A DNA stretch of 64,000 bases from Candidatus Nanohalococcus occultus. GTDB lineage: Archaea > Nanohalarchaeota > Nanosalinia > Nanosalinales > Nanosalinaceae. The notes beneath the pieces were generated by a model. The model worked only from the letters and a program-made list of their open reading frames with translations. It made no database searches and was not told where the DNA came from. The stretch is from contig NZ_CP104395.1 in the NCBI RefSeq assembly GCF_029207735.1, forward strand, positions 664,692-728,691, read 5' to 3'. Every line of letters starts with the position of its first letter. Positions within the stretch are counted from its first letter, which is position 1. The translations under genes and the position numbers were made by a program. Shown piece by piece: positions 1 through 64,000 of the stretch.

Positions 1-36
1 AAGCACACCAACGCCATCAACGAGTACCTGGACTGA
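1..36 (+). CDS. 3' end of an unidentified protein (partial)
   Basis: The first 11 codons of the window are open in frame 1 and end in TGA at 34-36, reading KHTNAINEYLD. This is the C-terminal tail of a gene that begins outside the window. Eleven residues are too few to assign a family. It could also be a chance open frame, since only the stop and the lack of earlier stops support it. Confidence 0.4.
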   Translation, partial: KHTNAINEYLD

Positions 37-161
37 CCGGAAAACACCAGAAAGCAGTTTACTTGAAAAAGGTTCCGTACTCTTCTTTGGATACGCACCC
101 GCCTTAGCTTATCGAAACCTTACGAGGATTTCTCGATGAGCAAAACCGGGAAAACACGTTA
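37..161. other. Intergenic region ahead of tRNA-Tyr, with a duplicated tRNA 5' end
   Basis: No convincing ORF is present. Bases 97-109 (acccgccttagct) repeat exactly at 161-173, where they form the acceptor 5' strand and D-arm start of tRNA-Tyr. The 51 bases between the copies contain an imperfect inverted repeat (atcgaaa ... tttctcgat). The upstream copy is not followed by a tRNA-like D-loop or anticodon arm, so it is at most a fragment. Confidence 0.4.
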
Positions 162-235
162 CCCGCCTTAGCTCAGCCTGGCAGAGCGGTCGACTGTAGA
201 TCGACTTGTCCCCCGTTCAAATCGGGGAGGCGGGA
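162..235 (+). tRNA. tRNA-Tyr (GTA)
   Basis: Acceptor strands CCCGCCT (162-168) and AGGCGGG (228-234) pair fully, with discriminator A at 235. The anticodon stem GTCGA/TCGAC closes the seven-base loop CTGTAGA, giving anticodon GTA for tyrosine. The T-arm CCCCG-TTCAAAT-CGGGG is canonical. No intron is present and CCA is not encoded. No obvious TATA box was found at the usual distance. Confidence 0.93.
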
Positions 236-258
236 TTTCCCAAATTTCGACTGGAACA

Positions 259-441
259 CTAGCTTCTCTTCATGTACTGATCGAGTAAAAAGTAGATTAT
301 TATCATTCCGAACGCGCCGTAGACGGCCGGAATACTGTATAAGCTCTCAAGGACGGTTGGAACTATGAAAAGCGCCGCGATCATTAAAGGTATCGCGATC
401 AACGTCAAGACCTGTTTCCTGTCCAAATCCTGTAGTTTCAT
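259..441 (-). CDS. Small two-helix membrane protein
   Basis: The product is 60 residues, with two hydrophobic stretches (about 13-30 and 38-54), a charged N-terminus (MKLQDLDRKQ) and a basic C-terminal tail (QYMKRS), consistent with a hairpin in the membrane. Its ATG overlaps the stop of the upstream signal peptidase gene by 4 bp (441 versus 438), so the two are almost certainly translated from one mRNA. No family is recognised. Possible roles include a partner or stabiliser of the peptidase, but only the linkage suggests this. Confidence 0.65.
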   Translation of the reverse strand: MKLQDLDRKQVLTLIAIPLMIAALFIVPTVLESLYSIPAVYGAFGMIIIYFLLDQYMKRS

Positions 442-1166
442 GCTCTCTCCGTACAGCTAGGATAGGAATCTACCACGAAAGGCTGGTCGCCGTTGAAACC
501 AACCAGATCCATCACTAAGAGTTTCAAACCGCCTATACGCGGTATTACAAACAGAGATGTGCCATGAACTTGCTCAGGAGTTACATTGGTCTCGAAAGAA
601 AGCTGCTGGTTGTTGTTATCGCCTTTAGTCTCGAGATAGTCTTGATTTTTCTCTATTACTCTGTGAACGATCGGTATAGAAACGCCGTCTACACTTTCGA
701 CGGTTAGACTTGCTCCACCGATCTGGTATGTCCTGTCCTGCTCAATCCTGTATTTATCGCCGTTGAAACGAATTATAGCTGTCTCCGGGCTTCCGCCGCC
801 ATCGGTATTTTCAACATTAAGCAGCGATAGCTCTCCGGCCGAGGTCTCAACCGGCTCTGGTTGACCGTAGTTAGTTACTCTATGGCTCTGGCCGTTTACC
901 GAGATCTCTGCTTGCTTTGTGCTGTATACAAGTACGTCTCCTTCCTTTATGTCTTCAAAGTTCTGTCCTTGAACTACAAGTATGTCTCCTACGTGAAGCT
1001 GTGGATACATTGAACATGAAACAACTGATACCACGGGCTTATCGGTGTTGAGTACAGCTCCCGTGGTTTGAAGTATTCCAAAGGCAAGTACGAGCGATAT
1101 AACGATAAAGTAAAGTTCTTCTACAGCCCTGTTATCGAAGAAAGCCTCTATTTTTTCCATCTTCAT
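438..1166 (-). CDS. Signal peptidase I, archaeal Ser/His type
   Basis: This is a membrane-anchored peptidase (family S26B) that removes signal peptides from exported proteins. From ATG at 1166 it is 242 residues. One membrane segment lies at about 19-37, then the catalytic serine box SCSMYP (Ser about 52) with VGDILVV. The later PIVHRVI box has His where bacterial enzymes have Lys, followed by KGDNNN carrying the conserved Asp. About 90 residues of insert separate the boxes. The frame stays open to a TTG at 1226, but GTTTAAAC at 1188-1195 lies about 26 bp before the ATG, the usual leaderless spacing here. Given the many secreted giants in the window, this is a plausible processing enzyme for them. 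Confidence 0.85.
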   Translation of the reverse strand: MKMEKIEAFFDNRAVEELYFIVISLVLAFGILQTTGAVLNTDKPVVSVVSCSMYPQLHVGDILVVQGQNFEDIKEGDVLVYSTKQAEISVNGQSHRVTNYGQPEPVETSAGELSLLNVENTDGGGSPETAIIRFNGDKYRIEQDRTYQIGGASLTVESVDGVSIPIVHRVIEKNQDYLETKGDNNNQQLSFETNVTPEQVHGTSLFVIPRIGGLKLLVMDLVGFNGDQPFVVDSYPSCTERA

Positions 1167-1187
1167 GTAAACTTCTGCCTTCGCTGT

Positions 1188-1195
1188 GTTTAAAC
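1188..1195 (-). promoter_or_regulatory. TATA box for the signal peptidase gene
   Basis: GTTTAAAC is centred about 26 bp upstream of the ATG at 1166. That would place transcription start at or near the start codon, arguing for this ATG over the upstream TTG. Confidence 0.45.
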
Positions 1196-1287
1196 CGGTT
1201 CGGTTGGGAAGCTCTGAACTTTTCAAGAGGTTAAAATCTCTGTTTGAAAGAAATACAGGTCTATAAGCCAGTTTTCAGAGTGTAAAC

Positions 1288-1530
1288 TTATAGCTGGCCT
1301 TCCAGCTCGTCCATCCACTCTTTGGCCTTCTCGATTCCCTTCTGTAGGTCTTCTTCAGGCGTATCTGATTCTACGATCAGTGTGGATTCGTCTCCAAGCG
1401 GGTGTCCTTTGTCGTATGCTGCTTCGACACCTACTTCCCATAGTGCTTTTCTGACTAGGTTTGCTACTGTGTGATGCTGTGCTACGTCCAGTGCCAGCCT
1501 TCCGTCCTTCTCAAATGATTCAAGCTCCAT
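1288..1530 (-). CDS. rpo11: DNA-directed RNA polymerase subunit Rpo11 (RpoL)
   Basis: This 80-residue subunit dimerises with Rpo3 to form the assembly platform of archaeal RNA polymerase and is homologous to eukaryotic Rpb11. The diagnostic stretch is HHTVANLVRKALWE, followed by VEAAYDKGHPL, matching the conserved HT-xx-N-L-x-R and aaY-x-HPL motifs. The C-terminal helix (PEEDLQKGIEKAKEWMDEL) matches the family's dimer helix. Length is typical (80-95). The start overlaps the stop of the upstream methyltransferase by one base (TAATG), so the two are coupled. Confidence 0.9.
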   Translation of the reverse strand: MELESFEKDGRLALDVAQHHTVANLVRKALWEVGVEAAYDKGHPLGDESTLIVESDTPEEDLQKGIEKAKEWMDELEGQL

Positions 1531-2126
1531 TATTGTTTCCTCACGTGAACGGCCTCTACCTCGATGATGTGTCTTTCCTCCGTGTGGAACGCTAACGTGG
1601 GAGGAAGCGATATCTCGTAAGTTTCAGCCTCTTTCAACTCATGTAGGTCTGAAAATTCTTTTAAGCGTTCTTTCAGCTTCGGGTTCAAAACCGCATAGAT
1701 AACATCCCCTATCTCCAGTGCTTTACGCACGAACTCCTCTCCAAGCTCGGTGTGAACCGAGAAAGGAGGATTCATGAAAACAGTATCGAACTCACGATTC
1801 AAGTCCCGTATATCCTGTTCTATGACTTCTATTTCAACGCCCGCAGTCTTTATGTTTTCTCGCAGCGTTTCCAAAGCTTTAGGGTCTTTTTCTACCGCGG
1901 TTACCTCCGCTCCAAGCAATGCCGCTGCTATCGCAAAGCTTCCTGTGCCGGTTCCAAGGTCAACTACCTTTTTACCCTCCAAGTCGCCTTGCATGTAGGC
2001 CGTATATACTAGATCGGAGACCAGCTCCGGCGGAGTTATGTACTGTTCGAGAGAAGCCTTCGGGTTCTGAAAACCCTGTAATTCAGCTATTCGACGTTTA
2101 AGCTCTGGTTTCACTTTATGTTCCAA
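1530..2126 (-). CDS. METTL5-like N6-adenine rRNA methyltransferase
   Basis: This 198-residue Rossmann-fold methyltransferase has SAM motif VVDLGTGTGSFAIAA (about 54-68), acidic motif VEKD and catalytic MNPPF (about 117-121). The NPPF box marks N6-adenine or glutamine modification. The N-terminal SLEQY-TPPELVSDLVY and C-terminal LPPTLAFHTEERHIIEVE resemble eukaryotic METTL5, which modifies small-subunit rRNA; archaeal homologues are known. The start is TTG at 2126 because no ATG precedes the conserved core. HemK/PrmC is less likely owing to size and the LEQY motif. It is coupled to rpo11. Confidence 0.8.
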   Translation of the reverse strand: MEHKVKPELKRRIAELQGFQNPKASLEQYITPPELVSDLVYTAYMQGDLEGKKVVDLGTGTGSFAIAAALLGAEVTAVEKDPKALETLRENIKTAGVEIEVIEQDIRDLNREFDTVFMNPPFSVHTELGEEFVRKALEIGDVIYAVLNPKLKERLKEFSDLHELKEAETYEISLPPTLAFHTEERHIIEVEAVHVRKQ

Positions 2127-2140
2127 ACCGGGTTGAACAG

Positions 2141-2150
2141 GGATTTAAGT
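2141..2150. promoter_or_regulatory. Divergent promoter with one near-palindromic TATA box
   Basis: GGATTTAAGT sits in a 46 bp gap between divergent start codons. Its centre is about 27 bp from the helicase ATG (2173) and about 21 bp from the methyltransferase TTG (2126). It reads similarly on both strands, so one element could serve both genes. Confidence 0.45.
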
Positions 2151-2172
2151 CTTTCCTACCACCTTAAGAGGC

Positions 2173-3795
2173 ATGCCCGACGATAAATACGAGGACTTTT
2201 CCAGAGAACAACTAATTGAAAGAATCAGCAAGCTTGAAGATCAGGCAATCTTCTTCGAGCCACAGCGAGAGATAATTGTATCAAGTCCGAGCGACGAACT
2301 GCTCGGCACAGTATCGGATATCGCGCACCTAGAGTCCTCGAGCGGAGACCACTACAAGTTCGAGGTCCGGGAGATGGATATCTGGAACTCCGAGCTATCC
2401 CTGGAGGAGATGAAAGAAAAGTACACGGAAGTCGTTGGCAGCCATCCACGTTTCCTCGAGTGGGTTGAAAGGACTTACAACAAGAGCCAGATGTTCAGCA
2501 TCGAACACGAGGGGCGTTACCACTCGCTTGTCGGCCAAGAACCGGAAAGAATGGAGTGGGCGCGTTCAATTGACAAGGTACGGAAGAACCTATCAGTTGA
2601 TCTAAGTGATACCAAGTCACGGATCGCGATGGGATCAAAGAGTCGGGCAGAGATCAAGGAAGCACTGTTGAAGAAAGGATACCCTGTTCAGGACAACTCG
2701 AAGTTCCGGGAAGTCGATGAATCGATCGGAGCAGACCTCACAATCGATCTCAGAGACTACCAGGAAGATTACGTTGAGAGAGCCTACGATGAGCGAGCAG
2801 CAGTGCTTGCTAACCCGGCAGGATCCGGGAAAACCGTTACCTCGATTGGTTTGATGGCGAAAGTTGATTCACCGACGCTGGTGCTTGTACCACAGCGTTC
2901 GCTGGTTGAACAGTGGAAAAGAGAGATACTCGATAAGACAACAATCACAGAGGATCAAATCGGAGAGTACCACGGCGATACAAAGGAGATGAACGATGTA
3001 ACGATCGCAACATACCATATCGCAGGAGAAAAGACCTCGCTTTTCCGCAATGACTGGGGTCTGATCATCTTCGATGAAGTACACCACATCCCTTCCCAGC
3101 TTTTCCGGAAAACCGCATCCCTACAGAGTACGCGGAGGATCGGTCTTTCAGCCTCACCTGTCCGTGAAGACTCGAAGGAAAGAGAGATCTTCGCACTGAT
3201 TGGAAAGGAGATCGGAAGCGACTGGGCGCGTTTCTTCGCCGAAGAACACGTTCACAAACCGGATGTGGAGATCCAGTTCGCAGAATGGGAGTCAGATGCC
3301 TACCGGCACCGTTACGAGCAGGCAAGCGGGATCAAGAAAGCGATCGTCGCATCGAAGAACCCGGCTAAAAAACAGTACATGAAAGACCTGCTGGAAAAAC
3401 ACGAGGACAACAAGATCGTTGTCTTCTGTGACTGGATCGACCAGGGAGAGGAACTATCCAAACAGTTCGACATCCCGTTCGTTTCAGGCGAGACCGACTT
3501 CGAGGACCGTGAAGAGTACTTCGAGGAGTTCCGAAACGATGAGCGCTCCGCACTGATTGTCTCCCGTATCGGAGATGAAGGACTGGACCTTCCGGATGCG
3601 GAAGTAGGGATTATCATGTCCGGTCAGGGAGGCTCCCGGCGTCAGGCAACTCAGAGAGCCGGCCGAGTTATGCGTCCGTTCGGAGACGCACAGGTCTATT
3701 TGATCGCGACGAAAGGTTCCAACGAGGAAGACTTCGTGAAAAACCAGGTTGAACATCTAAAGGAGAAAGGAGTTCCCGTAACGGTGAAAGACTGA
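2173..3795 (+). CDS. XPB/Rad25-like superfamily 2 DNA helicase
   Basis: This 540-residue protein is an ATP-driven DNA translocase used in repair or transcription. Motifs in order are Walker A NPAGSGKT (about 214-221), VPQRSLVEQW (Ia), IIFDEVHH (motif II, about 297-304), RRIGLSASP (III), and C-terminal FDIPFVSGET, EGLDLPDAEVGI and QRAGRVMRP (VI). The first 185 residues are an unusual acidic domain containing WSRS-like and WVER segments that probably replaces the damage-recognition region; I do not recognise it. It lies far from uvrABC but could act in the same pathway. The next gene starts immediately after its stop. Confidence 0.85.
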   Translation: MPDDKYEDFSREQLIERISKLEDQAIFFEPQREIIVSSPSDELLGTVSDIAHLESSSGDHYKFEVREMDIWNSELSLEEMKEKYTEVVGSHPRFLEWVERTYNKSQMFSIEHEGRYHSLVGQEPERMEWARSIDKVRKNLSVDLSDTKSRIAMGSKSRAEIKEALLKKGYPVQDNSKFREVDESIGADLTIDLRDYQEDYVERAYDERAAVLANPAGSGKTVTSIGLMAKVDSPTLVLVPQRSLVEQWKREILDKTTITEDQIGEYHGDTKEMNDVTIATYHIAGEKTSLFRNDWGLIIFDEVHHIPSQLFRKTASLQSTRRIGLSASPVREDSKEREIFALIGKEIGSDWARFFAEEHVHKPDVEIQFAEWESDAYRHRYEQASGIKKAIVASKNPAKKQYMKDLLEKHEDNKIVVFCDWIDQGEELSKQFDIPFVSGETDFEDREEYFEEFRNDERSALIVSRIGDEGLDLPDAEVGIIMSGQGGSRRQATQRAGRVMRPFGDAQVYLIATKGSNEEDFVKNQVEHLKEKGVPVTVKD

Positions 3796-4155
3796 ATGCA
3801 TGGAAAGATAGATGAGCTATTCGACCGAGATGAGCCGTTCATCCCGAGACAGCCTGATCCGGAGGACAGACCTCACGGAGACTACTTCGCAGCCAAGTCC
3901 GGAGACCAGGCTTACAGCTCTGTTGTAGAGCGATTGGGACACGAACCTGTGAAAAACAGGAGCTACTCTATGGAAAGCAACGGCCACAAAGTTGAGATCT
4001 ATGCGAGCGATCACGGCGAGATCGAGATCTACGGCTGGGATGAAGAACTCAAAGAGTTTTTCAACGAAGAATCCGTGCCAAAGACTATGTTAAGCGAGAA
4101 CAACTCCGGAGGTCTTGACGGAGCCGCGGGTAAAAAAAGATACGTCTCCCAGTAG
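3796..4155 (+). CDS. Hypothetical acidic protein coupled to the helicase
   Basis: This 119-residue soluble protein begins directly after the helicase stop (TGA-ATG), so it is translationally coupled. It is acidic, with no membrane segment or cysteine. The middle (about 45-90) looks like a compact fold: SYSMESNGHKVEIYASDHG, then EIEIYGWDEELKEFF. The N-terminus is Pro/Asp rich and the C-terminal 25 residues are probably disordered. No family is recognised. Its position suggests it works with or regulates the helicase, which is inference only. Confidence 0.7.
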   Translation: MHGKIDELFDRDEPFIPRQPDPEDRPHGDYFAAKSGDQAYSSVVERLGHEPVKNRSYSMESNGHKVEIYASDHGEIEIYGWDEELKEFFNEESVPKTMLSENNSGGLDGAAGKKRYVSQ

Positions 4156-4160
4156 AGTTC

Positions 4161-5141
4161 ATGAGTTTGATCAAAGCCGAGAATCTATCCAAGACCTTCA
4201 AGATATACAACCAGGGAGAAGGAATCCGCGGATACCTGAAATCCTTTATCTCAAGAGATTACGAGGAAGTACACGCGGTAGAAGACCTTAACCTTGAGAT
4301 AGATTCTGGCGAGATGATCGGATACATCGGTTCGAACGGAGCCGGAAAATCCACAACCGTAAAGATGCTTACCGGGATACTGGAGCCTTCAAATGGAGTT
4401 ATCGAAGTAAACGGCCTGGACCCACACAAGAAACGTAAGAAAAACGCGATGAACATCGGAGTTGTTTTCGGGCAGAAAACCCAACTCTGGTGGGATCTAC
4501 CTGTAAAAGAATCGTTCAAACTTCTAAAGGAGATATATGAGGTATCGGACGAAGATTACGATGAGCGTATCGAGGAGTTCGATGAAGTACTACAGCTAAG
4601 TGATTTCTGGGATCAGCCCGTCCGTAAGCTCTCATTAGGGCAGAAAATGAGGTGCGAGCTAGCAGCCGCCTTCCTACACCACCCAAAGATCGTTTACCTA
4701 GATGAGCCAACTATCGGACTGGACGTGGCGGTAAAGGAACGAATCCGGGACTTCATCCGGAAGATGAACCAACAAGAAGACATCACCGTAATGTTAACCA
4801 CGCACGATATCGGCGACATAGAGGATCTGTGTGAACGGATCGTCGTACTGGATGAAGGGAAAAAGATCTACGACGGCCAGCTCGAATCACTTGTAAACCG
4901 GTTTTCATCCCGGAGACTCGTACTCGAGACCGATGACGATATAGAACTAGATATTCAAGGAGTTAAAGAAGTTCAGAGAACTAACGGTCAGACCGAGATC
5001 GTCTTTGACCGCGAAGTTATTTCGGCCGCCGATCTGATGAAAGAGGTCTTGAACCATTACGATGTCAGCGACTTCCAGATCAAAGAACCGGATATCGAGG
5101 CAGTTGTAAAGAAGATCTACAACGAGGGCCTAGCCGAGTGA
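4161..5141 (+). CDS. ABC exporter ATPase (COG4586-like)
   Basis: This 326-residue nucleotide-binding subunit has Walker A GSNGAGKST (about 58-66), Q-loop VFGQKTQLWWDLP, ABC signature LSLGQKMRCELAAA, Walker B KIVYLDEPTIGLD and H-loop TTHD. The QLWWDLPV segment is typical of the COG4586 group that partners COG4587/COG3694 permeases, which follow here. A domain of about 95 residues follows the ATPase core, ending with KKIYNEGLAE. Its stop overlaps the GTG of the first permease by 3 bases. The substrate is unknown; related systems export lipids or small amphiphiles. Confidence 0.9.
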   Translation: MSLIKAENLSKTFKIYNQGEGIRGYLKSFISRDYEEVHAVEDLNLEIDSGEMIGYIGSNGAGKSTTVKMLTGILEPSNGVIEVNGLDPHKKRKKNAMNIGVVFGQKTQLWWDLPVKESFKLLKEIYEVSDEDYDERIEEFDEVLQLSDFWDQPVRKLSLGQKMRCELAAAFLHHPKIVYLDEPTIGLDVAVKERIRDFIRKMNQQEDITVMLTTHDIGDIEDLCERIVVLDEGKKIYDGQLESLVNRFSSRRLVLETDDDIELDIQGVKEVQRTNGQTEIVFDREVISAADLMKEVLNHYDVSDFQIKEPDIEAVVKKIYNEGLAE

Positions 5142-5920
5142 GAAAATACCTTGCGTTCCTGAAGATGGGCTTCCGGGAGTCAACCGCATACAGGTTCAAC
5201 GCAGTAATGTCGTTCGTAGGATCGCTTCTGTACCTAGTAATGGTCTATGCAATCTGGACATCGATTGCGAACTCCGGACAGCTAGCGACCGGACTAACAG
5301 GCGTTTTAACCTATGTTTTGCTCGGACAGGTGGTTTCTAACTCTGTTTTCACCGATGTGGAAAGTTTCATGTCCGAACGCGTCAGGAAAGGAACGATCGT
5401 AAACGAGTTGAAAAGACCTGTCTCGCTCAGATTACAGGTTTACTCCTATCTGGCCGGCAAAACCTTGTTTAACTCGGTTTCGAAGGGAATACCAGTTTTA
5501 GCTATCGGCTGGCTGTTTTTGAATATTCAGACGCCTTCATTGATGAACACTGCTGGTTTTATCGCCTCATTGATTTTCAGCTTTAACCTTGTGTTTTCAT
5601 TTTCGTTCCTGACCTCGATGCTTGTTTTCTGGACGAACATCGGCTGGGGAATCCGGGCGATGCGTTCGAACATCCAGCAGGTTTTCTCAGGAGTACTGTT
5701 CCCTCTCTATCTTTTACCCGAGGGCTTGAAACAGGTCTTCGATATTCTGCCTTTCTGGGCGATGGCGGATGGACCTATCAGGATCTTTACCATGGAGGCG
5801 ACAGGCCAGCAGATGTATGGCATTTTAGGTTTACAGCTGTTCTGGACCATAGTAATGTTAGGGATTGGCGAGCTAGGATGGAGAAAAGCAAGAAAAAAGA
5901 TGACGGTACAGGGCGGATGA
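5138..5920 (+). CDS. ABC-2 type permease (COG4587-like)
   Basis: This 260-residue integral membrane subunit has about six predicted helices, for example 22-42, 57-77, 135-160 and 230-247. It starts with GTG at 5138, overlapping the ATPase stop. The N-terminus RKYLAFLKMGFRESTAYRFN and the internal LKRPVSLRLQ are typical of permeases paired with COG4586 ATPases. It forms a heterodimer with the next permease. The substrate cannot be read from sequence. Confidence 0.85.
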   Translation: MRKYLAFLKMGFRESTAYRFNAVMSFVGSLLYLVMVYAIWTSIANSGQLATGLTGVLTYVLLGQVVSNSVFTDVESFMSERVRKGTIVNELKRPVSLRLQVYSYLAGKTLFNSVSKGIPVLAIGWLFLNIQTPSLMNTAGFIASLIFSFNLVFSFSFLTSMLVFWTNIGWGIRAMRSNIQQVFSGVLFPLYLLPEGLKQVFDILPFWAMADGPIRIFTMEATGQQMYGILGLQLFWTIVMLGIGELGWRKARKKMTVQGG

Positions 5921-6723
5921 AGCTAGATACTGTAAGGAAATACATTGCGATCTACTGGAGTTACTTCAAACAGTACTGGAAAACCCGTCTAATCTACAAA
6001 ACCGATTTTACAGTCGGAGCAGTAGCCCAGCTGGTCAACCTCGGAGCATCGCTTGCTTTCCTGACCTTGCTTTTCACCCAGGTTGACTCGATTAATGGCT
6101 GGAGTTTCAACGAGATGCTTTTCCTAGCCGGTATCGGAGGAGTGATAATGAACTTCCATCACCTGTTTCTGTTCAACATGTTCAGCCTGGAAGATTACAT
6201 CGTGGACGGGAAACTGGATAGATTCCTGCTTCGGCCTTTAAGCCCGCTCTTCCAGATTTATGCGGACAAGGTCTCGGATAACAATCTCTCGAAACTGATA
6301 GCAAATGCCGCACTAGTGATCTATTCAGGCACTCAGATCGGAGTCAACCTGTTGAGCTTACCGAATCTGGTTTACGGAGCGGCAGCTTTAATCTCTGGGA
6401 CCCTAGTATTTGCCGCAGCTTACATGGTCTTTGCCACCACAGGTTTCTGGACCGGCAGAAGTCGCAGCGCTATCTGGCTGATCTTCCGTTTAAGCGAGTA
6501 CAGAAGGTACCCCTTCGGTATCTATACGCTTCCAATCCAGGTGATTTTAGTTACAGCAATACCGATCGCTTTCGCCTCGTTTTTCCCAGCAACATTTTTC
6601 CTTGAGAAAACCAGCTGGCAGACATGGCAGTACATCTCGATTGCGGCCGGACCAGTACTTTACAGCCTAGCACTGAAGTTCTGGACCATAGGATTAGGAA
6701 ACTACTCGAGTACAGGAAGCTGA
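5917..6723 (+). CDS. ABC-2 type permease (COG3694-like)
   Basis: This is a second six-helix permease of the exporter, 268 residues from ATG at 5917, which overlaps the previous stop as ATGA. The frame is open back to an ATG at 5878, but that would overlap the upstream gene by 43 bp and add a purely charged tail, so 5917 is preferred. Conserved features are YWSYFKQYWKTRLIYKTDF near the N-terminus and LDRFLLRPLSPLFQ in the cytoplasmic loop. It ends the three-gene operon just before a hairpin shared with the convergent pyrophosphatase gene. Confidence 0.85.
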   Translation: MKLDTVRKYIAIYWSYFKQYWKTRLIYKTDFTVGAVAQLVNLGASLAFLTLLFTQVDSINGWSFNEMLFLAGIGGVIMNFHHLFLFNMFSLEDYIVDGKLDRFLLRPLSPLFQIYADKVSDNNLSKLIANAALVIYSGTQIGVNLLSLPNLVYGAAALISGTLVFAAAYMVFATTGFWTGRSRSAIWLIFRLSEYRRYPFGIYTLPIQVILVTAIPIAFASFFPATFFLEKTSWQTWQYISIAAGPVLYSLALKFWTIGLGNYSSTGS

Positions 6724-6747
6724 AGATGGAAAAAAGAGAAAGGAATT

Positions 6748-6770
6748 GTAAGAGGGAAAAAGCCTCTTAC
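6748..6770. terminator. Hairpin between convergent genes
   Basis: Perfect 8 bp inverted repeat gtaagagg (6748-6755) / cctcttac (6763-6770) with a 7-base loop. On the minus strand the loop reads ctttttc, a short T-run. It overlaps the pyrophosphatase stop codon (6767-6769) and lies 24 bp after the permease stop, so it could end transcripts from both sides. Confidence 0.45.
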
Positions 6771-7300
6771 TCAAAGTTTTCCTTGTAAAGCTCTTGACTT
6801 CTTTCGATGGCTTCTTTGGCTTCTTCTGCGCCGCCGTAGCCTTCGATCTCGACCTCTTTTTTCGGTTCAAGATTCTTGTAAGTCTTGAAGAACTCGCTGA
6901 TCTCCTTTTTCTTATGTTCGTTGACGTCGTCTAAGTCCTCGACGTCGTCCCAACGTGGATCTTCCACAGGTACCGCGATGATATTATCGTCCTGTTCTCC
7001 ACCGTCGTCCATGTAAAGAATTCCTACCGGGCGAACCTCGATCACACAGCCAGGGAAAGTTCCGTGTGTTGTAAGAACAAGGATGTCCATAGGATCCTCG
7101 TCCTCGTAGTAAGCCTGCGGGATGAAACCGTAGTCGCCAGGGTAATGTACCGCCGAATGTAGAACTCTGTCAAGAACGACGGATTCTTTCTCCTTGTCGT
7201 ATTCGTATTTGTTTTTGGTTCCTGTCGGGTTTTCGATCACTGCGTTAATGACGTCTGGTGCGTCCGGACCTGTCTCATAGTCTTGCCACTTGTTAACCAT
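6767..7300 (-). CDS. ppa: Inorganic pyrophosphatase, family I
   Basis: This cytosolic enzyme hydrolyses pyrophosphate to phosphate and pulls biosynthetic reactions forward. It is 177 residues from ATG at 7300. Family I motifs include NPTGTKNKYEYDKE (substrate Lys/Tyr), HYPGDYGFIPQAYYEDEDPMDILVL (metal-binding Asp cluster) and PVEDPRWDDVEDLDDV, ending with FFKTYKNLEPKKEVEIEGYG. The frame extends three codons to a TTG at 7309, but the ATG matches the usual start. A clear TATA box is at 7331-7340. It is very acidic, fitting a high-salt cytoplasm. Confidence 0.93.
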   Translation of the reverse strand: MVNKWQDYETGPDAPDVINAVIENPTGTKNKYEYDKEKESVVLDRVLHSAVHYPGDYGFIPQAYYEDEDPMDILVLTTHGTFPGCVIEVRPVGILYMDDGGEQDDNIIAVPVEDPRWDDVEDLDDVNEHKKKEISEFFKTYKNLEPKKEVEIEGYGGAEEAKEAIERSQELYKENFE

Positions 7301-7330
7301 GTCTATCAAGTGAAAATCCCGGATACAGGC

Positions 7331-7340
7331 TTTTATTTAC
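7331..7340 (-). promoter_or_regulatory. TATA box for ppa
   Basis: The minus strand reads GTAAATAAAA, about 35 bp before the ATG at 7300, giving a 5' leader of under 10 bases. Confidence 0.5.
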
Positions 7341-7376
7341 TTCGAAAAGGAGAGGAATAATAGATATTTGAGAGAC

Positions 7377-7529
7377 TTACTCTTTCTTCGCTGTTGCGGT
7401 CAGCCTCACCATGGAAACTTCTTCAATTGTTCCGCATTCCGAGCAAACTACTTTTACCCAGTCAACGTTCGGTTTCTCTACAGGATTCACATGTAGGTCT
7501 CTTCCGCATTCTTTACAGCTTACTGGCAT
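7377..7529 (-). CDS. Small zinc-ribbon protein
   Basis: This 50-residue protein is shorter than usual ORF cut-offs. It starts MPVSCKECGRDL and has a second knuckle VVCSECGTIEE, so two CxxC pairs (Cys5/Cys8 and Cys29/Cys32) can bind one zinc. The C-terminal tail is basic and Thr/Ala rich. Such ribbons bind RNA, DNA or ribosomal partners; the precise role is unknown. The shared TATA box at 7565-7572 is about 39 bp upstream, and the mirrored plus-strand reading drives tRNA-Val. Confidence 0.75.
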   Translation of the reverse strand: MPVSCKECGRDLHVNPVEKPNVDWVKVVCSECGTIEEVSMVRLTATAKKE

Positions 7530-7564
7530 TGGCTTGGCCTCTACTTAAACGGTGTGTCTCTAGC

Positions 7565-7572
7565 TATAAAAG
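7565..7572. promoter_or_regulatory. TATA box for tRNA-Val, possibly bidirectional
   Basis: TATAAAAG is centred about 31 bp before tRNA-Val, as expected for archaeal tRNA genes. It is the only good TATA candidate for the divergent zinc-ribbon gene (start 7529). Confidence 0.55.
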
Positions 7573-7598
7573 CGTAACTAGGCTTTAGAATACTGTAA

Positions 7599-7672
7599 GG
7601 GTTTGTGGTCTAGTTGGTTATGACACCGCCTTGACATGGCGGAGATCCCCAGTTCGAATCTGGGCAAACCCA
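7599..7672 (+). tRNA. tRNA-Val (GAC)
   Basis: Acceptor strands GGGTTTG (7599-7605) and CAAACCC (7665-7671) pair fully, with discriminator A. The anticodon stem CCGCC/GGCGG encloses loop TTGACAT, giving anticodon GAC (valine). The T-arm CCCAG-TTCGAAT-CTGGG is canonical. There is no intron. Confidence 0.94.
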
Positions 7673-7674
7673 AA

Positions 7675-7783
7675 CTTCTGAAAGTTTGATCATCAGAGAG
7701 CATTCAGCAAGCTGAATGCGCTTCAGAAGCCGGTGAGAGCGAAGCTCGAAGCCGAGCATGATGCTCGAACTGTCAGCAGTTCG
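7675..7783 (+). ncRNA. Highly structured spacer between two tRNAs (candidate ncRNA)
   Basis: The spacer contains back-to-back perfect inverted repeats. CTTCTGAA (7675-7682) pairs with TTCAGAAG (7722-7729) and encloses GCATTCAGC/GCTGAATGC (7700-7708 / 7711-7719). Next come GAGC-gaa-GCTC (7737-7747), CGAGCAT-g-ATGCTCG (7753-7767) and CGAACTG-tcag-CAGTTCG (7766-7783). The last two share two bases, so they may alternate. Nearly all of the 109 bases can pair. It has no ORF and no recognised C/D or H/ACA box set. It is probably co-transcribed with both tRNAs; it may be a processing signal or a stable RNA. Confidence 0.5.
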
Positions 7784-7784
7784 C

Positions 7785-7949
7785 GGGAGGATAGCTCAGG
7801 TGGTTAGAGCGCTGCGCTCATACAACTAAAGTTATGAGCGATGAGAGTCTTTGAAGGACTTGATGATTAAAAAATACGAAAAATTCCAGAGTTCCACTCT
7901 GGTGGTTTGAGTTACGCAGAGGTCCCGGGTTCGACTCCCGGTCTTCCCA
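7785..7949 (+). tRNA. tRNA (CAT), probably elongator Met, with a 91-base intron
   Basis: Exons 7785-7822 and 7914-7949 make a 74-base tRNA: acceptor GGGAGGA/TCTTCCC (one G-T pair), discriminator A, D-stem GCTC/GAGC, anticodon stem CTGCG/CGCAG, anticodon CAT (7819-7821), T-arm CCGGG-TTCGACT-CCCGG. The anticodon stem lacks the three G-C pairs of initiators, so this is elongator Met or the CAT-bearing Ile tRNA; sequence alone does not decide. The intron is at the canonical 37/38 site, where haloarchaeal elongator tRNA-Met also has one. Confidence 0.88.
7823..7913 (+). other. tRNA intron with bulge-helix-bulge splice sites
   Basis: The splice junctions form a textbook motif: outer helix CTGCG/CGCAG, central helix CTCA/TGAG, inner helix AAC/GTT, and three-base bulges TA^C (cut after 7822) and TT^A (cut after 7913). 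Inside is a 7 bp hairpin CCAGAGT-tcc-ACTCTGG. Near the 5' end, TATGAGCG (7833-7840) is complementary to CGCTCATA (7815-7822), which covers the whole anticodon. Confidence 0.8.
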
Positions 7950-7950
7950 T

Positions 7951-7968
7951 CCTTCGTATATGCGAAGG
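7951..7968 (+). terminator. Hairpin directly after the tRNA
   Basis: CCTTCG-tatatg-CGAAGG, a 6 bp stem starting two bases after the discriminator. No T-run follows, so it may be a 3' processing structure as easily as a terminator. Confidence 0.3.
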
Positions 7969-8128
7969 CTGTTCAAGAAACCATTCACATTATGGCTCAG
8001 TTTCCATCTTTAGACAGACTACTTAGAGTCCGTTTGAGACACAATAAGGACTTGAATATAAATTTAACTACAGTTCTACGCACAGACGCCTTATTTATAC
8101 AACGTTATCCTGTTTCATCTTCATAGAA
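7969..8128. other. Intergenic region with two TATA-like elements
   Basis: I see no ORF of useful length. AATATAAATTTAA (about 8054-8066) and TTATTTATAC (8091-8100) look like TATA boxes on the plus strand. The second lies about 33 bp before the small ORF at 8129. No structured RNA is recognised. Confidence 0.35.
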
Positions 8129-8242
8129 ATGATTATACCGCGACCAGGGTTGGAAAGTTCGGAGAACTCCGGACTTACAAAGTACCGTTTGAAGAACATC
8201 GATTTTTTCTCCCAGTACAGGAAATCGGACAGAGCAAATTAA
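8129..8242 (+). CDS. Possible 37-residue protein
   Basis: This short ORF starts MIIPRPGLESSENSGL, has a basic aromatic middle (KYRLKNIDFFSQYRK) and ends in TAA just before the convergent gene. The TATA-like TTATTTATAC at 8091-8100 lies about 33 bp upstream, which would give a very short leader. There is no recognisable family. It could be a chance ORF in a promoter region. Confidence 0.3.
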   Translation: MIIPRPGLESSENSGLTKYRLKNIDFFSQYRKSDRAN

Positions 8243-8248
8243 AGGCAG

Positions 8249-8779
8249 CTAGATCAGGCCCAGGAACTTGTTTCTGGACTTGACTCTGCTCTCGAATCCT
8301 TTTTCCGATACGATGCCGAAACGGGTTGAGTCGTATCCTCTGGAGCTATTCTCGGACAGCAGCAGATAGCCGGAGAGCTTGCCGGTGTAAAGTTCAAGCA
8401 GTCCTTTCCGCTTTCCTTCTAGACAGTAAGCCTCTCCAGCCGAGTTTCTAACTGTTTGATTGTTTATCTTTAATTCGCAGCCCGAAAAGCTCATTTGATC
8501 GCCGGGAACCGCGGTAACATTCAAAAGTAACGGCTCCTGTCTGGATGCGTGCTGGTAGTAGATGTTTTCAGTTCTTTCCGGGGCGTTACAGGTATAATAG
8601 TTTTCTAGGACGGTGACGTTTTCTCCTTCAGCTATTATAGGAGATAAGGAGTCTGTCTGGACCGTCTGTACGGTCCGGGTTGTACAGCTGTCGCCGGTTA
8701 TTGAAAGAAGGAGGGATGAACCTCCTGTGATCACCAGTGCGGCAAGCACTGTTAACTTCGCCTTTCTTTTGATTCCCAC
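8249..8779 (-). CDS. Signal-peptidase-like membrane protein with a degenerate active site
   Basis: This 176-residue protein starts with GTG at 8779 and has one N-terminal membrane segment (about 8-28). It follows the bacterial-type S26 layout: serine box DSLSPIIAEG (Ser44), then TAVPGDQMSF matching the PGD box, and GYLLLSENSSRGYDSTRFGIVS matching the GDN-SxDSR-FG box. The Lys that normally precedes PGD (as in KR-V-x-G-x-PGD) is absent; the segment reads LLLNVTAVPGD. It is either inactive, uses another base, or is a specialised processing enzyme. A TATA-like TTATTAATT is centred about 27 bp upstream. Confidence 0.65.
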   Translation of the reverse strand: MGIKRKAKLTVLAALVITGGSSLLLSITGDSCTTRTVQTVQTDSLSPIIAEGENVTVLENYYTCNAPERTENIYYQHASRQEPLLLNVTAVPGDQMSFSGCELKINNQTVRNSAGEAYCLEGKRKGLLELYTGKLSGYLLLSENSSRGYDSTRFGIVSEKGFESRVKSRNKFLGLI

Positions 8780-8810
8780 GCTTTCTATTCATCTTGGCTG
8801 GTTATTAATT

Positions 8811-8930
8811 CTAGGCGAATACACAGGAGTTGTGGCAGTATCCCTCGGTGGCTTGGACGTAGTCTTCGGACGTGTTAACCCTTTTTCCACAGACTACACA
8901 TAGGCCGAGCTTGACGACGGTTTCCTCCAT
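8811..8930 (-). CDS. Small Cys-rich (zinc-binding) protein
   Basis: This 39-residue protein starts MEETVVKLGLCVVCGKRV and ends GYCHNSCVFA. A CxxC pair (Cys11/Cys14) and a CxxxC pair (Cys32/Cys36) with a His between could coordinate one zinc ion. ATTTAAT-like sequence at 8951-8960 is centred about 26 bp before the ATG, the usual leaderless spacing. It may be co-transcribed with the downstream peptidase-like gene. Function unknown. Confidence 0.6.
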   Translation of the reverse strand: MEETVVKLGLCVVCGKRVNTSEDYVQATEGYCHNSCVFA

Positions 8931-8981
8931 ACCTAGCTATTGTCCTTCCAGTATTAAATGGAATCCTATGGATATCCGCAA

Positions 8982-10640
8982 TCAACGGTGTGTAAAGTAG
9001 TACTCACTGTCCGCGTCCTTTCTAGCGAAGCCTACTCTTTCAAACTGGATTACCTCTCCGATCTCTATATCTGCTTTCTCGATCTTTCCGCTGACCTCCG
9101 AGCCATCCGGGTACACGAGCGTTGCTTTCGGCGAGCTAGCTGGCAGCCAGTGAACTATCGGCGCATCACGTTCAACGGCTTTAGTATGATCACCTTCTAC
9201 AAACTCAGCTGTGTCCTTCTCTACTTCTATGTTACACAGTCCTTTCAGACGCATGAAACCGTCTTCCAGATCCTGTTTTTCGATTAGAATCTTCAAAGCG
9301 TTGTTTTCACGATCCAGTTCGATGTTTCTATCTCCTCTGTCCGGATGGTCAGGATGTAAAGGCAGGACTGCCTTTTTGTCCTCCGGAAATCCGTTTACTT
9401 TGATTTCAACCGGGTTTTCAACGAAAAAGTGCCGGCTGGAGCTTTCTACGATATCCCTGTTTTTGGACTCGAGTGTTTCAACGCTGGCTTCGGCGTCTTT
9501 CTCGGTTACACCCATCTCTATGAAGAACTCTTTGATAGCCTCCGGTTGGAAGCCACGTTTTCTCAACGCACGGAGCGTGCCACAGCGCGGATCGTCCCAT
9601 CCTTCAAGTTCGCCGTCAGCCACCATCTGTGCGATCGTGGAGGTCGACATCGGAGCATCAAAGCCCGATACCTGTACCGTACCCCAGTACCGTACATCCG
9701 GATACTCCCAGCCAAAGTAATCGTAAACATATTTCTGTCTATCAGTGGAAGCACGAAGGTCTTTACCACGGACAATATGAGTTGTACCCATAACATGATC
9801 TTCGATACCTCCTGCGAAATCAAGCATTGGCCAGACACGGTACTCGTCACCTGTAATCGGGTGATCCGGATCCTCGATTATTCTGAACGCGACAAAGTCT
9901 CTGACCGCCGGGTTCTTGTGTTCAATATCTGTCTTGATCTTCAAAGTTGCGTCTCCCTCGTCTAGGCCGCCGTTTTTCATCTGATCCCACATCTCGGCGT
10001 TTTCCTCGGCGCTCTGATCTCTATGCGGGCAGGCCTCTCCTTCGTTACGGTATTTCTGGCCTTCTTCCTGGCTACATTTACAGACGTAGGCCTTACCTTT
10101 CTCAATCAGCTTTTCAGCGTACTCTATGTAAGTATCGAAGTTTTTCGAGGAGTAACGGATCTCATCTGGCTTATATCCCAGCCATTCGAAGTCTTCAGCA
10201 TACATTTCGTATGCTTGTTTGAGAGGTCTTTTCGTGACCGGATCGGTATCATCGTAACGTAAGATAAGCTTTCCATCGTACTTGTCACGTAGTTCGCCGT
10301 TAATCGTCATTCCTCGGGCATGTCCAAGATGTGGAGGTCCGTTCGGATTCGGTGCGAAACGTACGACAACTTCTTCGTCTTCATCGACATCTAAGTCCGG
10401 TATTGGGTCGTGTTCGTGTTCTTTTTCCTCGAACTCGTAGCTTTGGAGCTTTTCGGTCTGTTCTTCCAGGCTCATCTGGTTTACTTCTGATACTATTTTT
10501 CCTGCGATTTCCTGGGCTTCCTGTGGTTCTGCGCCTGCCTCGTTTATTATCTGGCCGATGACCGATCCCGGGTTTGCGGTACCTTCATGTTCTACAGCGT
10601 TTCTGAGCGCGAACTTCCGTGCGACTTCTTCAAGCTCCAT
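8982..10640 (-). CDS. gltX: Glutamyl-tRNA synthetase, archaeal class
   Basis: This enzyme charges tRNA-Glu and, in archaea that use GatDE, also mischarges tRNA-Gln. It is 552 residues from ATG at 10640. The HIGH-type motif is FAPNPNGPPHLGHARG, and the KMSKS equivalent is APMSTSTI. A CKCSQE...CPHR segment is inserted in the catalytic domain, and the C-terminal part is an all-beta anticodon-binding domain, as in GlnRS-like archaeal GluRS. The frame is open upstream to 10733, but that would overlap uvrC; a TATA box 27 bp before 10640 supports the ATG. GatD in this window fits the indirect Gln-tRNA route. Confidence 0.93.
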   Translation of the reverse strand: MELEEVARKFALRNAVEHEGTANPGSVIGQIINEAGAEPQEAQEIAGKIVSEVNQMSLEEQTEKLQSYEFEEKEHEHDPIPDLDVDEDEEVVVRFAPNPNGPPHLGHARGMTINGELRDKYDGKLILRYDDTDPVTKRPLKQAYEMYAEDFEWLGYKPDEIRYSSKNFDTYIEYAEKLIEKGKAYVCKCSQEEGQKYRNEGEACPHRDQSAEENAEMWDQMKNGGLDEGDATLKIKTDIEHKNPAVRDFVAFRIIEDPDHPITGDEYRVWPMLDFAGGIEDHVMGTTHIVRGKDLRASTDRQKYVYDYFGWEYPDVRYWGTVQVSGFDAPMSTSTIAQMVADGELEGWDDPRCGTLRALRKRGFQPEAIKEFFIEMGVTEKDAEASVETLESKNRDIVESSSRHFFVENPVEIKVNGFPEDKKAVLPLHPDHPDRGDRNIELDRENNALKILIEKQDLEDGFMRLKGLCNIEVEKDTAEFVEGDHTKAVERDAPIVHWLPASSPKATLVYPDGSEVSGKIEKADIEIGEVIQFERVGFARKDADSEYYFTHR

Positions 10641-10660
10641 AGAAAGTAGTTTTCTAGAGA

Positions 10661-10673
10661 ATTTGTATAAATC
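10661..10673 (-). promoter_or_regulatory. TATA box for gltX
   Basis: The minus strand reads GATTTATACAAAT between the uvrC stop and the gltX ATG. Its centre is 27 bp from the ATG, indicating a leaderless mRNA and an independent promoter. Confidence 0.55.
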
Positions 10674-10680
10674 AGCCGGC

Positions 10681-12372
10681 TTAATCGAAGAGCTGTTTGA
10701 TCCGATCGGCGAGCCGGTCTCCGATCCCGTCAACAGTTTTTAAATCGGCGCGCGAAGCTTTTTCCAGATCCTCCAGTGTAAACCGCTTCATCAACTTTTT
10801 CCGGGTCTCCGGTCCGAGACCATCGATTTCCTCAAGAACCGAATCTATCGAATCCCTCCTGGAGATATGGTAGTTAATCGCAAAACGGTGGGCTTCATCT
10901 CTTATAGCAGACAGTACCTGCCGGGTTTCATCGTTTATCCCAGGGTTTTTTCTCGAACCGAGTATCTCATCTTCAGGTTTAACTATTCCAAGTACGGGTT
11001 TTGACCAGCCGACGTCTTTCATCGCCCGGGATGCTGCTTTCAGCTGTCCTTTACCTCCATCGATAAGTACTAGATCAGGGTCCTCTCGGTCGTCTCTGCC
11101 TTCTTTTGCGAGTTTTGCCCGCCATTTTACCAGCCGGTACATGTTCTCGTAGTCATCGTTTTCCTCAACCAGTTTTTTCCGCCGGTAATCGGATTTTACA
11201 GGCTCATCGTCGACAAAGACGACGTTTGAACCGACCACATCCGTTCCGCCGGTGTGACTAACATCGAAACACTCCATGCGTTCAAGATCGATTCCAAGGG
11301 TTTCACCGAGCTTCGACATCTTGAGGTTCTCTGACATCTTCGAGGCCTCGGCCGCTGATTCCATAAGTATCCGCTCCCTTCCATCCTCAGGCTCTCCGGT
11401 TGAGACTCCTTCCGTCTCAAGCCATTCAAGTATCTCAGAGTCGTTGATTTGTTTTTCCGTAACGATTCTTTCCGGCAAGCTATCGGAAGCATAAAACTGC
11501 TTGATAAATGCTTCTAGGGCTTCCAGAGAGCTTTCTGCCTGTTCGTTCAGCCGGTAGAACCGTTTGTCCTTTATCGTGTTTTTCTCCAGTAAAACCATTC
11601 CGATCCGATCCAGGCCCTGGTTGACCGCAAGTACGTGTTTGATCCCCGTATCACGGAAGTTTTTGTTACCGCGAAGATTTTCCAGGTCGTCTCTGTAGTC
11701 TCTAAGTGTTCCAGCGCGTTCAAAACGTTTTTCTTCCGCAGCCTGATTCATTTTCCGAGTTATACGCTCTAGAAGTTTGGATGAATCACTCCGGAAGAAT
11801 TCCTTGGCTTTTCTGACCTGTTCTATGTACTCATCTCTTTCTACGTATCCTACGCAGGGCGCAGAACAGATACCCATCTGGTAGTCGAGACATGGCCGGT
11901 CCCGGCCGGCGAACTTCCGGTCCGAACAGCCTCGGATCCCGTAAAGGTCTCGGATAGCTTTGATCGCGTTTTCCACCCGACCCATCTCTGTGAACGGACC
12001 GAATACCGTAGCTTCCTCGTCAGGATCTCTCGTGGCCTCAATTGCCGGGTACTCGTGGTCTGTTATCTGGATTACCGGGTAGCTTTTGCTGTCTTTCAAC
12101 CGGATGTTGTACTTGGGCTGGAACTTTTTGATCAGGTTGGCTTCGAGTAAAAGAGCTTCTTTCTCATCGTCTGTTGTACGATAATCGATTTCATCGGCTC
12201 TTTGAACCATTTTGCCGATGCGGGGCGTCCTCGGGTCTTTGTATGATTTAAGCCGGTCTTTGATCTCTACAGCTTTACCAATATAGATTGGAACCTCGCC
12301 TTCCCGAAAAATGTAGACTCCTGGCTCGGAAGGCTTGTCTTCTATAACAGAGTCAAGATCTTCGGATCTCAT
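10681..12372 (-). CDS. uvrC: Excinuclease ABC subunit C
   Basis: UvrC makes both incisions around bulky DNA lesions. The 563-residue protein has the N-terminal GIY-YIG nuclease (PGVYIFREGEVPIYIGKA), the Cys cluster CLDYQMGICSAPC, the UvrB-binding UVR motif (AAEEKRFERAGTLRDYRDDL), the RNase H-like nuclease (CFDVSHTGGTDVVGS and DLVLIDGGKGQL) and a C-terminal helix-hairpin-helix pair (IDGLGPETRKKL, VDGIGDRLADRI). It lies 3 bp after uvrA on the same strand, so they form an operon. The set is bacterial in origin and known in some halophilic archaea. Confidence 0.95.
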   Translation of the reverse strand: MRSEDLDSVIEDKPSEPGVYIFREGEVPIYIGKAVEIKDRLKSYKDPRTPRIGKMVQRADEIDYRTTDDEKEALLLEANLIKKFQPKYNIRLKDSKSYPVIQITDHEYPAIEATRDPDEEATVFGPFTEMGRVENAIKAIRDLYGIRGCSDRKFAGRDRPCLDYQMGICSAPCVGYVERDEYIEQVRKAKEFFRSDSSKLLERITRKMNQAAEEKRFERAGTLRDYRDDLENLRGNKNFRDTGIKHVLAVNQGLDRIGMVLLEKNTIKDKRFYRLNEQAESSLEALEAFIKQFYASDSLPERIVTEKQINDSEILEWLETEGVSTGEPEDGRERILMESAAEASKMSENLKMSKLGETLGIDLERMECFDVSHTGGTDVVGSNVVFVDDEPVKSDYRRKKLVEENDDYENMYRLVKWRAKLAKEGRDDREDPDLVLIDGGKGQLKAASRAMKDVGWSKPVLGIVKPEDEILGSRKNPGINDETRQVLSAIRDEAHRFAINYHISRRDSIDSVLEEIDGLGPETRKKLMKRFTLEDLEKASRADLKTVDGIGDRLADRIKQLFD

Positions 12373-12375
12373 ATT

Positions 12376-15210
12376 TTAATCCAGGAGTTCCTCAAGGTAC
12401 TGGCCGGTAAAAGAATCCGGGTTTTCCGCTACCTGTTCTGGAGTTCCTTGTGCTACGATCTGACCGCCGTTTTCCCCTCCTTTCGGTCCAAGATCGATTA
12501 TACAGTCCGCACATTTTACCAGTTCAAGTTCGTGTTCAATCACCAGCACCGAGTTGCCTTTCTCGACCAGTCTGTGAAGCACCTTGATCAGCTTTCTCTC
12601 ATCCTCCCAGTGAAGACCTGTTGTAGGCTCATCAAGCATGTAGAGAACGTCTTCGTTCCTGACTTTTCCAAGCTCTTCGGCCAGTTTGATCCTCTGAGCT
12701 TCTCCTCCGGACAGAGTGGTTGATGGCTGTCCTAGCTCCATGTAGCCTAGTCCGACGTCTTTGAGAAGTTTCAACCGTCTTTTGATACGTCGATCGTGTT
12801 CGAAAAACTCGTATGCCTCTTCTATCTCCATTCCAAGGATTTCTGCGATCGACTTTCCACGGTACTTTACCTGAAGAGTTTCATCGTTGTATCTTTTACC
12901 TCCACACCGTTCACATTCTACGTATACATCCGAGAGGAAGTTCATCTCGATCTGAACGGTTCCCTGTCCTTTACACTCCTCACAGCGTCCGCCTTTGACG
13001 TTGAAGCTGAACCGTCCTTTGTCGTATCCTCGGCGCTTCGATAGCTTGGTCTCGGCAAAAAGCTCTCTGATGTAATCGAAGACCCCTGTGTATGTTGCTG
13101 GGTTCGAACGCGGCGTGCGCCCGATCGGGGACTGATCGATCATACGAACGGATTCAATGTTTTCCGCACCCTCCACTTTCTCGTGTTCTCCAACTATAAC
13201 TGATTTGTTGTCATTGAGCTGTTTTGTAAGCTGGTTGTAAAGAATATCATGCATCAACGTGGATTTTCCGGATCCGGACATGCCCGTGATCGCTGTTATG
13301 ACTCCGAGCGGTATCTCAACATCGACGTCATCGAGGTTGTGTTCCTTCGCTCCTTTGACAGTTATACTATCCTCCGGGCTTCTGCGTTCGTCCGGCACAG
13401 GAATCTTTTTCTCACCTGAAAGGTATTTTCCGGTAACCGAGTTTTCCACCGATTCAATGTCTTGTTGCTTGCCATGCCCTACTATCTCTCCTCCCTTTTT
13501 CCCTGGCCCCGGCCCGATATCGATAATGTTGTCCGCGCGTTTTACCGTTGACTCATCGTGTTCTACAACGAGCAACGTGTTTCCGAGATCTCGAAGGTTC
13601 TCCAGTGTGTCGATCAGTTTCTCGTTATCATGTCTGTGTAGACCGATCGATGGCTCATCGAGGACGTACAGTACTCCTGTCAAGCCCGATCCTATCTGTG
13701 TTGCTAGCCTGATCCTCTGAGTTTCTCCGCCTGAAAGCGTCGCTGCCTCTCTATCAAGGGTTAAGTAGCTCAATCCTACCTGGTCGAGGAATCCAAGACG
13801 TTGGCGGACCTCTTTTACAATTTCCTCTCCGATCTCCCGGTCTCTGCCCTCTAGCTGGTCTTCAAGCCCCTGAAATGTTTCGTAAGCGGATTCGATGTTC
13901 ATCCGGTTGATCTCCGGAAGCGTCAAGCCTGCTACTTCTACGTGTCGGGACTGTTCGGAGAGTCTTGTTCCGTCACACACCGGGCAGGTATCTTCTCTCA
14001 TGTAGTCTCTTAGCCGGCTGCGGACGTTGTCGCTTGAGGTTTCCTGGAAACGCCGGTTGATGTACTCCATTACTCCTTCGAACCGTTTTTCCCTGAGCCC
14101 GTTGCCCCTCATCTTCTCTACCGTATAGTAGATCGGCTCCCGGGTTCCGTGAAGCATTTTCTCCTGTATCTGTCTGTCGAGTTCTTCGAAGGGAGTGTTT
14201 ACATCGACATTGAAGTGGTCGGCGAAAGCGTTGATTCCACGCCGGTAATAGTCCTTGCTGTAGTTCCATGGAGCTAAAGCGTTTTTCATAGCCACCGAGC
14301 TATCCGGTACAACAAGATCTTCATCTGCTACCTCTGATTTGCCCAGTCCGTCGCACTCATCGCACGCGCCCAGCGGGCTGTTAAACGAAAAGCTTCGCTG
14401 TTCCAGCTCGGAGAAATCACGGCTGTTCCCTGGCTCGGAAAAACCTTCCGTGAACTTCAGTAGCTTCCTTCCGTTAGTTTCCTTTATTCTCTCATCATCT
14501 ACCTCATCCGAGACCTCGATCCAGACCTTACCGTCTGTCTCATCTAAACCGTTTTCCAGGGCCTCGACGAGTCTTGAACGGGAATCACCTGATGCCTTTA
14601 TCCTATCGACTACTATCTCGAAGCTTCCAGCGCTTTCAGGCTCTTCCAGATCCAGATCGTACTCTTGATCTGTTATTATACGTGTGAAACCTCTTTCCTT
14701 TAGTTTCTCTACTTTTTCCGCAAATTCCTCTGTTTCAACGGGCGCCAGAACCTTGATCTTTGTATCCTCCGGCAGCTCGAGTATTTCATCGGCTATCTGT
14801 TCAGCTGATTTTTCCTCGACTATTTTGCCGGTTTCAGGCGAGTACTGGGTTCCGATCCGGGCATAAAGCAACCGTAGGTAATCATGTATCTCTGTTACTG
14901 TTCCTACGGTCGAACGCGGCGTGGTACCAGATGTGTTTTGCTCTATGCTTATAGCCGGTGAAAGACCTTCTATGCTCTCTACCTCTGGTTTATCCATCTG
15001 ATCGAGGAAGTTCCGGGCGTAAGAAGAGAGCGATTCCATGTATCGACGTTGACCTTCCGCGAAAACAGTATCGAATGCCAGGGTTGATTTCCCGCTTCCT
15101 GAAAGACCTGTGACAACGTTTAGTTTACCTCTAGGTATCTCCAAGTCAATATTCTTCAAGTTATTTTCTTTTGCGCCCTTGATCTCTATGCTCTGTCTCT
15201 GTTCAACCAT
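12376..15210 (-). CDS. uvrA: Excinuclease ABC subunit A
   Basis: UvrA is the damage-sensing ATPase dimer that loads UvrB. The 944-residue protein has two ABC ATPase halves: Walker A VTGLSGSGKSTLAF near the N-terminus and ITGMSGSGKSTLMH in the second half, with signatures LSGGETQRIRLA and LSGGEAQRIKLA. Zinc-knuckle pairs CDECDGLG and CPVCDGTR lie in the first half; CEECKGQG and CERCGGKR flank the hairpin needed for DNA damage recognition. Length is typical. Divergent uvrB starts 115 bp away. Confidence 0.96.
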   Translation of the reverse strand: MVEQRQSIEIKGAKENNLKNIDLEIPRGKLNVVTGLSGSGKSTLAFDTVFAEGQRRYMESLSSYARNFLDQMDKPEVESIEGLSPAISIEQNTSGTTPRSTVGTVTEIHDYLRLLYARIGTQYSPETGKIVEEKSAEQIADEILELPEDTKIKVLAPVETEEFAEKVEKLKERGFTRIITDQEYDLDLEEPESAGSFEIVVDRIKASGDSRSRLVEALENGLDETDGKVWIEVSDEVDDERIKETNGRKLLKFTEGFSEPGNSRDFSELEQRSFSFNSPLGACDECDGLGKSEVADEDLVVPDSSVAMKNALAPWNYSKDYYRRGINAFADHFNVDVNTPFEELDRQIQEKMLHGTREPIYYTVEKMRGNGLREKRFEGVMEYINRRFQETSSDNVRSRLRDYMREDTCPVCDGTRLSEQSRHVEVAGLTLPEINRMNIESAYETFQGLEDQLEGRDREIGEEIVKEVRQRLGFLDQVGLSYLTLDREAATLSGGETQRIRLATQIGSGLTGVLYVLDEPSIGLHRHDNEKLIDTLENLRDLGNTLLVVEHDESTVKRADNIIDIGPGPGKKGGEIVGHGKQQDIESVENSVTGKYLSGEKKIPVPDERRSPEDSITVKGAKEHNLDDVDVEIPLGVITAITGMSGSGKSTLMHDILYNQLTKQLNDNKSVIVGEHEKVEGAENIESVRMIDQSPIGRTPRSNPATYTGVFDYIRELFAETKLSKRRGYDKGRFSFNVKGGRCEECKGQGTVQIEMNFLSDVYVECERCGGKRYNDETLQVKYRGKSIAEILGMEIEEAYEFFEHDRRIKRRLKLLKDVGLGYMELGQPSTTLSGGEAQRIKLAEELGKVRNEDVLYMLDEPTTGLHWEDERKLIKVLHRLVEKGNSVLVIEHELELVKCADCIIDLGPKGGENGGQIVAQGTPEQVAENPDSFTGQYLEELLD

Positions 15211-15296
15211 CTTCTACAACTCCCCTATTTTCCGGAACTCAATTTTCCTTCCTAGAAAAACCTTTTTGCGTCCTGAAAGTTCCCTCGTAGATTAAC

Positions 15297-15306
15297 CATA
15301 TATTAC
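15297..15306 (+). promoter_or_regulatory. TATA box for uvrB
   Basis: CATATATTAC is centred about 25 bp before the uvrB ATG at 15326, consistent with leaderless transcription. The uvrA side of the 115 bp gap shows only a weak T-rich element. Confidence 0.5.
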
Positions 15307-15325
15307 TAGGTCATCGTCCAGTAAC

Positions 15326-17314
15326 ATGACTGACGAAAAAACAGATAAAGAGAAATTCAGGGTTGAAGCTCCTTTCACTCCGGCAGGAGACCAGCCCGAG
15401 GCCATAGAGAAGCTTTCAAACGGTTTCAAGCAAGGAATGGACAAACAAACACTTTTAGGTGTTACCGGCTCCGGTAAGACCAATACTGTTTCGTGGACGA
15501 TCGAGGAGATCCAGAAACCGACCTTGGTGATCGCTCACAACAAGACTTTGGCAGCCCAGCTCTACGATGAGTTAAAACAGCTTTTCCCGGATAATGCGGT
15601 CGAGTACTTCGTATCATACTATGATTACTACCAGCCCGAAGCCTACGTTAAAAGCTCGGATACCTATATAGGGAAGGACGCATCGATCAACGAAGAAATT
15701 GAGAAGCTAAGGCACTCGGCAACCAACTCTCTTCTGACAAGAGACGATGTAATCGTTGTCGCATCGGTTTCCGCAATATACGGTCTTGGAGATCCGGATT
15801 TTTACAAATCCCTGGCCGTTGAGATATCGGAAGATACCGAGAAAGGGCGTGATCAAATAATAGATGAATTGGTCGATATACAGTACGAGCGCAGCGATGA
15901 GGATTTCAAGCAAGGAAAGTTCAGGCTGCGCGGAGACACTTTAGATGTTTTCCCGATGTATTCACGGACTGCTTTCCGTATCAGCTTCTGGGGCGATGAG
16001 ATAGAGAAGATTACAGAGTTCAAGCCCCTGGAAAACGAGACAGTGGAGAAAAGAGAGAAGATACTGGTCCGACCGGCTTCCCACTACTCGGCGCCGGATG
16101 AAAAACTTGAGAAAGCTCTAGAGGAGATCGAAGAGCTGATGGAAGAACGGATCGAGTACTTCGAGTCCCGAGGCGATGCGGTAGCCGCCCAGCGTATCGA
16201 GGAACGAACCAAGTTCGATTTGGAGATGATACGTGAGGCTGGTTACTGTTCGGGGATTGAAAACTACTCAGTCCATCTTTCCGACAGGGAACACGGAGAT
16301 CCGCCCTACACTTTGCTTGATTACTTCCCGGATGATTTTCTAACGGTAATCGATGAGTCCCACCAGACCATTCCTCAGATCAAAGGCCAGTATGCCGGCG
16401 ATGAGGCCCGGAAAGAATCCTTAGTGGAAAACGGTTTCCGGCTGCCAACAGCTTTCGACAACCGGCCTCTGAAGTTCGATGAGTTCAAGGAAAAAACCGA
16501 TAAGACCCTGTTCGTATCGGCCACACCCGGAGATTACGAGACCGAGGTTTCCGAACAGATTGTCGAACAGATCGTTCGTCCGACCTACCTCCTGGATCCG
16601 ACCATCGAGGTCAGAGAGACCGAACGTCAGGTCGAGGATGTAATATCAGAGATAGAAAAACGGGCGGAAAGAGATGAACGGACCCTGGTGACAACACTGA
16701 GTAAGAATATGGCTGAGAACCTCTCGGAGTTCCTACAGGATGCTGGTATCAACGCAAAGTACATGCACCATGAAACCGATACATTGGAACGGCATGAGAT
16801 CATCAGAAAACTCCGGGTCGGTGAGATCGATGTGGTGGTAGGGATCAACCTGCTGAGAGAGGGACTGGACATACCGGAGGTGTCTCTGGTGGCGATACTT
16901 GAGGCAGATCAGGCCGGGTTTCTTCGTTCGGAGACTGCTTTGGTCCAGACCATGGGCCGGGCGGCAAGAAACCAAGATGGCCACGTCATAATGTATGGCG
17001 ATGAGAAAACCGATGCGATGAAAAATGCGATATCCGAGACCGATCGCAGACGGAAGATACAGAGAAAGTTCAACGAGGAGAACGGAAAGACCCCGAGGAC
17101 TATCGAAAAAGAAGTCACGGAATCGACTCTTCCCGGCAAGGACTCGGACGAAGAGCTGACGGAGACAGAGTTCGAAGATACGGAGGAAGCACGTAGGCAG
17201 GTAGTGGAACTCGAAGAGCAGATGAAACAGGCCGCTGAGAACCTGGAGTTCGAACTAGCCGCCGAATACCGGGATAAGATCAGCGAGATCAAAGAAGAAA
17301 ACAGCCTCGAATAA
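15326..17314 (+). CDS. uvrB: Excinuclease ABC subunit B
   Basis: UvrB is the helicase-like core that verifies damage and recruits UvrC. Its 662 residues show Walker [11 protein letters not shown], the damage-probing beta-hairpin [25 protein letters not shown] (motif II), [10 protein letters not shown], helicase motifs V and VI ([17 protein letters not shown] and QTMGRAARN), and a C-terminal UVR domain ([17 protein letters not shown]) that binds UvrC. It is divergent from uvrA-uvrC, completing the excision-repair set in about 6.6 kb. Confidence 0.96.
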
Positions 17315-17357
17315 GAACTCTAGAAGGATTTAACTTCGGAAACAACAAATAGAGCTT

Positions 17358-17825
17358 GTGGAAAGAAAAGCGATTTTAACCGCAGTATTCGTATCCCTGG
17401 CGGCAGCTCTTCTAGCCACAACGTTTCAAAGTTCGGGAGATGCGAACACCGTCAGTTTTCCGGAATCGAAAGCAGATGTGACCGTGGAGATAGCTGATAG
17501 CCCGGAAGAAAAACGCAGAGGACTGATGTACCGAGAGCAGCTTCCGATCGATCAAGGCATGCTTTTCGTCTACGAAGACGAAGACTACCGAAGTTTCTGG
17601 ATGAAAAATACGTTGATACCTCTGGATATGATCTTTATCGACGGCGAAGGCAAGATCGTTACCTTACACGAGGCCGTACCGGAACCGAACACTTCAGATG
17701 AGAACCTTACGCGTTACAGAAGCAGTGAGCCTGCGATGTACGTACTTGAAGTCAATTCTACGTTCGTAGAGAAAAATAATGTTAGAGAGGGAGAGAAAGT
17801 GATTCTCCCGTCCCGTTTTAGTTGA
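17358..17825 (+). CDS. DUF192 family exported protein
   Basis: This 155-residue protein begins with GTG at 17358 and an N-terminal hydrophobic segment (about 5-22) that acts as signal or anchor. The rest is a DUF192 domain: SPEEKRRGLMYREQLPIDQGMLFVY, then FWMKNTLIPLDMIFID, the hallmark of the family, and AMYVLEVN near the end. The family is widespread and uncharacterised. GGATTTAACTT at 17327-17337 is centred 26 bp before the GTG, supporting that start. Its 3' end overlaps the convergent RNase J gene by 8 bp. Confidence 0.85.
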   Translation: MERKAILTAVFVSLAAALLATTFQSSGDANTVSFPESKADVTVEIADSPEEKRRGLMYREQLPIDQGMLFVYEDEDYRSFWMKNTLIPLDMIFIDGEGKIVTLHEAVPEPNTSDENLTRYRSSEPAMYVLEVNSTFVEKNNVREGEKVILPSRFS

Positions 17826-19131
17826 TCTGGATCTCTCTTCCGTTCTCTGAGACGAAGATATCTTCTTCCAGTGTGTATCCTTCTTCCCGTGCGAGTTCTA
17901 CGTAGCTTCCAAGCTTCTGGATGTGTCCGTGGCTTGGAACGATGTTTTCAGGGTCAAGGAACTTGATGAAGTCACGGTGGTCTTCACGGTGGGCGTGTCC
18001 AGTTGTGTGGATTCCCTTGTAGATCCGGACTCCGCGTTCTTTCATCTTCTTCTCGAGTGTGTGACGGTTAGCTTCGTTGACAGGCGTAGGAATTACCTTA
18101 CTGGAGAAGATGACGTGATCTCCTTTCTCGAAGTTGAATCCGTAGGTCCCTGAAGAGATCTTATCCATCTGTGCGCCTGGTTCTCCCTGGTTTCCTGTTG
18201 CGACGACAAGCCAGTCTTCCTTGTTGTCATCGACCTTGCTCATGACGTCATCACATTCGTTGAAGTAGGAAACTACTTCGATGTTCGAAGTGTCAATCAG
18301 TCCTAGCTCTTCCGCGGACTTGACGTACTCTTTGAGCGAGCGTCCGACGAAAGCGATCTTTCTACGTCCGTTGTTCGCATCGATCAGTGAGTTAAGCCGT
18401 GATATCTGTGATGAGAACGTTGAAGCGATTACTGCGCCTCCTGCCTGGTAACAGGAATCTAGGACGTCCTTTAGCTCGACTTCAACGGATTTTTCCGATC
18501 TTGCTCGGCCATCGGAATCAACCCTTGTTGTTCCCGGAACCATGAGCGTGACGCCTTCTTCGCCGATTTCTTTCAGTCGCTCGACATCGGTTGTTTCCTC
18601 GATGATCGGAGACTGATCGATCTTCATGTCGTTTCCGTAGACAACGTACCCTTCCGGTGTATCCAGTAGGGAAAGTGTTGCGTCAGGGATCGAGTGGTTG
18701 ACGTGTGCGAACTCAAGACGTAGATTATCTGTAAGATCGGTTTCATCGCCTTTCTGAACCGTAACCATCTCATTCGAGATGTTTTTACGGTCGTCGTCGA
18801 TCATTCTTTCGATGATTTTCATTGTGTAAGGCGTTGCGTAGATCGGTGCGTTATCGTAAGCTCCTGCGAGCTTTGGAATTGCTCCAACGTGGTCAAGGTG
18901 ACCGTGTCCGATAACGATAGCTACGACATTCTTGTCCAAGAGCTGTTCGTCTTCTGGAATAGCTCCGGTTTCAAGAGTCTGGTTCGTGGTCATCTCATCG
19001 ATCTGTCCTTCAGAGTTAACCACTTCCTCCATGTCGTAACCCATGTCAAATATGACAACTTCGCCTTCTACCTCGACCGCTGTCATGTTACGGCCGACTT
19101 CTTCGTATCCTCCTAATGTGTAAACTTTCAT
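17818..19131 (-). CDS. Archaeal RNase J (beta-CASP metallo-beta-lactamase ribonuclease)
   Basis: This is a 5'-3' exoribonuclease involved in mRNA decay. The 437 residues include metal motif GHGHLDHVGAIPKL (motif 2), HVNHSIPDA (motif 3), YGNDMK (motif 4), and the beta-CASP region with VVATGNQGEPGAQMDKIS and the C-terminal motif HTTGHAHREDHRDF. Length matches archaeal RNase J, without a KH domain, so it is not CPSF-like aCPSF1/2. CTTTTAAAAG at 19167-19177 is the likely TATA box, about 41 bp upstream. Confidence 0.9.
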   Translation of the reverse strand: MKVYTLGGYEEVGRNMTAVEVEGEVVIFDMGYDMEEVVNSEGQIDEMTTNQTLETGAIPEDEQLLDKNVVAIVIGHGHLDHVGAIPKLAGAYDNAPIYATPYTMKIIERMIDDDRKNISNEMVTVQKGDETDLTDNLRLEFAHVNHSIPDATLSLLDTPEGYVVYGNDMKIDQSPIIEETTDVERLKEIGEEGVTLMVPGTTRVDSDGRARSEKSVEVELKDVLDSCYQAGGAVIASTFSSQISRLNSLIDANNGRRKIAFVGRSLKEYVKSAEELGLIDTSNIEVVSYFNECDDVMSKVDDNKEDWLVVATGNQGEPGAQMDKISSGTYGFNFEKGDHVIFSSKVIPTPVNEANRHTLEKKMKERGVRIYKGIHTTGHAHREDHRDFIKFLDPENIVPSHGHIQKLGSYVELAREEGYTLEEDIFVSENGREIQIN

Positions 19132-19166
19132 TTTAGAATTCTTACAATTACGAGAGAGACACCGAA

Positions 19167-19177
19167 CCTTTTAAAAG
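19167..19177 (-). promoter_or_regulatory. TATA box for the RNase J gene
   Basis: Palindromic CTTTTAAAAG, about 41 bp from the ATG at 19131, implying a 5' leader of roughly 15 bases. Confidence 0.4.
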
Positions 19178-19290
19178 CGAGTTCGATTAGATTCGCATTG
19201 ATTATTCTAGCTTGTACATCTTTATCCAAGACCAGCAACGCTATAACCTAAAGGAAAAACACTCCTATTAGTCGCTTCAAAAATTGTATC

Positions 19291-19656
19291 TTATTTGACC
19301 ACATTCTTGGCGTTTTCAATAATTTCTTCTGATATATCTATGGCAAACTGTGCGTCTTCTTCGTCAAACTGTTCGCCCGAACCATAATCCGCTTGTTCAC
19401 GCATTCTTTGTAATTCAGAGTAATCTCTGGTTAGTTTTGAACCAACTTCTTCTCTAAAAAGCCTTCCGAACTCCGATGCCACGCCTTGATGGGTTTTAGG
19501 CTTGGAATCCTTAGTTAAGAGCATAGCTTTTACTGCGTTGAAAGCAGCGTAGTAACTCCTGGATATAGTTCCTTTCACTTTTCCTCCTTCAAACAAGTAC
19601 TTAGCTTCGGAAAACATCTCTTCAGCTTCGTTCAAAAGTTCATCTGACTGTCTCAT
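19291..19656 (-). CDS. HEPN domain protein (toxin-like partner of MNT)
   Basis: This 121-residue all-helical protein has the HEPN signature ISRSYYAAFNAVKAMLLTKD followed by KPKTHQGVASEFGRLF, typical of the COG1895/COG2250 type. The Arg and His of the HEPN RNase motif are spaced differently from classic R-x4-6-H toxins, so nuclease activity is uncertain. Its start overlaps the upstream MNT gene by 4 bp. Codons are richer in A/T than the neighbours, suggesting acquisition by transfer. In known pairs the MNT enzyme AMPylates and silences HEPN. Confidence 0.8.
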   Translation of the reverse strand: MRQSDELLNEAEEMFSEAKYLFEGGKVKGTISRSYYAAFNAVKAMLLTKDSKPKTHQGVASEFGRLFREEVGSKLTRDYSELQRMREQADYGSGEQFDEEDAQFAIDISEEIIENAKNVVK

Positions 19657-19976
19657 ATCTCAATACCTTCATCATCCACATTTTCATGGAAAGAATACCC
19701 TGCTTTTAGTTTTTCATTAAAATCTTGGACTTCCAAAACCGTAGGTGAAAAAAGAAGGTTTCTTTCCTCAAACCATTTTCCTGCCAATTCCGAAACTCTT
19801 TCCCTATCATAACCGTTCTTTTCATCTACAAGAATAAGCAGATCTATGTCACTTCCCGGAGTATGCTCGTTCCTAGCGTAGCTGCCGTAGAGAATAATCT
19901 TCTGAACCCTACCATCTAAAAGCTCCGTTGCCTTATCCGCGAACTCTTGGATTTCCTCATCGGAAGCGATATACAT
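19653..19976 (-). CDS. Minimal nucleotidyltransferase (MNT) antitoxin-like protein
   Basis: This 107-residue protein has the MNT core motif LYGSYARNEHTPGSDIDLLILV with the two catalytic aspartates (D-I-D). It is first in a two-gene module with the HEPN protein, overlapping by 4 bp. A TTTAAC element near 20000-20007 (minus strand) is centred about 27 bp before the ATG, so the pair has its own promoter. Such modules act as toxin-antitoxin systems; defence or stabilisation roles are likely but not shown here. Confidence 0.82.
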   Translation of the reverse strand: MYIASDEEIQEFADKATELLDGRVQKIILYGSYARNEHTPGSDIDLLILVDEKNGYDRERVSELAGKWFEERNLLFSPTVLEVQDFNEKLKAGYSFHENVDDEGIEI

Positions 19977-20016
19977 AAACTACAAGTAGACGATAGATGT
20001 TAAACCGTTTTCGGCT

Positions 20017-20706
20017 CTAGTACATCTGATTCCAGGAACTGCCATCACAGCCGTAATGAGCGGTACCGTTGTAAGCAATATTTCCCTCAGTAGAGGAATC
20101 ACAGACCGGAAGACTGATCGAGTTCAACTCAAGCATTTGGGTGTTGGTAACGGTGTTACCTCGCATGTTAAGATTTCCATTCCCCATTATCTGGACCAGT
20201 TCCGCGGAATTATTCCTGAAGATAAAACCTTGATTCGCAGCACGGAGGAAAAGATCCCCTCCCTGAGCAGAAATACCATACTGGTCATCTCCCACCGTCA
20301 ACGTCTGGCCTGTAGTCGCATACTCTCCATAGACCCTGAGACGTCCACCAGGTATCTCAACGTTGCCTCCTCCCAGCGTTATAGGGCCTTGGCTGTCAGT
20401 GATTTCCTGTCCGTTCATATCGTTGCCTTGAGTGAGTACTTCGCCAAGTGTCTGATCGTCGCTGGACTGTGAGATCACCTGGTTGTCAACATAGCCTTTC
20501 GTGGCCGCATCCCTTGTATCGACAGGAGGCGCCAAGCCACTGATACCGTAGAAGCTCATGTTGAAACCTGTTGAGGACTTGTTACCCTCCTGTAGAACTG
20601 CTCCGAGAGCCGGGGCATCGGCCGGCGCTCCAAGCGGCACCCATCTCGCGGCAGTAAGCCCGGTAAGTAAGATCAAGGTAAGGACTAGGACGGTTTTGCG
20701 TTTCAC
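20017..20706 (-). CDS. Secreted tail-fibre-like protein
   Basis: This 229-residue protein starts at GTG 20706 (a TTG at 20712 is also possible; TTTAAATTC about 26 bp upstream favours the GTG). An N-terminal signal sequence (KRKTVLVLTLILLTGLTA) precedes modules common in phage tail fibres: PPVDTRDAATKGYVDNQV, QTLGEVLTQGND, and a C-terminal CDSSTEGNIAYNGTAHYGCDG segment ending WNQMY, with a Cys pair. The middle has GGGNVEIPGG and NGNLNMRGN units shared with the giants downstream. It is the outlying small member of the fibre family in this window. Confidence 0.75.
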   Translation of the reverse strand: MKRKTVLVLTLILLTGLTAARWVPLGAPADAPALGAVLQEGNKSSTGFNMSFYGISGLAPPVDTRDAATKGYVDNQVISQSSDDQTLGEVLTQGNDMNGQEITDSQGPITLGGGNVEIPGGRLRVYGEYATTGQTLTVGDDQYGISAQGGDLFLRAANQGFIFRNNSAELVQIMGNGNLNMRGNTVTNTQMLELNSISLPVCDSSTEGNIAYNGTAHYGCDGSSWNQMY

Positions 20707-20787
20707 ACTCAACTGTTCGGACAGCGAGAATTTAAACTCAGTGGCTGAACCGTAACGGCATACCGAGCTACTGAGTTAGATGGAGGG

Positions 20788-21108
20788 TTAAAAACCCATT
20801 CCGTGGCCGGGAACTGCTCCCATCTTGTTACGTCCTTCATCAGTCATCTTCTCCATTGTCCACGGCGGATCAAAGGTTAACTCGACTTCAATCTCTCCGA
20901 TATCCTCTAACTCGGATAACTCTTGGTTAATTACTTCCTCGAATATTCCGTGGAACGGACAGCCACGGGTTGTCAAAGTCATCAGTATGTGTACGTCTTC
21001 GTCCTCTACGTTGACCTCGTATACCAGTCCCATATCTACGATATTGATATCGAACTCGGGGTCTTTGACATCCTCCAGTTTTTCCTTTACCTGTTGTTCG
21101 GAAACCAT
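20788..21108 (-). CDS. MIP18/DUF59 family Fe-S assembly protein
   Basis: This 106-residue protein contains the DUF59 core KDPEFDINIVDMGLVYEV and the Cys-bearing LTTRGCPFHGIFEE, which is typical of SufT/PaaD/MIP18 proteins that help mature iron-sulfur proteins. The C-terminal TFDPPWTMEKMTDEGRNKMG is the conserved family tail. A TATA-like CTGTTTAAAG (minus, 21131-21140) is centred 27 bp upstream, giving a leaderless transcript. It is not part of the Tat pair that precedes it on this strand, although it lies only 47 bp away. Confidence 0.88.
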   Translation of the reverse strand: MVSEQQVKEKLEDVKDPEFDINIVDMGLVYEVNVEDEDVHILMTLTTRGCPFHGIFEEVINQELSELEDIGEIEVELTFDPPWTMEKMTDEGRNKMGAVPGHGMGF

Positions 21109-21155
21109 AATTAGTACCGAACCGTCCAGTCTTTAAACAGGTTTTTACCCGAGAA

Positions 21156-21845
21156 CTATTTTTCCGATAAACCAACCAGGTAGATACTTACCTGGTAAAG
21201 ACCTAAGACCGGGACCGTCACCATCAACTGCGTGATTATATCCGGCGGGGTCGCAAAAGCCGAAGCCAGCAAAACAGATACAATAAAGTACGGACGGTAC
21301 TCTCTCATCAACTCCCTGTTAATCAGACCTGCCTTCCCAAGTACGAAAGACACCACAGGAAGCTGGAAGATCAAACCGGAGAACGCAGCGATCTTAAACG
21401 CAAAACCCAGAGTGCTTTTCAAACCCCAGATAGATTCAACGCCCGAAGTATCCGCTACCTGCGCAAAAAAGTTCAAGCTGTACTTTACAACGACTTCGTA
21501 GCCGAAGGCCGCACCTACCGCGAAAAGAACCACGGAAAACGGAAGATAGTTTCTAACCGTATAATACTCCTGTTCGGAAAGACCGGGTTTAACGAAAAGC
21601 AATCCGTGGTACGCGATAAACGGCAGAGATAGGAAAAAAGCCGTGATACCCGCTATCATAAGCTGAGTGTAAAACGTTTCATACGCTGTAAGCGCGTTAA
21701 GCGCGAAACCAAGATCGTTTTGAACCCACGCCAGCATATCAGAAGAAAAATAAAACGAGAAAACCATAGCCAGTGAGAAAAAACCTAGCGAATACAAAAA
21801 ACGCTTTCTAAGCTCCTGAAGATGCTGTTCAAACCTTTGTTCCAT
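21156..21845 (-). CDS. tatC: Sec-independent translocase TatC
   Basis: This 229-residue, six-helix core subunit of the twin-arginine translocase exports folded proteins. The N-terminal EQRFEQHLQELRKRFLYSL carries the HLQELRKR motif that contacts Tat signals, and FVKPGLSEQEY matches the first periplasmic loop. The C-terminal helices FALPPDIITQ-like (ATPPDIITQLMVTVPVL) are well conserved. It lies 26 bp downstream of tatA, and next to two likely Tat substrates, so translocase and cargo are linked. Confidence 0.93.
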   Translation of the reverse strand: MEQRFEQHLQELRKRFLYSLGFFSLAMVFSFYFSSDMLAWVQNDLGFALNALTAYETFYTQLMIAGITAFFLSLPFIAYHGLLFVKPGLSEQEYYTVRNYLPFSVVLFAVGAAFGYEVVVKYSLNFFAQVADTSGVESIWGLKSTLGFAFKIAAFSGLIFQLPVVSFVLGKAGLINRELMREYRPYFIVSVLLASAFATPPDIITQLMVTVPVLGLYQVSIYLVGLSEK

Positions 21846-21871
21846 ACTTTACACTTTACCGTGGCTAGCTT

Positions 21872-22057
21872 TCAGCTCTCGTCTTCATCAGAGTTAAGCG
21901 CTTCAGTTACCTCATCCGCTTCCTTCATCGATTTCCTAAACTCCTTTTTCGACTCACCGAGACTTCCCGCAAGCTCCGGAAGTTTCTTCGGACCTAAAAC
22001 CAAAGCAACTATCGCTCCAGCCACCAACAAAAGTTCACTTGGACCTAATAGAGGCAT
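21872..22057 (-). CDS. tatA: Sec-independent translocase TatA
   Basis: This 61-residue pore subunit has one N-terminal membrane helix (GPSELLLVAGAIVALVLG), the hinge GPKKLPELAGSLGESKKEFRK as an amphipathic helix, and an acidic tail. The frame extends upstream to 22195, but the TatA start is MPLLGPSE at 22057, backed by TTTAAAAATA (22079-22088) centred 26 bp upstream. It is followed by tatC. Confidence 0.92.
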   Translation of the reverse strand: MPLLGPSELLLVAGAIVALVLGPKKLPELAGSLGESKKEFRKSMKEADEVTEALNSDEDES

Positions 22058-22078
22058 GTATGTAGTTAGTCGCGGCTG

Positions 22079-22088
22079 TTTAAAAATA
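22079..22088 (-). promoter_or_regulatory. TATA box for tatAC
   Basis: The minus strand reads TATTTTTAAA, centred about 26 bp from the tatA ATG at 22057. Confidence 0.5.
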
Positions 22089-22169
22089 CTGCGAACAAAC
22101 CCTAGCACCCAATCTGAGGTTCCAAAATCACTGCCTAACCAGATGACCGCTCCTGATAACACTAAACTG

Positions 22170-22952
22170 CTAAATGGCCACCCAGTTAGAACCATCCCAA
22201 TACTTCGGAGTTATATCTACCCAGTTAGAACCATCCCAATACTTGGAAGACGCGCTATCAAACACATCTCCTTTCCAGTAAAGTACAGGCGGTGTTATAT
22301 CAGTTATTACAACTTTTTGTTCTCCCCCATTCGAGTTGATAGTTACATCATATGTATCCGGATGTGCTGATCCAGTACCAGGGCTGCCGTCCTCACCATC
22401 CGTGTAGTCACCGGCATCTCCTCCGTCACCACCAGAGCCACCGTTACCTGTTCCTTCCCCATCCGAACCATCATCACCAGGACCACTATCATCATCGTCA
22501 GGGCCGCCGCCATACCCCTTAGATCCACCTCTGCCGCCTCCACCGCCTCCGCCACCAGGATATCTTAGCGTAGAGGTACTTCCGTATACATTGCCGCCGC
22601 CGCCTCCACCGCCGTCAGCTGCGACTATCAAAGCACCGTCAGAATCACGTCTGAGGCCTGCAGCGCCTCCTCCATGGCCTCCACTAGAATAAGAGTCTCC
22701 TCCTTGGCCGCCGTTAGCAAGCGGTGAAAGACGTCCATCCGGGACGTAAACCTTGAAAGTCTCCCCCGGAACAACATCTAACTTCGCGGAAACGTAACCA
22801 CCACTGCCACCAGATCCTTCTTCAGTGTCCACAACACCTCTAGTGTGGTAGCCGTCGTCGCCATTAGCTGCATATGCTTCAACTTTTATCCTAGTCACAC
22901 CTGGCGGAACCTTATACATAGTTTCCGTATTTCCTTCAGAAAAAGTAGGCAT
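22170..22952 (-). CDS. Gly-rich surface protein without its own signal peptide
   Basis: This 260-residue protein starts MPTFSEGNTETMYKVPPGV, has a lectin-like beta segment (VTRIKVEAYAANGDDG), then long Gly runs with Asp, and ends in two copies of a KYWDGSNWV unit (period 13 residues), a motif frequent at the ends of tail-fibre proteins. It has no signal peptide. It follows 11 bp after the Tat-leader gene and has a good ribosome site (GAGGAG, about 8 bases before ATG). It may be carried by the Tat protein or be a piece of a once-fused protein, as the paralogue at 23784-25001 is fused. Confidence 0.7.
   Translation of the reverse strand: MPTFSEGNTETMYKVPPGVTRIKVEAYAANGDDGYHTRGVVDTEEGSGGSGGYVSAKLDVVPGETFKVYVPDGRLSPLANGGQGGDSYSSGGHGGGAAGLRRDSDGALIVAADGGGGGGGNVYGSTSTLRYPGGGGGGGGRGGSKGYGGGPDDDDSGPGDDGSDGEGTGNGGSGGDGGDAGDYTDGEDGSPGTGSAHPDTYDVTINSNGGEQKVVITDITPPVLYWKGDVFDSASSKYWDGSNWVDITPKYWDGSNWVAI
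22180..22244. repeat. 39 bp-period direct repeat in the Gly-rich gene
   Basis: The 26 bp sequence at 22180-22205 recurs identically at 22219-22244, encoding the two YWDGSNWV units. Identity at the DNA level suggests a recent duplication. Confidence 0.85.
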
Positions 22953-22963
22953 AATATTCTCCT

Positions 22964-23299
22964 CTATATATTAAACCAGATATCATTGACATCCGGATCA
23001 GAGGGTTTTGAACTCTGAACATAAATATTAACACCATCAACCGTATCCGCGTCAATATCACTTAAACCACGAGTCCGCGGCTGAAAAGTACTCCAACCAG
23101 AAACCAAAGACGAAAAAGTCAAAGCACCAGCACCCAAACCCAAAGTCTTCAAGAAATTTCTACGCGACACACTCCCTGTATCCTTTTCAGAAGCCTTAAC
23201 CGAACTCGACTGCTCGGCCTTCTCTCTTTCCCTCAACTTTTCCTCGACCTTTCTATCAATTATCTGCTCTATATCATCCGGAAGATCTTTTTCACTCAT
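22964..23299 (-). CDS. Short Tat-leader protein
   Basis: This 111-residue protein carries a 45-residue charged N-terminal extension (MSEKDLPDDIEQIIDRKVEE...) and a twin-arginine signal VSRRNFLKTLGLGAGALTF with a hydrophobic core to about 68. What follows is only about 40 residues: IDADTVDGVNIYVQSSK then PSDPDVNDIWFNI, the GDIWFN-like start of a fibre ending. The next gene begins in another frame 11 bp later. Compared with its 405-residue paralogue it looks truncated or split. Confidence 0.75.
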   Translation of the reverse strand: MSEKDLPDDIEQIIDRKVEEKLREREKAEQSSSVKASEKDTGSVSRRNFLKTLGLGAGALTFSSLVSGWSTFQPRTRGLSDIDADTVDGVNIYVQSSKPSDPDVNDIWFNI

Positions 23300-23783
23300 T
23301 ATACCATTACTTTAGATTCCGTAGTATTTCAAAATAAGCCTAATAAAATCTGCCCAGAGATTCACCACGTAGCGAAATCAGGTTCGATATTAAATACTCC
23401 TTTTGCGATTATAGTTATGACGCCTCCTCTCCCCGCCACCTCCTTAATTTCGCGAATAACCCTGCCGCCACGAATGTAGGCGAAGAATGCCTTATATCTC
23501 AATCTCATCTTCAATTGCTAATGAGACGTTTCGAACTCTAACCAGGATACCTTTTTTCTCATTGACTCTGCTAGGCAACGCATTTCAATAAGCACCTCAC
23601 TTGTCAAACCATTGATCGTATGAGTCGACCATAGGAAAATCCGGCTTCAAACTAAATGAAACGCCAAAAACCTCTTAACCAATAACAGAGCCTATTATCC
23701 ATCAATGGTAATTAATATTTGTTCAGAGATTTGTCTTTCTGTTTCAATAATCTTGGAGGGATGACGAACTTTATGTTGTCGTC
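23300..23783. other. 484 bp gap with a duplication junction and decayed sequence
   Basis: Bases 23300-23312 match the bases before the other Tat-leader gene (25002-25014), including the CTAAAG plus stop codon that ends the 1,391-residue fibre gene there. Upstream of that junction similarity is lost. A minus-strand ORF of 48 codons (23362-23508, start MRLRYKAFFAYIRGG) contains AGRGGVITIIAKGV, which resembles the GGLVMLIAPK segment of the Gly-rich paralogue and may be a relic. No other feature is visible. Confidence 0.45.
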
Positions 23784-25001
23784 TTAGTTGAAAACCTTGA
23801 CAGTTCCCTCCACACCGTCATCACCGGTTTGACCAGGGGAGCCGTGGTTGCCGTCGTTTCCCAGCCCGCCCTCTCCACCGAGACCGCCGACTCCTTTCGA
23901 TAGATCAATGTTCGTCGTATCAAGTGGTCCGCGGGTTGCGGCTATGACCACTCCACCAGAACCACCACTGCCGCCACCGCCACCGCCGCCACCGCCTTCA
24001 GTCGAATTGAAGTAATTTGAGCCGTCTGTTCCATTAGATCCGTCAAGTCCATCTGTACCAGAAACATCAAGCACTCCATTAATGGTTATTTTAGGGGCGA
24101 TTAGCATCACGAGTCCGCCAGTATCGCCGCCCTTTCCACCGCCTCCTCCATCACCCCCGGAGGCGGAGACGCTTTCACCGCCGCCGCCGCCACCGCCACC
24201 AGCTCCAGACGATGAAGCGATAATGGAATATTCGAATATCGATTTCCACGGCTCCATAGAACGCGGAGAGAGGAAATCGTTGAATCGATTTTCTTCTGCG
24301 TCCGTCATGGATCTCGTCGGCGATAAACCGCCAGCGCCACCACTACCTTCTGAACCTTTGCCACCGCCGTCTCCGCCGTCTCCACCGTATATACCGGCAC
24401 CATGTAGGATGCCAGCTGCGCCCTCATCTCCGGGATCTCCGGGGTTTCCAGCGTCGTTCCCCTCTGAACCATTACCTCCGGCCCCCCCGGCACCACCAGA
24501 ACTACCTGTAACAACTCCGGATGCATCAAGAGTTCCCGAAATGATAATTTCTTCTGTTGCGTAGATTATCGATACGGGCGAGGTTGCTGTTCGGGTTACA
24601 CTATTTTGGATTTCATATGTAGTAGCAAAAATTGGCGAGGCAGGGATATTACCATCTGTCGATCTACTAACTACTCCGTCTGATCCATCTCCATATATGG
24701 GCGCATGTCCTCCTATCTCACTAGCATGTAATCCATCAACTGTATCGGCATCTATTTCACTTGTTCCGGAGTTTTGTGGCTGGATAAGACTCCAGCCGGA
24801 TACGAGTGAGGAAAATGTCAAGGCTCCGGCTCCAAGACCAAGGGTTTTCAAAAAGCCACGACGGGAGATACCCTCGTTCTTTTCCTGTTGTGAGGACTCA
24901 TCGGCTTCCAGGTTATCTGACTGTTTTTCCTGTTTCATACGTTCCTCGACTTTTCTATCAATTATCTCCTCTATATCATCCGGAAGATCTTTTTCACTCA
25001 T
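23784..25001 (-). CDS. Tat-exported Gly-rich surface protein
   Basis: This 405-residue paralogue of the 22964-23299 leader plus a Gly-rich body has the same charged N-terminal extension and twin-arginine signal ISRRGFLKTLGLGAGALTF, then IDADTVDGLHASEIGG, a phage tail-fibre motif. From about residue 160 it alternates Gly runs with beta strands (GGLVMLIAPKITINGVLDVSG; GGVVIAATRG), which suggests a beta-solenoid or a Gly-loop lectin. It begins 7 bp after the 1,391-residue gene. Being folded before export is the usual reason for Tat use. Confidence 0.78.
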   Translation of the reverse strand: MSEKDLPDDIEEIIDRKVEERMKQEKQSDNLEADESSQQEKNEGISRRGFLKTLGLGAGALTFSSLVSGWSLIQPQNSGTSEIDADTVDGLHASEIGGHAPIYGDGSDGVVSRSTDGNIPASPIFATTYEIQNSVTRTATSPVSIIYATEEIIISGTLDASGVVTGSSGGAGGAGGNGSEGNDAGNPGDPGDEGAAGILHGAGIYGGDGGDGGGKGSEGSGGAGGLSPTRSMTDAEENRFNDFLSPRSMEPWKSIFEYSIIASSSGAGGGGGGGGESVSASGGDGGGGGKGGDTGGLVMLIAPKITINGVLDVSGTDGLDGSNGTDGSNYFNSTEGGGGGGGGGSGGSGGVVIAATRGPLDTTNIDLSKGVGGLGGEGGLGNDGNHGSPGQTGDDGVEGTVKVFN

Positions 25002-25008
25002 TATACCA

Positions 25009-28000
25009 TCACTTTAGTTTTACCAGTATTTTATTCTTGTCTTTGGAGTTTTCGAGGGCGTTACCTATAGTGGTGCTTCTACAGTTTTCGTTGTGGGAGA
25101 TTATTTCTCGGAGTTCTTTGTCTTTGTTCTCCATTGGATCTATGATTTCACATTTCATCGCAGTACCTGGCTTCGATGACGGTACGAGTCGGTCTCCTCT
25201 TTGAATCTCTCCGTTTTCCTCGGTTACTTTGAGCGGCACCTTTCCTTCTAATGCGATCGGATAACCGGATTCTTCCTGGTTCATTACCTGGGAAGGATTG
25301 GATGATACGATACCGGTAACTGTTTCCTGATACCTCCCATCTGTTCTGACGACCGAATCATCTTTCTCTGTATTTATGGCTACAAGTTCTGCTTTTTCCA
25401 GTTCCTGTGGACTTGAGTACATCTCAGCCAGGTCTGCCCCGTTCGTCCAGATATTGCCCTCAACGGAAAGACTGTCGGCCACCGTGACATTGCCGGAAGT
25501 AGCCATTATATCGCCACCATTCATTTCCATATTACCGCCGTTGAGCTTCAGGTCTACCTGTGCGTTAAATGACCCTCCTGTGTTGGCGCTACCTAGCTCA
25601 ACAGTATTTGATTCATCTGCGTATGATAGAGGCCCTAGAGCCATACCGCCGTTGACACCTTCAGCGTAGTATCCAATCGCGTTTCCTTGTGCGTTCTGAC
25701 CGATAGCCATGCCGCCGTTGTCGGAACTGGCCTGTGAACCCACCGCGATAGAGTCTGCTCCCGCATAAGAACTTGATCCAACTGCGATAGCACTTGAACC
25801 ATTCGCATTCGAGCTTGATCCCAGAGCCAAGGCCCCAGTCGAGGTCCCTGTTGAACCATCATCTATACCTGCTTTCGCACCCCATCCAGCTGCTAGTCCA
25901 TAATTATCGTGTACTTCCGCAGAACCGCCTATTGCCTGGGAACCCACTCCTTCAACAACCGAAGCACCTGTCCCTATCACAATACCATCATCTCCTTGAC
26001 CGGAGGTATCAACTTGTGCATTTTTTCCTATTGCGATATCCTGTGTGTCCCCGGCGACGGTATTCGAGTTACCTAGGTAGATACCTGATGAGAACCGTAG
26101 CTGATCTAGACTGGTGACTGAACTAGAGTTCATATTCAGGTTTCCGTTTGGAATAGTTACCGCTCCTCCACCATCAAAACGGGCTATCTCGGTTGATCCG
26201 CCGTATATACTGAGGGCGTTAAGCGTTCCTCCAGTGTTTATATCACGGCTGTTCATATTGATGTCGTATACCGCAGTGTTTCCTTGGGCGAGAACCTCGC
26301 TTAGATCCTGGTTATCCGTATCTGTATCTGTATCTTCTTCGCAGTTACCGTTTCCGTTTACGAATTCATTAGAACCACAGTTCTGTAGGCCGCCAATATT
26401 AGTGATTCTGTTACCGCCCATCTCCAGATCCCCGGTTTCCAATGTGACGTTTCCAGCTCCTCCGCCATCGCCACTGATCGTCAGCCCCTGATTAACGTCA
26501 ATAGGAGAATCACCGTTGTTCGAGGTCATTGAAGCCACGTTGATATCGTTAACACTGATTATATCGCCGCTGCTCTGAAAGTTGATGGATCCGCTCAGTG
26601 TGCTTCCCTGAGTTCTTACCTCTTCCAAGGTCTGATCGTCGGTGTCCGTATCTGTCTCACAGTTACCGTTACCGTTCAGGAATTCATTCGAACCACAGCT
26701 TGTACCTGTGCTATCGACGATACCTCCTACTTCCCGCAGCGTGTTACCGTTTAGATCGGCTGCGCCGTTGAAGTTGACGTCCCCTCCGATGTCTACAAAC
26801 CGTCCTGCGTTCGAAGGATTACCGACATCCATCTCTCCGTCACTCCAGAGCCTGAACTGGGTGTCCGGTGTACTCTGGAAGTTCTGGGAGGTGTTAACTG
26901 ATGTTCCATCACCGTCACTTCTGACTTCGATCGCGAGATCTTCCCCGTCATCATCGGTCGCAATAAGAAGCGGTGCCGGCGAATCAGGATCGTTTACCGT
27001 GTTAAGAAGTCTAAGACCGTTTACATTACTTCCGTGATCTACAGTGGTCACGCCGTTAACTGTAGCGCTTCCGAAAGTGAACCCTGCTCCGTTTTGAATC
27101 TCGCTGTTATCAACAGAGTTATCGGAAATTTCATTGTCGGAAACAGAGCCGGAGACAAGATTCCCGGAGCCATCAAGGTCTCCAGCTGCGGAAAAATCAG
27201 CGATATTACCGGAACCGTCTAAATCATTCGCGTTATCGAAACTGGAGATATCTCCTGCCGAGTTAAGATCGGAAGCTGAACTGAAATCATTGATCGCTCC
27301 ACTGCCGTCTAAATCCGCAGCACCGCTGAAATCATTTATCGAGCCACCGCTGTTCAAGTCTGCGGCCGAGCTAAAGTCGTTAATGTTTCCTGAGGAATCA
27401 AGATCGCCGGCAGTACTCCAGTCAGCGTTTACCAAGGAATTACTGTTTAAATCTAGATCGGTCTCGAAGTACCATCGGTCGGTGCTGTTCTCAAAACCGA
27501 ACTCCTGGCTGAACTGACCGCTGCCAGCTTCCCGCGGCGCCATCCAAAGCCGCCCGGAGGACGTTGTACCAATCGCTAAACTGCCGTCACCGTTTTCAAT
27601 AGAGTTCACTGTACCTCCACTGTCCAGATTGTTCGCATTCGAGAAATCACTGATACTTCCTCCACTGTCTAAATCATTGGCTGACGAAAAGTCAGCGATA
27701 TTACCAGAAGAATCCAAATCATTAGCGTTATCAAAACTAGAAATATCACCCGCCGAATCAAGATCAGAGGCCGCACTGAAATCGTTGATTGTTCCCGCAC
27801 CGTTCAAATCGTTAGCGTTGTCAAAACTGGAGATGTCACCAGCAGAGTTAAGGTCGCTGGCACCACTCCAGTCCGCGTTTTGTATAACGTTTCCGTTCAG
27901 GTCTAGGGGTACGCTGCTGCCGCCTTGGCCAATACGGATTTCCCCATTCCCGCCGCCCGTAGAGCTTATCTCAAAGACATTGTTCCGGGAGCTGGTGTAT

Positions 28001-29184
28001 TCGTGGAAGACATAGTTACCGCCATCAGTAAGAACAAAATCCAGTTCAGGATCCCGCCCCTCTATAACCAAGTCGTTGTTAGCATAGTCGCTGGTTATTG
28101 AAGCCGGAGAACCTTTAGCGTTAGGGAACTCTAGCGAGGAGTTGACCGTTATCGAGTTAGCATCAGCAAGATTTCCTTGGTTCAAAACCTGTTCAAGGTT
28201 CTGATCGTCAGCAACCGTAGTATCCGTATCAGTATCAACCTCACAGTTACCGTTACCGTTTACAAACTCGTTGGCCCCACAGTTTTGAAGTCCGCCGATT
28301 CCGTTTATGTTGTAGTTATTCATGTTCAGTGCCGCATCCAGGTTAAGGGCATCGGAGTCATCGGCACTAAGTAAGACGTCTCCGCCCGGGTCTTGAATGA
28401 CAAATCTATTGTTATCATTCCCATCCATGTCTTGGTAAAGCACGAAGTCTCCACTGTTACCGCCGTATATATTCCCTCCTGCCATCTGGATATCGGTTCC
28501 TCCTGTGCTGTTACCATCACTTAATGTCTCGGAAAGAGTCTGGGTGTCTTCAACATCGTCGTTGCTGTTAACCCAGCTCTTGGTGGTAAAGGCCTGCCAG
28601 GAATCCCAGCCTCCGTTACTCCAACCGGAACGAATCCAGAGAGCGCCGTTGTCAGAGGTGTGATGGGAGACATACATCTGCATGATTCCCTGATTACCCG
28701 AACCCTCTGTGACAATTAGATGGCCGTAAGAGTAGGCCGAGGACGGCTGGTTGAGACTTGAGTTCAAACCACTTGAAATTGATACACCGTACATTCCTGG
28801 CTCAGTTAATGTGTTCCAGTCGGTGTTCTCCACCTGAGTGTTTTTATCGTTTAGAATATCATTTAACTGTTCGCCGTCAAGTAGGTCAGCGTCATCCGCG
28901 TAAGGTGCGGTGACACTTCCGCCGTTTTCCAATGTAATATCGTTCCCGCTGGTTCCCAGGTTCTGATCGTCGGTACCTGTGTTATCAGTGGCACAGTCGC
29001 CATCTGCCTGTAGAATCTCGTTACCGGAACACTGGGTTGAGGGCGTTCTGTCGGGCGGTATCTGTGCGGCCGTGGAAACTGAAAGTATCATTACAGCAGC
29101 TACCAGTAAAACCAGTGCCAAGACCTTGCTGCCTTCTAAATGCCTCATTCCGTGTTTATATTTCATCTTTGTTTGTTTATACAT
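25009..29184 (-). CDS. Giant fibre adhesin: knob, 15-residue repeats, YadA-like head, AE-type C-terminal domain
   Basis: 1,391 residues with a Sec signal at about 20-40. Residues 121-202 match pyocin-knob tail-fibre domains: TDWNTLTEPGMYGVS, then GHLIVTEGSGNQGIMQMYV, LWIRSGW and WDSWQAF. Three clear copies of the NEF-NGNGNCE/DTDTDT module follow. Two blocks of 15-residue repeats (xSxGxIxDFSxAxDL) and DNEISDNSVDNSEIQN units lie in the middle. About 1035-1200 resembles YadA/Hep_Hag head repeats (SIAVGSQAS, MAIGQNAQG, ALALGSSSNANG). The last 142 residues start ADLAEMYSSPQEL and contain VTGIVSSNPSQVM and VPLKVTEENGEIQRGD, a domain also ending a 1,692-residue paralogue. Confidence 0.88.
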   Translation of the reverse strand: MYKQTKMKYKHGMRHLEGSKVLALVLLVAAVMILSVSTAAQIPPDRTPSTQCSGNEILQADGDCATDNTGTDDQNLGTSGNDITLENGGSVTAPYADDADLLDGEQLNDILNDKNTQVENTDWNTLTEPGMYGVSISSGLNSSLNQPSSAYSYGHLIVTEGSGNQGIMQMYVSHHTSDNGALWIRSGWSNGGWDSWQAFTTKSWVNSNDDVEDTQTLSETLSDGNSTGGTDIQMAGGNIYGGNSGDFVLYQDMDGNDNNRFVIQDPGGDVLLSADDSDALNLDAALNMNNYNINGIGGLQNCGANEFVNGNGNCEVDTDTDTTVADDQNLEQVLNQGNLADANSITVNSSLEFPNAKGSPASITSDYANNDLVIEGRDPELDFVLTDGGNYVFHEYTSSRNNVFEISSTGGGNGEIRIGQGGSSVPLDLNGNVIQNADWSGASDLNSAGDISSFDNANDLNGAGTINDFSAASDLDSAGDISSFDNANDLDSSGNIADFSSANDLDSGGSISDFSNANNLDSGGTVNSIENGDGSLAIGTTSSGRLWMAPREAGSGQFSQEFGFENSTDRWYFETDLDLNSNSLVNADWSTAGDLDSSGNINDFSSAADLNSGGSINDFSGAADLDGSGAINDFSSASDLNSAGDISSFDNANDLDGSGNIADFSAAGDLDGSGNLVSGSVSDNEISDNSVDNSEIQNGAGFTFGSATVNGVTTVDHGSNVNGLRLLNTVNDPDSPAPLLIATDDDGEDLAIEVRSDGDGTSVNTSQNFQSTPDTQFRLWSDGEMDVGNPSNAGRFVDIGGDVNFNGAADLNGNTLREVGGIVDSTGTSCGSNEFLNGNGNCETDTDTDDQTLEEVRTQGSTLSGSINFQSSGDIISVNDINVASMTSNNGDSPIDVNQGLTISGDGGGAGNVTLETGDLEMGGNRITNIGGLQNCGSNEFVNGNGNCEEDTDTDTDNQDLSEVLAQGNTAVYDINMNSRDINTGGTLNALSIYGGSTEIARFDGGGAVTIPNGNLNMNSSSVTSLDQLRFSSGIYLGNSNTVAGDTQDIAIGKNAQVDTSGQGDDGIVIGTGASVVEGVGSQAIGGSAEVHDNYGLAAGWGAKAGIDDGSTGTSTGALALGSSSNANGSSAIAVGSSSYAGADSIAVGSQASSDNGGMAIGQNAQGNAIGYYAEGVNGGMALGPLSYADESNTVELGSANTGGSFNAQVDLKLNGGNMEMNGGDIMATSGNVTVADSLSVEGNIWTNGADLAEMYSSPQELEKAELVAINTEKDDSVVRTDGRYQETVTGIVSSNPSQVMNQEESGYPIALEGKVPLKVTEENGEIQRGDRLVPSSKPGTAMKCEIIDPMENKDKELREIISHNENCRSTTIGNALENSKDKNKILVKLK
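27166..27411 (-). repeat. 45 bp tandem repeat block B in the 1,391-residue fibre
   Basis: About five units of 15 codons, consensus xSxGxIxDFSxAxDL. Codons differ between units while the peptide is kept, so the array is old and under selection. Confidence 0.8.
27609..27870 (-). repeat. 45 bp tandem repeat block A in the 1,391-residue fibre
   Basis: About six units of the same 15-codon repeat, separated from block B by a non-repeat stretch containing GSLAIGTTSSGRLWM. Fixed 15-residue periodicity suggests a beta-solenoid or triple-stranded stem. Confidence 0.8.
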
Positions 29185-29187
29185 TTA

Positions 29188-31260
29188 CTAGTCGAGTGTT
29201 TTACAGACCACACCGTAGGTATCGTGCGATGTTGTACTGTCATCGTACAGGTAGGATGCCGCACAGGAACCACCTATCGAGCTACCCTGCATACAGTGTC
29301 CGTTATCATCAGTTATAGTGGATCTTATACCAGCCCCCCACCCCTGGTTGTCCTGTTCGTTGTCCCCTCCTGAGTAACCCCAGCAGACACGTCCAGGCAT
29401 ATCCGCCTCGTCAAACGCGATGCTTGGCGGACTCATCTCAATACCCCACATACCGCTGCCGAAGTTCCTGATACATGCTCCGCCATCACAGTTAGTAGTC
29501 CCTGAACCAGGAACAGTCATGGACCCAGAGCTTCCATTACTCATCCTGTAATCCCCTGTCTCCAGCGAGATCGAAGTCCAGAAGTAATCGGAGCTAGCAG
29601 CATACCTCGAATCCGCATACCCTCTTGGAACCGCATCATCATCACTGTTCGGATCAGCTACGTTCTCCACACGGTTCCCGCCAGCATCAACGTTGCCGGT
29701 GGCCGCCACATCATCCAGCTGAGTGTTATCATCCGTGAAAGTTGCTGAATTCCCGTTATCAATATCTATAGTGGTTTCTCCACCGCCGGCAGGATCGGCT
29801 CCAACGCTCAAATCCTGATCGTCGGCAACAGTTGTGTCTGTATCAGTATCAACTTCACAGTTTCCGTTTCCGTTTACGAATTCATTGGCGCCACAGTTCT
29901 GTAAACCGCCGATTCCGTTGATGTTATTGTTGTTTAACTCGAGAGAACCGTCTCTAATCTCTACCTGACCGCCGTTAACGGCAAAACCGACGCCCTCCGA
30001 TTTAGCGTTACCGGTTCCTGTACTTTCATCTACGCTGACATCGAATCCTCCGGATTCATCGAGTCTTACATGTGTTCCACCGGTACCGGCGACAATATTG
30101 TTGTTAGGATCGATACCGGATTTTATATTGAAGTTACCGGAACCGTCGTGGATTGTAATATACTGATCTCCATCGTCAAGGTTCAAATGATTGCCATTCG
30201 TGTCCAAAGGTGCGTTAAGAGTCACGCCGTTGAACGTAAAACTGCCGCCGTTTTGAATCTCGCTGTTGTCCACGGTGTTGTCCGCAATCTCATTGTCCGA
30301 GACCGAACCGGACGTCAAACTCCCGGATGAATCCAGATCGTTAGCCGCCGAGAAATCGTTTATACTTCCTGACGCATCTAGATCGCCGGCATCGCTCCAG
30401 TCCGCATTCGTGATCGGATTGCCATCCATGTTAAGTGTGCCGTTGTGGATTGTCTCTCCGACGTTGCTATCGTCGTTGCCGCCGGGATTCAGGTAAAGAT
30501 CTCCTGCCGGAATCAACCGTATATGGTCGTTGCTCGCATCGGCTCCGTCGTTCATCGTTCCTAGTTCAAGCCCGAAGTTCTCTCCGCTGCCATCAACGTC
30601 ATCGATCGCATTTATGTAACCGTAATCACTTCCCGAGTTTTCACCTGAACGGAAACGTATCTCTGAGTTTCCTCCATTAGGATTGTTGAAAGTCATTACG
30701 CGGCCTCCACGACCTGTTACAAGCTGGTTGAAATCAGCCACATCATTATTATTCATGTTTAAATTCCCGGTTTCAAGGGTTACGCTGCCGTCTCCACCAC
30801 TGTCACCGTCTACTGTAAAGCCCTGGTGGAAAAGAATATCGCTGTCGCCGTTGTTCGATGTTATACTTCCTACATTCAGGAAGTTAGCGCTGTTAACTCC
30901 GCCATTGCTCTGAAAGTCGAGGTCTCCGCTCATCACGTCGCCTCCGCGGTTGACATAACGGTCGTCGACGCTTCCGGTATCAAGTTCGTTGACTGAGACA
31001 GCTCCCGAGTTAATGTTACCAGAGTTTACAATATTCGAGCCGCCGAGGTTGGAGATACCGATTATCGGGTTACCGCTCATATCTATAGTTCCTGTTACAT
31101 TGATGTTCTGGGAGGAGAACGGAGTTATTCTTTCAATATTTTGAAGCTCCGAGGCAGATACCGTTGAAACTACGAGAATTAACAAAGCGGTTAACGCTAA
31201 AAGTTTCCGGTGTTTCGGCTCTAGTCTAATTGACACGTGTTTATCTCCCAGGGTTTTCAA
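29188..31260 (-). CDS. Secreted fibre protein, 690 residues
   Basis: The start is TTG at 31260 or GTG at 31236; the signal helix is LLALTALLILVVSTVSA. Body units include GSVSDNEIADNTVDNSEIQN and LNLDDGDQYITIHDG, one NGNGNCE/DTDTDT module (after GIGGLQNCGANEF) and the fibre motif VPRGYADSRYAAS. The C-terminal 120 residues contain YDDSTTSHDTYGV and five cysteines (CDGGACI, CWGYSG, CMQGSS, CAASYL, VVCKTLD), which looks like a distinct disulfide-rich tip. It is 3 bp upstream of the 1,391-residue gene. Confidence 0.85.
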   Translation of the reverse strand: MKTLGDKHVSIRLEPKHRKLLALTALLILVVSTVSASELQNIERITPFSSQNINVTGTIDMSGNPIIGISNLGGSNIVNSGNINSGAVSVNELDTGSVDDRYVNRGGDVMSGDLDFQSNGGVNSANFLNVGSITSNNGDSDILFHQGFTVDGDSGGDGSVTLETGNLNMNNNDVADFNQLVTGRGGRVMTFNNPNGGNSEIRFRSGENSGSDYGYINAIDDVDGSGENFGLELGTMNDGADASNDHIRLIPAGDLYLNPGGNDDSNVGETIHNGTLNMDGNPITNADWSDAGDLDASGSINDFSAANDLDSSGSLTSGSVSDNEIADNTVDNSEIQNGGSFTFNGVTLNAPLDTNGNHLNLDDGDQYITIHDGSGNFNIKSGIDPNNNIVAGTGGTHVRLDESGGFDVSVDESTGTGNAKSEGVGFAVNGGQVEIRDGSLELNNNNINGIGGLQNCGANEFVNGNGNCEVDTDTDTTVADDQDLSVGADPAGGGETTIDIDNGNSATFTDDNTQLDDVAATGNVDAGGNRVENVADPNSDDDAVPRGYADSRYAASSDYFWTSISLETGDYRMSNGSSGSMTVPGSGTTNCDGGACIRNFGSGMWGIEMSPPSIAFDEADMPGRVCWGYSGGDNEQDNQGWGAGIRSTITDDNGHCMQGSSIGGSCAASYLYDDSTTSHDTYGVVCKTLD

Positions 31261-31331
31261 GTGCGTTAAGGAACTACAGTGTTCCCTGAAAAGTTTTTCT
31301 CTCCGCTTGTTTATAGGTCTTCACCAGAGGA

Positions 31332-32204
31332 TTACTGAACGTAGATCGATCCCTGTACCGTGCCATTGGACCGCACCAGGATCGCATCATAATACGTTAT
31401 CGACTCCGGTACGACAGTCCACGATTTACCGGCGGGAAGCGTAAAACCTTTTAACTCGGATTCAAAGGTCATCTCAAGCGGACCGGAGGCGTTGTTGACA
31501 AACCTGACACCATCACCGCTTTTTATCGATGCCCGGGATGGTTTCGCAAGCCTTTCATTCAAGAATACTTCGACAGTCTCTCCTTCAACTTCCGGAGGCT
31601 GACGGTCCGGAAGCGAGATTTCTTCGAACTCCGAGTTCTCCTGCTCGTTAGATGTACTATCAGCACCAATAGTTGGAAGATTCAAAGCCGGCAAGCTAAA
31701 GGAAGGAACCTGTACCGAAGGCGTCTGTACCGAAAGACCGTCTTCAGGCACGTAACGCGGGCCGTAAACCACGGCCGCCGAGAAAAAGAGTAAAACCAAG
31801 ACAGCAATCCCCGCCGGTTTTCCGTAAGTGCCAGCAACAGAAACCATCCGAGAAACCACCGTACCCAGCCGCTCTCTGAAACCCGGTCCCTGAACCTTTT
31901 TCTGACCTTTATCCGACTCAGATCCAGCGTCTCCGGTTTCACTGCTTTCCGAGGCCTCTACATCCGCCAGCTTCCGATCCATTTTCTTATCGAAAACTTC
32001 TTGGGTGCTTAGATCGACTTTGCCGCCAGATAAACCATCTTCTTCCTCTTTTTGATCGTCTAGATTGTTTTCCCGTTCCTTGATGACTTTATCCACTATT
32101 TCCGGGCTGTAGCCTTTGTTCTCAAGACTTGAACGGATTCTTTCCGGCTGTATGCCGTCATCGAGTTTCTGTCCGACCCAGTTTTCCAGTTTTTTACTAT
32201 CCAT
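31332..32204 (-). CDS. Membrane-anchored protein with a cupredoxin-like outer domain
   Basis: 290 residues. An N-terminal helical region (KKLENWVGQKLDDGIQPERI) resembles short domains that bind partners. An acidic linker follows, then a membrane helix at about 127-147 (AGIAVLVLLFFSAAVVYG). A Pro/Ser/Gln linker leads to a C-terminal beta-domain of about 80 residues with SGDGVRFVNNASGPLEMTF and TLPAGKSWTV, cupredoxin-like but lacking an obvious Cys-His copper site. Its own TATA box is at 32226-32235. It may anchor or sense the adhesins; inference only. Confidence 0.75.
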   Translation of the reverse strand: MDSKKLENWVGQKLDDGIQPERIRSSLENKGYSPEIVDKVIKERENNLDDQKEEEDGLSGGKVDLSTQEVFDKKMDRKLADVEASESSETGDAGSESDKGQKKVQGPGFRERLGTVVSRMVSVAGTYGKPAGIAVLVLLFFSAAVVYGPRYVPEDGLSVQTPSVQVPSFSLPALNLPTIGADSTSNEQENSEFEEISLPDRQPPEVEGETVEVFLNERLAKPSRASIKSGDGVRFVNNASGPLEMTFESELKGFTLPAGKSWTVVPESITYYDAILVRSNGTVQGSIYVQ

Positions 32205-32225
32205 ACCTACAGTTTCGAGAGTCTG

Positions 32226-32235
32226 GGATAAAAAG
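32226..32235 (-). promoter_or_regulatory. Possible internal promoter in the surface-protein cluster
   Basis: The minus strand reads CTTTTTATCC in a 42 bp gap, centred 27 bp before the ATG at 32204, suggesting a second transcription start for the downstream fibres. Confidence 0.35.
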
Positions 32236-32246
32236 TTCTCCAGTTT

Positions 32247-35200
32247 TTACCGCGCGTAGAAGTACGGGTTCTCGAACTCTAGTGTGTGACCTCCATCAGG
32301 AGTGAAGTCTCCTTCTCCCCAGTGTGCTATACGTCCGTTACCGTCCCTGAAGCCGAGGTGTGTTGGGATATCTCCATCATCTAAGCTCCTCCAGTCAATG
32401 TAGTCTGTCCAGGTACCTCCTGAACCGTGGTTGGAGCCTAGAACATAGTCGCCGCCGACCGAAGGACTTGGATCGGATGAAGGGAATATAGTCATACATC
32501 CACCGTAGACACAGTCATAGTCGCTTGGATGAGCGACCGCGAAGACATCTGTTATCGGCTCATCGATGTCATCCGTGTACCAGTCTCCGACGTAGTAAGT
32601 ACCGTCTTCCGTTGTATCGGAAAGTGCCTGGATCTGAGCCGGATGAATAGGATTGCCGTTAGCACTGTAATAGTCCCATACCGCAGTCTTGCCCTCATAG
32701 CTGGACATAAATGCTTTCCCTATGGACCATGTCTCGTTGTTACCTGTATTTGAGACCCATCCCTGACCGTTGCCGAAGTTGACTTCGCTTCCGGACTCCC
32801 ACATGAATGAGTTTTCTCCAAACGCCCATCCCTTATCACCGCTTACAGCACCATCCTTAGTAGTGTAAAGCCGTGTCCATCCACCTCCGTTCTCTCCCAT
32901 CTCACAGTAGACTTCGAAAGGCGAGTAACCGCCACTGCCATCGGGATCGATCCGGAAGACGCCGCTATGCGTCGAATCCTGCCTTTCTTTAATCTCCTGA
33001 CAGTCCCTTGGAACATCGTACCGCTGCCGACTGCTTGAGACACCGGCCGAACCAGAGTTCATAACATTTTTGACACCTCCGTCAGACAGCGCGTAAGGAT
33101 ATATACGCACATCATCTATCTTTCCCTCGAAAGGTAGAGAGCCGCTATCAGATATCCGTGTGCTGCTACCAGAATCTCTTACTGATACACTGACAGACTT
33201 TGAATCTTGTAATACTCCGTTCTGATATATTTTCAATGTAGAGCCATCATAAGTACCGGTTAAATGATGCCACTCATTCTGTGGGATAGTGTAACCTCTC
33301 ACTATATGGGAGTCAGAGCCATCATGAATATACATTGAACCTTGTGCATTCCCTCCATCAGCAAACAAAAGAGTATCATAAGTTCCTGCGTTAAGAATAT
33401 CTGCTCTATCAGCAGGACCTTTTCTTTTAACCCAGGCGGAAATAGAGAGCTTGTTATTGTTATCAAACTGCTCAATCCCGTCTATGCTGACATAATCATC
33501 GTTTCCATCGAATTCAAGGGCAGAACCTCTCTTACCCGCAGTAAGGTTCGCACCATATACAGTTCCATCATTATCGCCCGCAGAATCGTACGTCTTGTTG
33601 CCGTAGACAGAATCAAAGCTCCATTTGGCAGTGGGGCCGGCAGATCCATCTTTTCTGTCTCTACCGTTCGTATAAAGATTCCAGACCTCGGTTTCAGACA
33701 GGGCGCGGTCATGTATTTTAGCCTGATCAAGGCTTACTTTTCCAAACGTAGAAGCGCCTGAAATCCTATAAGAGCCGCCTAGTTTCAACCCCCTAGTAGT
33801 TGAGAAATCGTTCAAATCCGCCTTACTATCCGTATCTGCGAGCCTTCCATCAACATACAGTTTGGCTTCTTTAGCCGGAGCGTTGAAGACGCCTACAACG
33901 TGATGCCATTTCTTGTCAATCGATGTTTGTACCACTAAACCAGTTCCACTCCCATCTCTGGCACCAAACCTTATATCACCCGCATAAAGGTCAAACCCTG
34001 ATGAATACGTAGTATGTCCTTTGATCATAACCCCGCTAGTCGCATCTTCGCGTTTTATCCAGGTAGAATACGTGAAATTATCAGAGTTAGTGAAATTCAA
34101 GACCTCATCATTCGGTATGTCTAGAGAATCATCACTTCCGTCAAAACCAAGACATTTGCCAGACTTACAGTTCTCAGAACCTTTCACTTCTGGCCCGTTC
34201 ACCAGTTCTCCGTGATTAGCTTCTCCGCTTTCATCGACGGCGACTTTCCCATCCGTACCCGACGGACAGCTAACAGTATCGGAGTTTCCACAGGTTTCAA
34301 CTCGGTCAAAGGATTGGTCAAGTACAAGTCCTTCTTGAAGGCCTGTAGAAGCGGATTCTGTAGAAGAGCCTATGTTAGACTCTCCTTTACGGTAGAGCTG
34401 TTTGACTTGGGCGTTAGAAGCAGCGTAAGGATAGATTTTCACCTCATCAATTTCTCCTTTCCAACCATAATCCTGATCAAACGTACCTGAGTTCCTCCAG
34501 GCATTGTAACCTACAACAAGCTGTCTGCTCGATTTAAAATAAGGTCCAGCGAAAGAGGTTTGATCTAGTAATTCCCCGTCCTGATAGAATTTTACCGTTG
34601 AATTATCATAAGTTCCTACAACATGAGTCCATCCTCCACTAATCAGGCTACCGGATGCTTCAACGTATCCGTTTCCGTTCCCTCTACCAACTCTGAAAGA
34701 ATCAGGTCTTAGACCAAATCCTTCATCCGGAGCGGTTATCTCATCGGAGACTAATGAGTCATCATTGTAGTTGCCTTCTGTCTTATACCAAGCCGAAACC
34801 GTGAGACGGGCCGGTTTGTCACCGACACTGTCAAGGCCAGGTTCAACTCTATCATCAAAACCGTCAAACTCAAGCGCTTTCCCTATCACACCATCGACTC
34901 TTTGTGGACCCACAGTTTCATCCGGCTGAAAAATCCCTGTATTACCTTCGCCAGAGTGATCGTAGGCCTTATCACCTCCATTACGGTTGAACCGCATATC
35001 CAGAACCGCTCCCCTAGATTCAATATTTTCCGCCTGTTGAATTACCTCCTCCTGGGTCAGCGGCTGGTTGAAGACTTTGAACTCATCGATCCGTCCCTCC
35101 CAGTGATTACTTGTTATATCGTCTGTGCCTTCAGTGTTACCTCCTAGGACAACAGGACGGGCGTTATGGCTCCAGCCGGAGTTGTAGCTGAAGTTTTGTT

Positions 35201-36440
35201 CCAGCTGGCCGTCAGTGTAAAGTTCTATTTCCGAGGCCGAAGAGTTAAACACTAGAGACGTATGATGCCACTCGGAGTCATCCATGTTGAACTGGTAGCT
35301 ATTTCCGCCGTCATAATACAGGCTATAACTGTCTTCTCCTTCATTTCTAAGGCAGAACCATTCGTTACAGTCCTGTGTTATTATCCTGTCTCCGGCTGAA
35401 ACACCTTCACCTTCCTTAAACCAAAACATAAACGTCCTAGACACCGAATGATCGCTCCAGACCGTATCAAGATCGATTCCTGTACCTCCTGCTCCGTCAA
35501 AGCTGGCACAGCGACCAATCTGACAGTTAACCATGGTTTTCTGTGAGATACCATTTTGTTTTCTACCGTGATTTTCCTGGCCCGAGGTATCGAGGACATG
35601 GGTCGAGTTCTGATGCTGGAAGCTAAGATCCATTATATTTGATTCGCTGTCTTTTCCCTCTGAGCCAATACGCCAAGATCCTCGGTTGTAAAGCGTCTTT
35701 ATCTCGGAATCAGAGAGCGGATTTGAGTAAATCCGTGCCTGATCAATTTTACCATCAATATATCCTCCAGAACCTCCCTCTCCGAACTGTAGGTTTTTAG
35801 AGTTACTCGCAAGATCAATGTCGCCTACTGAAGTGGTATCTCCAAGTTTTCCGTCCCTGAAAACAGTCATATCTCCAGTTTGCGGGTCGTATCGCATAAC
35901 TAGATGCGTCCATCTTCTATGCGGAATATTGTCTATATTTGCCCGGTAGTAATTTCCGGACTGATCGCCCAACGTGGGATCGAATCTGAACTTATCTCCG
36001 GTAACACTGTCCATAATCATAGCGTACGGATCGTTTGCGAATGCTCCTTTACTCATTGCTATTGACCAGTCTCCTACATTGTCTTGACGCGAGTAGAACC
36101 AGAACGAGACCGTTATGCCTTCAGTCTGTCCTTCAAGAGACGGATCATCTGGGACTGTTACCTGATCTCCGTTCTGTGAAAAATCCATTGCTTTGCCGCT
36201 GACTCCTTCAGACCAGCCGGCTCCATTAATATCCCCGTCATTACCGCCAGCACTATCATAGACTGTATTTCCAGTCCCGGTATCAAACCGGTATTCGGCT
36301 ACGAGATCGCTGGATGAGCCTGCGGAAAGTATCGGACCGTTTCCTGACTGTGCTGCGACTCCTGCAATACCTAGAATTAATGTGAGAGCTATTATCTCCG
36401 TTGAACGTTTCTCGGCTTTCTCAATTACTTTTTCCTTCAC
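32247..36440 (-). CDS. Giant five-LamG adhesin with a fibrinogen-like C-terminus
   Basis: 1,397 residues, starting GTG with overlap of the previous stop. Signal helix at about 15-30. Five LamG/concanavalin jelly rolls run to about residue 1150; each starts like LVAEYRFDTGTGN and ends like IDDVRIYPYALSDGGV. The fourth carries the CPSG-DG-VAVDESG-NHGEL linker shared with two paralogues. Residues about 1165-1397 resemble a fibrinogen-like domain: PRDCQEIKERQDSTHSGVFRI, then PFEVYCEMGENGGGWTRLY with the two cysteines, and later a DYDCVYGGC loop. Such domains bind glycans, which suggests surface sugar binding. Overlaps the 394-residue gene by 4 bp. Confidence 0.88.
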   Translation of the reverse strand: MKEKVIEKAEKRSTEIIALTLILGIAGVAAQSGNGPILSAGSSSDLVAEYRFDTGTGNTVYDSAGGNDGDINGAGWSEGVSGKAMDFSQNGDQVTVPDDPSLEGQTEGITVSFWFYSRQDNVGDWSIAMSKGAFANDPYAMIMDSVTGDKFRFDPTLGDQSGNYYRANIDNIPHRRWTHLVMRYDPQTGDMTVFRDGKLGDTTSVGDIDLASNSKNLQFGEGGSGGYIDGKIDQARIYSNPLSDSEIKTLYNRGSWRIGSEGKDSESNIMDLSFQHQNSTHVLDTSGQENHGRKQNGISQKTMVNCQIGRCASFDGAGGTGIDLDTVWSDHSVSRTFMFWFKEGEGVSAGDRIITQDCNEWFCLRNEGEDSYSLYYDGGNSYQFNMDDSEWHHTSLVFNSSASEIELYTDGQLEQNFSYNSGWSHNARPVVLGGNTEGTDDITSNHWEGRIDEFKVFNQPLTQEEVIQQAENIESRGAVLDMRFNRNGGDKAYDHSGEGNTGIFQPDETVGPQRVDGVIGKALEFDGFDDRVEPGLDSVGDKPARLTVSAWYKTEGNYNDDSLVSDEITAPDEGFGLRPDSFRVGRGNGNGYVEASGSLISGGWTHVVGTYDNSTVKFYQDGELLDQTSFAGPYFKSSRQLVVGYNAWRNSGTFDQDYGWKGEIDEVKIYPYAASNAQVKQLYRKGESNIGSSTESASTGLQEGLVLDQSFDRVETCGNSDTVSCPSGTDGKVAVDESGEANHGELVNGPEVKGSENCKSGKCLGFDGSDDSLDIPNDEVLNFTNSDNFTYSTWIKREDATSGVMIKGHTTYSSGFDLYAGDIRFGARDGSGTGLVVQTSIDKKWHHVVGVFNAPAKEAKLYVDGRLADTDSKADLNDFSTTRGLKLGGSYRISGASTFGKVSLDQAKIHDRALSETEVWNLYTNGRDRKDGSAGPTAKWSFDSVYGNKTYDSAGDNDGTVYGANLTAGKRGSALEFDGNDDYVSIDGIEQFDNNNKLSISAWVKRKGPADRADILNAGTYDTLLFADGGNAQGSMYIHDGSDSHIVRGYTIPQNEWHHLTGTYDGSTLKIYQNGVLQDSKSVSVSVRDSGSSTRISDSGSLPFEGKIDDVRIYPYALSDGGVKNVMNSGSAGVSSSRQRYDVPRDCQEIKERQDSTHSGVFRIDPDGSGGYSPFEVYCEMGENGGGWTRLYTTKDGAVSGDKGWAFGENSFMWESGSEVNFGNGQGWVSNTGNNETWSIGKAFMSSYEGKTAVWDYYSANGNPIHPAQIQALSDTTEDGTYYVGDWYTDDIDEPITDVFAVAHPSDYDCVYGGCMTIFPSSDPSPSVGGDYVLGSNHGSGGTWTDYIDWRSLDDGDIPTHLGFRDGNGRIAHWGEGDFTPDGGHTLEFENPYFYAR

Positions 36441-37621
36441 GATCTCACCTTCTCAATTATCCTGGCCGCTAGATTTGTTTTCCAGGATATAAATCCTGTC
36501 AATGCTAAGGTCAGTGCTGAGAGAACTGCGCGTATGCCATCGAGCGCTGACCTCTTCTGAGACACTGTTCCAACATTGTAGACCGAGTAAAAGACTTTAC
36601 TCCCGTCTGTGTAGACAGTGTGAATGTTTCCGGACGGATCGACTTCTATGTCGTTGTAACGTCCGATGTCCTCTCCTTCCCGGAGTGTTTTATTCTGCCA
36701 TCGGTTATCTGTTCTGGTCGAGTAGACAATCCCTGTCCCTGAATCATGGTAGAGGATGTGTGGCTGTTCGTCGACTTCGAGAGACATCCTGGTGAAAAAT
36801 GCGTTGGCGAACTCCTTGTTTTCATCCGGTGACTTGTAAACAACGGTATCTGATGAGGCATTGAGGTAAAGTAGATGTCTGCCGCAGTCTTCTCCGGTCT
36901 CAAGATCTAGATCTGACCGGGTTCTGAAGCTTGTGTTCTCTGAGTTCCATTCGCCGTCGTACTGGCCGAACCGTAGGTCTTCGGTGTCTCTTGAGCGGTA
37001 AGCTGCGAGCAAGTTACCGCCGCACGTATCTGTTTCAGTAAACCAGCCTTCTCCTTCCTCAAGGCTCTGTCTGTCCCACTGGCCGCCTGTTCTTTCCGCA
37101 AGCTTCAGTCCCTGTGAAGGCGAATGATACAGTATCACCGGCCGGCCTTCGAGGAATGAAAGCGAGTTATACATGCCTACGGACACCCCTCCTGTACCGA
37201 CACTGTCAACTTCCGTGGAACTCCACTGACCGACCTGTCTCTGTGCGAAAAGCAGTTTCTCATCGCCGAGATCACCGTCCTGATACGCAACGAACGGACG
37301 GCCGTCGTCCGACTCAACTGACAGATACATCCCTACCTCCGAACGGTTATCGATCACCTGTCTACGCCAGTCAGCATCTCCGCCAACAAAAGGCAGTTGC
37401 GTGGAAAAACTGCGCTCCTCGAATACAAGACCGGAGTCCTTAGACTGTATATACGCGATGCCTACAGAATCACTGTAGGAATCGATTTCAACGAACTTTC
37501 CATACGTGTTGTTGGCAATCATCTGTTCATTCCAGCCTGGCTGTTCGACACTGTACGTAAAGCTTCCTGCTGCCAGTAAAAAGCTTACAGCTGCTGCGGT
37601 TCCAAGTATTCTGTATTTCAT
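36437..37621 (-). CDS. Secreted beta-propeller-like protein with a C-terminal anchor
   Basis: 394 residues with a signal at about 1-22 and a C-terminal helix near 368-385 (ALTLALTGFISWKT). The body has repeated blades of about 50 residues with G-K-F-V-E-I-D and YNDIEVDPSGNIHTVYTDG-like motifs and W-ending strands (GGQWDRQSLEEG, DNRWQNKTLREG), similar to sialidase-type or BNR-like propellers. No catalytic residues are recognised. It lies between two giants with 4-6 bp spacing on each side, so it is part of the same unit. Confidence 0.78.
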   Translation of the reverse strand: MKYRILGTAAAVSFLLAAGSFTYSVEQPGWNEQMIANNTYGKFVEIDSYSDSVGIAYIQSKDSGLVFEERSFSTQLPFVGGDADWRRQVIDNRSEVGMYLSVESDDGRPFVAYQDGDLGDEKLLFAQRQVGQWSSTEVDSVGTGGVSVGMYNSLSFLEGRPVILYHSPSQGLKLAERTGGQWDRQSLEEGEGWFTETDTCGGNLLAAYRSRDTEDLRFGQYDGEWNSENTSFRTRSDLDLETGEDCGRHLLYLNASSDTVVYKSPDENKEFANAFFTRMSLEVDEQPHILYHDSGTGIVYSTRTDNRWQNKTLREGEDIGRYNDIEVDPSGNIHTVYTDGSKVFYSVYNVGTVSQKRSALDGIRAVLSALTLALTGFISWKTNLAARIIEKVRS

Positions 37622-37627
37622 ATTCCT

Positions 37628-40600
37628 CTAACTCATCGAGATAAGCATCTTGATCTTTGAATCCTCCATCGCTGGCTGCATTGCCTTACCGATGACCGAT
37701 CCCTCACAGTTTTCCATATCTCCGCATTTCATTGCTTTTCCATTCTCTGAAGATGTTGTCAGCATATCTCCAGGCATGATGTTCCCGTTCTCGACTGTTA
37801 CCTTGACCGGAACCGTTCCCGTCATAGCTACAGGCACGCCACCTCTTTCCTTAGCCATTATCATCGCTGGATCGGTCGAGACGACCCCTGCGACATCCGT
37901 ATCATGTTTTCCGTCCGTTGCATCAATGCTCATGTTACCGGAGATCTGGACAACCGTTCCCGGCTCAAGCCGGGATTCATTCTGTATTTTCTCCGCAACG
38001 TCTGCTCCGGCCCCTACAAAGTCTCCGCCGACCTCCACATCGTCTTGGACGTAGATATCGTTGCCATCAACTTTCGAAGTACCTGTAGAGTAGGAACCAG
38101 CGATCAAGTTATCTGCCTGAACAATGTTGCCGTTTTTGATCTCATTACCTCTCAGGTTGATGTCCCCGGCTCCGGACGGATCGAAGTCAATGTTGCCGGA
38201 TCCAATGTTCAGTATCTTGTTACTGTTCATATCCAAGTCACCGCTCATCGTATCTCCGGCCTCATCTACGTACTCTCCCGAGGTTTCCCCTGTCACCGAG
38301 GTACATGTCCCATCGCCATCAAGGTACTGTCCGGTGTTACACTCCGTGGAACCAACGGACAGCTGGCCGTTTACATTTAGATTGCCGTTGGGAATTTGAA
38401 CGTCTCCTCCTTCATCGCCTCGAATTATCTCCTGACCCGCGTTTTTATCGTACCATCTTATGTAGCCACTTCCCGAACCGGAGGTCTCGAGAGACACGCC
38501 GTCTCCGTTTTGCTTGAACAGAATCTGTCTGTTGTCAGCAGAACTGGTTTCGATCTTACCGCCATCAGCCAACCGTAAGTTCCCGTTCGGAATATCCACG
38601 TTGTTGCTGCCATCAAAGCTTACTGTGCTTGTACCAGAACCATCCTGTAAATCATCCACCCCTGTAATTGAGTTTTCATTAACATCGAGATTTCCATTCG
38701 TGGTCACTCCTCCGAAGGTGAAGCTATCTGCGTTGTTGATAACGCCGTTACCCATAGTGTTGGCGCTTATGCTTCCTGCCGTCAATGAGTTGTCTTCGAT
38801 CTCCGAGTCATCCAAGGTATTCTGAGCGATCTCGCTCTCATCAACTGAACCTGCCTCCAAGTTAGCATTCTCAACCGTTCCGCCCTGCATATCCAGGTCT
38901 CCGACGATACTGGCGTTAGCATCTATTCCTACCGTTCCGGTTGGATCGAGAACTATGTCGCTCGGGGAGCCACTGGATGTTGTCAGGTACATGTTAGAGT
39001 AAGAGTCAATCGTGTTGGTGCTTGTACCTGTTAGATCAAGTCCGTTTGCCACACTCAACGGACCGGAGCTTTCAACACTCAGTGGCTGGCTGAGTGTTAT
39101 GCCTGTATCGGAGAACTCAGCGATCTGGCTGCCGGAAGTCGAGACATTCAAATTGCCGACGTTATCAATACTGTTGTAGTTCATGTCCAGGCTGTTGCCG
39201 CCAGCGCTGTTGCCCTGTGAAAGTACGTTTGCCAAGTCCTGGTTATCGGTATCCGTATCTGTATCAGTCTCACAGTTTCCGTTCCCGTTTACGAACTCGT
39301 TGCCACCACAGCCGTTTAACCCGGAGATACCTGTGATGCTGCCGTCAGTATGGAGCTTGAGGGATGCTGGATCGTCGGTACCGTGGATCGCAACGTAGTC
39401 ACGGAATGCGTTATCATCACTAGGTGCCAGATGTAAGACACCTGTATTGCCCTGATCGCCGTTAGTCTCATGAGTTATGTACCCAGGATCGTTGCTACCT
39501 CCAGCCGCGCTGAAACTGATAGTATTCTGTTTGGTGTTCTGACTGAACGGTCCTGCGTTGATCGGCGACTCTGTAGGCCCGTTAATAGTGACATCTCCAT
39601 TTTGAGTCGTGACACCTCCAAACGTGAAGCTGGCACTGTTTTCTATCTCGGAGTTATCAACCGTGTTATCCTGTATCTCGCTGTCACCTACTGATCCTGC
39701 GGCCAAGGAAACACTGGTCAAAGAGTTATCTTCAATCTCCGAGTCATCCAACGTGTTCTGAGCGATCTCACTCTCATCAACACTTCCGGCCTCGAGATTC
39801 ACGTTCTGAAGCGTGTTACTGTTCATGTTGAGATCGCCGCTCGGAATATTAACGTCGCCGTTCGGATCAGCGACCAAAGCATTTGTTCCGCCCCCGAACG
39901 TGCCGTTATCGACTGCTATAGCGACCTGCTTGCCGTCACCCGACTGAATCAAGGTAGCGCCGTTGCCTATAGAATCCGTGTATCCTACAGTGGAACCAAA
40001 CCCGCTGTCACCCCGGAAACGCACGTAGTGTTTGGCGTGATCGCCAGTTCCGAAGACTGCGGCCTCTCCCTGGTTGTTTACGTTGATCTGTCCGTTAGGT
40101 ACTACAATATTATTCGAACCATCCAGTCGAATGGTATCTATTCCCGAACCGTCCTGTATGCTGTCTACGTTACGTAACTGGTTTTCATTTAGGTCAATAT
40201 TGTTGCTGCCGGCACTATTGCCCTGGGATAGAACATTCGCCAAGTCCTGTGTGTCCGTATCAGTATCTGTCACACAGTTTCCATTTCCGTTTACGAATTC
40301 ATTGGCGCCACAGTTCTGTAGGCCGCCGATATCCATCAAGGAATTGCCGTTCAGATCAAGATTGCCGTTAGGCACATCGACTTCCTGTGTTCCCTCGTTA
40401 AACCGCATTATATCTATGTTTCCCGCAGTACTGCCGTCCTCGACAGATACAACGTGTGTTCCATCGCCCTGAGTCCGCAGGTTCAGGTCTGTATCGCCGT
40501 TCTTCGGCCCTACGATACTGCCCACTTCCCGCAAGCCTATATCTATGCCGCTTCCGTAAATATCGCCATCCATCTCAATGCCGTTAACATTCTGTAGGTC

Positions 40601-42706
40601 AAGATTTCTGAGCTGGTTATCGCTTAGATCCAGATCCCCGGTCATGGTGTCTCCGCTTTCATCTACGTAGGTATCACTGATGGAGTCTCCGGTACCCGCA
40701 TCCTGGAAGTTCGAGGCATAGACCGTCCCGGAGAAGTATCCATCCCTCCATTCTCTGGAAGAAGAACCTACATCGAACGTGCTGCTGTAGCCCTCCGGAG
40801 GCAAGATACTTCCGTTCACCGATAGATCGCTTACGTTCGTATTAGTGATCGATCCGAACACATCAAGGTCGCCTCTGATCGTGGCATCGCCGTTTACATC
40901 AAGCGGATCAGAAGGAGAAGTAGTACCTATACCGAAGTTGCCCTGATCACTTACCATCGCCTGGACGTTCCCCTGAGTCACAAATCCTATATCATCGTTT
41001 CCGATCGAGCCGTGGTATCCGTCCGCTCCAAGCTCAAGATAAGTTGACTGACCGCCTTTCTCGTTACGGGCTTCAATTATGCTTGTATAAACCGCAGGCG
41101 CTCCAATACCTGTCCCTCCATCAGTTGAGGCAGATCCACTGACTCCATTAACATCTAACTGATTCATCGCGAAGTTATCGCTGTTTTGGATCTCAGAGTT
41201 ATCGACCGTGTTATCCGCAATCTCGTTATCATCAATGCTGCCAGAAGCCACGGCGTACTGGTCACCAGACAACGTAAGAGCGTTACCAGGATTGTCTATA
41301 TCAACACCATCGATCTGGTTCGTGTTAACAATATTATTAGAACGCATATTCAGATTATTTGACGTTGTAAACGTTGCCGCTGTTGTCCCGTCACTGCTAG
41401 GCTCGAAAGCTATACCGCCGTCGTTGACAAGCTGAAGCATTCCCGGACTGTCCGAGTCATCCAAGGGTGCTTCATAAATCTCTGCGCCGTTAAAACCCAG
41501 TTTACCATCCGGCCCGGCATCCGCCATCAAAATACGATTCACATCATCCAAATTATTGTTATTCAGGCTAAGAGAATCTGTTACCTGTACAGCATCCCCT
41601 CCGCCATCAATCGAGGCAACATCAGCCAGACCATTGCTATTCATATTGATACTGTAACTACCAGCACTATTTCCTTGAGCAAGAACCTCGCTTAGATCCT
41701 GGTTGTCAGTATCGGTATCTGTATCTGTCTCACATTCTCCGTTACCGTTCAAAAACTCGTTGCTGTTACAGTTCTGTAGGCCGCCGACATCTTCCAAAGT
41801 ATTACCGTTTAAATCAAGGTTTCCGCTGTAATCAACCTGGTTTTCAACGTCTTGAGAGAGATTATACTGAAGTGTTCCTGACGGAGCGGTCGTATCTGGG
41901 GACGGAGCAGTGTTGAGAGATGAGGAGCCGGTTTTACCGTATGTTAACTGGATCTGCGCCCACTTGTCAGTCTTAAGATAGATATCCGTGTTGCTGTCGG
42001 CATCGTTGTAGGCAACTATGTCCGCGCTTGTTCCTAGCTGGCCGTTAACCCGGCCCGTGATAACTTGCTGGCCGCGAGAGTTAACTATCAGTTCTATGTA
42101 TGCTTTACCCTGACTTTCTTCATGACCACCGATGGAGCCGGTTACGTACAACATACCGCTCTGATCGGAGGCCTCGCCAAGGTAATGATAGTAAGTGGAC
42201 TCATCAGATCCCTGATCATAAGAGTAATCATAACGTTTCTCAGCATTCGTACCTACGGTCTGAAGCGAACTCGCACCAACAATGTCGTTGCCACTCATGT
42301 CCAGATCTCCGTTGTTAGTTATACCGTCAAAGGTGAAACTCGCGGTATTCTGGATCTCCGAGTTACTAACAGAGTTATCCATCAGCTCTGAAGACCCTAC
42401 GCTGTCAGCAGCCAAGGAACTTTCCGTCAACGAGTTATCCTCGATCTCCGAATCATCCAAAGTATTCTGGTTAATTTCTCCTTCATCAACACTTCCAGCC
42501 TCGAGGTTAGCGTTCTGTAAAGTGTTTCCATTCAAGTTAATATTGTTCTGCGCTTGAACGGTTCCATCCGGGTTTACTCTGAAGTCTAAAGTGTTATCGC
42601 TCCAGTAATCCAGGCTTTCGGTGTCGTTGAAGTCGATAGCTGAAGCTGAAGCCGTAAATACCAGAACCGAGACAACCAGTAACTTAGTTTTCTTCATCAC
42701 GCGCAT
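37628..42706 (-). CDS. Giant fibre adhesin, 1,692 residues
   Basis: Largest protein in the window. Start 42706, or ATG at 42697 (TGATG with the preceding stop), giving MKKTKLLVVSVLVF. It has three clear NEF-NGNG-C/DTDTDT modules, each leading into QDLxxVLxQGNSAG, several SVDE(S/G)EI-QNTLDDSEIEDNSL blocks and many NGNLDLNGN units; SSREWRDGYFSGTVYASNF is a tail-fibre motif. The last 125 residues (ADVAEKIQNE, PGDMLTTSSENGK) form the same C-terminal domain as in the 1,391-residue fibre, resembling domains at the ends of phage tail fibres. Probably homotrimeric; inference. Confidence 0.88.
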   Translation of the reverse strand: MRVMKKTKLLVVSVLVFTASASAIDFNDTESLDYWSDNTLDFRVNPDGTVQAQNNINLNGNTLQNANLEAGSVDEGEINQNTLDDSEIEDNSLTESSLAADSVGSSELMDNSVSNSEIQNTASFTFDGITNNGDLDMSGNDIVGASSLQTVGTNAEKRYDYSYDQGSDESTYYHYLGEASDQSGMLYVTGSIGGHEESQGKAYIELIVNSRGQQVITGRVNGQLGTSADIVAYNDADSNTDIYLKTDKWAQIQLTYGKTGSSSLNTAPSPDTTAPSGTLQYNLSQDVENQVDYSGNLDLNGNTLEDVGGLQNCNSNEFLNGNGECETDTDTDTDNQDLSEVLAQGNSAGSYSINMNSNGLADVASIDGGGDAVQVTDSLSLNNNNLDDVNRILMADAGPDGKLGFNGAEIYEAPLDDSDSPGMLQLVNDGGIAFEPSSDGTTAATFTTSNNLNMRSNNIVNTNQIDGVDIDNPGNALTLSGDQYAVASGSIDDNEIADNTVDNSEIQNSDNFAMNQLDVNGVSGSASTDGGTGIGAPAVYTSIIEARNEKGGQSTYLELGADGYHGSIGNDDIGFVTQGNVQAMVSDQGNFGIGTTSPSDPLDVNGDATIRGDLDVFGSITNTNVSDLSVNGSILPPEGYSSTFDVGSSSREWRDGYFSGTVYASNFQDAGTGDSISDTYVDESGDTMTGDLDLSDNQLRNLDLQNVNGIEMDGDIYGSGIDIGLREVGSIVGPKNGDTDLNLRTQGDGTHVVSVEDGSTAGNIDIMRFNEGTQEVDVPNGNLDLNGNSLMDIGGLQNCGANEFVNGNGNCVTDTDTDTQDLANVLSQGNSAGSNNIDLNENQLRNVDSIQDGSGIDTIRLDGSNNIVVPNGQINVNNQGEAAVFGTGDHAKHYVRFRGDSGFGSTVGYTDSIGNGATLIQSGDGKQVAIAVDNGTFGGGTNALVADPNGDVNIPSGDLNMNSNTLQNVNLEAGSVDESEIAQNTLDDSEIEDNSLTSVSLAAGSVGDSEIQDNTVDNSEIENSASFTFGGVTTQNGDVTINGPTESPINAGPFSQNTKQNTISFSAAGGSNDPGYITHETNGDQGNTGVLHLAPSDDNAFRDYVAIHGTDDPASLKLHTDGSITGISGLNGCGGNEFVNGNGNCETDTDTDTDNQDLANVLSQGNSAGGNSLDMNYNSIDNVGNLNVSTSGSQIAEFSDTGITLSQPLSVESSGPLSVANGLDLTGTSTNTIDSYSNMYLTTSSGSPSDIVLDPTGTVGIDANASIVGDLDMQGGTVENANLEAGSVDESEIAQNTLDDSEIEDNSLTAGSISANTMGNGVINNADSFTFGGVTTNGNLDVNENSITGVDDLQDGSGTSTVSFDGSNNVDIPNGNLRLADGGKIETSSADNRQILFKQNGDGVSLETSGSGSGYIRWYDKNAGQEIIRGDEGGDVQIPNGNLNVNGQLSVGSTECNTGQYLDGDGTCTSVTGETSGEYVDEAGDTMSGDLDMNSNKILNIGSGNIDFDPSGAGDINLRGNEIKNGNIVQADNLIAGSYSTGTSKVDGNDIYVQDDVEVGGDFVGAGADVAEKIQNESRLEPGTVVQISGNMSIDATDGKHDTDVAGVVSTDPAMIMAKERGGVPVAMTGTVPVKVTVENGNIMPGDMLTTSSENGKAMKCGDMENCEGSVIGKAMQPAMEDSKIKMLISMS

Positions 42707-43905
42707 CGATCACCTAAACAGAGGTCCCCTGAACCAGTTATCTCCTCATCAGAGTTAAAGCTTACCTGACTTACCTGCCGGACATCATTACCGTTTACAT
42801 CTACATCTCCGTTAGGAATTTCAACATTTCCACCTTCGTTGAAGACAGTGATTCTCTGGCCGTTGGCTGTATCATAGATACCCCACGCGCCTGAACCGCC
42901 TCCCGGAGTATTGATGCTGTAAAACTCGTTAGCATTTCCTTTAAAATCTAACATTGCGTTGGTTCCCTGTTCCTCAATATTTTGGCTGCTTCCAATAGTT
43001 ACATCGCCGTTAGGAACCTGTAGGTTTCCTCCTCTATCGATTATCGCTAGGTTTTCATCACTGTCTCCCATGTCTTGTATACGCAGCGCTCCGTTGTCCG
43101 GACCGACCCCATCGTACTGTAGTTTTATACCGGAGGATGTCGATCCTTCCTCGAAGGCTATGCTTCCTGAGTTCTGTATGTTTTCCGTGGACGATGAGAG
43201 TCTGATCTGTCGGCCGTCACCGTTCAGGTAGAAGTCTCCGTCAGGTATGTCGACGTCTCCGCCGCCGAGTGTAACCGATCCCTGTGTGTCTACGATTTCG
43301 TTGCCGTTAAGCCCCAGGTTTCCTTGGTCGTTGTCACCGGTATCGAAGATCGCCTGCTCGATCTCATCTTCTGTGTTAGTTGTATCAGTGTCTGTATCAA
43401 CTTCACACTGGCCGTTACCGTTTATGAATTCGTTGGCACCACAAGCTGTACCTGTCTCATCAACTAAGTTGCCGACGCCTTCCAGAGTGTTACCTTGTAT
43501 GTCAATGTTGCCCGTGGTTGAAAGATTTGAATCAACTCCGACCTCACCGGTTGGCTGTAAGACGATATCGCTCGGGGAGCCACTGGATGTCGAGAGGTAA
43601 AACGTCGAGTACGAATCAATAGTATTACTTGAAGTACCGGTCAGATCAATCCCGTTTTGAACACTCAATGCGCCCGGAGAGTTCAAAGACAATGGCTGAT
43701 CGAAACGGATGCCTGACTGGCTGAAAGCCGCGATCGGCTCGCCATCGGAAATATTGACCGCCCCATTGTTCAACTGTTTTTCCCCTGTATTACCGTTCAC
43801 CTGGAAAAGCGGGTTGCCTGAAGAATCTTCCACCGTGAAGTTTTTCGCCGCCGCTCCTGAACTCAGGATCAAAGCCGCAGTCAGAAGTACCAGTATTCGT
43901 TTCAT
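42697..43905 (-). CDS. Secreted fibre protein, 402 residues, CxGxxCA terminus
   Basis: A signal helix (ILVLLTAALILSSGAAA) is followed by repeat units: PLSLNSPGALSVQNGIDLTG, one GNGQCE/DTDTDT module after ACGANEF, and NGDVDVNGNDVRQV. It ends TGSGDLCLGDRCA, with the same C-terminal pair of cysteines as the 518-residue fibre. It overlaps the preceding gene by 4 bp and the next by 1-10 bp. Confidence 0.85.
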   Translation of the reverse strand: MKRILVLLTAALILSSGAAAKNFTVEDSSGNPLFQVNGNTGEKQLNNGAVNISDGEPIAAFSQSGIRFDQPLSLNSPGALSVQNGIDLTGTSSNTIDSYSTFYLSTSSGSPSDIVLQPTGEVGVDSNLSTTGNIDIQGNTLEGVGNLVDETGTACGANEFINGNGQCEVDTDTDTTNTEDEIEQAIFDTGDNDQGNLGLNGNEIVDTQGSVTLGGGDVDIPDGDFYLNGDGRQIRLSSSTENIQNSGSIAFEEGSTSSGIKLQYDGVGPDNGALRIQDMGDSDENLAIIDRGGNLQVPNGDVTIGSSQNIEEQGTNAMLDFKGNANEFYSINTPGGGSGAWGIYDTANGQRITVFNEGGNVEIPNGDVDVNGNDVRQVSQVSFNSDEEITGSGDLCLGDRCA

Positions 43906-45581
43906 CCGAGAGTCACCACCACATTCCCGTTACTCTGGACGTCCATCGAGGAACCTGAATCATCACTGATCTCCCCTCCATCTGTGTTAACATCCAATCG
44001 GCCCTGAGTTGTGACCTCTCCGGTATCGCTTATTTGCGTGTTACCTGCTGATGCTCCAGTACCTATCTCCATGTAGGTGGTTCCGGAGTCAGCGAACTCA
44101 ATGCTGTCATCCGAGTCAACCACTAGGTCACCGTCATCGTAGATATTGTTCGATCCTTTTCCGCTGATCATGTCTAATCGGCCGTTCAGACTGACTCTGT
44201 TGAAAGTGAAATCACCGCTGTTCTGTATCTCCGAGTTATCCACCGTGTTATCCGCAATCTCGTTATCATCAATACTCCCGGACGCAACAGCATACTGGCT
44301 TCCAGACAACGTAATAGCATTACCAGGATTGTCTAAATCAACTCCATCGACTTGACCAGGGTTGTTTATGTCGTTGGCACCGGCATCAATATTCCCGCTG
44401 TCCAGAACCAGATCATCGTCCACATAGTATACTCTTGAACCGTTACGTCGTACTTCGTACTCCCCGGGCGCCTCAACGTTAATCTGTATATCTTCATCGT
44501 CGTTACCGCCGAAGTTGAGGTTGCTGCCGCCGACACCTTCAATCCGGTTACCGTTCATCTGAAGATTCCCATTCGGAATCTCGACATTTCCCCCTCTTTT
44601 CAGGCGGAGTACTTCTCCGGACGCGCCATCGTCTTCGAACGTTAAAGCATCTGTACTGCCGGAATCCGGGTACACGTTCCATTTAGTCGAACCGGATCTA
44701 CGAAGCTGAAGCCAGTTGCTGTCCGTACTGGAGGACTCCGAGACCAACGCCCCGTCGGAAATACGGACATCCCCGTTCGGGACGTCCACGTTTCCATCCC
44801 GATTGACCCTTAGCTCCTCCTGACCGTTTACAGAATCGTATATAAGGAACCGGCTGGCGCTGAAATCAATTGAGTTCTCATTAGTATTCTCCGAGGTCAT
44901 CTCGATGTTATTTTCCACGAAAATATCGTTTACATTCGTTATATCCTGACTGTTCAAATCGATGTTATTGCTTCCGGCAGAGTTCCCCTGAGAAAGTACA
45001 TCCGCCAGGTCCTGGTTGTCGGTATCGGTATCTGTATCGATTTCACATTCTCCGTTGCCGTTTATGAATTCGTTGGCTCCACAGTCCTGTAGGCCGCCGA
45101 TGTCGGTGATGTTGTTACCTCCCATATCGAGCGTGGAGGTTGTACCTACTACTCCGCTTGGATCCAGCACTATATCGCTGGGCGAACCCGAGGTGGAAAG
45201 ATAGAACGTCGAGTACGAATCAATTGTATTCGAACCGGTTCCTGTAAGATCGATGCCGTTCTGTACGCTTAAAGGACCGGATGATTCTACGGATAACGGT
45301 CGGTAAAGCGAAATACCCGAGTCCGTGAAGTTTGCGATCCCTGTAATATTCAGTCCGCCGTTTGTAATCTTGGTATCGCCGTTTTCAGAGACTTCAAAGT
45401 CCAGATCGTTGTCCCCGTAGTACTGTAAGGCATTTGAAGAGTTAATGTCTATAGCTGAAGCTGTAGAAACCAAAGACACTGCTGTCGCTGCCAAAACAAG
45501 ATTCCGGATTACTCGCTTACTCAAATCAGGATACCCTTCAGAACGGTTTTTTCGACGCTGATTTAAACGGTTTTGCGACAT
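43902..45581 (-). CDS. Secreted fibre protein, 559 residues
   Basis: The start chosen is ATG at 45581, one base after the upstream stop; the frame extends to 45617 but that adds a non-signal stretch overlapping the previous gene. A signal helix (RNLVLAATAVSLVSTASA) precedes fibre units: RPLSVESSGPLSVQNGIDLTG, one GNGECE/DTDTDTD module, QDLADVLSQGNSAGSNN, and IADNTVDNSEIQNSG. The C-terminus is Gly/Ser/Asp rich (TDGGEISDDSGSS) with no cysteines. Near-identical peptide units in neighbours suggest gene conversion. Confidence 0.83.
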   Translation of the reverse strand: MSQNRLNQRRKNRSEGYPDLSKRVIRNLVLAATAVSLVSTASAIDINSSNALQYYGDNDLDFEVSENGDTKITNGGLNITGIANFTDSGISLYRPLSVESSGPLSVQNGIDLTGTGSNTIDSYSTFYLSTSGSPSDIVLDPSGVVGTTSTLDMGGNNITDIGGLQDCGANEFINGNGECEIDTDTDTDNQDLADVLSQGNSAGSNNIDLNSQDITNVNDIFVENNIEMTSENTNENSIDFSASRFLIYDSVNGQEELRVNRDGNVDVPNGDVRISDGALVSESSSTDSNWLQLRRSGSTKWNVYPDSGSTDALTFEDDGASGEVLRLKRGGNVEIPNGNLQMNGNRIEGVGGSNLNFGGNDDEDIQINVEAPGEYEVRRNGSRVYYVDDDLVLDSGNIDAGANDINNPGQVDGVDLDNPGNAITLSGSQYAVASGSIDDNEIADNTVDNSEIQNSGDFTFNRVSLNGRLDMISGKGSNNIYDDGDLVVDSDDSIEFADSGTTYMEIGTGASAGNTQISDTGEVTTQGRLDVNTDGGEISDDSGSSMDVQSNGNVVVTLG

Positions 45582-45582
45582 C

Positions 45583-48500
45583 TCAGCCACCGGCACGCAC
45601 CCCGTCTGTAAGCGCATCGTTCCTGACCTGTTGTGGGGTCAGTGCGACAGGATAGAACTTCAAACTGTCAAGGCTTCCCTGAAGTGAGTTCGTGCCATCA
45701 GAGTTCGCAGCACCTATCCATAAAGGAATATCTGTCGGAGTGTAAGCCCAGCCTGTTTCCTGATTCGTCTTCTGACCATCAAAGTAAGTTGTGACCGTAC
45801 CGTCCTCGATAGTCACCGTAAAGCTATGCCATTCATCGAGAGCATTGTCGGAAGCATTAGCTATGATTATACGATTCTCCCAGCCGTCCGGATCGGCAAA
45901 ATAGAATTTGAGGATTTTATCATTCTCTGGATTATCCGCCGGATTGCCTCTCTGAACCGAGTATCCTCCAGTACTGTATCCTCCTTTTTCCAGCACTCTC
46001 TTCCAGTTTTCCACCGAAGTATCCTGTAGCCTGATGTGGCCGGTGATAGTGAACTCTCCGGTATTGGAAACTCGGAGACTGTCCTGATGCGGTACCTCTA
46101 TCACATCGTTTTCCCCGTCGAATTTCAGCGAAGACCTACTGTCCTGTAGCTGATATACCGGATCGCCCATGTTCGGGATCTCTCCATTGTTTTGTTCGAC
46201 AGAGTCCCAGAATCTCTGTTTGCCATCGCCTGAATACCATGTCAGCAGGTTGTTCCACGCCTCATCGGCATTTGGATAATCAGAAGGCGTAAAAACAGCA
46301 TTACTTCCAGGATGGAAGTAGTATCCTCTTCCAACTGATTCAATTCCTACGAACTTACTGTCCGAAGTATCTCCGCTCGTGCTATTGTATGCCTGTAAAA
46401 CATTCACGTCAAAGCCGTTAGCCCATCTATAATTTTGAGACGTAGACGAGATAGTCCCCGGAGCAGCAGGTAAAACAGAGTTGTTAACACTGTAATCATA
46501 GGAAGTGCTGCTCCAGCAGCTATAACCAAGATCAGAACATCTCTCCTGACCGCCTCTGGAGTATAGGCCATCTCCACTGTACTGAGAGCAGCTATTCTGA
46601 TAACTTTCCCAGCTGTCACCGTCCCATGCCTTCGGCTTCCAAAGGCCTGCTCCCCATGTACCCACCCAGAGACCTCCATCACTCATGAACTCTTTCATCT
46701 CGCTGTAGACATCGTGTTCGCTGCCTTCACCGTTTACAGCGTTACAAAAGTCTTCAGACTTGTCAAAGGCCGGATAACGCTCACCATCTGGGAACACTAT
46801 GATCTCACATGAACGCCAGCCATCCTGTGTTATATCTCCGACTTGGACGTACCTGGTTCTCCAACCCTCTGAGTCCAAAGTATTTTTGAGCGAAGTGGCT
46901 GACGGCCCCTGCCATCCGCCATCACCAAACGAACCCTGATCTAAAATACACACACGAGGAGCGGCATCGAACCTGTAGCTGGCGACAGGGCCAGGCATAC
47001 TAACGGAACGATCTCTTTCATCTGTGTAAAGACTCCAGATTTCTTTATCTGAAAGTGAGCGGTTATAGATTTTGAACTCATCGATTTTACCATCCAAGTG
47101 TTCGTCATAATTTGGCTGGGATCCGATGTACAGCAGTTCATTGTTAGCCAACAAGCCCTCGGCCACGGATTTGGAGGCAACCTGTTTGCCGTTTAGGAAA
47201 AGACTGAGGTTCTGTCCGGAGTTAACCCGTCCAACTACGTGTGTCCATTCTCCAAGCGGTACATCTCCGCCTCTAATTATAGTGTTGTTTTCCGCTACCA
47301 AGAGCCATGCCTCTCCGTCAGTTTCTATCCTCATCCGGTAGGCGTTGTTACCGCCTTTAGCCAGTATGTTGCCGCTACTTGTACCGTAGGAATCGAGTTT
47401 GACCCATGAGGAAAAAGTTGCTTCATCGGAGAGATCCAGGCTCGAACTGTCCGAGACTTCAATATGATCTCCGGAGCCGTCAAAGCCAGCGCAGCCACCT
47501 TTCAAGCATCTACTGGCTTTCTGCTCGACCGTAGTATCTATTAATTCGCCGTGATTCGTGTTTCCGCTTTCATCAATCGCTATCTCTCCCGTCATACCGG
47601 AAGGACAGGTTACTGTATCTTCTTGGCCGCAGGTCTCGATGTTATCAAAGTTTTGATCGATTACAAGACCTTTTTCCAGGTCTTTCTGAGCGTTAGCGCC
47701 TACAACCGATTTCCTGTTTGAATAAGCTTCTTTTATCCTGTTTTGACCTAAAGCAAACGGCAGGATCTTTACCTCATCGATCTTACCGGTAAAGTAGTTG
47801 CCAGCGTTGTAACGTCCAATGTATGTCTTTGAGTTTGAAGGTACGTCTTGTAGGGCGCCGGAGTTCAGAAGCTCGCCGTCCATGTATACCTTCCCTGTCG
47901 ATCCGTCGTATGTAACCACTATGTTGTGCCAGCTGCCGTCGTGGAAGTCTGCTTTAGCGGAGAAGACAGATGAACCCCAGGTGTTCGATACTTCGATATC
48001 TCCGCCGTTAAGGTACAGTACATGCTGGCCGTTATCGCCGCTGACAACATTTCCTGCGCTGGAATCCGTTGTCTTCACCCATACGGATTTAGTGTAACTT
48101 GTCTTTGGCACCACATCAGAGCCGAGATCGATATACCTGTCCGAGCCATCAAAGTTCAACGCGTTTCCGCTGATGCCTTCCGCCCATTTAGGAGCGGACG
48201 AGCTACCAGTGATAACTCCGTGGAACCCGTTACCGGAAAGATCAACCACGCGGTCACCGCCTCCCGAATCAAACCGCATGTCAACAACGGCTCCTTGAGA
48301 TTCGATCCCTGCTGTCTCTATTATTTCTGAGTGCGTTAAGGCTCTATCGAAGAACTTGAAATCATCTATCCTGCCGTTGAAGTACTCATTATTGTTCGTT
48401 ACTCCCAAATTTACATCCTGTACGGACATATCGACGGAGCCGGGCATATCTTTTGCTTCTATCACACCATCAACGAGTATTCGGCGGTGCGTTCCATTGT

Positions 48501-50265
48501 ACCAAACCGCTACATGATGCCAGTCTCCATCGTTTACCTGTAAACCCGAAGTTGAAAGATCGTTACTCCAGAAATAATGACGTATATCCGAGCAATCATT
48601 CGAGGTTCTGAACGCATTTACGTTATTGCCCGAACCCCAGTTACCGTATCCGAAAATCCCTCCGCTCGTAGAACAGGACTCAGGAACATTTATCCAGGCC
48701 GAAGCAGTAAATGAATCATCGTTTTGAGCTAGATCCGCGGTCTCCGGTAAGTCAATGTAGTCATCACTGCCCTCAAAGCTGTAACAGCGTCCGTTCCGAC
48801 AACTGTTCGCATACTCTTGGACAGCCCCGCTCGGCAGACCGTGATTCTCTTTTCCGCTTGTATCATAGACGTGTGTAGTATTTTTCTCATCGAAACCGAT
48901 ATCCATGACTTTCGAGGACTTCTGTTCGATAGATATATCATCGATGTACCATCGGTTTCCAGGTCCGACACCGAATTTACAGATGCTGTATCCCGTTCCA
49001 AAGTTATCACTGTATGTATCGGAGGCGCCGGAGTTATCCTGCGACCAAGAAAAGTTTACCTGACCCGTACGAGTATCCAAATCCATTTTAACGTGTGTCC
49101 ACTGTTCGTAGGCTGCGCCAGGGTTGTTGAGGTATGCCTCCGAGCCTAGAACATCGGCTTCGAACTCAGGATTCTCCGTGCCGATCCCTGCGAGGTTTGT
49201 CCCATCACATGCTTGGACCCAGAAATTTCCATCGTAGTTCGGCACGGATTTCTCCCAGTACTCTCCTTCAACCGTTATCTCACCTCTCAAAGGTTTATCG
49301 AAAGTTTTAATCATCCCATCCGGATAGAGATCTCCCGAACCTTCCTGTAAAAATCCTTTTGCGCCGGACTCGCCTCTGCCAGCGATTTCACAGGTACGTG
49401 ACTGGCATTCCGAGCTGTATGACCAGCCATTCTCTCCATCTATCGAGCTTCCTGCTCCGTAGTTTTCAAAGCCTTCGCTGAAAGCATAGTTTATAGAATC
49501 AGATCCTCCCATAGACCATGAGCCTCTGTTGTACAAAGTACGTATCTCCGAGATCGAGAGGTTACGGGAATAGATTTTCAGTTTATCGATCTCTCCTTTG
49601 AGAGCGCCGTTATCAGATGCGCCGTTGTATCCAACGCCCAAGTAGTTTAGATCGATGTTTCCGGAGGCTGAATCGGTACCGACGTTTTCTCCATCGATGT
49701 AGAAGTATGGTTTACCGTTCCCGTCCATTGCGATCGCTACGTGTATCCAGCCGTTCTTGTTGAACCGGAAGTTATCCGAGCGTTTCTGGCTGCCGCTGTT
49801 GTCCTCGTAACGTAGCTGAGCCATACCGTTGCCTTGATCGGCGAATGTGACGTATCCATCCCATGATCCTGCGGCGTTCGCGGAGAAAAGACCCGGCGAC
49901 ATCTCATGGCCCGGGCTTCCAAGATCTTCCGAGTTAACCCAGACCGAGACAGTCGTATTTGGCTCAAGTCTAAGATTATTACCTGTCAGATCGAGATTAT
50001 CGTCCGAGCCGTCAAAGCTTAACGCTTTACCCTCTAAACCTTCAGTCCACGAGGCACCGTCAACCATAATGTCTCCGCCGCCAGCATAGTTTCTAACCGA
50101 GTCACCGGCACCCTTATCGAAACGGTACTCGGCTACAAGCTCGGATTCAGAACCCGAGGTCAAAAATGACTCCGAAGCCAAAGCCACTCCGGCAGCTAGA
50201 ACCAGTAAAACAACCAATACGGTGGCCAGCTCTGTTTTACGGAGAGAAAAACTTATTTTATCCAT
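45583..50265 (-). CDS. Giant five-LamG adhesin with an amidotransferase-like domain
   Basis: 1,560 residues. Signal helix about 12-30. LamG at about 40-250; a different jelly roll (GITVEGEYWEKSV-like region) at 260-450; LamG at 450-660, 665-880 and 890-1110. Residues about 1115-1345 look like a class I glutamine-amidotransferase/BPL-N fold: RVCILDQGSFGD, RSCEIIVFPDGERYPAF, EFMSDGGLWVGTWGAGLW, with eight Cys nearby, but no sure nucleophile. A last LamG spans 1360-1560. The CPSG-GEIAIDESG-NHGEL linker is shared with the other two giants. It overlaps the next upstream gene by 8 bp. Confidence 0.87.
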   Translation of the reverse strand: MDKISFSLRKTELATVLVVLLVLAAGVALASESFLTSGSESELVAEYRFDKGAGDSVRNYAGGGDIMVDGASWTEGLEGKALSFDGSDDNLDLTGNNLRLEPNTTVSVWVNSEDLGSPGHEMSPGLFSANAAGSWDGYVTFADQGNGMAQLRYEDNSGSQKRSDNFRFNKNGWIHVAIAMDGNGKPYFYIDGENVGTDSASGNIDLNYLGVGYNGASDNGALKGEIDKLKIYSRNLSISEIRTLYNRGSWSMGGSDSINYAFSEGFENYGAGSSIDGENGWSYSSECQSRTCEIAGRGESGAKGFLQEGSGDLYPDGMIKTFDKPLRGEITVEGEYWEKSVPNYDGNFWVQACDGTNLAGIGTENPEFEADVLGSEAYLNNPGAAYEQWTHVKMDLDTRTGQVNFSWSQDNSGASDTYSDNFGTGYSICKFGVGPGNRWYIDDISIEQKSSKVMDIGFDEKNTTHVYDTSGKENHGLPSGAVQEYANSCRNGRCYSFEGSDDYIDLPETADLAQNDDSFTASAWINVPESCSTSGGIFGYGNWGSGNNVNAFRTSNDCSDIRHYFWSNDLSTSGLQVNDGDWHHVAVWYNGTHRRILVDGVIEAKDMPGSVDMSVQDVNLGVTNNNEYFNGRIDDFKFFDRALTHSEIIETAGIESQGAVVDMRFDSGGGDRVVDLSGNGFHGVITGSSSAPKWAEGISGNALNFDGSDRYIDLGSDVVPKTSYTKSVWVKTTDSSAGNVVSGDNGQHVLYLNGGDIEVSNTWGSSVFSAKADFHDGSWHNIVVTYDGSTGKVYMDGELLNSGALQDVPSNSKTYIGRYNAGNYFTGKIDEVKILPFALGQNRIKEAYSNRKSVVGANAQKDLEKGLVIDQNFDNIETCGQEDTVTCPSGMTGEIAIDESGNTNHGELIDTTVEQKASRCLKGGCAGFDGSGDHIEVSDSSSLDLSDEATFSSWVKLDSYGTSSGNILAKGGNNAYRMRIETDGEAWLLVAENNTIIRGGDVPLGEWTHVVGRVNSGQNLSLFLNGKQVASKSVAEGLLANNELLYIGSQPNYDEHLDGKIDEFKIYNRSLSDKEIWSLYTDERDRSVSMPGPVASYRFDAAPRVCILDQGSFGDGGWQGPSATSLKNTLDSEGWRTRYVQVGDITQDGWRSCEIIVFPDGERYPAFDKSEDFCNAVNGEGSEHDVYSEMKEFMSDGGLWVGTWGAGLWKPKAWDGDSWESYQNSCSQYSGDGLYSRGGQERCSDLGYSCWSSTSYDYSVNNSVLPAAPGTISSTSQNYRWANGFDVNVLQAYNSTSGDTSDSKFVGIESVGRGYYFHPGSNAVFTPSDYPNADEAWNNLLTWYSGDGKQRFWDSVEQNNGEIPNMGDPVYQLQDSRSSLKFDGENDVIEVPHQDSLRVSNTGEFTITGHIRLQDTSVENWKRVLEKGGYSTGGYSVQRGNPADNPENDKILKFYFADPDGWENRIIIANASDNALDEWHSFTVTIEDGTVTTYFDGQKTNQETGWAYTPTDIPLWIGAANSDGTNSLQGSLDSLKFYPVALTPQQVRNDALTDGVRAGG

Positions 50266-53200
50266 TTACAGATACCCCGCCGTTGTTCATAACGGTTTGA
50301 ATCTGTTCGCGGCCGAGAGCGTAAGGATAGATTCTGACATCATCAATAGTTCCGTTAAAGTAGGCCTGCGGATTCTGGTTGTTGTAGACCATTGCTCCGA
50401 TATAAACATTACCTGATGTGTCTCTGCTTATCAGACCTGTTGAACTGTCTTCAGCCACGAGTCGACCGTCAAGATAAAGTTTCAAACTGTTTTCTGGCTG
50501 GTTTAGCACGAAAGCTCCGTTATGCCATTTACCTGGCTCTACGTCACCTCCGTCAAGCGTGTAGTCCTGTACACCATCGATGTTCTCACTGTAATATTCG
50601 AGTTCCGAGTCCCTTACCATCATCCCCCAGTCACCGTTACCTGCACCCCACTGTTTTTCCAAGATTCTCTGAGTATTAGATGACGAAGGCGTTTTGAACC
50701 ACGTCGAGGCTGTTATCGTAGCATCCGGGCCGCCGCTGAGCGTAGAGGAATCCGGTATTCGGACGTAATCATCAACGCCGTCAAACTCAAGTGCCTTGCC
50801 TCTTTCAGTATCCACATACCGCGGGAAGTTTCCATTGGAATAAGTCAGCAGCCCTTTTTCCGCGGCGAACCATCCGACATCTTCATTGTTATGTCCATTA
50901 CAGCTATCTCCGTTTTCGGCTTCACAGTACCGGACTTCTGCGCCCGATGTATCAACGTTTCTAACCTCATCTATCAGCAATCCCTGAGCGCCGTTCACAG
51001 ATAAAGTCGTTGCCGTGACTACAGGTGTCTCGGAGAAAGCAGTTGAGAACGACTGTGGCTCCCAGTTAGAGTTTCCAACAACCGTGCCTGTGGAGCCAAC
51101 TTCGAAATGCTGTTCGAAAGGAACGTTCCCGGGTTCAACGGCAACCCATCCAACCTCCTCGAAAGGATGGTCCTCACATCCATTCAAAGAGTTCTGATAA
51201 CAGATACCGGCAGTGAAACTAGAGTTCGAATAAGAAGTTACACGGGCCTCAACAGGATTGTTTCCGTTATCAGAGTTAACATTGGCCATAACTACCGGCG
51301 CAGACGAAAAACTTTCCGAATAAGAAACCGTGTTAGTATTAAAATCCAGGTTCCCGTCAATCTCGAAGCTCCCTGCCTCAATACCCGGTATATCTTCAGT
51401 CGCATTAGCATTAATCACCATGTAACCGACTCTTTCCGTTCCATGAGTGTCACATCCTTCCGCCTGCCCGGCCTCCGACTCACATACACGCATCTCCGCC
51501 CGATTAGACCGGACGTTTTTGGCTTCAAAGGAAAGAGCAGGTTCTCCGTTATGAGTGTTGGTAGTACCTACAACCACAGGATCAGCGTAGCTTCTCTCAA
51601 ACCTAACCGTCTTCCATTCTCCGTCACTGGTATTGAAGGTTCCTGCCTCACCGAGAAGATTCAAATCACCGCTATTGCCTTCACCGGAAACATCTCTTAG
51701 AGGGGAGGACTCAGTCTGTACAGGATAATACGCTGCCGGACCTGCCATCCTGCCAGCCGAATGATCTCTTCCCTTAGTGTAAAGACTCCAGACCTCTTGA
51801 TTTGAAAGAGAGCGGTTGTATATTCTGAATTCATCTACCGGGCTGTCCCAATGAGAACCTGCCTCAGGACGAGCTCCGATAGCGAGACTGGAGTTTGTAT
51901 TACCTATCGTGCCAACACTCGCAGCGTTAACAAGTTCGCCGTTTCTATAGCCATAGGCAGTATCGTTCACAAAATGGTATACAAAATGCGTCCACTCATC
52001 AGGAGTATAACTTATTCCTACGGCGCCTTCCCATGACCCATCATCTGCTCTACGCTCATAGCTCAATGTGTTCGCATTACTGGCTCTAAGGACACTCCAG
52101 CCTGCGCGATCAGAGTCCTCAGTCGATACAAGCCGGTTATAGTTTCCGCTGTAGCTTTCCGGTTTCGACCAGAAAGAAACCGTGTAGTTAGGAGTTCCGT
52201 TGAAACCAAGATTTCCATCCATAACGACCTTATCATCTCCCTCAAAACCAAGACATTTACTGACTTTACAGCTTCCAGCTCCTCTTTCAACCGGATCACT
52301 CACGATCTCCCCGTGATTCGCTCTTCCGCTTTCATCGACGGCGACCTCACCGTTCATACCCGACGGACAGCTAACAGTATCAGACCCTCCACAGGTCTCC
52401 ACATGGTCGAAGGTCTGGGAGAGAACCAAGCCTTTCTGAAGCCCAGTAGAGCTTGAACCAGAGGAAGAGCCAACACGAGACTTGCCCTGTTCGTACAGCC
52501 GATCAATCTTAGATTTAGAAATGGCATAGGGGTACATCCGAACATCTTCCAATAAACCATCCAGCCAATAAGTAGTATTTTGATAACCCAGTAAAAATCG
52601 CGATGAACCCTCATCTAACTTACCTGATAATTCCTTTGAGAACTCCTCATTACCATCTACAAACAGTTTCAGATGATTGCCATCATACCTAACTACAAAA
52701 TGCGCCCATCTGTTCTTTATGCTGGGAAAATTCGGCGTATGACGGCTTTCATTTCCTTCTATAACAAGATCAATTAGAGCCTCATCTGATTTAAGATATA
52801 ACCTGTTATTTTCAACACCATTCAGACCAGAGTATATTCCTGCCCAATCGCCCGGATCCGTTCCGTACCTTACTCCATCTCTAAAATAGATCCAAAAAGA
52901 CAAAGAATACCCTGTTTCTAAATTAGTGTAAGGCTCTTCTACCTCAACCATATTACTTCCCTTATACCCATCAAATTCCAACGCATTCCCTGTCAAACCG
53001 TCGACCCAGCTAGGACCAGCAGATTCATTCGGCTGAAGTGTACCGTGGTTGTCTCTCTCTGAGTAGTCGTAGACTTTATCGCCTCCGTTTTGGTCAAATC
53101 GGAGGTCGAGAACAGTACTAAGGTCATGCAAGCCCTGTGTTTCTTCGATTATTTCCCGTTGGGATAGGCCGCGGTTGAAGATTTTGACTTGGTCGATTTC

Positions 53201-54505
53201 ACCTTCAAAATGATGGCTTTCTCCATCATTACATTGAGCAGCTATACAGAAGTCATACGAGTAACCAGCACTTAAGTCGCCGGATTCAACTAATTTGCCA
53301 TCAACGTATAATCTTCCTTCATCTGTCCTAGTTACACCTGTAATGTGGTGCCATTCTCCTTCTGTGACATTATGAGTCAGTAAAGGATTATTTGTATCCA
53401 TGTAACCATTTCTGCCCATTACAGCGATTTCTCCGTCTACGTATTTTAGGCCCGATCCCCAGTCTTCCCAATGAGATCCTCCCGAATCAAATCTGCCGGC
53501 TATGGCCGAATCCTGACTGCCAACATCCGTCTTAATCCATGCCATAATAGTTACCGGATTTGAAGAATCGTTCCGAGAATCATCTGAAGGATACTCCGGA
53601 ACCTGAATCTCTAGATAATCATCATTCCCGTCAAAGCTGTGGCACCGACCTAGTTTACAGTTTAAAGCAGGCTCCTGTGTCACGCCGCCCATTTTGATTC
53701 CATGGTTGTTCTGTCCTGAGGTATCGAAAACGTGTGTGGCGTTTTCCTCCTGGAAGCTGATATCTAGAATCTGAGATGGCTCTTCAGAGACACCGTCGTT
53801 TCCTACTCGCCAGGATCCCTGGTTGTAAAGTGTTTTCACATAAGACCGATTCAATGCCTGTGTGTATACTTTCACAGCATCCAGGGAGGAGGTTGTCCCG
53901 GAGCCTAACGTTATCTGATTGGATTGGAATCCTGGCCATTCGGTGTGTTCTCCTATAAGTTCTCCGTTCTTGTAGGTTCTTCTGATACCGCGGGAAGATG
54001 ATAGTACAAGTGTGTAGTGGTTCCAGCCGTTTTCTACGGAGGTCTGAGGCGCATCGTAATTATCGCCGTTCTGCCTTATGACCATATGTATATTGCCGTT
54101 AGCGTATTCCGGAGTTATCCTGCCGTTACTGCCGTCAATATTTACGAAGTCACTCCAGTTGTCGGTCGTACCGTCCTCACGCATCCAGAAGCTTAGTGTA
54201 ATTTCCGAGGTATCGACGTCAAGAGATCCTGTAGCAGAGCTGCTACCATCAAAACTGAGAGCCTTTCCTTCAACTCCACTCGTCCAGTCCGCTCCGTTGA
54301 CCGCTAAATCGTTGTCGCCAGCGGCATCTACAACCGTATCTCCAGCACCCTTATCGAACCGGTATTCGGCGGCTAGCTGGCCGGATTCAGAGGAGCTGAA
54401 AAATGATGTAGCTGAAATACTGCCTGCGACGGCAACCGCTACAACTAGTAAGAATACAGCCGTAAACGCTCTATGTTCTACCGCTTGCTGAATATTTTCC
54501 CGCAT
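50258..54505 (-). CDS. Giant five-LamG adhesin with three H-type-lectin-like repeats
   Basis: 1,415 residues with a signal helix at about 14-33. Four LamG domains reach about residue 930, then three tandem repeats (about 935-1190) with a shared pattern: F-ending strand, PVV-x-x-T/N, E-A-x-V-R/S and a D/E-VGW-x-A/V-x-E closing strand (HGTERVGYMVI, FEEVGWVAVEP, NEDVGWFAAEK), each with two Cys. They resemble H-type lectin domains. A fifth LamG ends DDVRIYPYALG. A weak TATA-like TTCTTAACTA about 25 bp upstream may be the start of the 30 kb unit. Confidence 0.87.
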   Translation of the reverse strand: MRENIQQAVEHRAFTAVFLLVVAVAVAGSISATSFFSSSESGQLAAEYRFDKGAGDTVVDAAGDNDLAVNGADWTSGVEGKALSFDGSSSATGSLDVDTSEITLSFWMREDGTTDNWSDFVNIDGSNGRITPEYANGNIHMVIRQNGDNYDAPQTSVENGWNHYTLVLSSSRGIRRTYKNGELIGEHTEWPGFQSNQITLGSGTTSSLDAVKVYTQALNRSYVKTLYNQGSWRVGNDGVSEEPSQILDISFQEENATHVFDTSGQNNHGIKMGGVTQEPALNCKLGRCHSFDGNDDYLEIQVPEYPSDDSRNDSSNPVTIMAWIKTDVGSQDSAIAGRFDSGGSHWEDWGSGLKYVDGEIAVMGRNGYMDTNNPLLTHNVTEGEWHHITGVTRTDEGRLYVDGKLVESGDLSAGYSYDFCIAAQCNDGESHHFEGEIDQVKIFNRGLSQREIIEETQGLHDLSTVLDLRFDQNGGDKVYDYSERDNHGTLQPNESAGPSWVDGLTGNALEFDGYKGSNMVEVEEPYTNLETGYSLSFWIYFRDGVRYGTDPGDWAGIYSGLNGVENNRLYLKSDEALIDLVIEGNESRHTPNFPSIKNRWAHFVVRYDGNHLKLFVDGNEEFSKELSGKLDEGSSRFLLGYQNTTYWLDGLLEDVRMYPYAISKSKIDRLYEQGKSRVGSSSGSSSTGLQKGLVLSQTFDHVETCGGSDTVSCPSGMNGEVAVDESGRANHGEIVSDPVERGAGSCKVSKCLGFEGDDKVVMDGNLGFNGTPNYTVSFWSKPESYSGNYNRLVSTEDSDRAGWSVLRASNANTLSYERRADDGSWEGAVGISYTPDEWTHFVYHFVNDTAYGYRNGELVNAASVGTIGNTNSSLAIGARPEAGSHWDSPVDEFRIYNRSLSNQEVWSLYTKGRDHSAGRMAGPAAYYPVQTESSPLRDVSGEGNSGDLNLLGEAGTFNTSDGEWKTVRFERSYADPVVVGTTNTHNGEPALSFEAKNVRSNRAEMRVCESEAGQAEGCDTHGTERVGYMVINANATEDIPGIEAGSFEIDGNLDFNTNTVSYSESFSSAPVVMANVNSDNGNNPVEARVTSYSNSSFTAGICYQNSLNGCEDHPFEEVGWVAVEPGNVPFEQHFEVGSTGTVVGNSNWEPQSFSTAFSETPVVTATTLSVNGAQGLLIDEVRNVDTSGAEVRYCEAENGDSCNGHNNEDVGWFAAEKGLLTYSNGNFPRYVDTERGKALEFDGVDDYVRIPDSSTLSGGPDATITASTWFKTPSSSNTQRILEKQWGAGNGDWGMMVRDSELEYYSENIDGVQDYTLDGGDVEPGKWHNGAFVLNQPENSLKLYLDGRLVAEDSSTGLISRDTSGNVYIGAMVYNNQNPQAYFNGTIDDVRIYPYALGREQIQTVMNNGGVSVNG

Positions 54506-54568
54506 CTGTACGGTAATTTCTCAGGCCTAGTTAAGAAACCGTTCACCTCAGCACAAAGGACCAGGTTG

Positions 54569-55234
54569 TTAGGCCGTGGCGTTGACTGTCTGGTTTCCAG
54601 TTGTCGACTGGTTCGAAGAGGTCTCTGTTTCCTCTTCCGGAGGATTGACTTCCGCTGCGGACATGTATGTTACGAACTCTCCTGTAGAGCCATTTTTCGG
54701 AGTGGTTGATATTATCGCTCTGCCGTCCCCTAGCTTCATGTAAACCCAATCATCCTCGGTCTTCCAGTAGGTAACCTCTTCAGTCGGTATCTTACTCATC
54801 TTCGTACAAGTATCGATTAAATCACGTGGACAGTCAACGTATTCTTGCTGGTAAGGCGTCAAGTTCAGCTCTGGCTGCTGTTCAGTTTCAGGATCTAGGT
54901 CAGCCGAGAGAAAACTAAAAGCCAGGAAAACAATCAAACCAGTGCCGACTGTCAGCGCCGGAGCGTAGAGATAATGTCGTTTATCAAGCTCTATGTTCTC
55001 ACGGGCCTCTACTAGACGTTCCTTGGCTGATTCAACGTTTACAGTAGTTTCCGCGGATTCAGAATCCTTTTTCCCCGATGTGACTTTGAGGTCTTTCCCG
55101 TCATTTGGCTCCTCAACCTCCTCGCCTTCTGTTTGATCTGGTTCCTCTACTTGCTCAGCTTCATCATGTTGTTCTGTCTCGGATGTGTTTTCCTCCGGGA
55201 CCTCATCGTCCGAGACGTCTTTTTCATCAGCCAT
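54569..55234 (-). CDS. Single-pass membrane protein with an acidic cytoplasmic part
   Basis: 221 residues. The first about 95 are strongly acidic and probably disordered. A membrane helix at about 100-122 (LYAPALTVGTGLIVFLAFSF) is followed by an outer domain with a Cys pair (DCPRDLIDTC) and YMKLGDGRAIISTTP strands, and a Thr/Asn-rich tail with possible N-glycosylation sites. No family is recognised. It sits between two adhesins (64 bp and 41 bp gaps) and could be an anchor or assembly factor; inference. Confidence 0.72.
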   Translation of the reverse strand: MADEKDVSDDEVPEENTSETEQHDEAEQVEEPDQTEGEEVEEPNDGKDLKVTSGKKDSESAETTVNVESAKERLVEARENIELDKRHYLYAPALTVGTGLIVFLAFSFLSADLDPETEQQPELNLTPYQQEYVDCPRDLIDTCTKMSKIPTEEVTYWKTEDDWVYMKLGDGRAIISTTPKNGSTGEFVTYMSAAEVNPPEEETETSSNQSTTGNQTVNATA

Positions 55235-55274
55235 ACCAAAGAATTAGATTCGTTATTGAAAACCTTTCCCCGAT

Positions 55275-56831
55275 TTATGCGCACTGGTTTCCGATACAGA
55301 CCTCACCGGTTGAAGTCGTCACACTGTTACCGTTCAAATCCACGTTGTTATCGACCCTTACCGCGTCACCGCCGCCGTCAATCGAGGCAACATCTTCCAC
55401 ATTGTTACTATTTAGATCGAGGTCCCCATTCGGCAGATTAAACTCATGGGAGTTCTGATCGATCCTGACCACATCCTGATCGCCTACCTGCTGGATTACA
55501 AATGTTCCTGACTCATCAGCCATATCATACCATGCACTTCCATCTGAAGGTCTTAAAAGCATTCTGTTACCATCAGCGGCCGCAATTGTCCCGTTTACAA
55601 CAAGATTGCCGTTTGGCACATCAACATTGCCGCCTTCACTGGCCGTAAGTATCTGCTGGGCGTTCGCCTGGTCGTAAATTTCCACGCTGCTACCAGAGCC
55701 GCTACCTGTAAATATCTGAAGATTTCTATCGGCTTCTGCTCTTATCTGATCAACTCCCCGAATATTATTGTCGTTCACATCAACATTGTCGTTAACCGAC
55801 ACAGTTCCATCTTCAGGATCCTCTATAGTATTTGTCTGGACATTGTTCGCATCAAGTATATCATTATCGTTCATGTCTAGGTCTTCGGACATGCTAGCCG
55901 ACCCTGTGAAGTTAGTGGTTCCATTGACAGTCAGATCGCCGTCGATACTTGTTCCTTCCTCAAATTTCAGCCAGTTGATGTTTGTGATGTTGTTACCCGA
56001 CATATCCAGGTTTCCATTCGGGATAATCACACGTCCGCCTTCTTCAAACTCTGCGATCCTCTGATTGCCGTTTTGATTGTCTAGTATGGACACATCATTA
56101 TTTAGACCATCCCCTCCAGAAGTAACAATGTTCAGATTGTTCCCACCAGTATCATAGTTTATTTTGGCATCTGAAGACGTTCCCGCAGTCGTTGGACGAA
56201 AAGCAAGCTCGTTAACGTAGTCAATACTGTTATCGCTCATGTCCAGGACGCCGTTCGGAACTTCAACGTTACCTCCTTCGTTAAAACGAAAGATATCCTG
56301 TCCGTTCGCGGTATCTCTGACCGCAACGTCGTCGCTACCGGTTCCGTCAGTCCTGATTTCATCTAATTGTTTGAGGTCGTTGCCGTTCATCTGTATATCG
56401 TATACTGTTGCGTTGTTTCCGTCTTCAAGTACTTCTGAGAGGTTTTTTCTGTAGAAGTATCCATACCCGGAGCCTTCCGGTATCCAGACTTTACCGCCGT
56501 GGACCCGCAGAGAGTTGTTGAATGAAACGTTGTTGCCCGAAGTAATATTGTTTGTTCCTGTGCCGAAGTCCGTGTTTTCCAGCTCCAGGCGCTGATCGTT
56601 GTCATTGTAGTTCAGGATCGGGTTTGCTCCGCTGTCAAGTATCTGATTGCCATCAATCTTCAGCCCGCCGTTTACAGAAAGCCTTGAGACGTTGAAGATA
56701 CGCATATTCGACATGTTAAAATCCTCATCGATCGGATGTATATGGCTTAAAGGATGGCTTGGCTCCATTCCCGGCGCTGCCGCTATAGATGTAAAGACTA
56801 GAAGTCCGATCAGAAGCACGGTTTTTCTCAT
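55275..56831 (-). CDS. Secreted fibre protein, 518 residues, CxGxxCA terminus
   Basis: A signal peptide (KTVLLIGLLVFTSIAAA) is followed by repeats built from NGNLDMSGNNITNI, GGNVEVPNG and VPNGVLDMSDNSI units, and SEVLEDGNNATVYDIQMNGNDL, the QDL-VL-GN unit without the Cys/Asp module. It ends TSTGEVCIGNQCA, matching the 402-residue fibre. TATA-like GAATTTAAAG at 56865-56874 lies about 39 bp upstream. It is the first fibre gene on this strand. Confidence 0.83.
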   Translation of the reverse strand: MRKTVLLIGLLVFTSIAAAPGMEPSHPLSHIHPIDEDFNMSNMRIFNVSRLSVNGGLKIDGNQILDSGANPILNYNDNDQRLELENTDFGTGTNNITSGNNVSFNNSLRVHGGKVWIPEGSGYGYFYRKNLSEVLEDGNNATVYDIQMNGNDLKQLDEIRTDGTGSDDVAVRDTANGQDIFRFNEGGNVEVPNGVLDMSDNSIDYVNELAFRPTTAGTSSDAKINYDTGGNNLNIVTSGGDGLNNDVSILDNQNGNQRIAEFEEGGRVIIPNGNLDMSGNNITNINWLKFEEGTSIDGDLTVNGTTNFTGSASMSEDLDMNDNDILDANNVQTNTIEDPEDGTVSVNDNVDVNDNNIRGVDQIRAEADRNLQIFTGSGSGSSVEIYDQANAQQILTASEGGNVDVPNGNLVVNGTIAAADGNRMLLRPSDGSAWYDMADESGTFVIQQVGDQDVVRIDQNSHEFNLPNGDLDLNSNNVEDVASIDGGGDAVRVDNNVDLNGNSVTTSTGEVCIGNQCA

Positions 56832-56926
56832 TTGCTAATGCTCGTGAAGGTTTTACCCAGAGCTGAATTTAAAGATTCTAAGGAAAATAAGAGGAGAAAA
56901 ATGGAGAGGGAAATGGGGAGAGGCCG

Positions 56927-57532
56927 CTAGTTCGTACAGCCTGCGAACTCTCTGACAGAAGTGATGTTGTTGATCCCTCTAAGAACTTCTCCATTGACAA
57001 CGAACGATGGAACGCTCTGTACTCCGTCATCTGCTGCCTGCTGAAGAACTCCTTGCTGGTTGACATCCTGATAGTAACTGTCAACACGGTTTGTTCCTCC
57101 CATTACCTGGATCTGGAGCTGTGTCTCCTGCTGAGTTACGTTTCCGTACATCGTTGCGTTCTTCTCAGTCAGACAGGTTTCAGTGCTTGCCTGGATCTGC
57201 ACAGTCTCACGTAACTGGCTTAGACTGTTCATAGCTGTTGTGAAAAGCTCTGCGTCTTTCGTAACGTAAACAGTCTGTAACTGATTCTGAACGTTCAGAT
57301 CAACCGCGTAGACTCCGCTCTGTTCATTTACATTTACAACGTCATATGTAGAGCCAGTGGAGTTGGCTAAAGTATCGGATACAAGCTCTCCTGCTCTCTG
57401 AGCTGAAACCTGGCTGGTATCAGCAGACACCATACCTGTCAATGCCAGGCCGGCAGTAGCAAAGCTGAGTAGGGTTATAGCAATTAGAACGTAAGTAAAG
57501 TTTCTGGAGTCTAGCAGATCTTTAAGATCCAT
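56927..57532 (-). CDS. Membrane-anchored thioredoxin-fold protein lacking CxxC
   Basis: 201 residues with an N-terminal membrane helix (about 12-34). The C-terminal half has a DsbA-like cis-Pro region DDGVQSVPSFVVNGEVLRG and ends REFAGCTN. The usual CxxC is missing; only Cys in ASTETCLTE and the terminal Cys remain, so redox activity would need those two. With many Cys pairs in nearby adhesins, a chaperone or disulfide role is reasonable but not shown. Upstream TTAAAA-like sequence near 57561 could be its promoter. Confidence 0.68.
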   Translation of the reverse strand: MDLKDLLDSRNFTYVLIAITLLSFATAGLALTGMVSADTSQVSAQRAGELVSDTLANSTGSTYDVVNVNEQSGVYAVDLNVQNQLQTVYVTKDAELFTTAMNSLSQLRETVQIQASTETCLTEKNATMYGNVTQQETQLQIQVMGGTNRVDSYYQDVNQQGVLQQAADDGVQSVPSFVVNGEVLRGINNITSVREFAGCTN

Positions 57533-57607
57533 AATAACTGAAATTTAGGTTCTCGGAGTTTTTAACAGTTGGTTTAATATTCGACCGCTCCGCGTGTTTA
57601 GACAGTA

Positions 57608-58543
57608 ATGAGGAAGAGCTTGCTACTGGTTTTGCTTGTATCAATGAGTTTTTCAGGAGCTGCCGAACTTGAGTCTACTATATCTGAGACCTGTCCGGCA
57701 GGTTTTGAGCCAGTGGTTTCTATGGCTGATCCGAACGCATCCTACAATAATATAGGGACAGGTGAAATGTATGATTACAAGGTCTGTGTTGAAGGCTTGA
57801 CTAACTCACGGGTCGGAATGACCTGTAGAGGGAACACCGGTTTCTACATGTCAAGTAAGTCAACTGATGCACATTTTTCAGCGGTCAAAGGCTACAACAT
57901 GCATGTCTGTACCGGCAACATGGTTACCCGCGTAACTCAGAGCTGTACGGAAAACGAGACCGCGCTTTTCACGGTTTCCGATGAGATAAACGGTTTCGGC
58001 CGGCACGTCGCAGGTTTGATCGACGGGTATGAAAACACGGTTTGCGGAAGTTTTGCCGTACCGAGCAACATGACCGTAAAGTTGGAGTTTAACCTCTCTG
58101 ATTCGGATGAAGCCTACTTCGACGATCAGAAAGTCGAGGACTTCCAGTACTCGAGTATAGCAGAATACCCTTACCTTGTGCTGGAAGGTGACAGCGAAGT
58201 CTCCGGTATCGTCTCACCACGTTTCCTGTCGGCGAGAAGAACCCTTGGAGAGACAAATACACTGAGTATGAAGAGAAATGTTGAAGGCTCTGGTGTATTC
58301 ATACCTCTGACACGTGGCGGATACGAAGAGATCGAGAATGACGAAGAGCTTATACTGAACAGGCAGTTTTTATCCCAGTCCCGGCCTAACTTCGGTGGCT
58401 TCCCGAGTAGAAGCCCTGTGATCAGAGCCGTGCTTTTGAGAAGCGATATCGATCTCGAGTCCAACCTAACGCTTGACCAGGGAACCCACACCGTAAGACT
58501 TGTTAAATCCGCTGAAAACCAGATTACAATCACTGAAGAATGA
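57608..58543 (+). CDS. Secreted Cys-rich protein heading the pilin operon
   Basis: 311 residues with a Sec signal (LLLVLLVSMSFSGAA). Six cysteines lie in the first half (ETCPAGFE, YKVCVEGL, GMTCRGN, MHVCTGN, QSCTEN, NTVCGSF), suggesting disulfides; the second half is beta-rich with SGVFIPLTRGGYEEI and the tail NQITITEE. Not recognised. Its stop overlaps the next gene's ATG (ATGA), so it is part of the pilin operon. TTTAATATT at 57574-57582, about 30 bp upstream, is a likely TATA box. Confidence 0.75.
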   Translation: MRKSLLLVLLVSMSFSGAAELESTISETCPAGFEPVVSMADPNASYNNIGTGEMYDYKVCVEGLTNSRVGMTCRGNTGFYMSSKSTDAHFSAVKGYNMHVCTGNMVTRVTQSCTENETALFTVSDEINGFGRHVAGLIDGYENTVCGSFAVPSNMTVKLEFNLSDSDEAYFDDQKVEDFQYSSIAEYPYLVLEGDSEVSGIVSPRFLSARRTLGETNTLSMKRNVEGSGVFIPLTRGGYEEIENDEELILNRQFLSQSRPNFGGFPSRSPVIRAVLLRSDIDLESNLTLDQGTHTVRLVKSAENQITITEE

Positions 58544-59697
58544 AAGGGCAGTCAATAAACGTAGACTGGATTGTAGGACTAACAGTTTTTCTAGCAGCGC
58601 TTGTTGCGGCGACCACGACAGTTATGAGTTCTTCAGATGTGCGCACAGATTCCGGACTGGAATCTAAAGCCGAGGAAACAGTCTCGAACATCAGATCCTC
58701 TTTGACCACCGACGCTGTTTTCACACCGCTTTACGTACGACAACCCTACGATACAGGCAAGATACCGGTAAACCTGAGTTATTACTCGGATAATACCGGC
58801 TCCGGTTTCCTGAACACGACTTCAAGAGTGGAACGAGACAATAACAGAGTCATAGCCGTCTTGGACTCAGGGAACAACAGCTATAAATTGAGCAGTTTCG
58901 AAGGAGAGGCATCTCACGGCTTTAACTCAAATATCTCGGGCGGGGAATGGCTGGAAAACAGTAAAGTAGCTCTTAACCCTGAAAACGGCGGCCTTGAATC
59001 AGTTGAGTTCGATGAAAAGGAGTACTTGGAACAGCCGGTTGATCTCGGAGGCGCCGGTGAAGACACTAAGACCTCCGGTATCTACGGCTCCGCCTTCGGC
59101 AAGATAACAGTTTACACAGGAACCAGCGAGGTTATTTTCCAGGATCTGAATGCCACTTTCGAGTTCAAGAATTTCTCGAAGCTTTACTGGGAAGCTGATG
59201 GCTCCGAGATCGATCTGGCAGGCCAGCAAACCTTCAGGCAAGGCTCTACCGACGGATTCGTACTTTCCGGCCTGGACGAAGAGGATTATGCCGTAACCTT
59301 CACCGGAGATATGGAAGCCGAGATATCACAGGATTCAACTCCCGGTACAGCAGTAGAGGTCAACGGATCCGAGGTACGGATGATGTTACACCGCGGAGGC
59401 CTTGAATACGGGAAAAAACGAGTTCAAAACCATGTAGATGGACAGGTATACTTTGGAGCTAAAGAACAGCTAGCGGTCGCCACCGAAGCATCTCTAAACG
59501 AGCTTAAAGACTTAAACAGCTTTACATTCTCGGATAGATTTACGTTACAGAGTTACGGCTACAATATAAGCGAAGCATTGGAACGCGGATCAGAAGTCCC
59601 TTTACAGCCTGCGACAGTTAAAACAGCCACGTTTCCGAAGTCAGACTGGAACGGAAGTCTTTCCTGGCAGAAAATCACGGTGACTCTATGGCAATGA
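58540..59697 (+). CDS. Type IV pilin-like protein, 385 residues
   Basis: The N-terminus MKGQSINVDWIVGLTVFLAAL is a class III prepilin signal: Lys-Gly cleavage site followed by a hydrophobic helix. The remainder is a large beta-rich outer domain with few cysteines, containing GTAVEVNGSEVRMMLHRGG and ending SWQKITVTLWQ. Large size suggests a minor or tip pilin. It overlaps neighbours at both ends. No assembly ATPase or prepilin peptidase lies in the window. Confidence 0.75.
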   Translation: MKGQSINVDWIVGLTVFLAALVAATTTVMSSSDVRTDSGLESKAEETVSNIRSSLTTDAVFTPLYVRQPYDTGKIPVNLSYYSDNTGSGFLNTTSRVERDNNRVIAVLDSGNNSYKLSSFEGEASHGFNSNISGGEWLENSKVALNPENGGLESVEFDEKEYLEQPVDLGGAGEDTKTSGIYGSAFGKITVYTGTSEVIFQDLNATFEFKNFSKLYWEADGSEIDLAGQQTFRQGSTDGFVLSGLDEEDYAVTFTGDMEAEISQDSTPGTAVEVNGSEVRMMLHRGGLEYGKKRVQNHVDGQVYFGAKEQLAVATEASLNELKDLNSFTFSDRFTLQSYGYNISEALERGSEVPLQPATVKTATFPKSDWNGSLSWQKITVTLWQ

Positions 59698-61304
59698 AAG
59701 GTTTTACCCATACCCTGGAGGCTATTATCAGCGCAATACTGTTAATTTCGACCGTGACCCTGATAAGCTCCGGACTGGAGAACGCACCGGATAACAACCA
59801 GTTAGATACCTCAGTGTCCCCTATAATATCTGAGAAACTGGCCGAACTCGAAGTTACAGCCATAGAAGAAGACTTCGAACCTCTAGTACCAGCGGGCTAC
59901 AGCATAGATGCGTTCATAAGGAAAACTGATACTGAAACGTTGAGGCTTGGAGGCACAGGCTTCGAAGGAGTTTCAGAACGAGCAGTATCAGACTCAAGAG
60001 AAGAGTGGTCAGGAAACTTTAGCAACACGGGTTTTCGAGCGAGTTCTACAGCTATCTCCTACGAGAACCGTTCTGAGGATTTAGCAGCATACTACCGTTT
60101 TGATGGTAGTGCCGGAGCTATCAGAGAGTATTCTGGCAACTCAGAGGACGGTTTAAACGATGGAGCGGTACGAGGTGAAGCCGGTGTTTTCTCAACGGAT
60201 AGCTTTGAGTTCAGTGGAGGTTCAGCGACCTTTGAGGATACGGAAGCGCTTAGAGAGGCGTTCAGCGAGGCCGGTTTCACAATGTCTTTCTGGATAAAAC
60301 CTACAGCCGATGGCGGCAGCTGGAACACTATCGTGGCCTGGCAGGCCGAGGATGCGGACGGCGATCTTCACGGTGCGAGAACTGAGATGGTTAGCGGCAA
60401 CGATGATTCGATTTACACGCGCTTTATCTCAGAGACAGAAGAATGTGGATACAATGGCCACGGTTTCTGGGCGCGTAACAACAACATGGGTTTCGTGCCT
60501 GGAAGCTGGAATCTGTACACAGTTACCTACGACGGAGAGACCATTACCGAGTACTCTAACGGACGGATCGCCGCACAGGGAACTCCAGGATGTGAACTCG
60601 GCGATTTAGCCAGCAACATTACAATATACTCGCTTCCTAACTCCCAGAAAATGGATGAATTCCGGGTTTACGATAGAACACTGACTGATTCAGAGGTCAG
60701 AGAGCTTTACTTTACAGGAACTGACGGCAGTTTCAACGGCAGTTACAGCGAGCAGATCGATCTGGATTTCGGAGATATACCGGACAAGATCGAAGTTGAT
60801 GCGAACGTTCCCGCCGATACATCCGCAGAGCTTTTCCTAGCTGGCAACAGCTTTGATCTGAACTCGGGCAGCCAGAACTACAGCCTTTCCTCAGTCAGCG
60901 GAACTGATTTCAACGCAGAGTTCAGGCTTTCAGCGCAAAACAGCTCGCCGGAGGTCTCCCCGGAGATCTCAAGCTTCAGGTTCTGGGTGAACGATACGGC
61001 AACGGAGACGAAAAAGCTATCCAAGAAAGGTGACTCCGTTAGAATCCATCTTTTCTCCGAAGACAGTTCGTTTAACGCAAGTTTCAACGATAAAGTTATA
61101 GCGGAAAACGCCGGACCTGGTTATTACACTGTACGTTCCCCGGAGACGGAAGGTCGTCTGAAATACTTCGGATCACAGGGTGTTTTCGAGGTCGTAAACC
61201 AGTCGATAAAAGGAGAGCCAAGACTTGGGGAGAACATAAACAGTTACAGCTTCCCGAAATATCAGGATTCACCAGCAGAGGTGAGGATCTCAGCATGGCG
61301 TTAA
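59688..61304 (+). CDS. Type IV pilin-like protein with an inserted LamG domain
   Basis: 538 residues from 59688, or 536 from the ATGA-overlap start at 59694. Class III signal: MKGFTHTLEAIISAILLIST, with KG cleavage and hydrophobic helix. Residues about 134-343 are one LamG domain, from LAAYYRFDGSAGAIREYSGN to MDEFRVYDRTLTDSEVRELY, using the same closing motif as the giants. A C-terminal beta domain ends PAEVRISAWR. A pilin carrying a lectin-like domain would be a good adhesive tip; inference. Confidence 0.78.
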   Translation: MAMKGFTHTLEAIISAILLISTVTLISSGLENAPDNNQLDTSVSPIISEKLAELEVTAIEEDFEPLVPAGYSIDAFIRKTDTETLRLGGTGFEGVSERAVSDSREEWSGNFSNTGFRASSTAISYENRSEDLAAYYRFDGSAGAIREYSGNSEDGLNDGAVRGEAGVFSTDSFEFSGGSATFEDTEALREAFSEAGFTMSFWIKPTADGGSWNTIVAWQAEDADGDLHGARTEMVSGNDDSIYTRFISETEECGYNGHGFWARNNNMGFVPGSWNLYTVTYDGETITEYSNGRIAAQGTPGCELGDLASNITIYSLPNSQKMDEFRVYDRTLTDSEVRELYFTGTDGSFNGSYSEQIDLDFGDIPDKIEVDANVPADTSAELFLAGNSFDLNSGSQNYSLSSVSGTDFNAEFRLSAQNSSPEVSPEISSFRFWVNDTATETKKLSKKGDSVRIHLFSEDSSFNASFNDKVIAENAGPGYYTVRSPETEGRLKYFGSQGVFEVVNQSIKGEPRLGENINSYSFPKYQDSPAEVRISAWR

Positions 61305-61849
61305 ACAGGGAAAAAGGACAAGCATTCATTCTCGGCACTGTTGTATTCACCAGCCTGTTTCTGATAGCGCTTTTGCCCTCAGGGCCGCAGATAAGAAGCG
61401 GGGATACATCCAACATCCAGAGTTTCTTCCAGAAATCGTTCAACGAACAGAAAAAAATGTTTAACAACGAGATCGGACGTAACAACTCCGCAGACCATCT
61501 TACAAGAAAGCTTTATGTCTACAACCAGTTTATCAAACAGTCAACAGGTTTGAAAGGAGGTAGTTACCGCAGCTACCAGTTTTTCGTCCTGCCTGGGAAA
61601 GACGAAGGCGTTTTCATTAACTTCCAGCCGGAAAACATCGATGTCTCCGTATTCGATGGAACGTGGGAGAATACGACTGTAGAGAGCTTTCAGTACGAAG
61701 AGTACTCTCTGAACACTGATGGAAACGTCAGTCTTGAACTCACAGAGAAGTCTCACAGCTATGAGTTCAGAGCCTATAAGCCGAGACTTGTGTTCTGGAT
61801 GGAGATGCGGAGACAGACCCAGTCAGTCGAGAACCGTTATACCGGTTAA
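61295..61849 (+). CDS. Type IV pilin-like protein, 184 residues
   Basis: The class III signal ALNREKGQAFILGTVVFTSLF has Lys-Gly before the helix. The size and beta-rich C-terminal domain (KSHSYEFRAYKPRLVFWME) suit a pilin. It overlaps the preceding pilin by 10 bp. It has no cysteines; it could be a major or minor subunit. Confidence 0.72.
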   Translation: MALNREKGQAFILGTVVFTSLFLIALLPSGPQIRSGDTSNIQSFFQKSFNEQKKMFNNEIGRNNSADHLTRKLYVYNQFIKQSTGLKGGSYRSYQFFVLPGKDEGVFINFQPENIDVSVFDGTWENTTVESFQYEEYSLNTDGNVSLELTEKSHSYEFRAYKPRLVFWMEMRRQTQSVENRYTG

Positions 61850-61880
61850 CCATTAAAGCCGGAGGCCGAAATTAGAAACT

Positions 61881-62627
61881 GTGAAAGGAGCATCTCAGAT
61901 AATCACCGCCGCACTTTACGTAGGCATCTCGGTGGCAGCGGTTACAACCGCGGTAACGGTAGGACAGCCGGCCATTGAGAACATGAGAGATGCTTCAGCT
62001 ATTTCACGCAGCCAGGACTTCATGCAGAGACTGGATTCGAATATCCAGCAGGTCGCAGCTGAGGGACAGGGATCAAGTAGAACTTTGACCGTACAGCTCG
62101 ATAGAGGTACGGTGCTTTTCAACGAGGAGGCAAACGCCTTAATCTATCGGCTTGAAAGTGACGCACAGGTAATTTCCCCGCAGTCCTCCAGGAGGACAGG
62201 TAACGTAGTTTTAAGCTCGAATGCGAACGTAAACGTATACAACGTATCCCAGGGAAGCGAAAACGCACCTGCCGGATACACAGGACCCCCATGCTACATG
62301 ATGGAAAATGAACATATCCGGGCATGTATCAAGAAGACCGGTTCTCCGACCAACACCACCGATATCAACAGCTCGGAGCTTCTGACACATTACGAGTTCA
62401 AAGATCAGGACAAGACCTTTGACGGGAACTTTTCGGTAATGTTGAACGGAGTGCCTGAGACCGGGAGCGGTGGCGGATACACACAAGTCGATCGTTACGG
62501 ACAGTTCATCGGAACCGGCCAGGTCAAAGCCCACGTCTCAAGCAGCTACGGTTTCACATACGACATTATCTTCCAGCTTCCGACAGGCGCAGACTTCCTG
62601 AAAGTCGATGTAAGGAACTTCTCCTAG
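61881..62627 (+). CDS. Type IV pilin-like protein, 248 residues
   Basis: It starts GTG (KGASQIITAALYVGISVAA), giving Lys-Gly cleavage and a hydrophobic helix. NIQQVAAEGQGSSRTLTVQLDRG follows and is typical of archaeal pilin-like proteins. The outer domain has a Cys pair (PCYMME, RACIKK). It is the last gene of the operon, 31 bp after the previous pilin, and its stop lies right before the gatD TATA box. Confidence 0.75.
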   Translation: MKGASQIITAALYVGISVAAVTTAVTVGQPAIENMRDASAISRSQDFMQRLDSNIQQVAAEGQGSSRTLTVQLDRGTVLFNEEANALIYRLESDAQVISPQSSRRTGNVVLSSNANVNVYNVSQGSENAPAGYTGPPCYMMENEHIRACIKKTGSPTNTTDINSSELLTHYEFKDQDKTFDGNFSVMLNGVPETGSGGGYTQVDRYGQFIGTGQVKAHVSSSYGFTYDIIFQLPTGADFLKVDVRNFS

Positions 62628-62628
62628 G

Positions 62629-62637
62629 GATATAAGT
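62629..62637 (+). promoter_or_regulatory. TATA box for gatD
   Basis: GATATAAGT is centred about 27 bp before the gatD ATG at 62660, giving a leaderless transcript separate from the pilin operon. Confidence 0.55.
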
Positions 62638-62659
62638 TTTCGGAAGATAAATTTGAATT

Positions 62660-63961
62660 ATGTACTCGGAAAACATAGAGACTATTCTAGATAATTCCAA
62701 TATTGAGGTAGGCGACCGGATAAAGGTCGATGGACGAGAAGGCGTTTTGATGCCGAAGCCTTCAAGCGGAGACCCAGGATCTGTAGTACTCAAGCTTGAA
62801 AGCGGATACAACATCGGCCTGGAGCCGGAAAACATCGAACTAGTCGAGAAAAATAGATCGGAGCCAGAGGAAAAGACAGCTATCGAACACGAAGACGACA
62901 AACCGGACATAATGGTTCTACATACCGGAGGAACCATCGCATCCCGGGTATCCTACGAGGAAGGAGGAGTCAAACCAGCCTTCGACCCCGAGGATCTGGT
63001 CGAGATGTACCCGGAACTAGCAGAAGAAGTCAATATTCACAGCGAAGTCATCGCTCAGATGCTTTCAGAGGACATGGAGCCAGCTCACTGGCAGGAGATC
63101 GCGGAAAAAATAGATGAAGTAAAAGACGAGTACGACGGAATCATCATCGGCCACGGAACTGATACAATGGCCTATACAGGAGCAGCACTGACCTTAATGG
63201 TTCAAAACATCGATACAGGTGTTTTACTGGTCGGATCCCAGCGTTCAAGTGACCGTCCAAGCACAGACGCATCAATGAACATGTACTGTGCCGGAAAGTT
63301 CCTTTCAGAGACGGATTTCAACGGCATCGGGATCTGTATGCACCGTACAAGCAGTGACGATGAGACAGTTGTTCTGCCGGCTGCGAAAGCCCGTAAAATG
63401 CATACCTCGAGGAGAAACGCATTCCAAGGAATTAACGCAGAGCCTCTGGGAACGATAGACTACCAGACAGGAGAGATAACAGAAAACTATGAGGAAAATA
63501 CAGGAGATTACAAGCTTTCTACTGATCTGAATCCGAACGTAGGGATTCTCAAGACCCGGCCCGGTATGAAACCGGAGGAGCTTGATTTCCTGATAGAACA
63601 GGACTATGATGGCGTGATAATTGAAGGAACCGGTCTCGGTCATATGCCGGTCAACGCGTTCGATGAGAAAACCCAGCACCACGAAGAGATACTTGAAAAA
63701 CTGGATGAACTGGCCGACGAAGCTGTAGTAGTAATGGCCTCTCAGTGTTTGAACGGCCGTGTGAACATGAACGTTTACGATGCCGGTCTGAAGATACAGG
63801 ATGCCGGAGTTATCGGAGCCGAAGATATGCCCCCGGAGCTTGCCTACGTCAAGCTGATGTGGTCTCTCGGGAACACAGGCTCGATGAAAGAGGCAGAGGA
63901 AGTGTTTACGGAGAATATAGGCGGCGAGGTCAACAAGAGGCTTGAATACAATGAACTATGA
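62660..63961 (+). CDS. gatD: Glutamyl-tRNA(Gln) amidotransferase subunit D
   Basis: GatD is the asparaginase-like subunit that releases ammonia for GatE, which converts Glu-tRNA(Gln) to Gln-tRNA(Gln). The 433-residue protein has the N-terminal small domain typical of GatD (VGDRIKVDGREGVL), then the L-asparaginase core: VLHTGGTIASR (first catalytic Thr), IIIGHGTDTMAYT (second Thr-Asp), VGSQRSSDRPSTDA and VVVMASQCLNGRVN. Archaea-specific, and consistent with the non-discriminating GluRS in this window. GatE is not seen here. Confidence 0.94.
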   Translation: MYSENIETILDNSNIEVGDRIKVDGREGVLMPKPSSGDPGSVVLKLESGYNIGLEPENIELVEKNRSEPEEKTAIEHEDDKPDIMVLHTGGTIASRVSYEEGGVKPAFDPEDLVEMYPELAEEVNIHSEVIAQMLSEDMEPAHWQEIAEKIDEVKDEYDGIIIGHGTDTMAYTGAALTLMVQNIDTGVLLVGSQRSSDRPSTDASMNMYCAGKFLSETDFNGIGICMHRTSSDDETVVLPAAKARKMHTSRRNAFQGINAEPLGTIDYQTGEITENYEENTGDYKLSTDLNPNVGILKTRPGMKPEELDFLIEQDYDGVIIEGTGLGHMPVNAFDEKTQHHEEILEKLDELADEAVVVMASQCLNGRVNMNVYDAGLKIQDAGVIGAEDMPPELAYVKLMWSLGNTGSMKEAEEVFTENIGGEVNKRLEYNEL

Positions 63962-64000
63962 CCGAGAGCTACACCTTGAGATAGTGGATGTCTACGAAGA
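63951..64000 (+). CDS. Start of a gene overlapping gatD (partial)
   Basis: ATG at 63951 reads MNYDRELHLEIVDVYE and runs off the window, overlapping the gatD stop by 11 bases. The peptide does not look like the usual GatE N-terminus (which has a GLEIHQQL motif), so it may be another gene. Too short to assign. Confidence 0.4.
   Translation, partial: MNYDRELHLEIVDVYE

Follow-up and report, generated by a model that had tools for sequence, protein, structure and literature searches.

The 948,351-bp genome of the DPANN archaeon Candidatus Nanohalococcus occultus SVXNc carries, between divergent genes for an RNase J and a GatD, an island of secreted proteins that we interpret as a surface-adhesion apparatus, likely gripping glycans of Haloferax or of the matrix around it (probability roughly 0.6). 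The preliminary description had proposed such a cluster in a DPANN ectosymbiont, and this is now backed by the domains and leaders of the proteins, by matches at the level of fold, and by the linkage of the genes in relatives. However, its view that no system with this set had been described does not hold, since the identical LamG/TAA-like core operon, with the same suggested role in host attachment, was published for SVXNc in 2023, together with microscopy in which SVXNc cells were seen attached to Haloferax (PMC10266531). What is new here is the insertion site, the versions found in relatives, and the link to export; the core operon and the headline are prior work. If the reading is right, it bears on how DPANN symbionts recognize their hosts: a cultivated strain would offer a well-delimited locus for study, and since a sibling that shares the host species has the empty counterpart, presence and absence could be compared directly. 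The reading also suggests that cellular symbionts employ virus-type fibre modules in surface contact.

Within the window (the whole 64,000-nucleotide stretch that was analysed, to which all coordinates refer), a co-directional run on the minus strand extends from 57532 down to 17818 and adjoins a divergent pilin-like operon on the plus strand; together these take up the 43.5 kb that separate RNase J from GatD. The RNase J-like beta-CASP nuclease (17818..19131, minus strand; domain match and anchor search) marks one flank of the island, and the GatD-like protein (62660..63961, plus strand; anchor search), a Glu-tRNA amidotransferase subunit by sequence resemblance, marks the outer flank. The cluster had originally been delimited as eleven minus-strand genes between 54505 and 25009. 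Ten ORFs are present there, and the eleventh, a Tat-leader Gly-rich ORF (23784..25001), lies just outside; the co-orientation is confirmed, and the close packing, given earlier as overlaps or separations of 71 bp or less, was measured at -35 to +71 bp, with overlaps at five of the nine internal junctions. Nevertheless, the run is larger than had been described and takes in additional fibre genes (55275-56831 and 20017-20712), tatA, and tatC. Its biggest gap is 484 bp (23300-23783), in which no long ORF was found on the strand of the genes, and this gap weakens the case for a single operon with one transcript across the whole run. In a genome this compact, shared orientation by itself would be nothing special; it is the neighbourhood conserved across genera that stands above chance.

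An MNT nucleotidyltransferase/HEPN pair (19291..19976, minus strand; PF01909, E 1.6e-12; PF05168, E 3.6e-22) lies near the RNase J edge. The pilin-like operon (57608..62627, plus strand) comprises five genes with weak matches to DUF7288 and DUF7289, and the gene at 59688-61304 contains a LamG domain (E 7.8e-13). At the start of the minus-strand run, a secreted DsbA/thioredoxin-like protein (56927..57532; weak thioredoxin Pfam match, E 0.03), whose gene is linked in relatives too, has two conserved cysteines, read from an alignment of seven homologues, without a CxxC motif; in the absence of this motif, a reading as a thiol oxidase is unsupported. An acidic protein with a single transmembrane segment, recognized from sequence features and without a Pfam match, is encoded at 54569..55234 (minus strand).

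Comparison with relatives has revealed that the island at RNase J-GatD is present in some genomes and absent from others, and that its content varies. In an anchor search, the two genes were found head-to-head, 115-132 bp apart, in six relatives, where the site is empty, and at a spacing of 11-63 kb in three others, so that with SVXNc, four genomes have a filled site. In a tree of RNase J and GatD, SVXNc falls among the relatives with an empty site; the small trees of pilin and TatC do not separate gain of the island from its loss. The adhesin genes are linked in six relatives (G003, G006, G007, G009, G012, and G020) rather than scattered, so that the outcome named in the preliminary description as refuting it did not occur, and the orthologues of the pilin operon are likewise divergent from the adhesins. 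BNXNv (G008), a sibling symbiont that shares the host species of SVXNc, has neither the fibres nor tatC, and it also lacks the pilin operon and the DsbA-like gene. Because this sibling lacks the block, the block is not needed for attaching to Haloferax.

Among the candidate glycan-binding proteins are three LamG giants, all encoded on the minus strand (50258..54505, 45583..50265, and 32247..36440). Each contains five Laminin_G_3 stretches above the Pfam cut-off (E 9e-103, 6e-108, and 5e-95); in addition, H_lectin matches the first weakly and below its cut-off (E 0.0024), and the third has a fibrinogen-C-like stretch (Fibrinogen_C, E 4e-8). Their N-terminal hydrophobic segments are leader-like, as judged by hydropathy rather than by a dedicated leader predictor. 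The neighbouring protein (36437..37621, minus strand), which has a C-terminal membrane helix, had been guessed to be propeller-like, and a structure model of moderate confidence (pLDDT 75), built from two sequences only, bears this out. When this model was used in Foldseek, the best matches were Photorhabdus lectins (E from 3.6e-10; TM at most 0.70 by target length). Thus, the protein models as a membrane-anchored lectin that resembles Photorhabdus PLL in its beta-propeller fold but has low sequence identity to the PLL lectins and adds the membrane helix. LamG and lectin folds may bind free polysaccharide. The protein encoded at 31332..32204 (minus strand), conserved in G003, G007, G009, and G012, is membrane anchored (transmembrane segment at residue 130), as the preliminary description had it, while its cupredoxin-like fold was a guess from sequence pattern only. 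Its outer domain has neither His nor Cys, and thus a type-1 copper site is ruled out.

The five fibre proteins reported within 25009-54505 stand, given that they have sequence in common and that parts of them match families or homologues related to phage fibres, although none scored above the cut-off in Pfam. They are encoded on the minus strand, as are all of the fibres: 571 aa (43902..45617) and 402 aa (42697..43905), both with a Cys module; 1692 aa (37628..42706), the longest, which by product size matches SVXNc_0803; 690 aa (29188..31260; weak Phage_T7_tail match, E 0.017); and 1391 aa (25009..29184), which by size matches SVXNc_0798. Outside this interval lie a similar fibre of 518 aa with an N-terminal hydrophobic segment (55275..56831) and a small secreted fibre of 231 aa with a phage tail-fibre-like motif (20017..20712; weak PHROG tail fibre match, E 0.0012).

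Common to the two longest fibres is a C-terminal domain (37631-38074 in the 1692-aa protein, where sequence and fold mark it as a phage-type trimer/chaperone-like domain) that is homologous to the C-termini of phage fibres. It has at least 573 viral relatives, several of which match tail-fibre PHROGs, and single-chain models of it match the fold of 3suc and 3gqh (TM about 0.6). Since the modelled domain resembles trimeric phage proteins, these two fibres are probably trimers. In other searches, the window's domain gave no match to INPHARED phages (tblastn, E 1e-3); a viral-contig homologue used as query retrieved 30 phage records, in most of which the annotation is hypothetical protein; Peptidase_G2 did not match the window's domains and matched the viral relatives at E 0.002-0.008, below the cut-off; and the long fibre gave no match in a sequence search of the PDB and only weak matches in a profile search (E about 0.07). 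The arrangement, a long repetitive fibre followed by a homologous or fold-similar domain, is that of phage tail and neck fibres with an intramolecular chaperone (phi29 gp12, Peptidase_G2), except that here the domain, known from sequence and model, sits on leader-bearing cellular proteins. The 1391-aa fibre, as the one protein among them, also has stretches that may be YadA-head-like repeats (PF05658, 22.5 bits, below the cut-off of 25; E 1.5e-4), which would be a feature in common with the YadA-type trimeric autotransporter adhesins. However, Pfam scans found no YadA C-terminal outer-membrane anchor in the fibres, and the protein ends in the phage-type domain instead; membership in the type Vc adhesins is therefore rejected.

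The export genes lie at the RNase J side of the run, on the minus strand. tatA (21872..22057, with an internal ATG start in an ORF that extends to 22195; TIGR01411, E 2.8e-13, 49.2 bits, 4.7 under the cut-off of 53.9) adjoins tatC (21156..21845; PF00902, E 8.8e-53), and thus both genes of a minimal TatAC translocase are present. Two of the three Tat leaders above the cut-off in the genome are in this locus (TIGR01409, cut-off 16.7): that of the Gly-rich protein at 23784..25001 (22.6 bits), in which a single chain holds both the leader and the Gly-rich part, and that of a short "carrier" (22964..23299; 25.4 bits; module alignment). In the available text of the published account, tatC alone was noticed and the system was termed "likely inactive" (PMC10266531), an idea that tatA beside tatC and the Tat leaders would challenge if our reading is right. 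A leaderless Gly-rich protein (22170..22952, minus strand), a possible Tat hitchhiker, starts 11 bp after the carrier and has an in-frame stop six codons upstream of its start. Carriers also lie directly upstream of leaderless adhesins in G009 (two pairs) and G006 (one pair); a further carrier and leaderless gene in G009 are 494 bp apart.

It is tempting to suppose that the local TatA-TatC exports leaderless adhesins, either Gly-rich or multi-LamG, that ride on these carriers in assemblies folded inside and exported whole, and that the island has been gained, lost, or moved between species; this proposal is tentative, with odds well short of even. In bacterial hitchhiker complexes such as PaoABC (PMC4273604), one partner likewise has a Tat leader and the other has none, but there the cargo is cofactor enzymes rather than adhesins. 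Alternatively, nothing more than translational coupling, or a fusion by frameshift, may lie behind the pairs, the leaderless ORFs staying inside or being fused to the carrier; to this we give slightly less than an even chance. In its favour, the gaps in the four pairs are -1 to 11 bp, and in G003 the corresponding parts form one chain. Against it, the partner frames open just 0-6 codons ahead of their starts, where a frameshift would have hardly any space, and a GAGGAG-type site precedes the ATG of the window's partner.

The gene content, domains, leaders, C-terminal homology to phage fibres, the position of tatA next to tatC, and the site with its empty form are established from sequence or models, and they have led to the following model of the island. 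Most of its products carry Sec-type leaders, while a smaller set, the Tat-leader proteins and possibly the leaderless riders, would exit via the local TatA-TatC. The multi-LamG proteins and the membrane-held propeller lectin would bind glycans; of the long fibres, two end in the putatively trimerizing, chaperone-like domain. The products may assemble jointly, and they would probably target glycans on their host, Haloferax, or in the surrounding matrix. It is also conceivable, but unlikely, that the ligand is polysaccharide of the environment or of the consortium (xylan, glycogen, or matrix), bound for feeding or anchoring, with host attachment left to other structures such as archaella or the giant SVXNc_0300. 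Polysaccharide-binding proteins often show LamG/ConA-like, pentaxin-like, and sialidase-like matches, and BNXNv attaches without the block. The strain also originates from a consortium that degrades xylan, and it has other candidates for attachment (PMC10266531). However, no hydrolase or transporter was recognized within the block. Furthermore, phage-type fibre tips usually attach to cell surfaces. The many viral-contig relatives of the C-terminal domain and the matches to tail-fibre PHROGs could even suggest that the locus is no cellular apparatus but what is left of a provirus or tail module. This is very improbable: the fibres bear their own leaders, the surrounding genes are cellular, and among the proteins scanned (part of the window's ORFs) none matched a capsid, portal, or terminase. 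In other genera, too, the fibres are intermixed with genes for LamG proteins, the propeller, and Tat.

As far as the available text of the earlier account goes, it makes no mention of the RNase J-GatD site or its empty form, of tatA or the carriers, of a propeller that resembles lectins, or of a C-terminal domain of phage type; the MSCRAMM and pyocin-knob assignments that it gives were not recovered by our Pfam scans and are not thereby refuted (PMC10266531). The island also differs from a SPEARE-type giant (about 9,000 aa, with a VirB4-like ATPase): no ATPase matched among the adhesins scanned, and the largest product is 1,692 aa.

All eleven genes of the preliminary description were found; inside 25009-54505 their junctions range from -35 to +71 bp. 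The same-direction run exceeds that span: it extends from 57532 to 17818, takes in two further fibre genes, tatA, tatC, and an MNT/HEPN pair, and has as its largest gap 484 bp without a long ORF. The claim that no such system had been described does not hold, since the operon and a role for it in the host fixation of SVXNc have already been put forward (PMC10266531; published locus tags were assigned to the window genes via size and order). Domain content, linkage, and the site between RNase J and GatD are solid; that the block binds the host is a proposal. In the genome of BNXNv (G008), a sibling symbiont on the same Haloferax species, no fibres, tatC, DsbA-like gene, or pilin operon were detected at the thresholds used, and there are 40 LamG matches. 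This result argues that the block is not essential for attachment to Haloferax.

The adhesins are acidic (pI 4.0-4.7). Each of the three LamG giants carries five LamG stretches; one ends in a fibrinogen-C-like stretch and another has weak similarity to H_lectin. The fibre cysteines are nearly all paired, many of them within a recurring C-x11-C module, and nine copies of this module, which share 71-85% identity at the DNA level, could serve as recombination substrates. One fibre has YadA-head-like repeats scoring slightly below the Pfam cut-off. The two longest fibres (37628..42706 and 25009..29184, both minus) share a C-terminal domain of ~150 aa with at least 573 relatives among viral contigs; some of these relatives hit tail-fibre families in PHROG. 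At the fold level, with E values of 6e-5 to ~1e-2, the AlphaFold model of the domain (pLDDT 81) resembles phage capsid decoration proteins and two parts of phi29, the C-terminal domain of gp12 and the base of the head fibre. Because these phage proteins are trimers, the two fibres probably trimerize as well. For the propeller protein (36437..37621, minus), the model shows a beta-propeller and a membrane helix at the C-terminus; Photorhabdus PLL lectins are its nearest matches, and sialidases come next. The alignment behind this model had two sequences, so the model is moderate evidence for a lectin-like protein. The cupredoxin-like protein of the window (31332..32204, minus), which is anchored in the membrane and lacks copper ligands, has counterparts close to the adhesins in relatives G003, G007, G009, and G012.

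Fibre genes are grouped with at least one of the LamG, propeller, DsbA-like (here 56927..57532, minus), and cupredoxin-like genes in G003, G007, G009, G012, and G020, and a shorter cluster is present in G006 and G004. A pilin-like operon points away from adhesin or DsbA-like genes in SVXNc (G000), G003, G004, G006, G007, G012, G020, and G023. Elsewhere in SVXNc (extracted stretch L170, 565-3131; G000:C1:739.6-742.1 kb), a LamG domain also occurs in a second pilin-like protein, encoded directly after a gene like that for the archaellum/Tad membrane platform protein; together with 59688-61304, it suggests that LamG-bearing pilins exist in SVXNc.

The whole SVXNc block lies between RNase J (17818..19131, minus) and GatD (62660..63961, plus), 43,528 bp apart. 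Adhesins also occupy this interval in G003 (24.7 kb), G006 (11.2 kb), and G007 (62.8 kb, annotated in part, so that the block may be less than its 63 kb). The two genes are head-to-head, 115-132 bp apart, in G002, G008, G009, G010, G015, and G017; G009 has adhesins and tatC at another place (~354-376 kb). In a tree from RNase J and GatD, SVXNc is nested among genomes with the empty site, and thus the island must have been repeatedly lost or have repeatedly arrived. A tandem, partly truncated double RNase J-GatD in empty-site relative G017 (G017:C7:695850-700462) could be an assembly effect. Small toxin-antitoxin-like genes near the block edges, MNT/HEPN at 19291-19976 and putative PIN-like genes in G003 and G009 (stretches L036, 18098-19678, and L030, 17068-17577), may stabilise the island.

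Previously, only tatC was reported, and Tat was considered "likely inactive" (PMC10266531). In the window tatA adjoins tatC (TIGR01411, E 2.8e-13, slightly below cut-off), as it does in G006. SVXNc has three Tat leaders scoring above cut-off, and two of them fall within the locus; the third protein resembles a lipoprotein, so use of Tat is not confined to the island. A 90-bp direct repeat (23240-23329 and 24942-25031, 91% identity) over the starts of both Tat-leader genes is a sign of recent duplication. Among 28 genomes, the Tat-leader module (strong match, E below 1e-6) and tatC are both present in six, tatC only in two, the module only in one, and neither in 19 (Fisher p 0.0005, indicative only because the genomes are related, some are incomplete, and some supplied the module alignment).

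The short Tat-leader protein (22964..23299, minus) is followed by a leaderless Gly-rich protein (22170..22952, minus). In the window, in G006, and twice in G009, such a carrier precedes a leaderless Gly-rich or LamG ORF with a gap of -1 to 11 bp; a further G009 carrier lies 494 bp before its ORF. A Tat hitchhiker pair is a tentative reading, at roughly one chance in three. The main alternative is plain translational coupling or fusion. In G003, one chain comprises leader part, linker, and a propeller-like repeat region that has a similar YWDG-W ending. Several Tat-leader genes stand without a leaderless partner in G014, G020, G006 (stretch L040), and G009.

Outside the island, genes resembling bacterial-type UvrC, UvrA, and UvrB are grouped at 8982-17314 with one that resembles a Glu/Gln-tRNA synthetase. 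A tRNA match at 7785-7949 (plus; Rfam, 51.5 bits), missed by ARAGORN, suggests by its 165-bp size an intron-containing tRNA, consistent with the many reported for SVXNc (PMC10266531).

Follow-up and report, generated by a model that had tools for sequence, protein, structure and literature searches.

A nanohaloarchaeal fibre-like surface protein with a pyocin-type knob, a YadA-type head, and a phi29 gp12-type C-terminal domain

Introduction

According to Reva et al. 2023 (PMC10266531), Candidatus Nanohalococcus occultus (SVXNc) lives as an ectosymbiont attached to Haloferax, and an earlier note on its DNA read one of its genes as encoding a surface protein assembled from phage tail-fibre parts. 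We asked which parts of this protein, SVXNc_0798, are related to virus fibres, whether a provirus accounts for them, and what the cell might use them for. The analysis covered a 64,000-nucleotide stretch (the window; bases 664692-728691 of the 948,351-bp, single-contig chromosome) together with comparisons to other genomes and viruses.

Part of the answer is already in print. The passage of Reva et al. 2023 on this protein (PMC10266531) reports an R-pyocin knob and proposes host recognition, and a literature search on DPANN, pyocin, and knob found only that paper; the earlier note thus rediscovered an annotation published in 2023. The lengths given there appear to count the stop codon and, for SVXNc_0798, to start at Met7. 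The same paper assigns a ClfA/MSCRAMM domain, which was not recovered by Pfam or PDB sequence searches; to judge from the sequence, Ser/Asp-rich 15-residue repeats may account for that annotation. Neither the YadA head nor the phi29 gp12-type C-terminus is mentioned in the passage itself, and the same goes for the 15-residue repeats and for the absence of the knob in relatives. What is new here is the C-terminal domain, the YadA head, the repeat, the absence of the knob from 393 other archaeal genomes, and the position of the knob near the N-terminal membrane segment.

Results

SVXNc_0798 has a modular, fibre-like architecture

The reading frame proposed in the earlier note is intact, with 1391 open codons and an ATG start. 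From N to C terminus, the protein consists of a hydrophobic segment, the knob, repeats, the YadA head, and the gp12-type C-terminal domain, with the following features:

25009..29184 (-): fibre-like surface protein SVXNc_0798, an ORF of 1391 aa with an ATG start
29065..29130 (-): N-terminal hydrophobic segment, aa 19-40, signal peptide or signal anchor (hydropathy scan)
28864..28890 (-): ADLLDGEQL motif, aa 99-107
28579..28845 (-): pyocin-type knob domain, aa 114-202 (tblastn, profiles, PHROG, fold match)
28243..28281 (-): Cys module CGANEFVNGNGNC, aa 302-314
27631..27855 (-): five 15-residue repeats, aa 444-518, DLDSxGxIxDFSxAx, spacing exactly 15
27181..27405 (-): five 15-residue repeats, aa 594-668
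25582..25956 (-): YadA-type head, aa 1077-1201 (phmmer)
25009..25443 (-): C-terminal domain with the phi29 gp12 C-terminal fold, aa ~1248-1391

The segment at aa 19-40 is the only strongly hydrophobic one in the hydropathy scan, and the knob lies ~75 residues past it. Further copies of the Cys module occur at aa 830 and aa 936 and in sister proteins. The ten 15-residue repeats, in two blocks of five, are exactly spaced, with autocorrelation peaks at 15 and 30. Residues 1077-1201 matched the Yersinia YadA head (1p9h) with an E value of 2.6e-6, and the homologous region of a relative in genome G003 (L046:9199-13671) matched PF05658 at 3.2e-25.

The knob is related to phage and pyocin fibres

The knob that the earlier note placed at about residues 121-202 is real and spans aa 114-202. 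Pfam, PHROG, and NCBIfam scans of the whole protein missed it; as an isolated domain, it scores in PHROGs, in contrast to Pfam and NCBIfam. A tblastn search with the isolated domain returned 113 phage records (best E 2e-4, an Arthrobacter phage); the named matches are mostly tail fibres or minor tail proteins, and identity reaches at most ~37% among the matches listed. In an alignment of eight diverse phage knobs, the residues D, G, Y, N, Q, W, and W are invariant, a core pattern that the SVXNc_0798 knob has in common with them. A profile built from phage knobs only scored 65.4 bits at aa 114-201, its sole match among the 349 ORFs of the window (5000 shuffles reached 10.7 bits at most), although its rows were chosen for similarity to SVXNc_0798 itself. 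For this reason we give more weight to the independently chosen PHROG profiles, which matched the isolated knob at 5.7e-12 to 1.4e-5, a tail protein family among them at 8.8e-7.

Structural comparison led to the same family. The knob alignment profile reached the R1 pyocin fibre (6cl5) in the PDB with an E value of 2.3e-4. Structure prediction of this region, which the earlier note had suggested as a check, gave a single-chain model of pLDDT 75 built from 11 aligned sequences. The predicted fold agrees with that of knobs, an antiparallel sheet of 5-6 strands covered by loops, and is best matched by the R1 pyocin fibre, with Z 10.5 for pyocin fibres. In Foldseek, 6cl5 was the rank 1 match to this model, with a probability of 1.00 yet an E value of only 1.2e-2. 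Z scores against pyocin R1/R2, phi11, and the AS12 spike were 10.1-10.6, compared with ~4 for unrelated rows.

The C-terminus has the phi29 gp12 C-terminal-domain fold

The same note had called the C-terminus a fibre-end type domain, and comparison of its predicted structure (pLDDT 88) narrows this description to the phi29 gp12 C-terminal-domain fold. Both named domains thus match virus fibre folds, the knob that of the R1 pyocin fibre and the C-terminus that of gp12. The model aligned with gp12 at Z 14.4 (3suc) and Z 14.2 (3gqh, the C-terminal fragment; 1.9 Å over 104 residues), followed by head-cement folds, including one of Haloferax tailed virus 1 (8qsy, Z 12.7). The 3gqh match begins at model residue 27, which corresponds to gp12 residue 692, the first of that fragment; on this model, a gp12-like cut would therefore fall near aa 1250. 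Asp1251 and Glu1254 are invariant in the domain alignment. The SVXNc_0798 copy itself gave no match to Pfam Peptidase_G2 (PF11962), but 15 of the 39 members of its alignment match it (best 7e-7), so that the domain is tied to this family through relatives only; a literature search on Peptidase_G2 autoproteolysis found nothing.

Relatives of this domain stand at the end of many viral ORFs. On viral contigs, 532 of the 600 matches to the pattern proved to be relatives, and the domain formed the C-terminal end in all 51 viral ORFs inspected. On genome contigs, only 5 of 56 matches proved to be relatives; they come from one nanohaloarchaeon, one acidobacterium, two CPR bacteria, and a bin labelled Bacteroidia. 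Because the two scans used somewhat different patterns, the ratio between them is only indicative. The domain is common to SVXNc_0798, the sister protein at 37628-42706, and genomes G003, G009, and G013. It also occurs (L154) within a very long open frame, 3623 aa, in an archaeon that does not belong to this phylum (G355).

SVXNc_0798 lies in a cluster of surface proteins

The gene is part of a longer run of genes on the same strand:

20017..57532 (-): surface-protein cluster of fibre-like proteins, three five-LamG proteins, TAT-signal proteins, and TatC
29188..31260 (-): adjacent fibre-like protein, 690 aa, with shaft modules in common
37628..42706 (-): sister fibre-like protein SVXNc_0803, 1692 aa, with the same C-terminal domain and no knob

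Two signal-bearing cluster proteins (20017-20712 and 29188-31260, both (-)) carry tail-fibre-like motifs PVDTRDAATKGYVD and gave a weak PHROG tail-fibre match (0.001) and a weak PF03906 match (0.017). At 21156-25001 (-), the TatC gene adjoins genes for two TAT-signal proteins (22964-23299 and 23784-25001), whose mature parts start with ADTVDG, similar to the ADLLDG of the ADLLDGEQL motif in SVXNc_0798; relatives of these genes stand at the same place in G003. The conserved 394-aa protein at 36437-37621 (-) has no family, and its relative in G009 (47% identity) there too follows a fibre gene. Elsewhere in the window are a HEPN and nucleotidyltransferase gene pair in a toxin-antitoxin type arrangement (19291-19976 (-)) and, in an Rfam scan that returned only tRNAs, a tRNA match over 165 bases (7785-7949 (+)) that ARAGORN missed and that is probably an intron-bearing tRNA gene.

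No provirus genes were found around the gene, and among the archaea searched the knob occurs only in SVXNc

The earlier note also held that no phage structural genes lie nearby, and we agree: searches around SVXNc_0798 turned up no genes for a capsid, a terminase, or tail assembly, and the window showed no virion, baseplate, or packaging gene. Of two hallmark families sought in the whole genome, TerL (PF03237) and the HK97 capsid (PF05065), neither was found, and the GC content of the cluster equals that of its surroundings. The PHROG "virion structural" matches of a LamG protein rest, we think, on the shared LamG fold. We reject a prophage reading on the grounds that TerL and the HK97 capsid were not found in the genome, nor virion assembly genes around SVXNc_0798, and that the GC is even.

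Among 394 archaeal genomes searched, the knob was found only in SVXNc, compared with 9 of 388 for the C-terminal domain, which is scattered through several archaeal families. Homologous clusters in the sister genera represented by G003 and G009 hold different fibres, without a knob, that end in the same C-terminal domain; the G003 fibre also has a YadA head and shares only aa 1048-1391 with SVXNc_0798. Because these homologous fibres lack the knob and only 1 of 394 archaea has it, the knob appears to be a separate acquisition, recent or rarely kept. Its relatives that we examined come from bacterial viruses or from plasmids that carry tail-fibre genes, the plasmids contributing only three, all weak. 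No donor of the knob was found, scans of viral contigs with single proteins (the SVXNc_0798 knob and phage knobs L037 and L044) gave no relatives, and phages yielded no relatives at the DNA level. From these sequence relationships, we propose that the knob and the C-terminal domain came from virus-type fibres in separate events.

Discussion

On balance, we think it probable that SVXNc_0798 forms a homotrimeric, secreted, beta-rich surface fibre that helps SVXNc to hold its Haloferax host. Where structures of YadA have been solved, they are homotrimers. The same holds for the pyocin fibre (PMC6116203) and for the phi29 appendage gp12 (PMC9863714), and with all three families alike in this respect, we favour a trimeric fibre. 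A role in surface attachment is favoured because the gene clusters with LamG proteins, TatC, and TAT substrates and because SVXNc is an ectosymbiont. A thin filament bridges SVXNc and Haloferax cells in cryo-ET (PMC11001535). In the mechanism that we envisage, the chain would be exported by the Sec route, and its N-terminal segment would tether it to the membrane, although cleavage of the signal might remove this anchor. Close to the base, the knob would lock the three chains and perhaps also bind sugar, long beta repeats would form the stalk, and the YadA-type head would present the main outer adhesive surface. The C-terminal gp12-type domain would nucleate trimer folding as an intramolecular chaperone and then be kept at the tip or cut off.

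The simplest version of this idea, a receptor-binding knob at the tip, is weakened because the knob lies near the base. If the N-terminal segment is an anchor, the knob would be membrane-near, at the base and not at the tip. The authors of the pyocin-fibre study suggest that knobs matter for trimer folding (PMC6116203), and the knob is no less likely to serve as a trimer clamp than as a receptor-binding tip; as a base clamp, it would leave the YadA head and the C-terminal cap to face the partner cell. These considerations, together with the chaperone fold of the C-terminal domain, the polysaccharide binding that would suit the neighbouring LamG proteins, and the degradation of xylan by the consortium, also favour a different account: SVXNc_0798 may be mainly structural, or bind the coat or S-layer of its own cell or else a polysaccharide, for example xylan, its knob and C-terminal domain serving only trimer folding. 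We regard this account as possible, if rather doubtful, since YadA-type heads are adhesive in bacteria and a lineage-specific knob and cluster suit a changing partner surface. An elaborate form of the attachment reading seems unlikely to us, namely that virus modules placed close to either end have given SVXNc a trimeric attachment fibre that assembles by itself, its trimerisation driven by a gp12-type chaperone that then cleaves itself off, and that SVXNc uses this fibre in the manner of a virus to choose and grip Haloferax.

Two further accounts tie the protein to viruses more directly. Since virion proteins typically have domains like the knob and the C-terminal domain, SVXNc_0798 might be a true virion fibre, either left over from a provirus, virus-like particle, or tailocin-like device or carried as its cargo. 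The signal-type N-terminus, the lack of the two hallmark families from the genome and of virion or baseplate genes from the window, the even GC, and the homologous fibre clusters in sister genera make this highly improbable. The match of the C-terminal fold to a head protein of Haloferax tailed virus 1, in a symbiont whose host is a Haloferax, would suit a decoy or immunity factor, one that binds virus particles or keeps haloviruses from host receptors by competition. That fold is, however, common to many phage cement proteins, and no sequence tie to haloviruses was found; we give the idea very little credence.

The cultivated pair of SVXNc and Haloferax lucentense makes this virus-type fibre a testable candidate for host recognition. 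To judge from the gp12-type end domain and the YadA head, and from the homologous loci of the sister genera with their different fibres that lack a knob, virus fibres and cell adhesins seem to have exchanged modules.

Comparison with known systems

The R1 and R2 pyocin fibres (6cl5, 6cl6) and the receptor-binding protein of Staphylococcus phage phi11 (5efv) share the fold of the SVXNc_0798 knob (Z 10.1-10.5 over 92-99 residues). Unlike the pyocin and phi11 fibres, SVXNc_0798 has a single knob near its N-terminus and comes without a lectin tip and without contractile tail genes. The phi29 appendage gp12 (3gqh, 3suc) resembles the last 141 residues of SVXNc_0798 in fold and has this domain in the same C-terminal position, but identity is 17-20%, the parent protein here is cellular, and its cleavage is putative. 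The trimeric autotransporter adhesin YadA (1p9h, type Vc) has head repeats like aa 1077-1201; SVXNc_0798 differs from it in lacking a C-terminal outer-membrane barrel, in whose place it carries the gp12-type fold, and in its reversed polarity, with the membrane segment at the N-terminus.

Follow-up and report, generated by a model that had tools for sequence, protein, structure and literature searches.

Position-specific edges, discordant cores and nested modules in three five-LamG giant proteins of Candidatus Nanohalococcus occultus SVXNc

Background

Candidatus Nanohalococcus occultus SVXNc is a nanohaloarchaeal symbiont that attaches to Haloferax cells, and Haloferax lucentense is the host on which both SVXNc and BNXNv grow (PMC10266531). 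In the same paper, SVXNc_0801, SVXNc_0806 and SVXNc_0807 are described as LamG surface proteins with up to five LamG domains and a proposed role in host recognition, and their operon is reported to hold SVXNc_0798 and a trimeric-autotransporter-like adhesin, SVXNc_0803, as well. The LamG giants and the operon are thus already in print. The extra modules, the edge/core mosaicism and the nested inserts described below were not found in the main text of that paper, which contains no fibrinogen, H-type lectin, amidotransferase, duplication or recombination wording. SPEARE / SVXNc_0300-type giants of nanohaloarchaea, which combine ~75 Ig-like domains with a TM and a VirB4/TraG-like ATPase, are likewise presented there as giant surface proteins with a proposed part in host contact, but in the three LamG giants Pfam found neither Ig-like domains nor a VirB4/TraG ATPase. 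The adhesin-like proteins of gut methanogens, as described in PMC11532034, are a similar case, archaeal adhesin families whose multi-domain architectures are complex.

Variable surface systems offer further comparisons. The mosaic antigens VlsE and MSP2/P44, which vary by segmental gene conversion, keep a conserved framework around a variable, exchangeable part. Unlike these, the SVXNc genome has no silent cassette archive among its 17 LamG matches, all of which are open frames without stops. Diversity-generating retroelements acting on surface lectins focus variation on a lectin-type ligand face, whereas in the present proteins the variation extends across 118-145 residues and is not confined to scattered sites. 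A diversity-generating retroelement is unsupported here, with 0 RVT_1 matches at E <= 0.001 in the SVXNc genome. No immune pressure is known in the present case.

Results and discussion

Three giants share a five-LamG frame

The window, that is, the whole stretch of DNA that was analyzed, comprises 64,000 nucleotides of contig NZ_CP104395.1 (positions 664,692 to 728,691), and coordinates refer to it. The genes were delimited by open reading frame and Pfam:

50258 to 54505, minus strand: gene A, five-LamG giant of 1415 aa whose LamG5 contains a nested H-type-lectin triplet
45583 to 50265, minus strand: gene B, five-LamG giant of 1560 aa with a ~245-aa insert in LamG5
32247 to 36440, minus strand: gene C, five-LamG giant of 1397 aa that ends in a fibrinogen-like module
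23784 to 54505, minus strand: apparent single transcription unit whose 11 genes, the three giants included, are spaced -35 to +71 nt apart

From the gene order in PMC10266531, genes A, B and C are probably SVXNc_0807, SVXNc_0806 and SVXNc_0801, respectively. Trimeric-adhesin-like proteins are encoded by other genes of the unit, as are small proteins of the secreted or membrane type; both the operon and the trimeric-adhesin-like assignment are given in that paper.

Laminin_G_3 (PF13385) matched five stretches in each giant, with 15/15 units over the gathering score, and these 15 make up most of the 17 LamG matches in the SVXNc genome. The five LamGs per gene of the original prediction were borne out in this way, as was its common CPSG linker in the fourth LamG, which was seen in LamG4 of all three proteins (CPSGTDGKVAVDESGEANHGEL, CPSGMTGEIAIDESGNTNHGEL and CPSGMNGEVAVDESGRANHGEI) as part of the conserved N-edge:

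52358 to 52369, minus strand: CPSG of the LamG4 linker of gene A, aa 713-716
47607, minus strand: start of the same LamG4 linker in gene B
34268, minus strand: start of the same LamG4 linker in gene C

For the comparisons below, each LamG was divided into an N-edge (the first ~45-67 residues, with strand 1, DxSGxxNHG and GxALxFDG), a C-edge (the last ~22-31 residues, with GxIDxxKIYxRALSxxEI) and a core of 118-145 residues between them.

Descent of the frame

Trees built from the 15 LamG units resolved the positions as five groups with 4 changes, the minimum, and 0/200 shuffles were as low. Because the LamGs group by position, the three genes were not assembled independently. Assembly of three arrays from a common LamG pool would fit the cores taken alone, but across five proteins from three genomes the edges keep the five positions in order, and with two further nanohaloarchaeal genomes the whole-domain trees require 5 changes where 4 is the minimum; contradicted by both position trees and edge trees, independent assembly was rejected as scarcely tenable. 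LamG phylogeny had been named beforehand as a possible refuter of duplication, and its grouping of the units by position supports duplication instead. The domain capture proposed along with it gains support from one of the two further nanohaloarchaea, G020, where a bare five-LamG homologue of 1136 aa occurs without an extra module.

It had further been proposed that, after a duplication within the SVXNc genome, each gene captured a single module, so that three binding specificities arose. The common five-LamG order, the differing modules and the bare frame in G020 all accord with such a history. We nevertheless consider such a history, with a recent duplication, improbable: the paralogs are just 21-40% identical per LamG, gene B has two extra regions, and the cores were not co-inherited with the frame, as described below. 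LamG1 to LamG4 weakly favor the three SVXNc genes as a clade (81/86), but LamG5 groups SVXNc_0801 with G007 and rejects that clade (p-AU 0.011). Judged from these trees, the duplication need not be recent or particular to the SVXNc genome.

Edges and cores have different histories

Edge and core were compared in 25 rows drawn from five proteins of three genomes, with the nested LamG of G007 left out. By pairwise scores, the best match lay at the same position for 22/25 N-edges and 22/25 C-edges, a count reached in 0/2000 permutations, vs 6/25 cores (5 expected by chance; 1190/2000 permutations as high). For LamG1 to LamG4 of genes A, B and C alone, the corresponding counts were 12/12, 12/12 and 1/12 for N-edge, C-edge and core. 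Trees built by part required 4 changes for the edges, again the minimum, and 15 for the core, where the shuffled mean was 15.9. Along the alignment, the same-position excess per 10-column block was +0.09 to +0.26 in columns 1-50, stayed within 0.02 of zero in columns 51-190 and then rose to +0.16, and the least-squares break of the positional signal fell at LEF/DG. Duplication followed by divergence of whole LamGs is, on these sequence comparisons, an incomplete account, because the positional signal is confined to the edges and the cores are without any.

The loss of core signal could also be explained by position-specific constraints acting on the edges only, through domain-domain contacts, with free core sites becoming saturated. 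Whole LamGs would then have been inherited after duplication, and the cores would have lost their signal by rapid diversifying substitution, without general core exchange. The edges are structurally plausible contact regions, and the SVXNc cores are all about equally distant, as saturation predicts (maximum similarity of 0.156 to a core of another protein in the same genome). No two SVXNc cores are close, and there is therefore no sign of recent shuffling within this genome. Some positional signal also persists in the cores of LamG1 and LamG2 of G008 (12/16 best matches at the same position; LamG3, whose core is mostly interrupted, was not part of this test), which counts against the exchange reading. 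Against unequal evolution of edge and core, those core columns that equal edge columns in conservation between positions show no same-position excess; in conservation-matched columns, the excess was -0.001 to +0.013 for the core and +0.18 to +0.26 for the edges in the three less conserved bins. The positional signal also falls at one break, and at this same boundary gene A LamG2 switches to a core that resembles one in another frame at another position. Taken together, we regard unequal evolution without general exchange as possible but doubtful.

A foreign core in gene A LamG2

53213 to 53626, minus strand: foreign core of gene A LamG2, aa 294-431, homologous to the core of LamG1 in a BNXNv-like protein (83/140 identical)

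Compared with the first LamG of a protein from G008, the genome of another nanohaloarchaeon, gene A LamG2 is identical at 7/24 positions in the N-edge, 83/140 in the core and 9/20 in the C-edge, whereas its N-edge matches those of the paralogs' LamG2 at 28/49 and 30/50 positions. Across the remaining 399 core pairs in the comparison, identity averages 27% and does not exceed 41%. This core is clearly foreign, with identity breaking at the edge/core boundary. Only one clear cross-frame core donor was found, which counts against general exchange. Within G008, paralogs b6 and b8 are identical at 106/145 positions in the LamG1 core and 31/123 in the LamG2 core.

In tblastn searches, gene A LamG2 gave a 76-residue partial match of 44% to Synechococcus phage S-H9-2 (two records of the same phage), and plasmids gave partial LamG matches only, of about 23-27% among the matches listed. 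A search for related loci returned nothing for gene B in genome contigs and nothing for gene A in viral contigs.

Extra modules and their nesting

50831 to 51649, minus strand: H-type-lectin-like insert in gene A LamG5, aa 953-1225, three repeats (Pfam on the excised insert and alignment)
46228 to 46959, minus strand: insert in gene B LamG5, aa 1103-1346, with weak BPL_N (GATase-like) similarity (placed by sequence flanks)
48919 to 49497, minus strand: second extra segment of gene B, separating LamG1 from LamG2, aa 257-449, with no Pfam match
32250 to 33032, minus strand: fibrinogen-like module after LamG5 of gene C, aa 1137-1397 (Pfam Fibrinogen_C)

The gene A insert is flanked by DVSGEGNSGDL before and GKALEFDG after (aa 953 to about 1226). 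H_lectin (PF09458) scored only 18.4 bits in the whole protein (gathering score 24) and 25.6 bits (E 1.3e-5), just over the cut-off, on the excised insert, where Pfam gave two stretches; alignment with the triplet of G019 gave three repeats, and PDB sequences at E <= 1 yielded no H-lectin match. The H-type-lectin triplet that had been read from the sequence is upheld as to its three repeats, but its position is inside LamG5. The insert of gene B, flanked by GPVASYRFD (aa 1092) before and RFWDSVEQNNGEI (after aa 1347) behind, had been taken for an amidotransferase-like module placed before the last LamG. It lies inside LamG5, its best Pfam match, BPL_N (PF09825), is below the cut-off (E 0.12, 11.7 bits vs a gathering score of 24.2), and searches among 28 phylum genomes and among 297 relatives' genomes found none but itself, leaving the amidotransferase reading unsupported. 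One unique module for each gene is likewise inexact, given the second extra region of gene B.

The fibrinogen-like module predicted at the C-terminus of gene C was recovered above the Pfam cut-off, though in part: Fibrinogen_C (PF00147) matched model positions 2-67 of 221 in the whole protein (E 4.1e-8, 33.7 bits vs 22) and 2-68 of 221 in the excised module (E 2.4e-9, 37.8 bits). Matches among PDB sequences included angiopoietin-related protein 4 (E 4.3e-7). The module is best described as fibrinogen-like and not as a family member; the C-terminal ligand/calcium half of the domain is unmatched. An 8592-aa frame in G002 also contains a fibrinogen-like match.

The N-part of the split LamG outscored 1000/1000 shuffles in 8/9 cases and 999/1000 in the ninth. 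In G008, the last LamG forms one clade among the three-LamG paralogs (support 100/99) and is split in 6/8 of them and uninterrupted in 2/8, with Gly_rich_2, DUF2341, IgGFc_binding and Fibrinogen_C among the inserts. These eight paralogs are the three-LamG proteins chosen from the G008 loci examined; L049:14053-16647 and L073:5704-8889 (four-/five-LamG), the L071 and L072 proteins and G008 LamG proteins from other loci, such as an 8891-aa frame, fall outside the count. Because AlphaFold models of LamG5 of genes B and A are of low quality (mean pLDDT 50.0 and 54.6, with most of each insert <50), the nesting rests on sequence, from which the captured modules are judged to be mostly nested within the terminal LamG.

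Conclusions

We think it fairly probable that these proteins are adhesin arrays in which the framework is inherited and the binding units can be exchanged. One operon of a host-attached nanohaloarchaeon would produce the giants, as paralogous adhesins that are either secreted or anchored in the membrane. LamG edges, position-specific in the array and inherited via gene duplication, would form the framework layer, while the variable layer would consist of the LamG cores together with modules placed within the terminal LamG or behind it. In LamG/ConA folds, the core is expected to carry the ligand face. Recombination at edge/core boundaries, presumably homologous, would have exchanged cores at least once and probably many times, and H-lectin triplet, fibrinogen-like, glycine-rich, DUF2341, IgGFc-binding and other modules would have been captured mostly inside the last LamG. 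This would yield, perhaps under selection for binding variety, several adhesins that share one geometry and present different binding faces to glycans or glycoproteins of the host surface. Exchange in the present proteins looks old and appears to cross lineages, unlike that in VlsE and MSP2/P44. A bolder proposal, which we hold only tentatively, is a framework-and-cassette system in which cores and unrelated domains would be exchanged between genes and symbiont lineages at fixed boundaries (FDG/xDDY, IDxxKIY) inside LamGs while the edges preserve the geometry of the array; as in an antibody, framework and variable parts would be separate, which would help the symbionts to track changing host surfaces.

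Whole-domain phylogenies of LamG arrays call for caution, as they may blend two histories. The subject bears on how DPANN symbionts recognize particular hosts, and if cores and inserted modules are exchangeable parts, host range would be readable and testable module by module in cultured pairs.

Three LamG genes within one operon

The window (G000:C1:664692-728691) lies in the single-contig, 948,351-base genome of Ca. Nanohalococcus occultus SVXNc, a nanohaloarchaeon that has been observed attached to Haloferax lucentense (PMC10266531). Three giant genes occupy their predicted positions:

50258-54505, minus strand, ORF of gene A (1415 aa)
45583-50265, minus strand, ORF of gene B (1560 aa)
32247-36440, minus strand, ORF of gene C (1397 aa)

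As predicted, each product has five Laminin_G_3 stretches by Pfam (LamG1 to LamG5) and the linker CPSG...DESG...NHGE in LamG4; each also has one hydrophobic segment above the threshold used, close to the N-terminus. Between 54505 and 23784, 11 consecutive genes are spaced at -35 to +71 nt, consistent with the published operon, in which three LamG genes accompany a trimeric-autotransporter-like adhesin (0803) and 0798 (PMC10266531). That paper names SVXNc_0801, 0806 and 0807 as LamG proteins of up to five LamG domains and proposes host recognition as the role of SVXNc LamG proteins, so the giants, their LamG count and their general role were already known; gene order would assign the three tags to C, B and A, respectively. 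Its main text returned no word match to fibrinogen, H-type lectin, duplicat-, amidotransferase or recombin-. In titles and abstract openings of the open-licence literature, we found neither edge/core exchange nor nested modules described for LamG proteins of nanohaloarchaea.

The operon also encodes trimeric-adhesin or tail-fibre-like proteins bearing repeated segments (GLQNCGxNEFVNGNGNCExDTDTDT-like):

37628-42706, minus strand, matched by length to SVXNc_0803 of PMC10266531
43902-45617, minus strand, protein of this type
42697-43905, minus strand, protein of this type
29188-31260, minus strand, protein of this type
25009-29184, minus strand, protein of this type

The last operon gene (23784-25001, minus strand) combines a glycine-rich body with a weak match to a twin-arginine signal (E 0.013), and tatC (21156-21845, minus strand) lies just past the operon end.

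An inherited five-LamG frame

The original prediction was that the genes arose by duplication followed by domain capture. Independent assembly was contradicted by the 15-LamG tree, which resolved five positional groups with 4 changes, the minimum, a value matched in 0 of 200 shuffles; support was strong for LamG2 and LamG4 and weak for LamG3 and LamG5. When two other nanohaloarchaeal genomes, G007 and G020, were included, the tree required 5 changes (minimum 4). By this topology, the frame is common to these genomes and older than the SVXNc genome. Duplication and speciation could have occurred in either order, because LamG1-LamG4 and LamG5 disagree: the former joined A, B and C weakly (81/86) without rejecting C with G007 (p-AU 0.174), whereas the latter joined C with G007 and rejected A+B+C (p-AU 0.011).

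Modules nested within LamG domains

Gene A carries three H-type-lectin-like repeats between DVSGEGNSGDL and GKALEFDG, and gene B a segment of ~245 residues between the first strand (GPVASYRFD) and the DSVEQNNGEI motif. LamG5 motifs flank each on both sides, which places both inside LamG5. Predicted structures were poor within these two inserts, and the nesting is read from sequence. In gene C, LamG5 is unbroken and a fibrinogen-like module follows it. The predicted lectin-like triplet of A and C-terminal fibrinogen-like module of C were therefore upheld. An amidotransferase-like module before the last LamG of B was not: the segment is internal to LamG5, its best match is BPL_N (E 0.12), and its only relative among 28 phylum genomes and among 297 relatives was itself. 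Nor does gene B carry a single unique module, since another extra region, one with no Pfam match, occupies residues 257-449.

The triplet of gene A has a counterpart in another genome, G019, where the protein carries a VWA domain and lacks a LamG match. Repeats 1 (41%) and 3 (38%) are each closest to their counterparts, with modest tree support, and repeat 2 has no clear partner; by this pairing, the triplet probably moved as one unit.

G020 encodes a 1136-aa protein that consists of the five-LamG frame without any extra module. In the G007 frame (L048:9449-14068), the CPSG-type linker of LamG4 encloses an entire LamG, and LamG5 is interrupted by a ~195-residue insert where gene B has its own. 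In the nanohaloarchaeon G008 (1,046,959 bases), the last LamG was split by an insert in six of the eight three-LamG paralogs examined and unsplit in two. The inserts include Gly_rich_2, DUF2341, IgGFc_binding and a fibrinogen-like module by Pfam, the last of which is a relative of the gene C module (25/79 identical residues, E 6e-10, one-against-one comparison). The G008 inserts fall at about LamG model positions 80-125, elsewhere in the domain than those of SVXNc. In another G008 protein (L071:5057-7528), the insert splits the first LamG and weakly matches ILEI (E 0.0015); insertion thus favours the last LamG without being confined to it. Across nine split LamGs, with stretches picked by eye, the N-terminal part beat 1000/1000 shuffles in eight and 999/1000 in the ninth (gene A). 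Another nanohaloarchaeon, G002, has an open frame of 8592 aa that contains a short fibrinogen-like match (G002:C1:434287-434418, L070; 48%, E 1.8e-6).

Different histories of edges and cores

Twenty-five LamGs (A, B, C, G007 and G020), with domain limits drawn by eye, were cut at FDG/xDDY and ahead of GxIDxxKIY into N-edge, core and C-edge. When scored pairwise against the other proteins, 22/25 N-edges, 22/25 C-edges and 6/25 cores (chance 5) found their best match at the same position; within A, B and C excluding LamG5, the values were 12/12, 12/12 and 1/12. The edge tree required 4 changes, the minimum, and the core tree 15 (shuffled mean 15.9; 74/200 shuffles as low). In ten-column blocks, the same-position excess was +0.09 to +0.26 through column 50, no more than 0.02 from zero as far as column 190, and +0.16 again thereafter.

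The obvious objection is that cores evolve faster. However, among columns matched for between-position identity (0.20-0.35), the excess was +0.261 in edges (15 columns) and -0.001 in cores (28 columns). Position-specific constraints may instead act on edges alone, with which the conservation-matched columns are compatible. Where A, B and C share a residue in LamG1-LamG4, the codon was the same at 162/348 N-edge sites (expected 0.39) and 93/275 core sites (expected 0.36), suggesting at most slight homogenisation of edges in DNA. The contrast is less clean in G008, where LamG1 and LamG2 cores best-matched the same position in 12/16 cases (chance about half).

LamG2 of gene A is, by alignment, a direct instance of a core swap. 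Its N-edge matches LamG2 of B at 28/49 residues, LamG2 of C at 30/50 and the first LamG of a G008 protein (L049:6297-9302) at 7/24; the N-edge of the latter groups with its G008 paralogs. The two cores are identical at 83/140 residues, against a mean of 27% and maximum of 41% in 399 other core pairs, and the switch falls between 25-residue windows flanking FDG/NDDY. DNA identity of the two cores is 253/414, so the event is not recent. Two G008 paralogs have a common first-LamG core (106/145) and a dissimilar second (31/123). A cross-frame donor is clear in one case only. Residues 377-452 of gene A (53150-53377, minus strand), mostly foreign core, match Synechococcus phage S-H9-2 (44% over 76 residues). 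A further close pair joins a LamG protein near the operon (59688-61304, plus strand) to the first LamG of G008 L071:7525-9264 (100/212 identical over the LamG region).

Implications

At the level of alignments and trees, we demonstrate an inherited frame, nested modules, and different edge and core histories. No archive of broken LamG cassettes was found genome-wide (stops in 0 of 17 LamG matches), nor was a reverse transcriptase found in the SVXNc genome, which lends no support to a dedicated variation machine. Cores would hold the ligand face and edges the domain-domain contacts, with conserved edge DNA permitting homologous exchange. The comparisons support occasional exchange among genes and lineages, and selection may favor varied binding to host surfaces.
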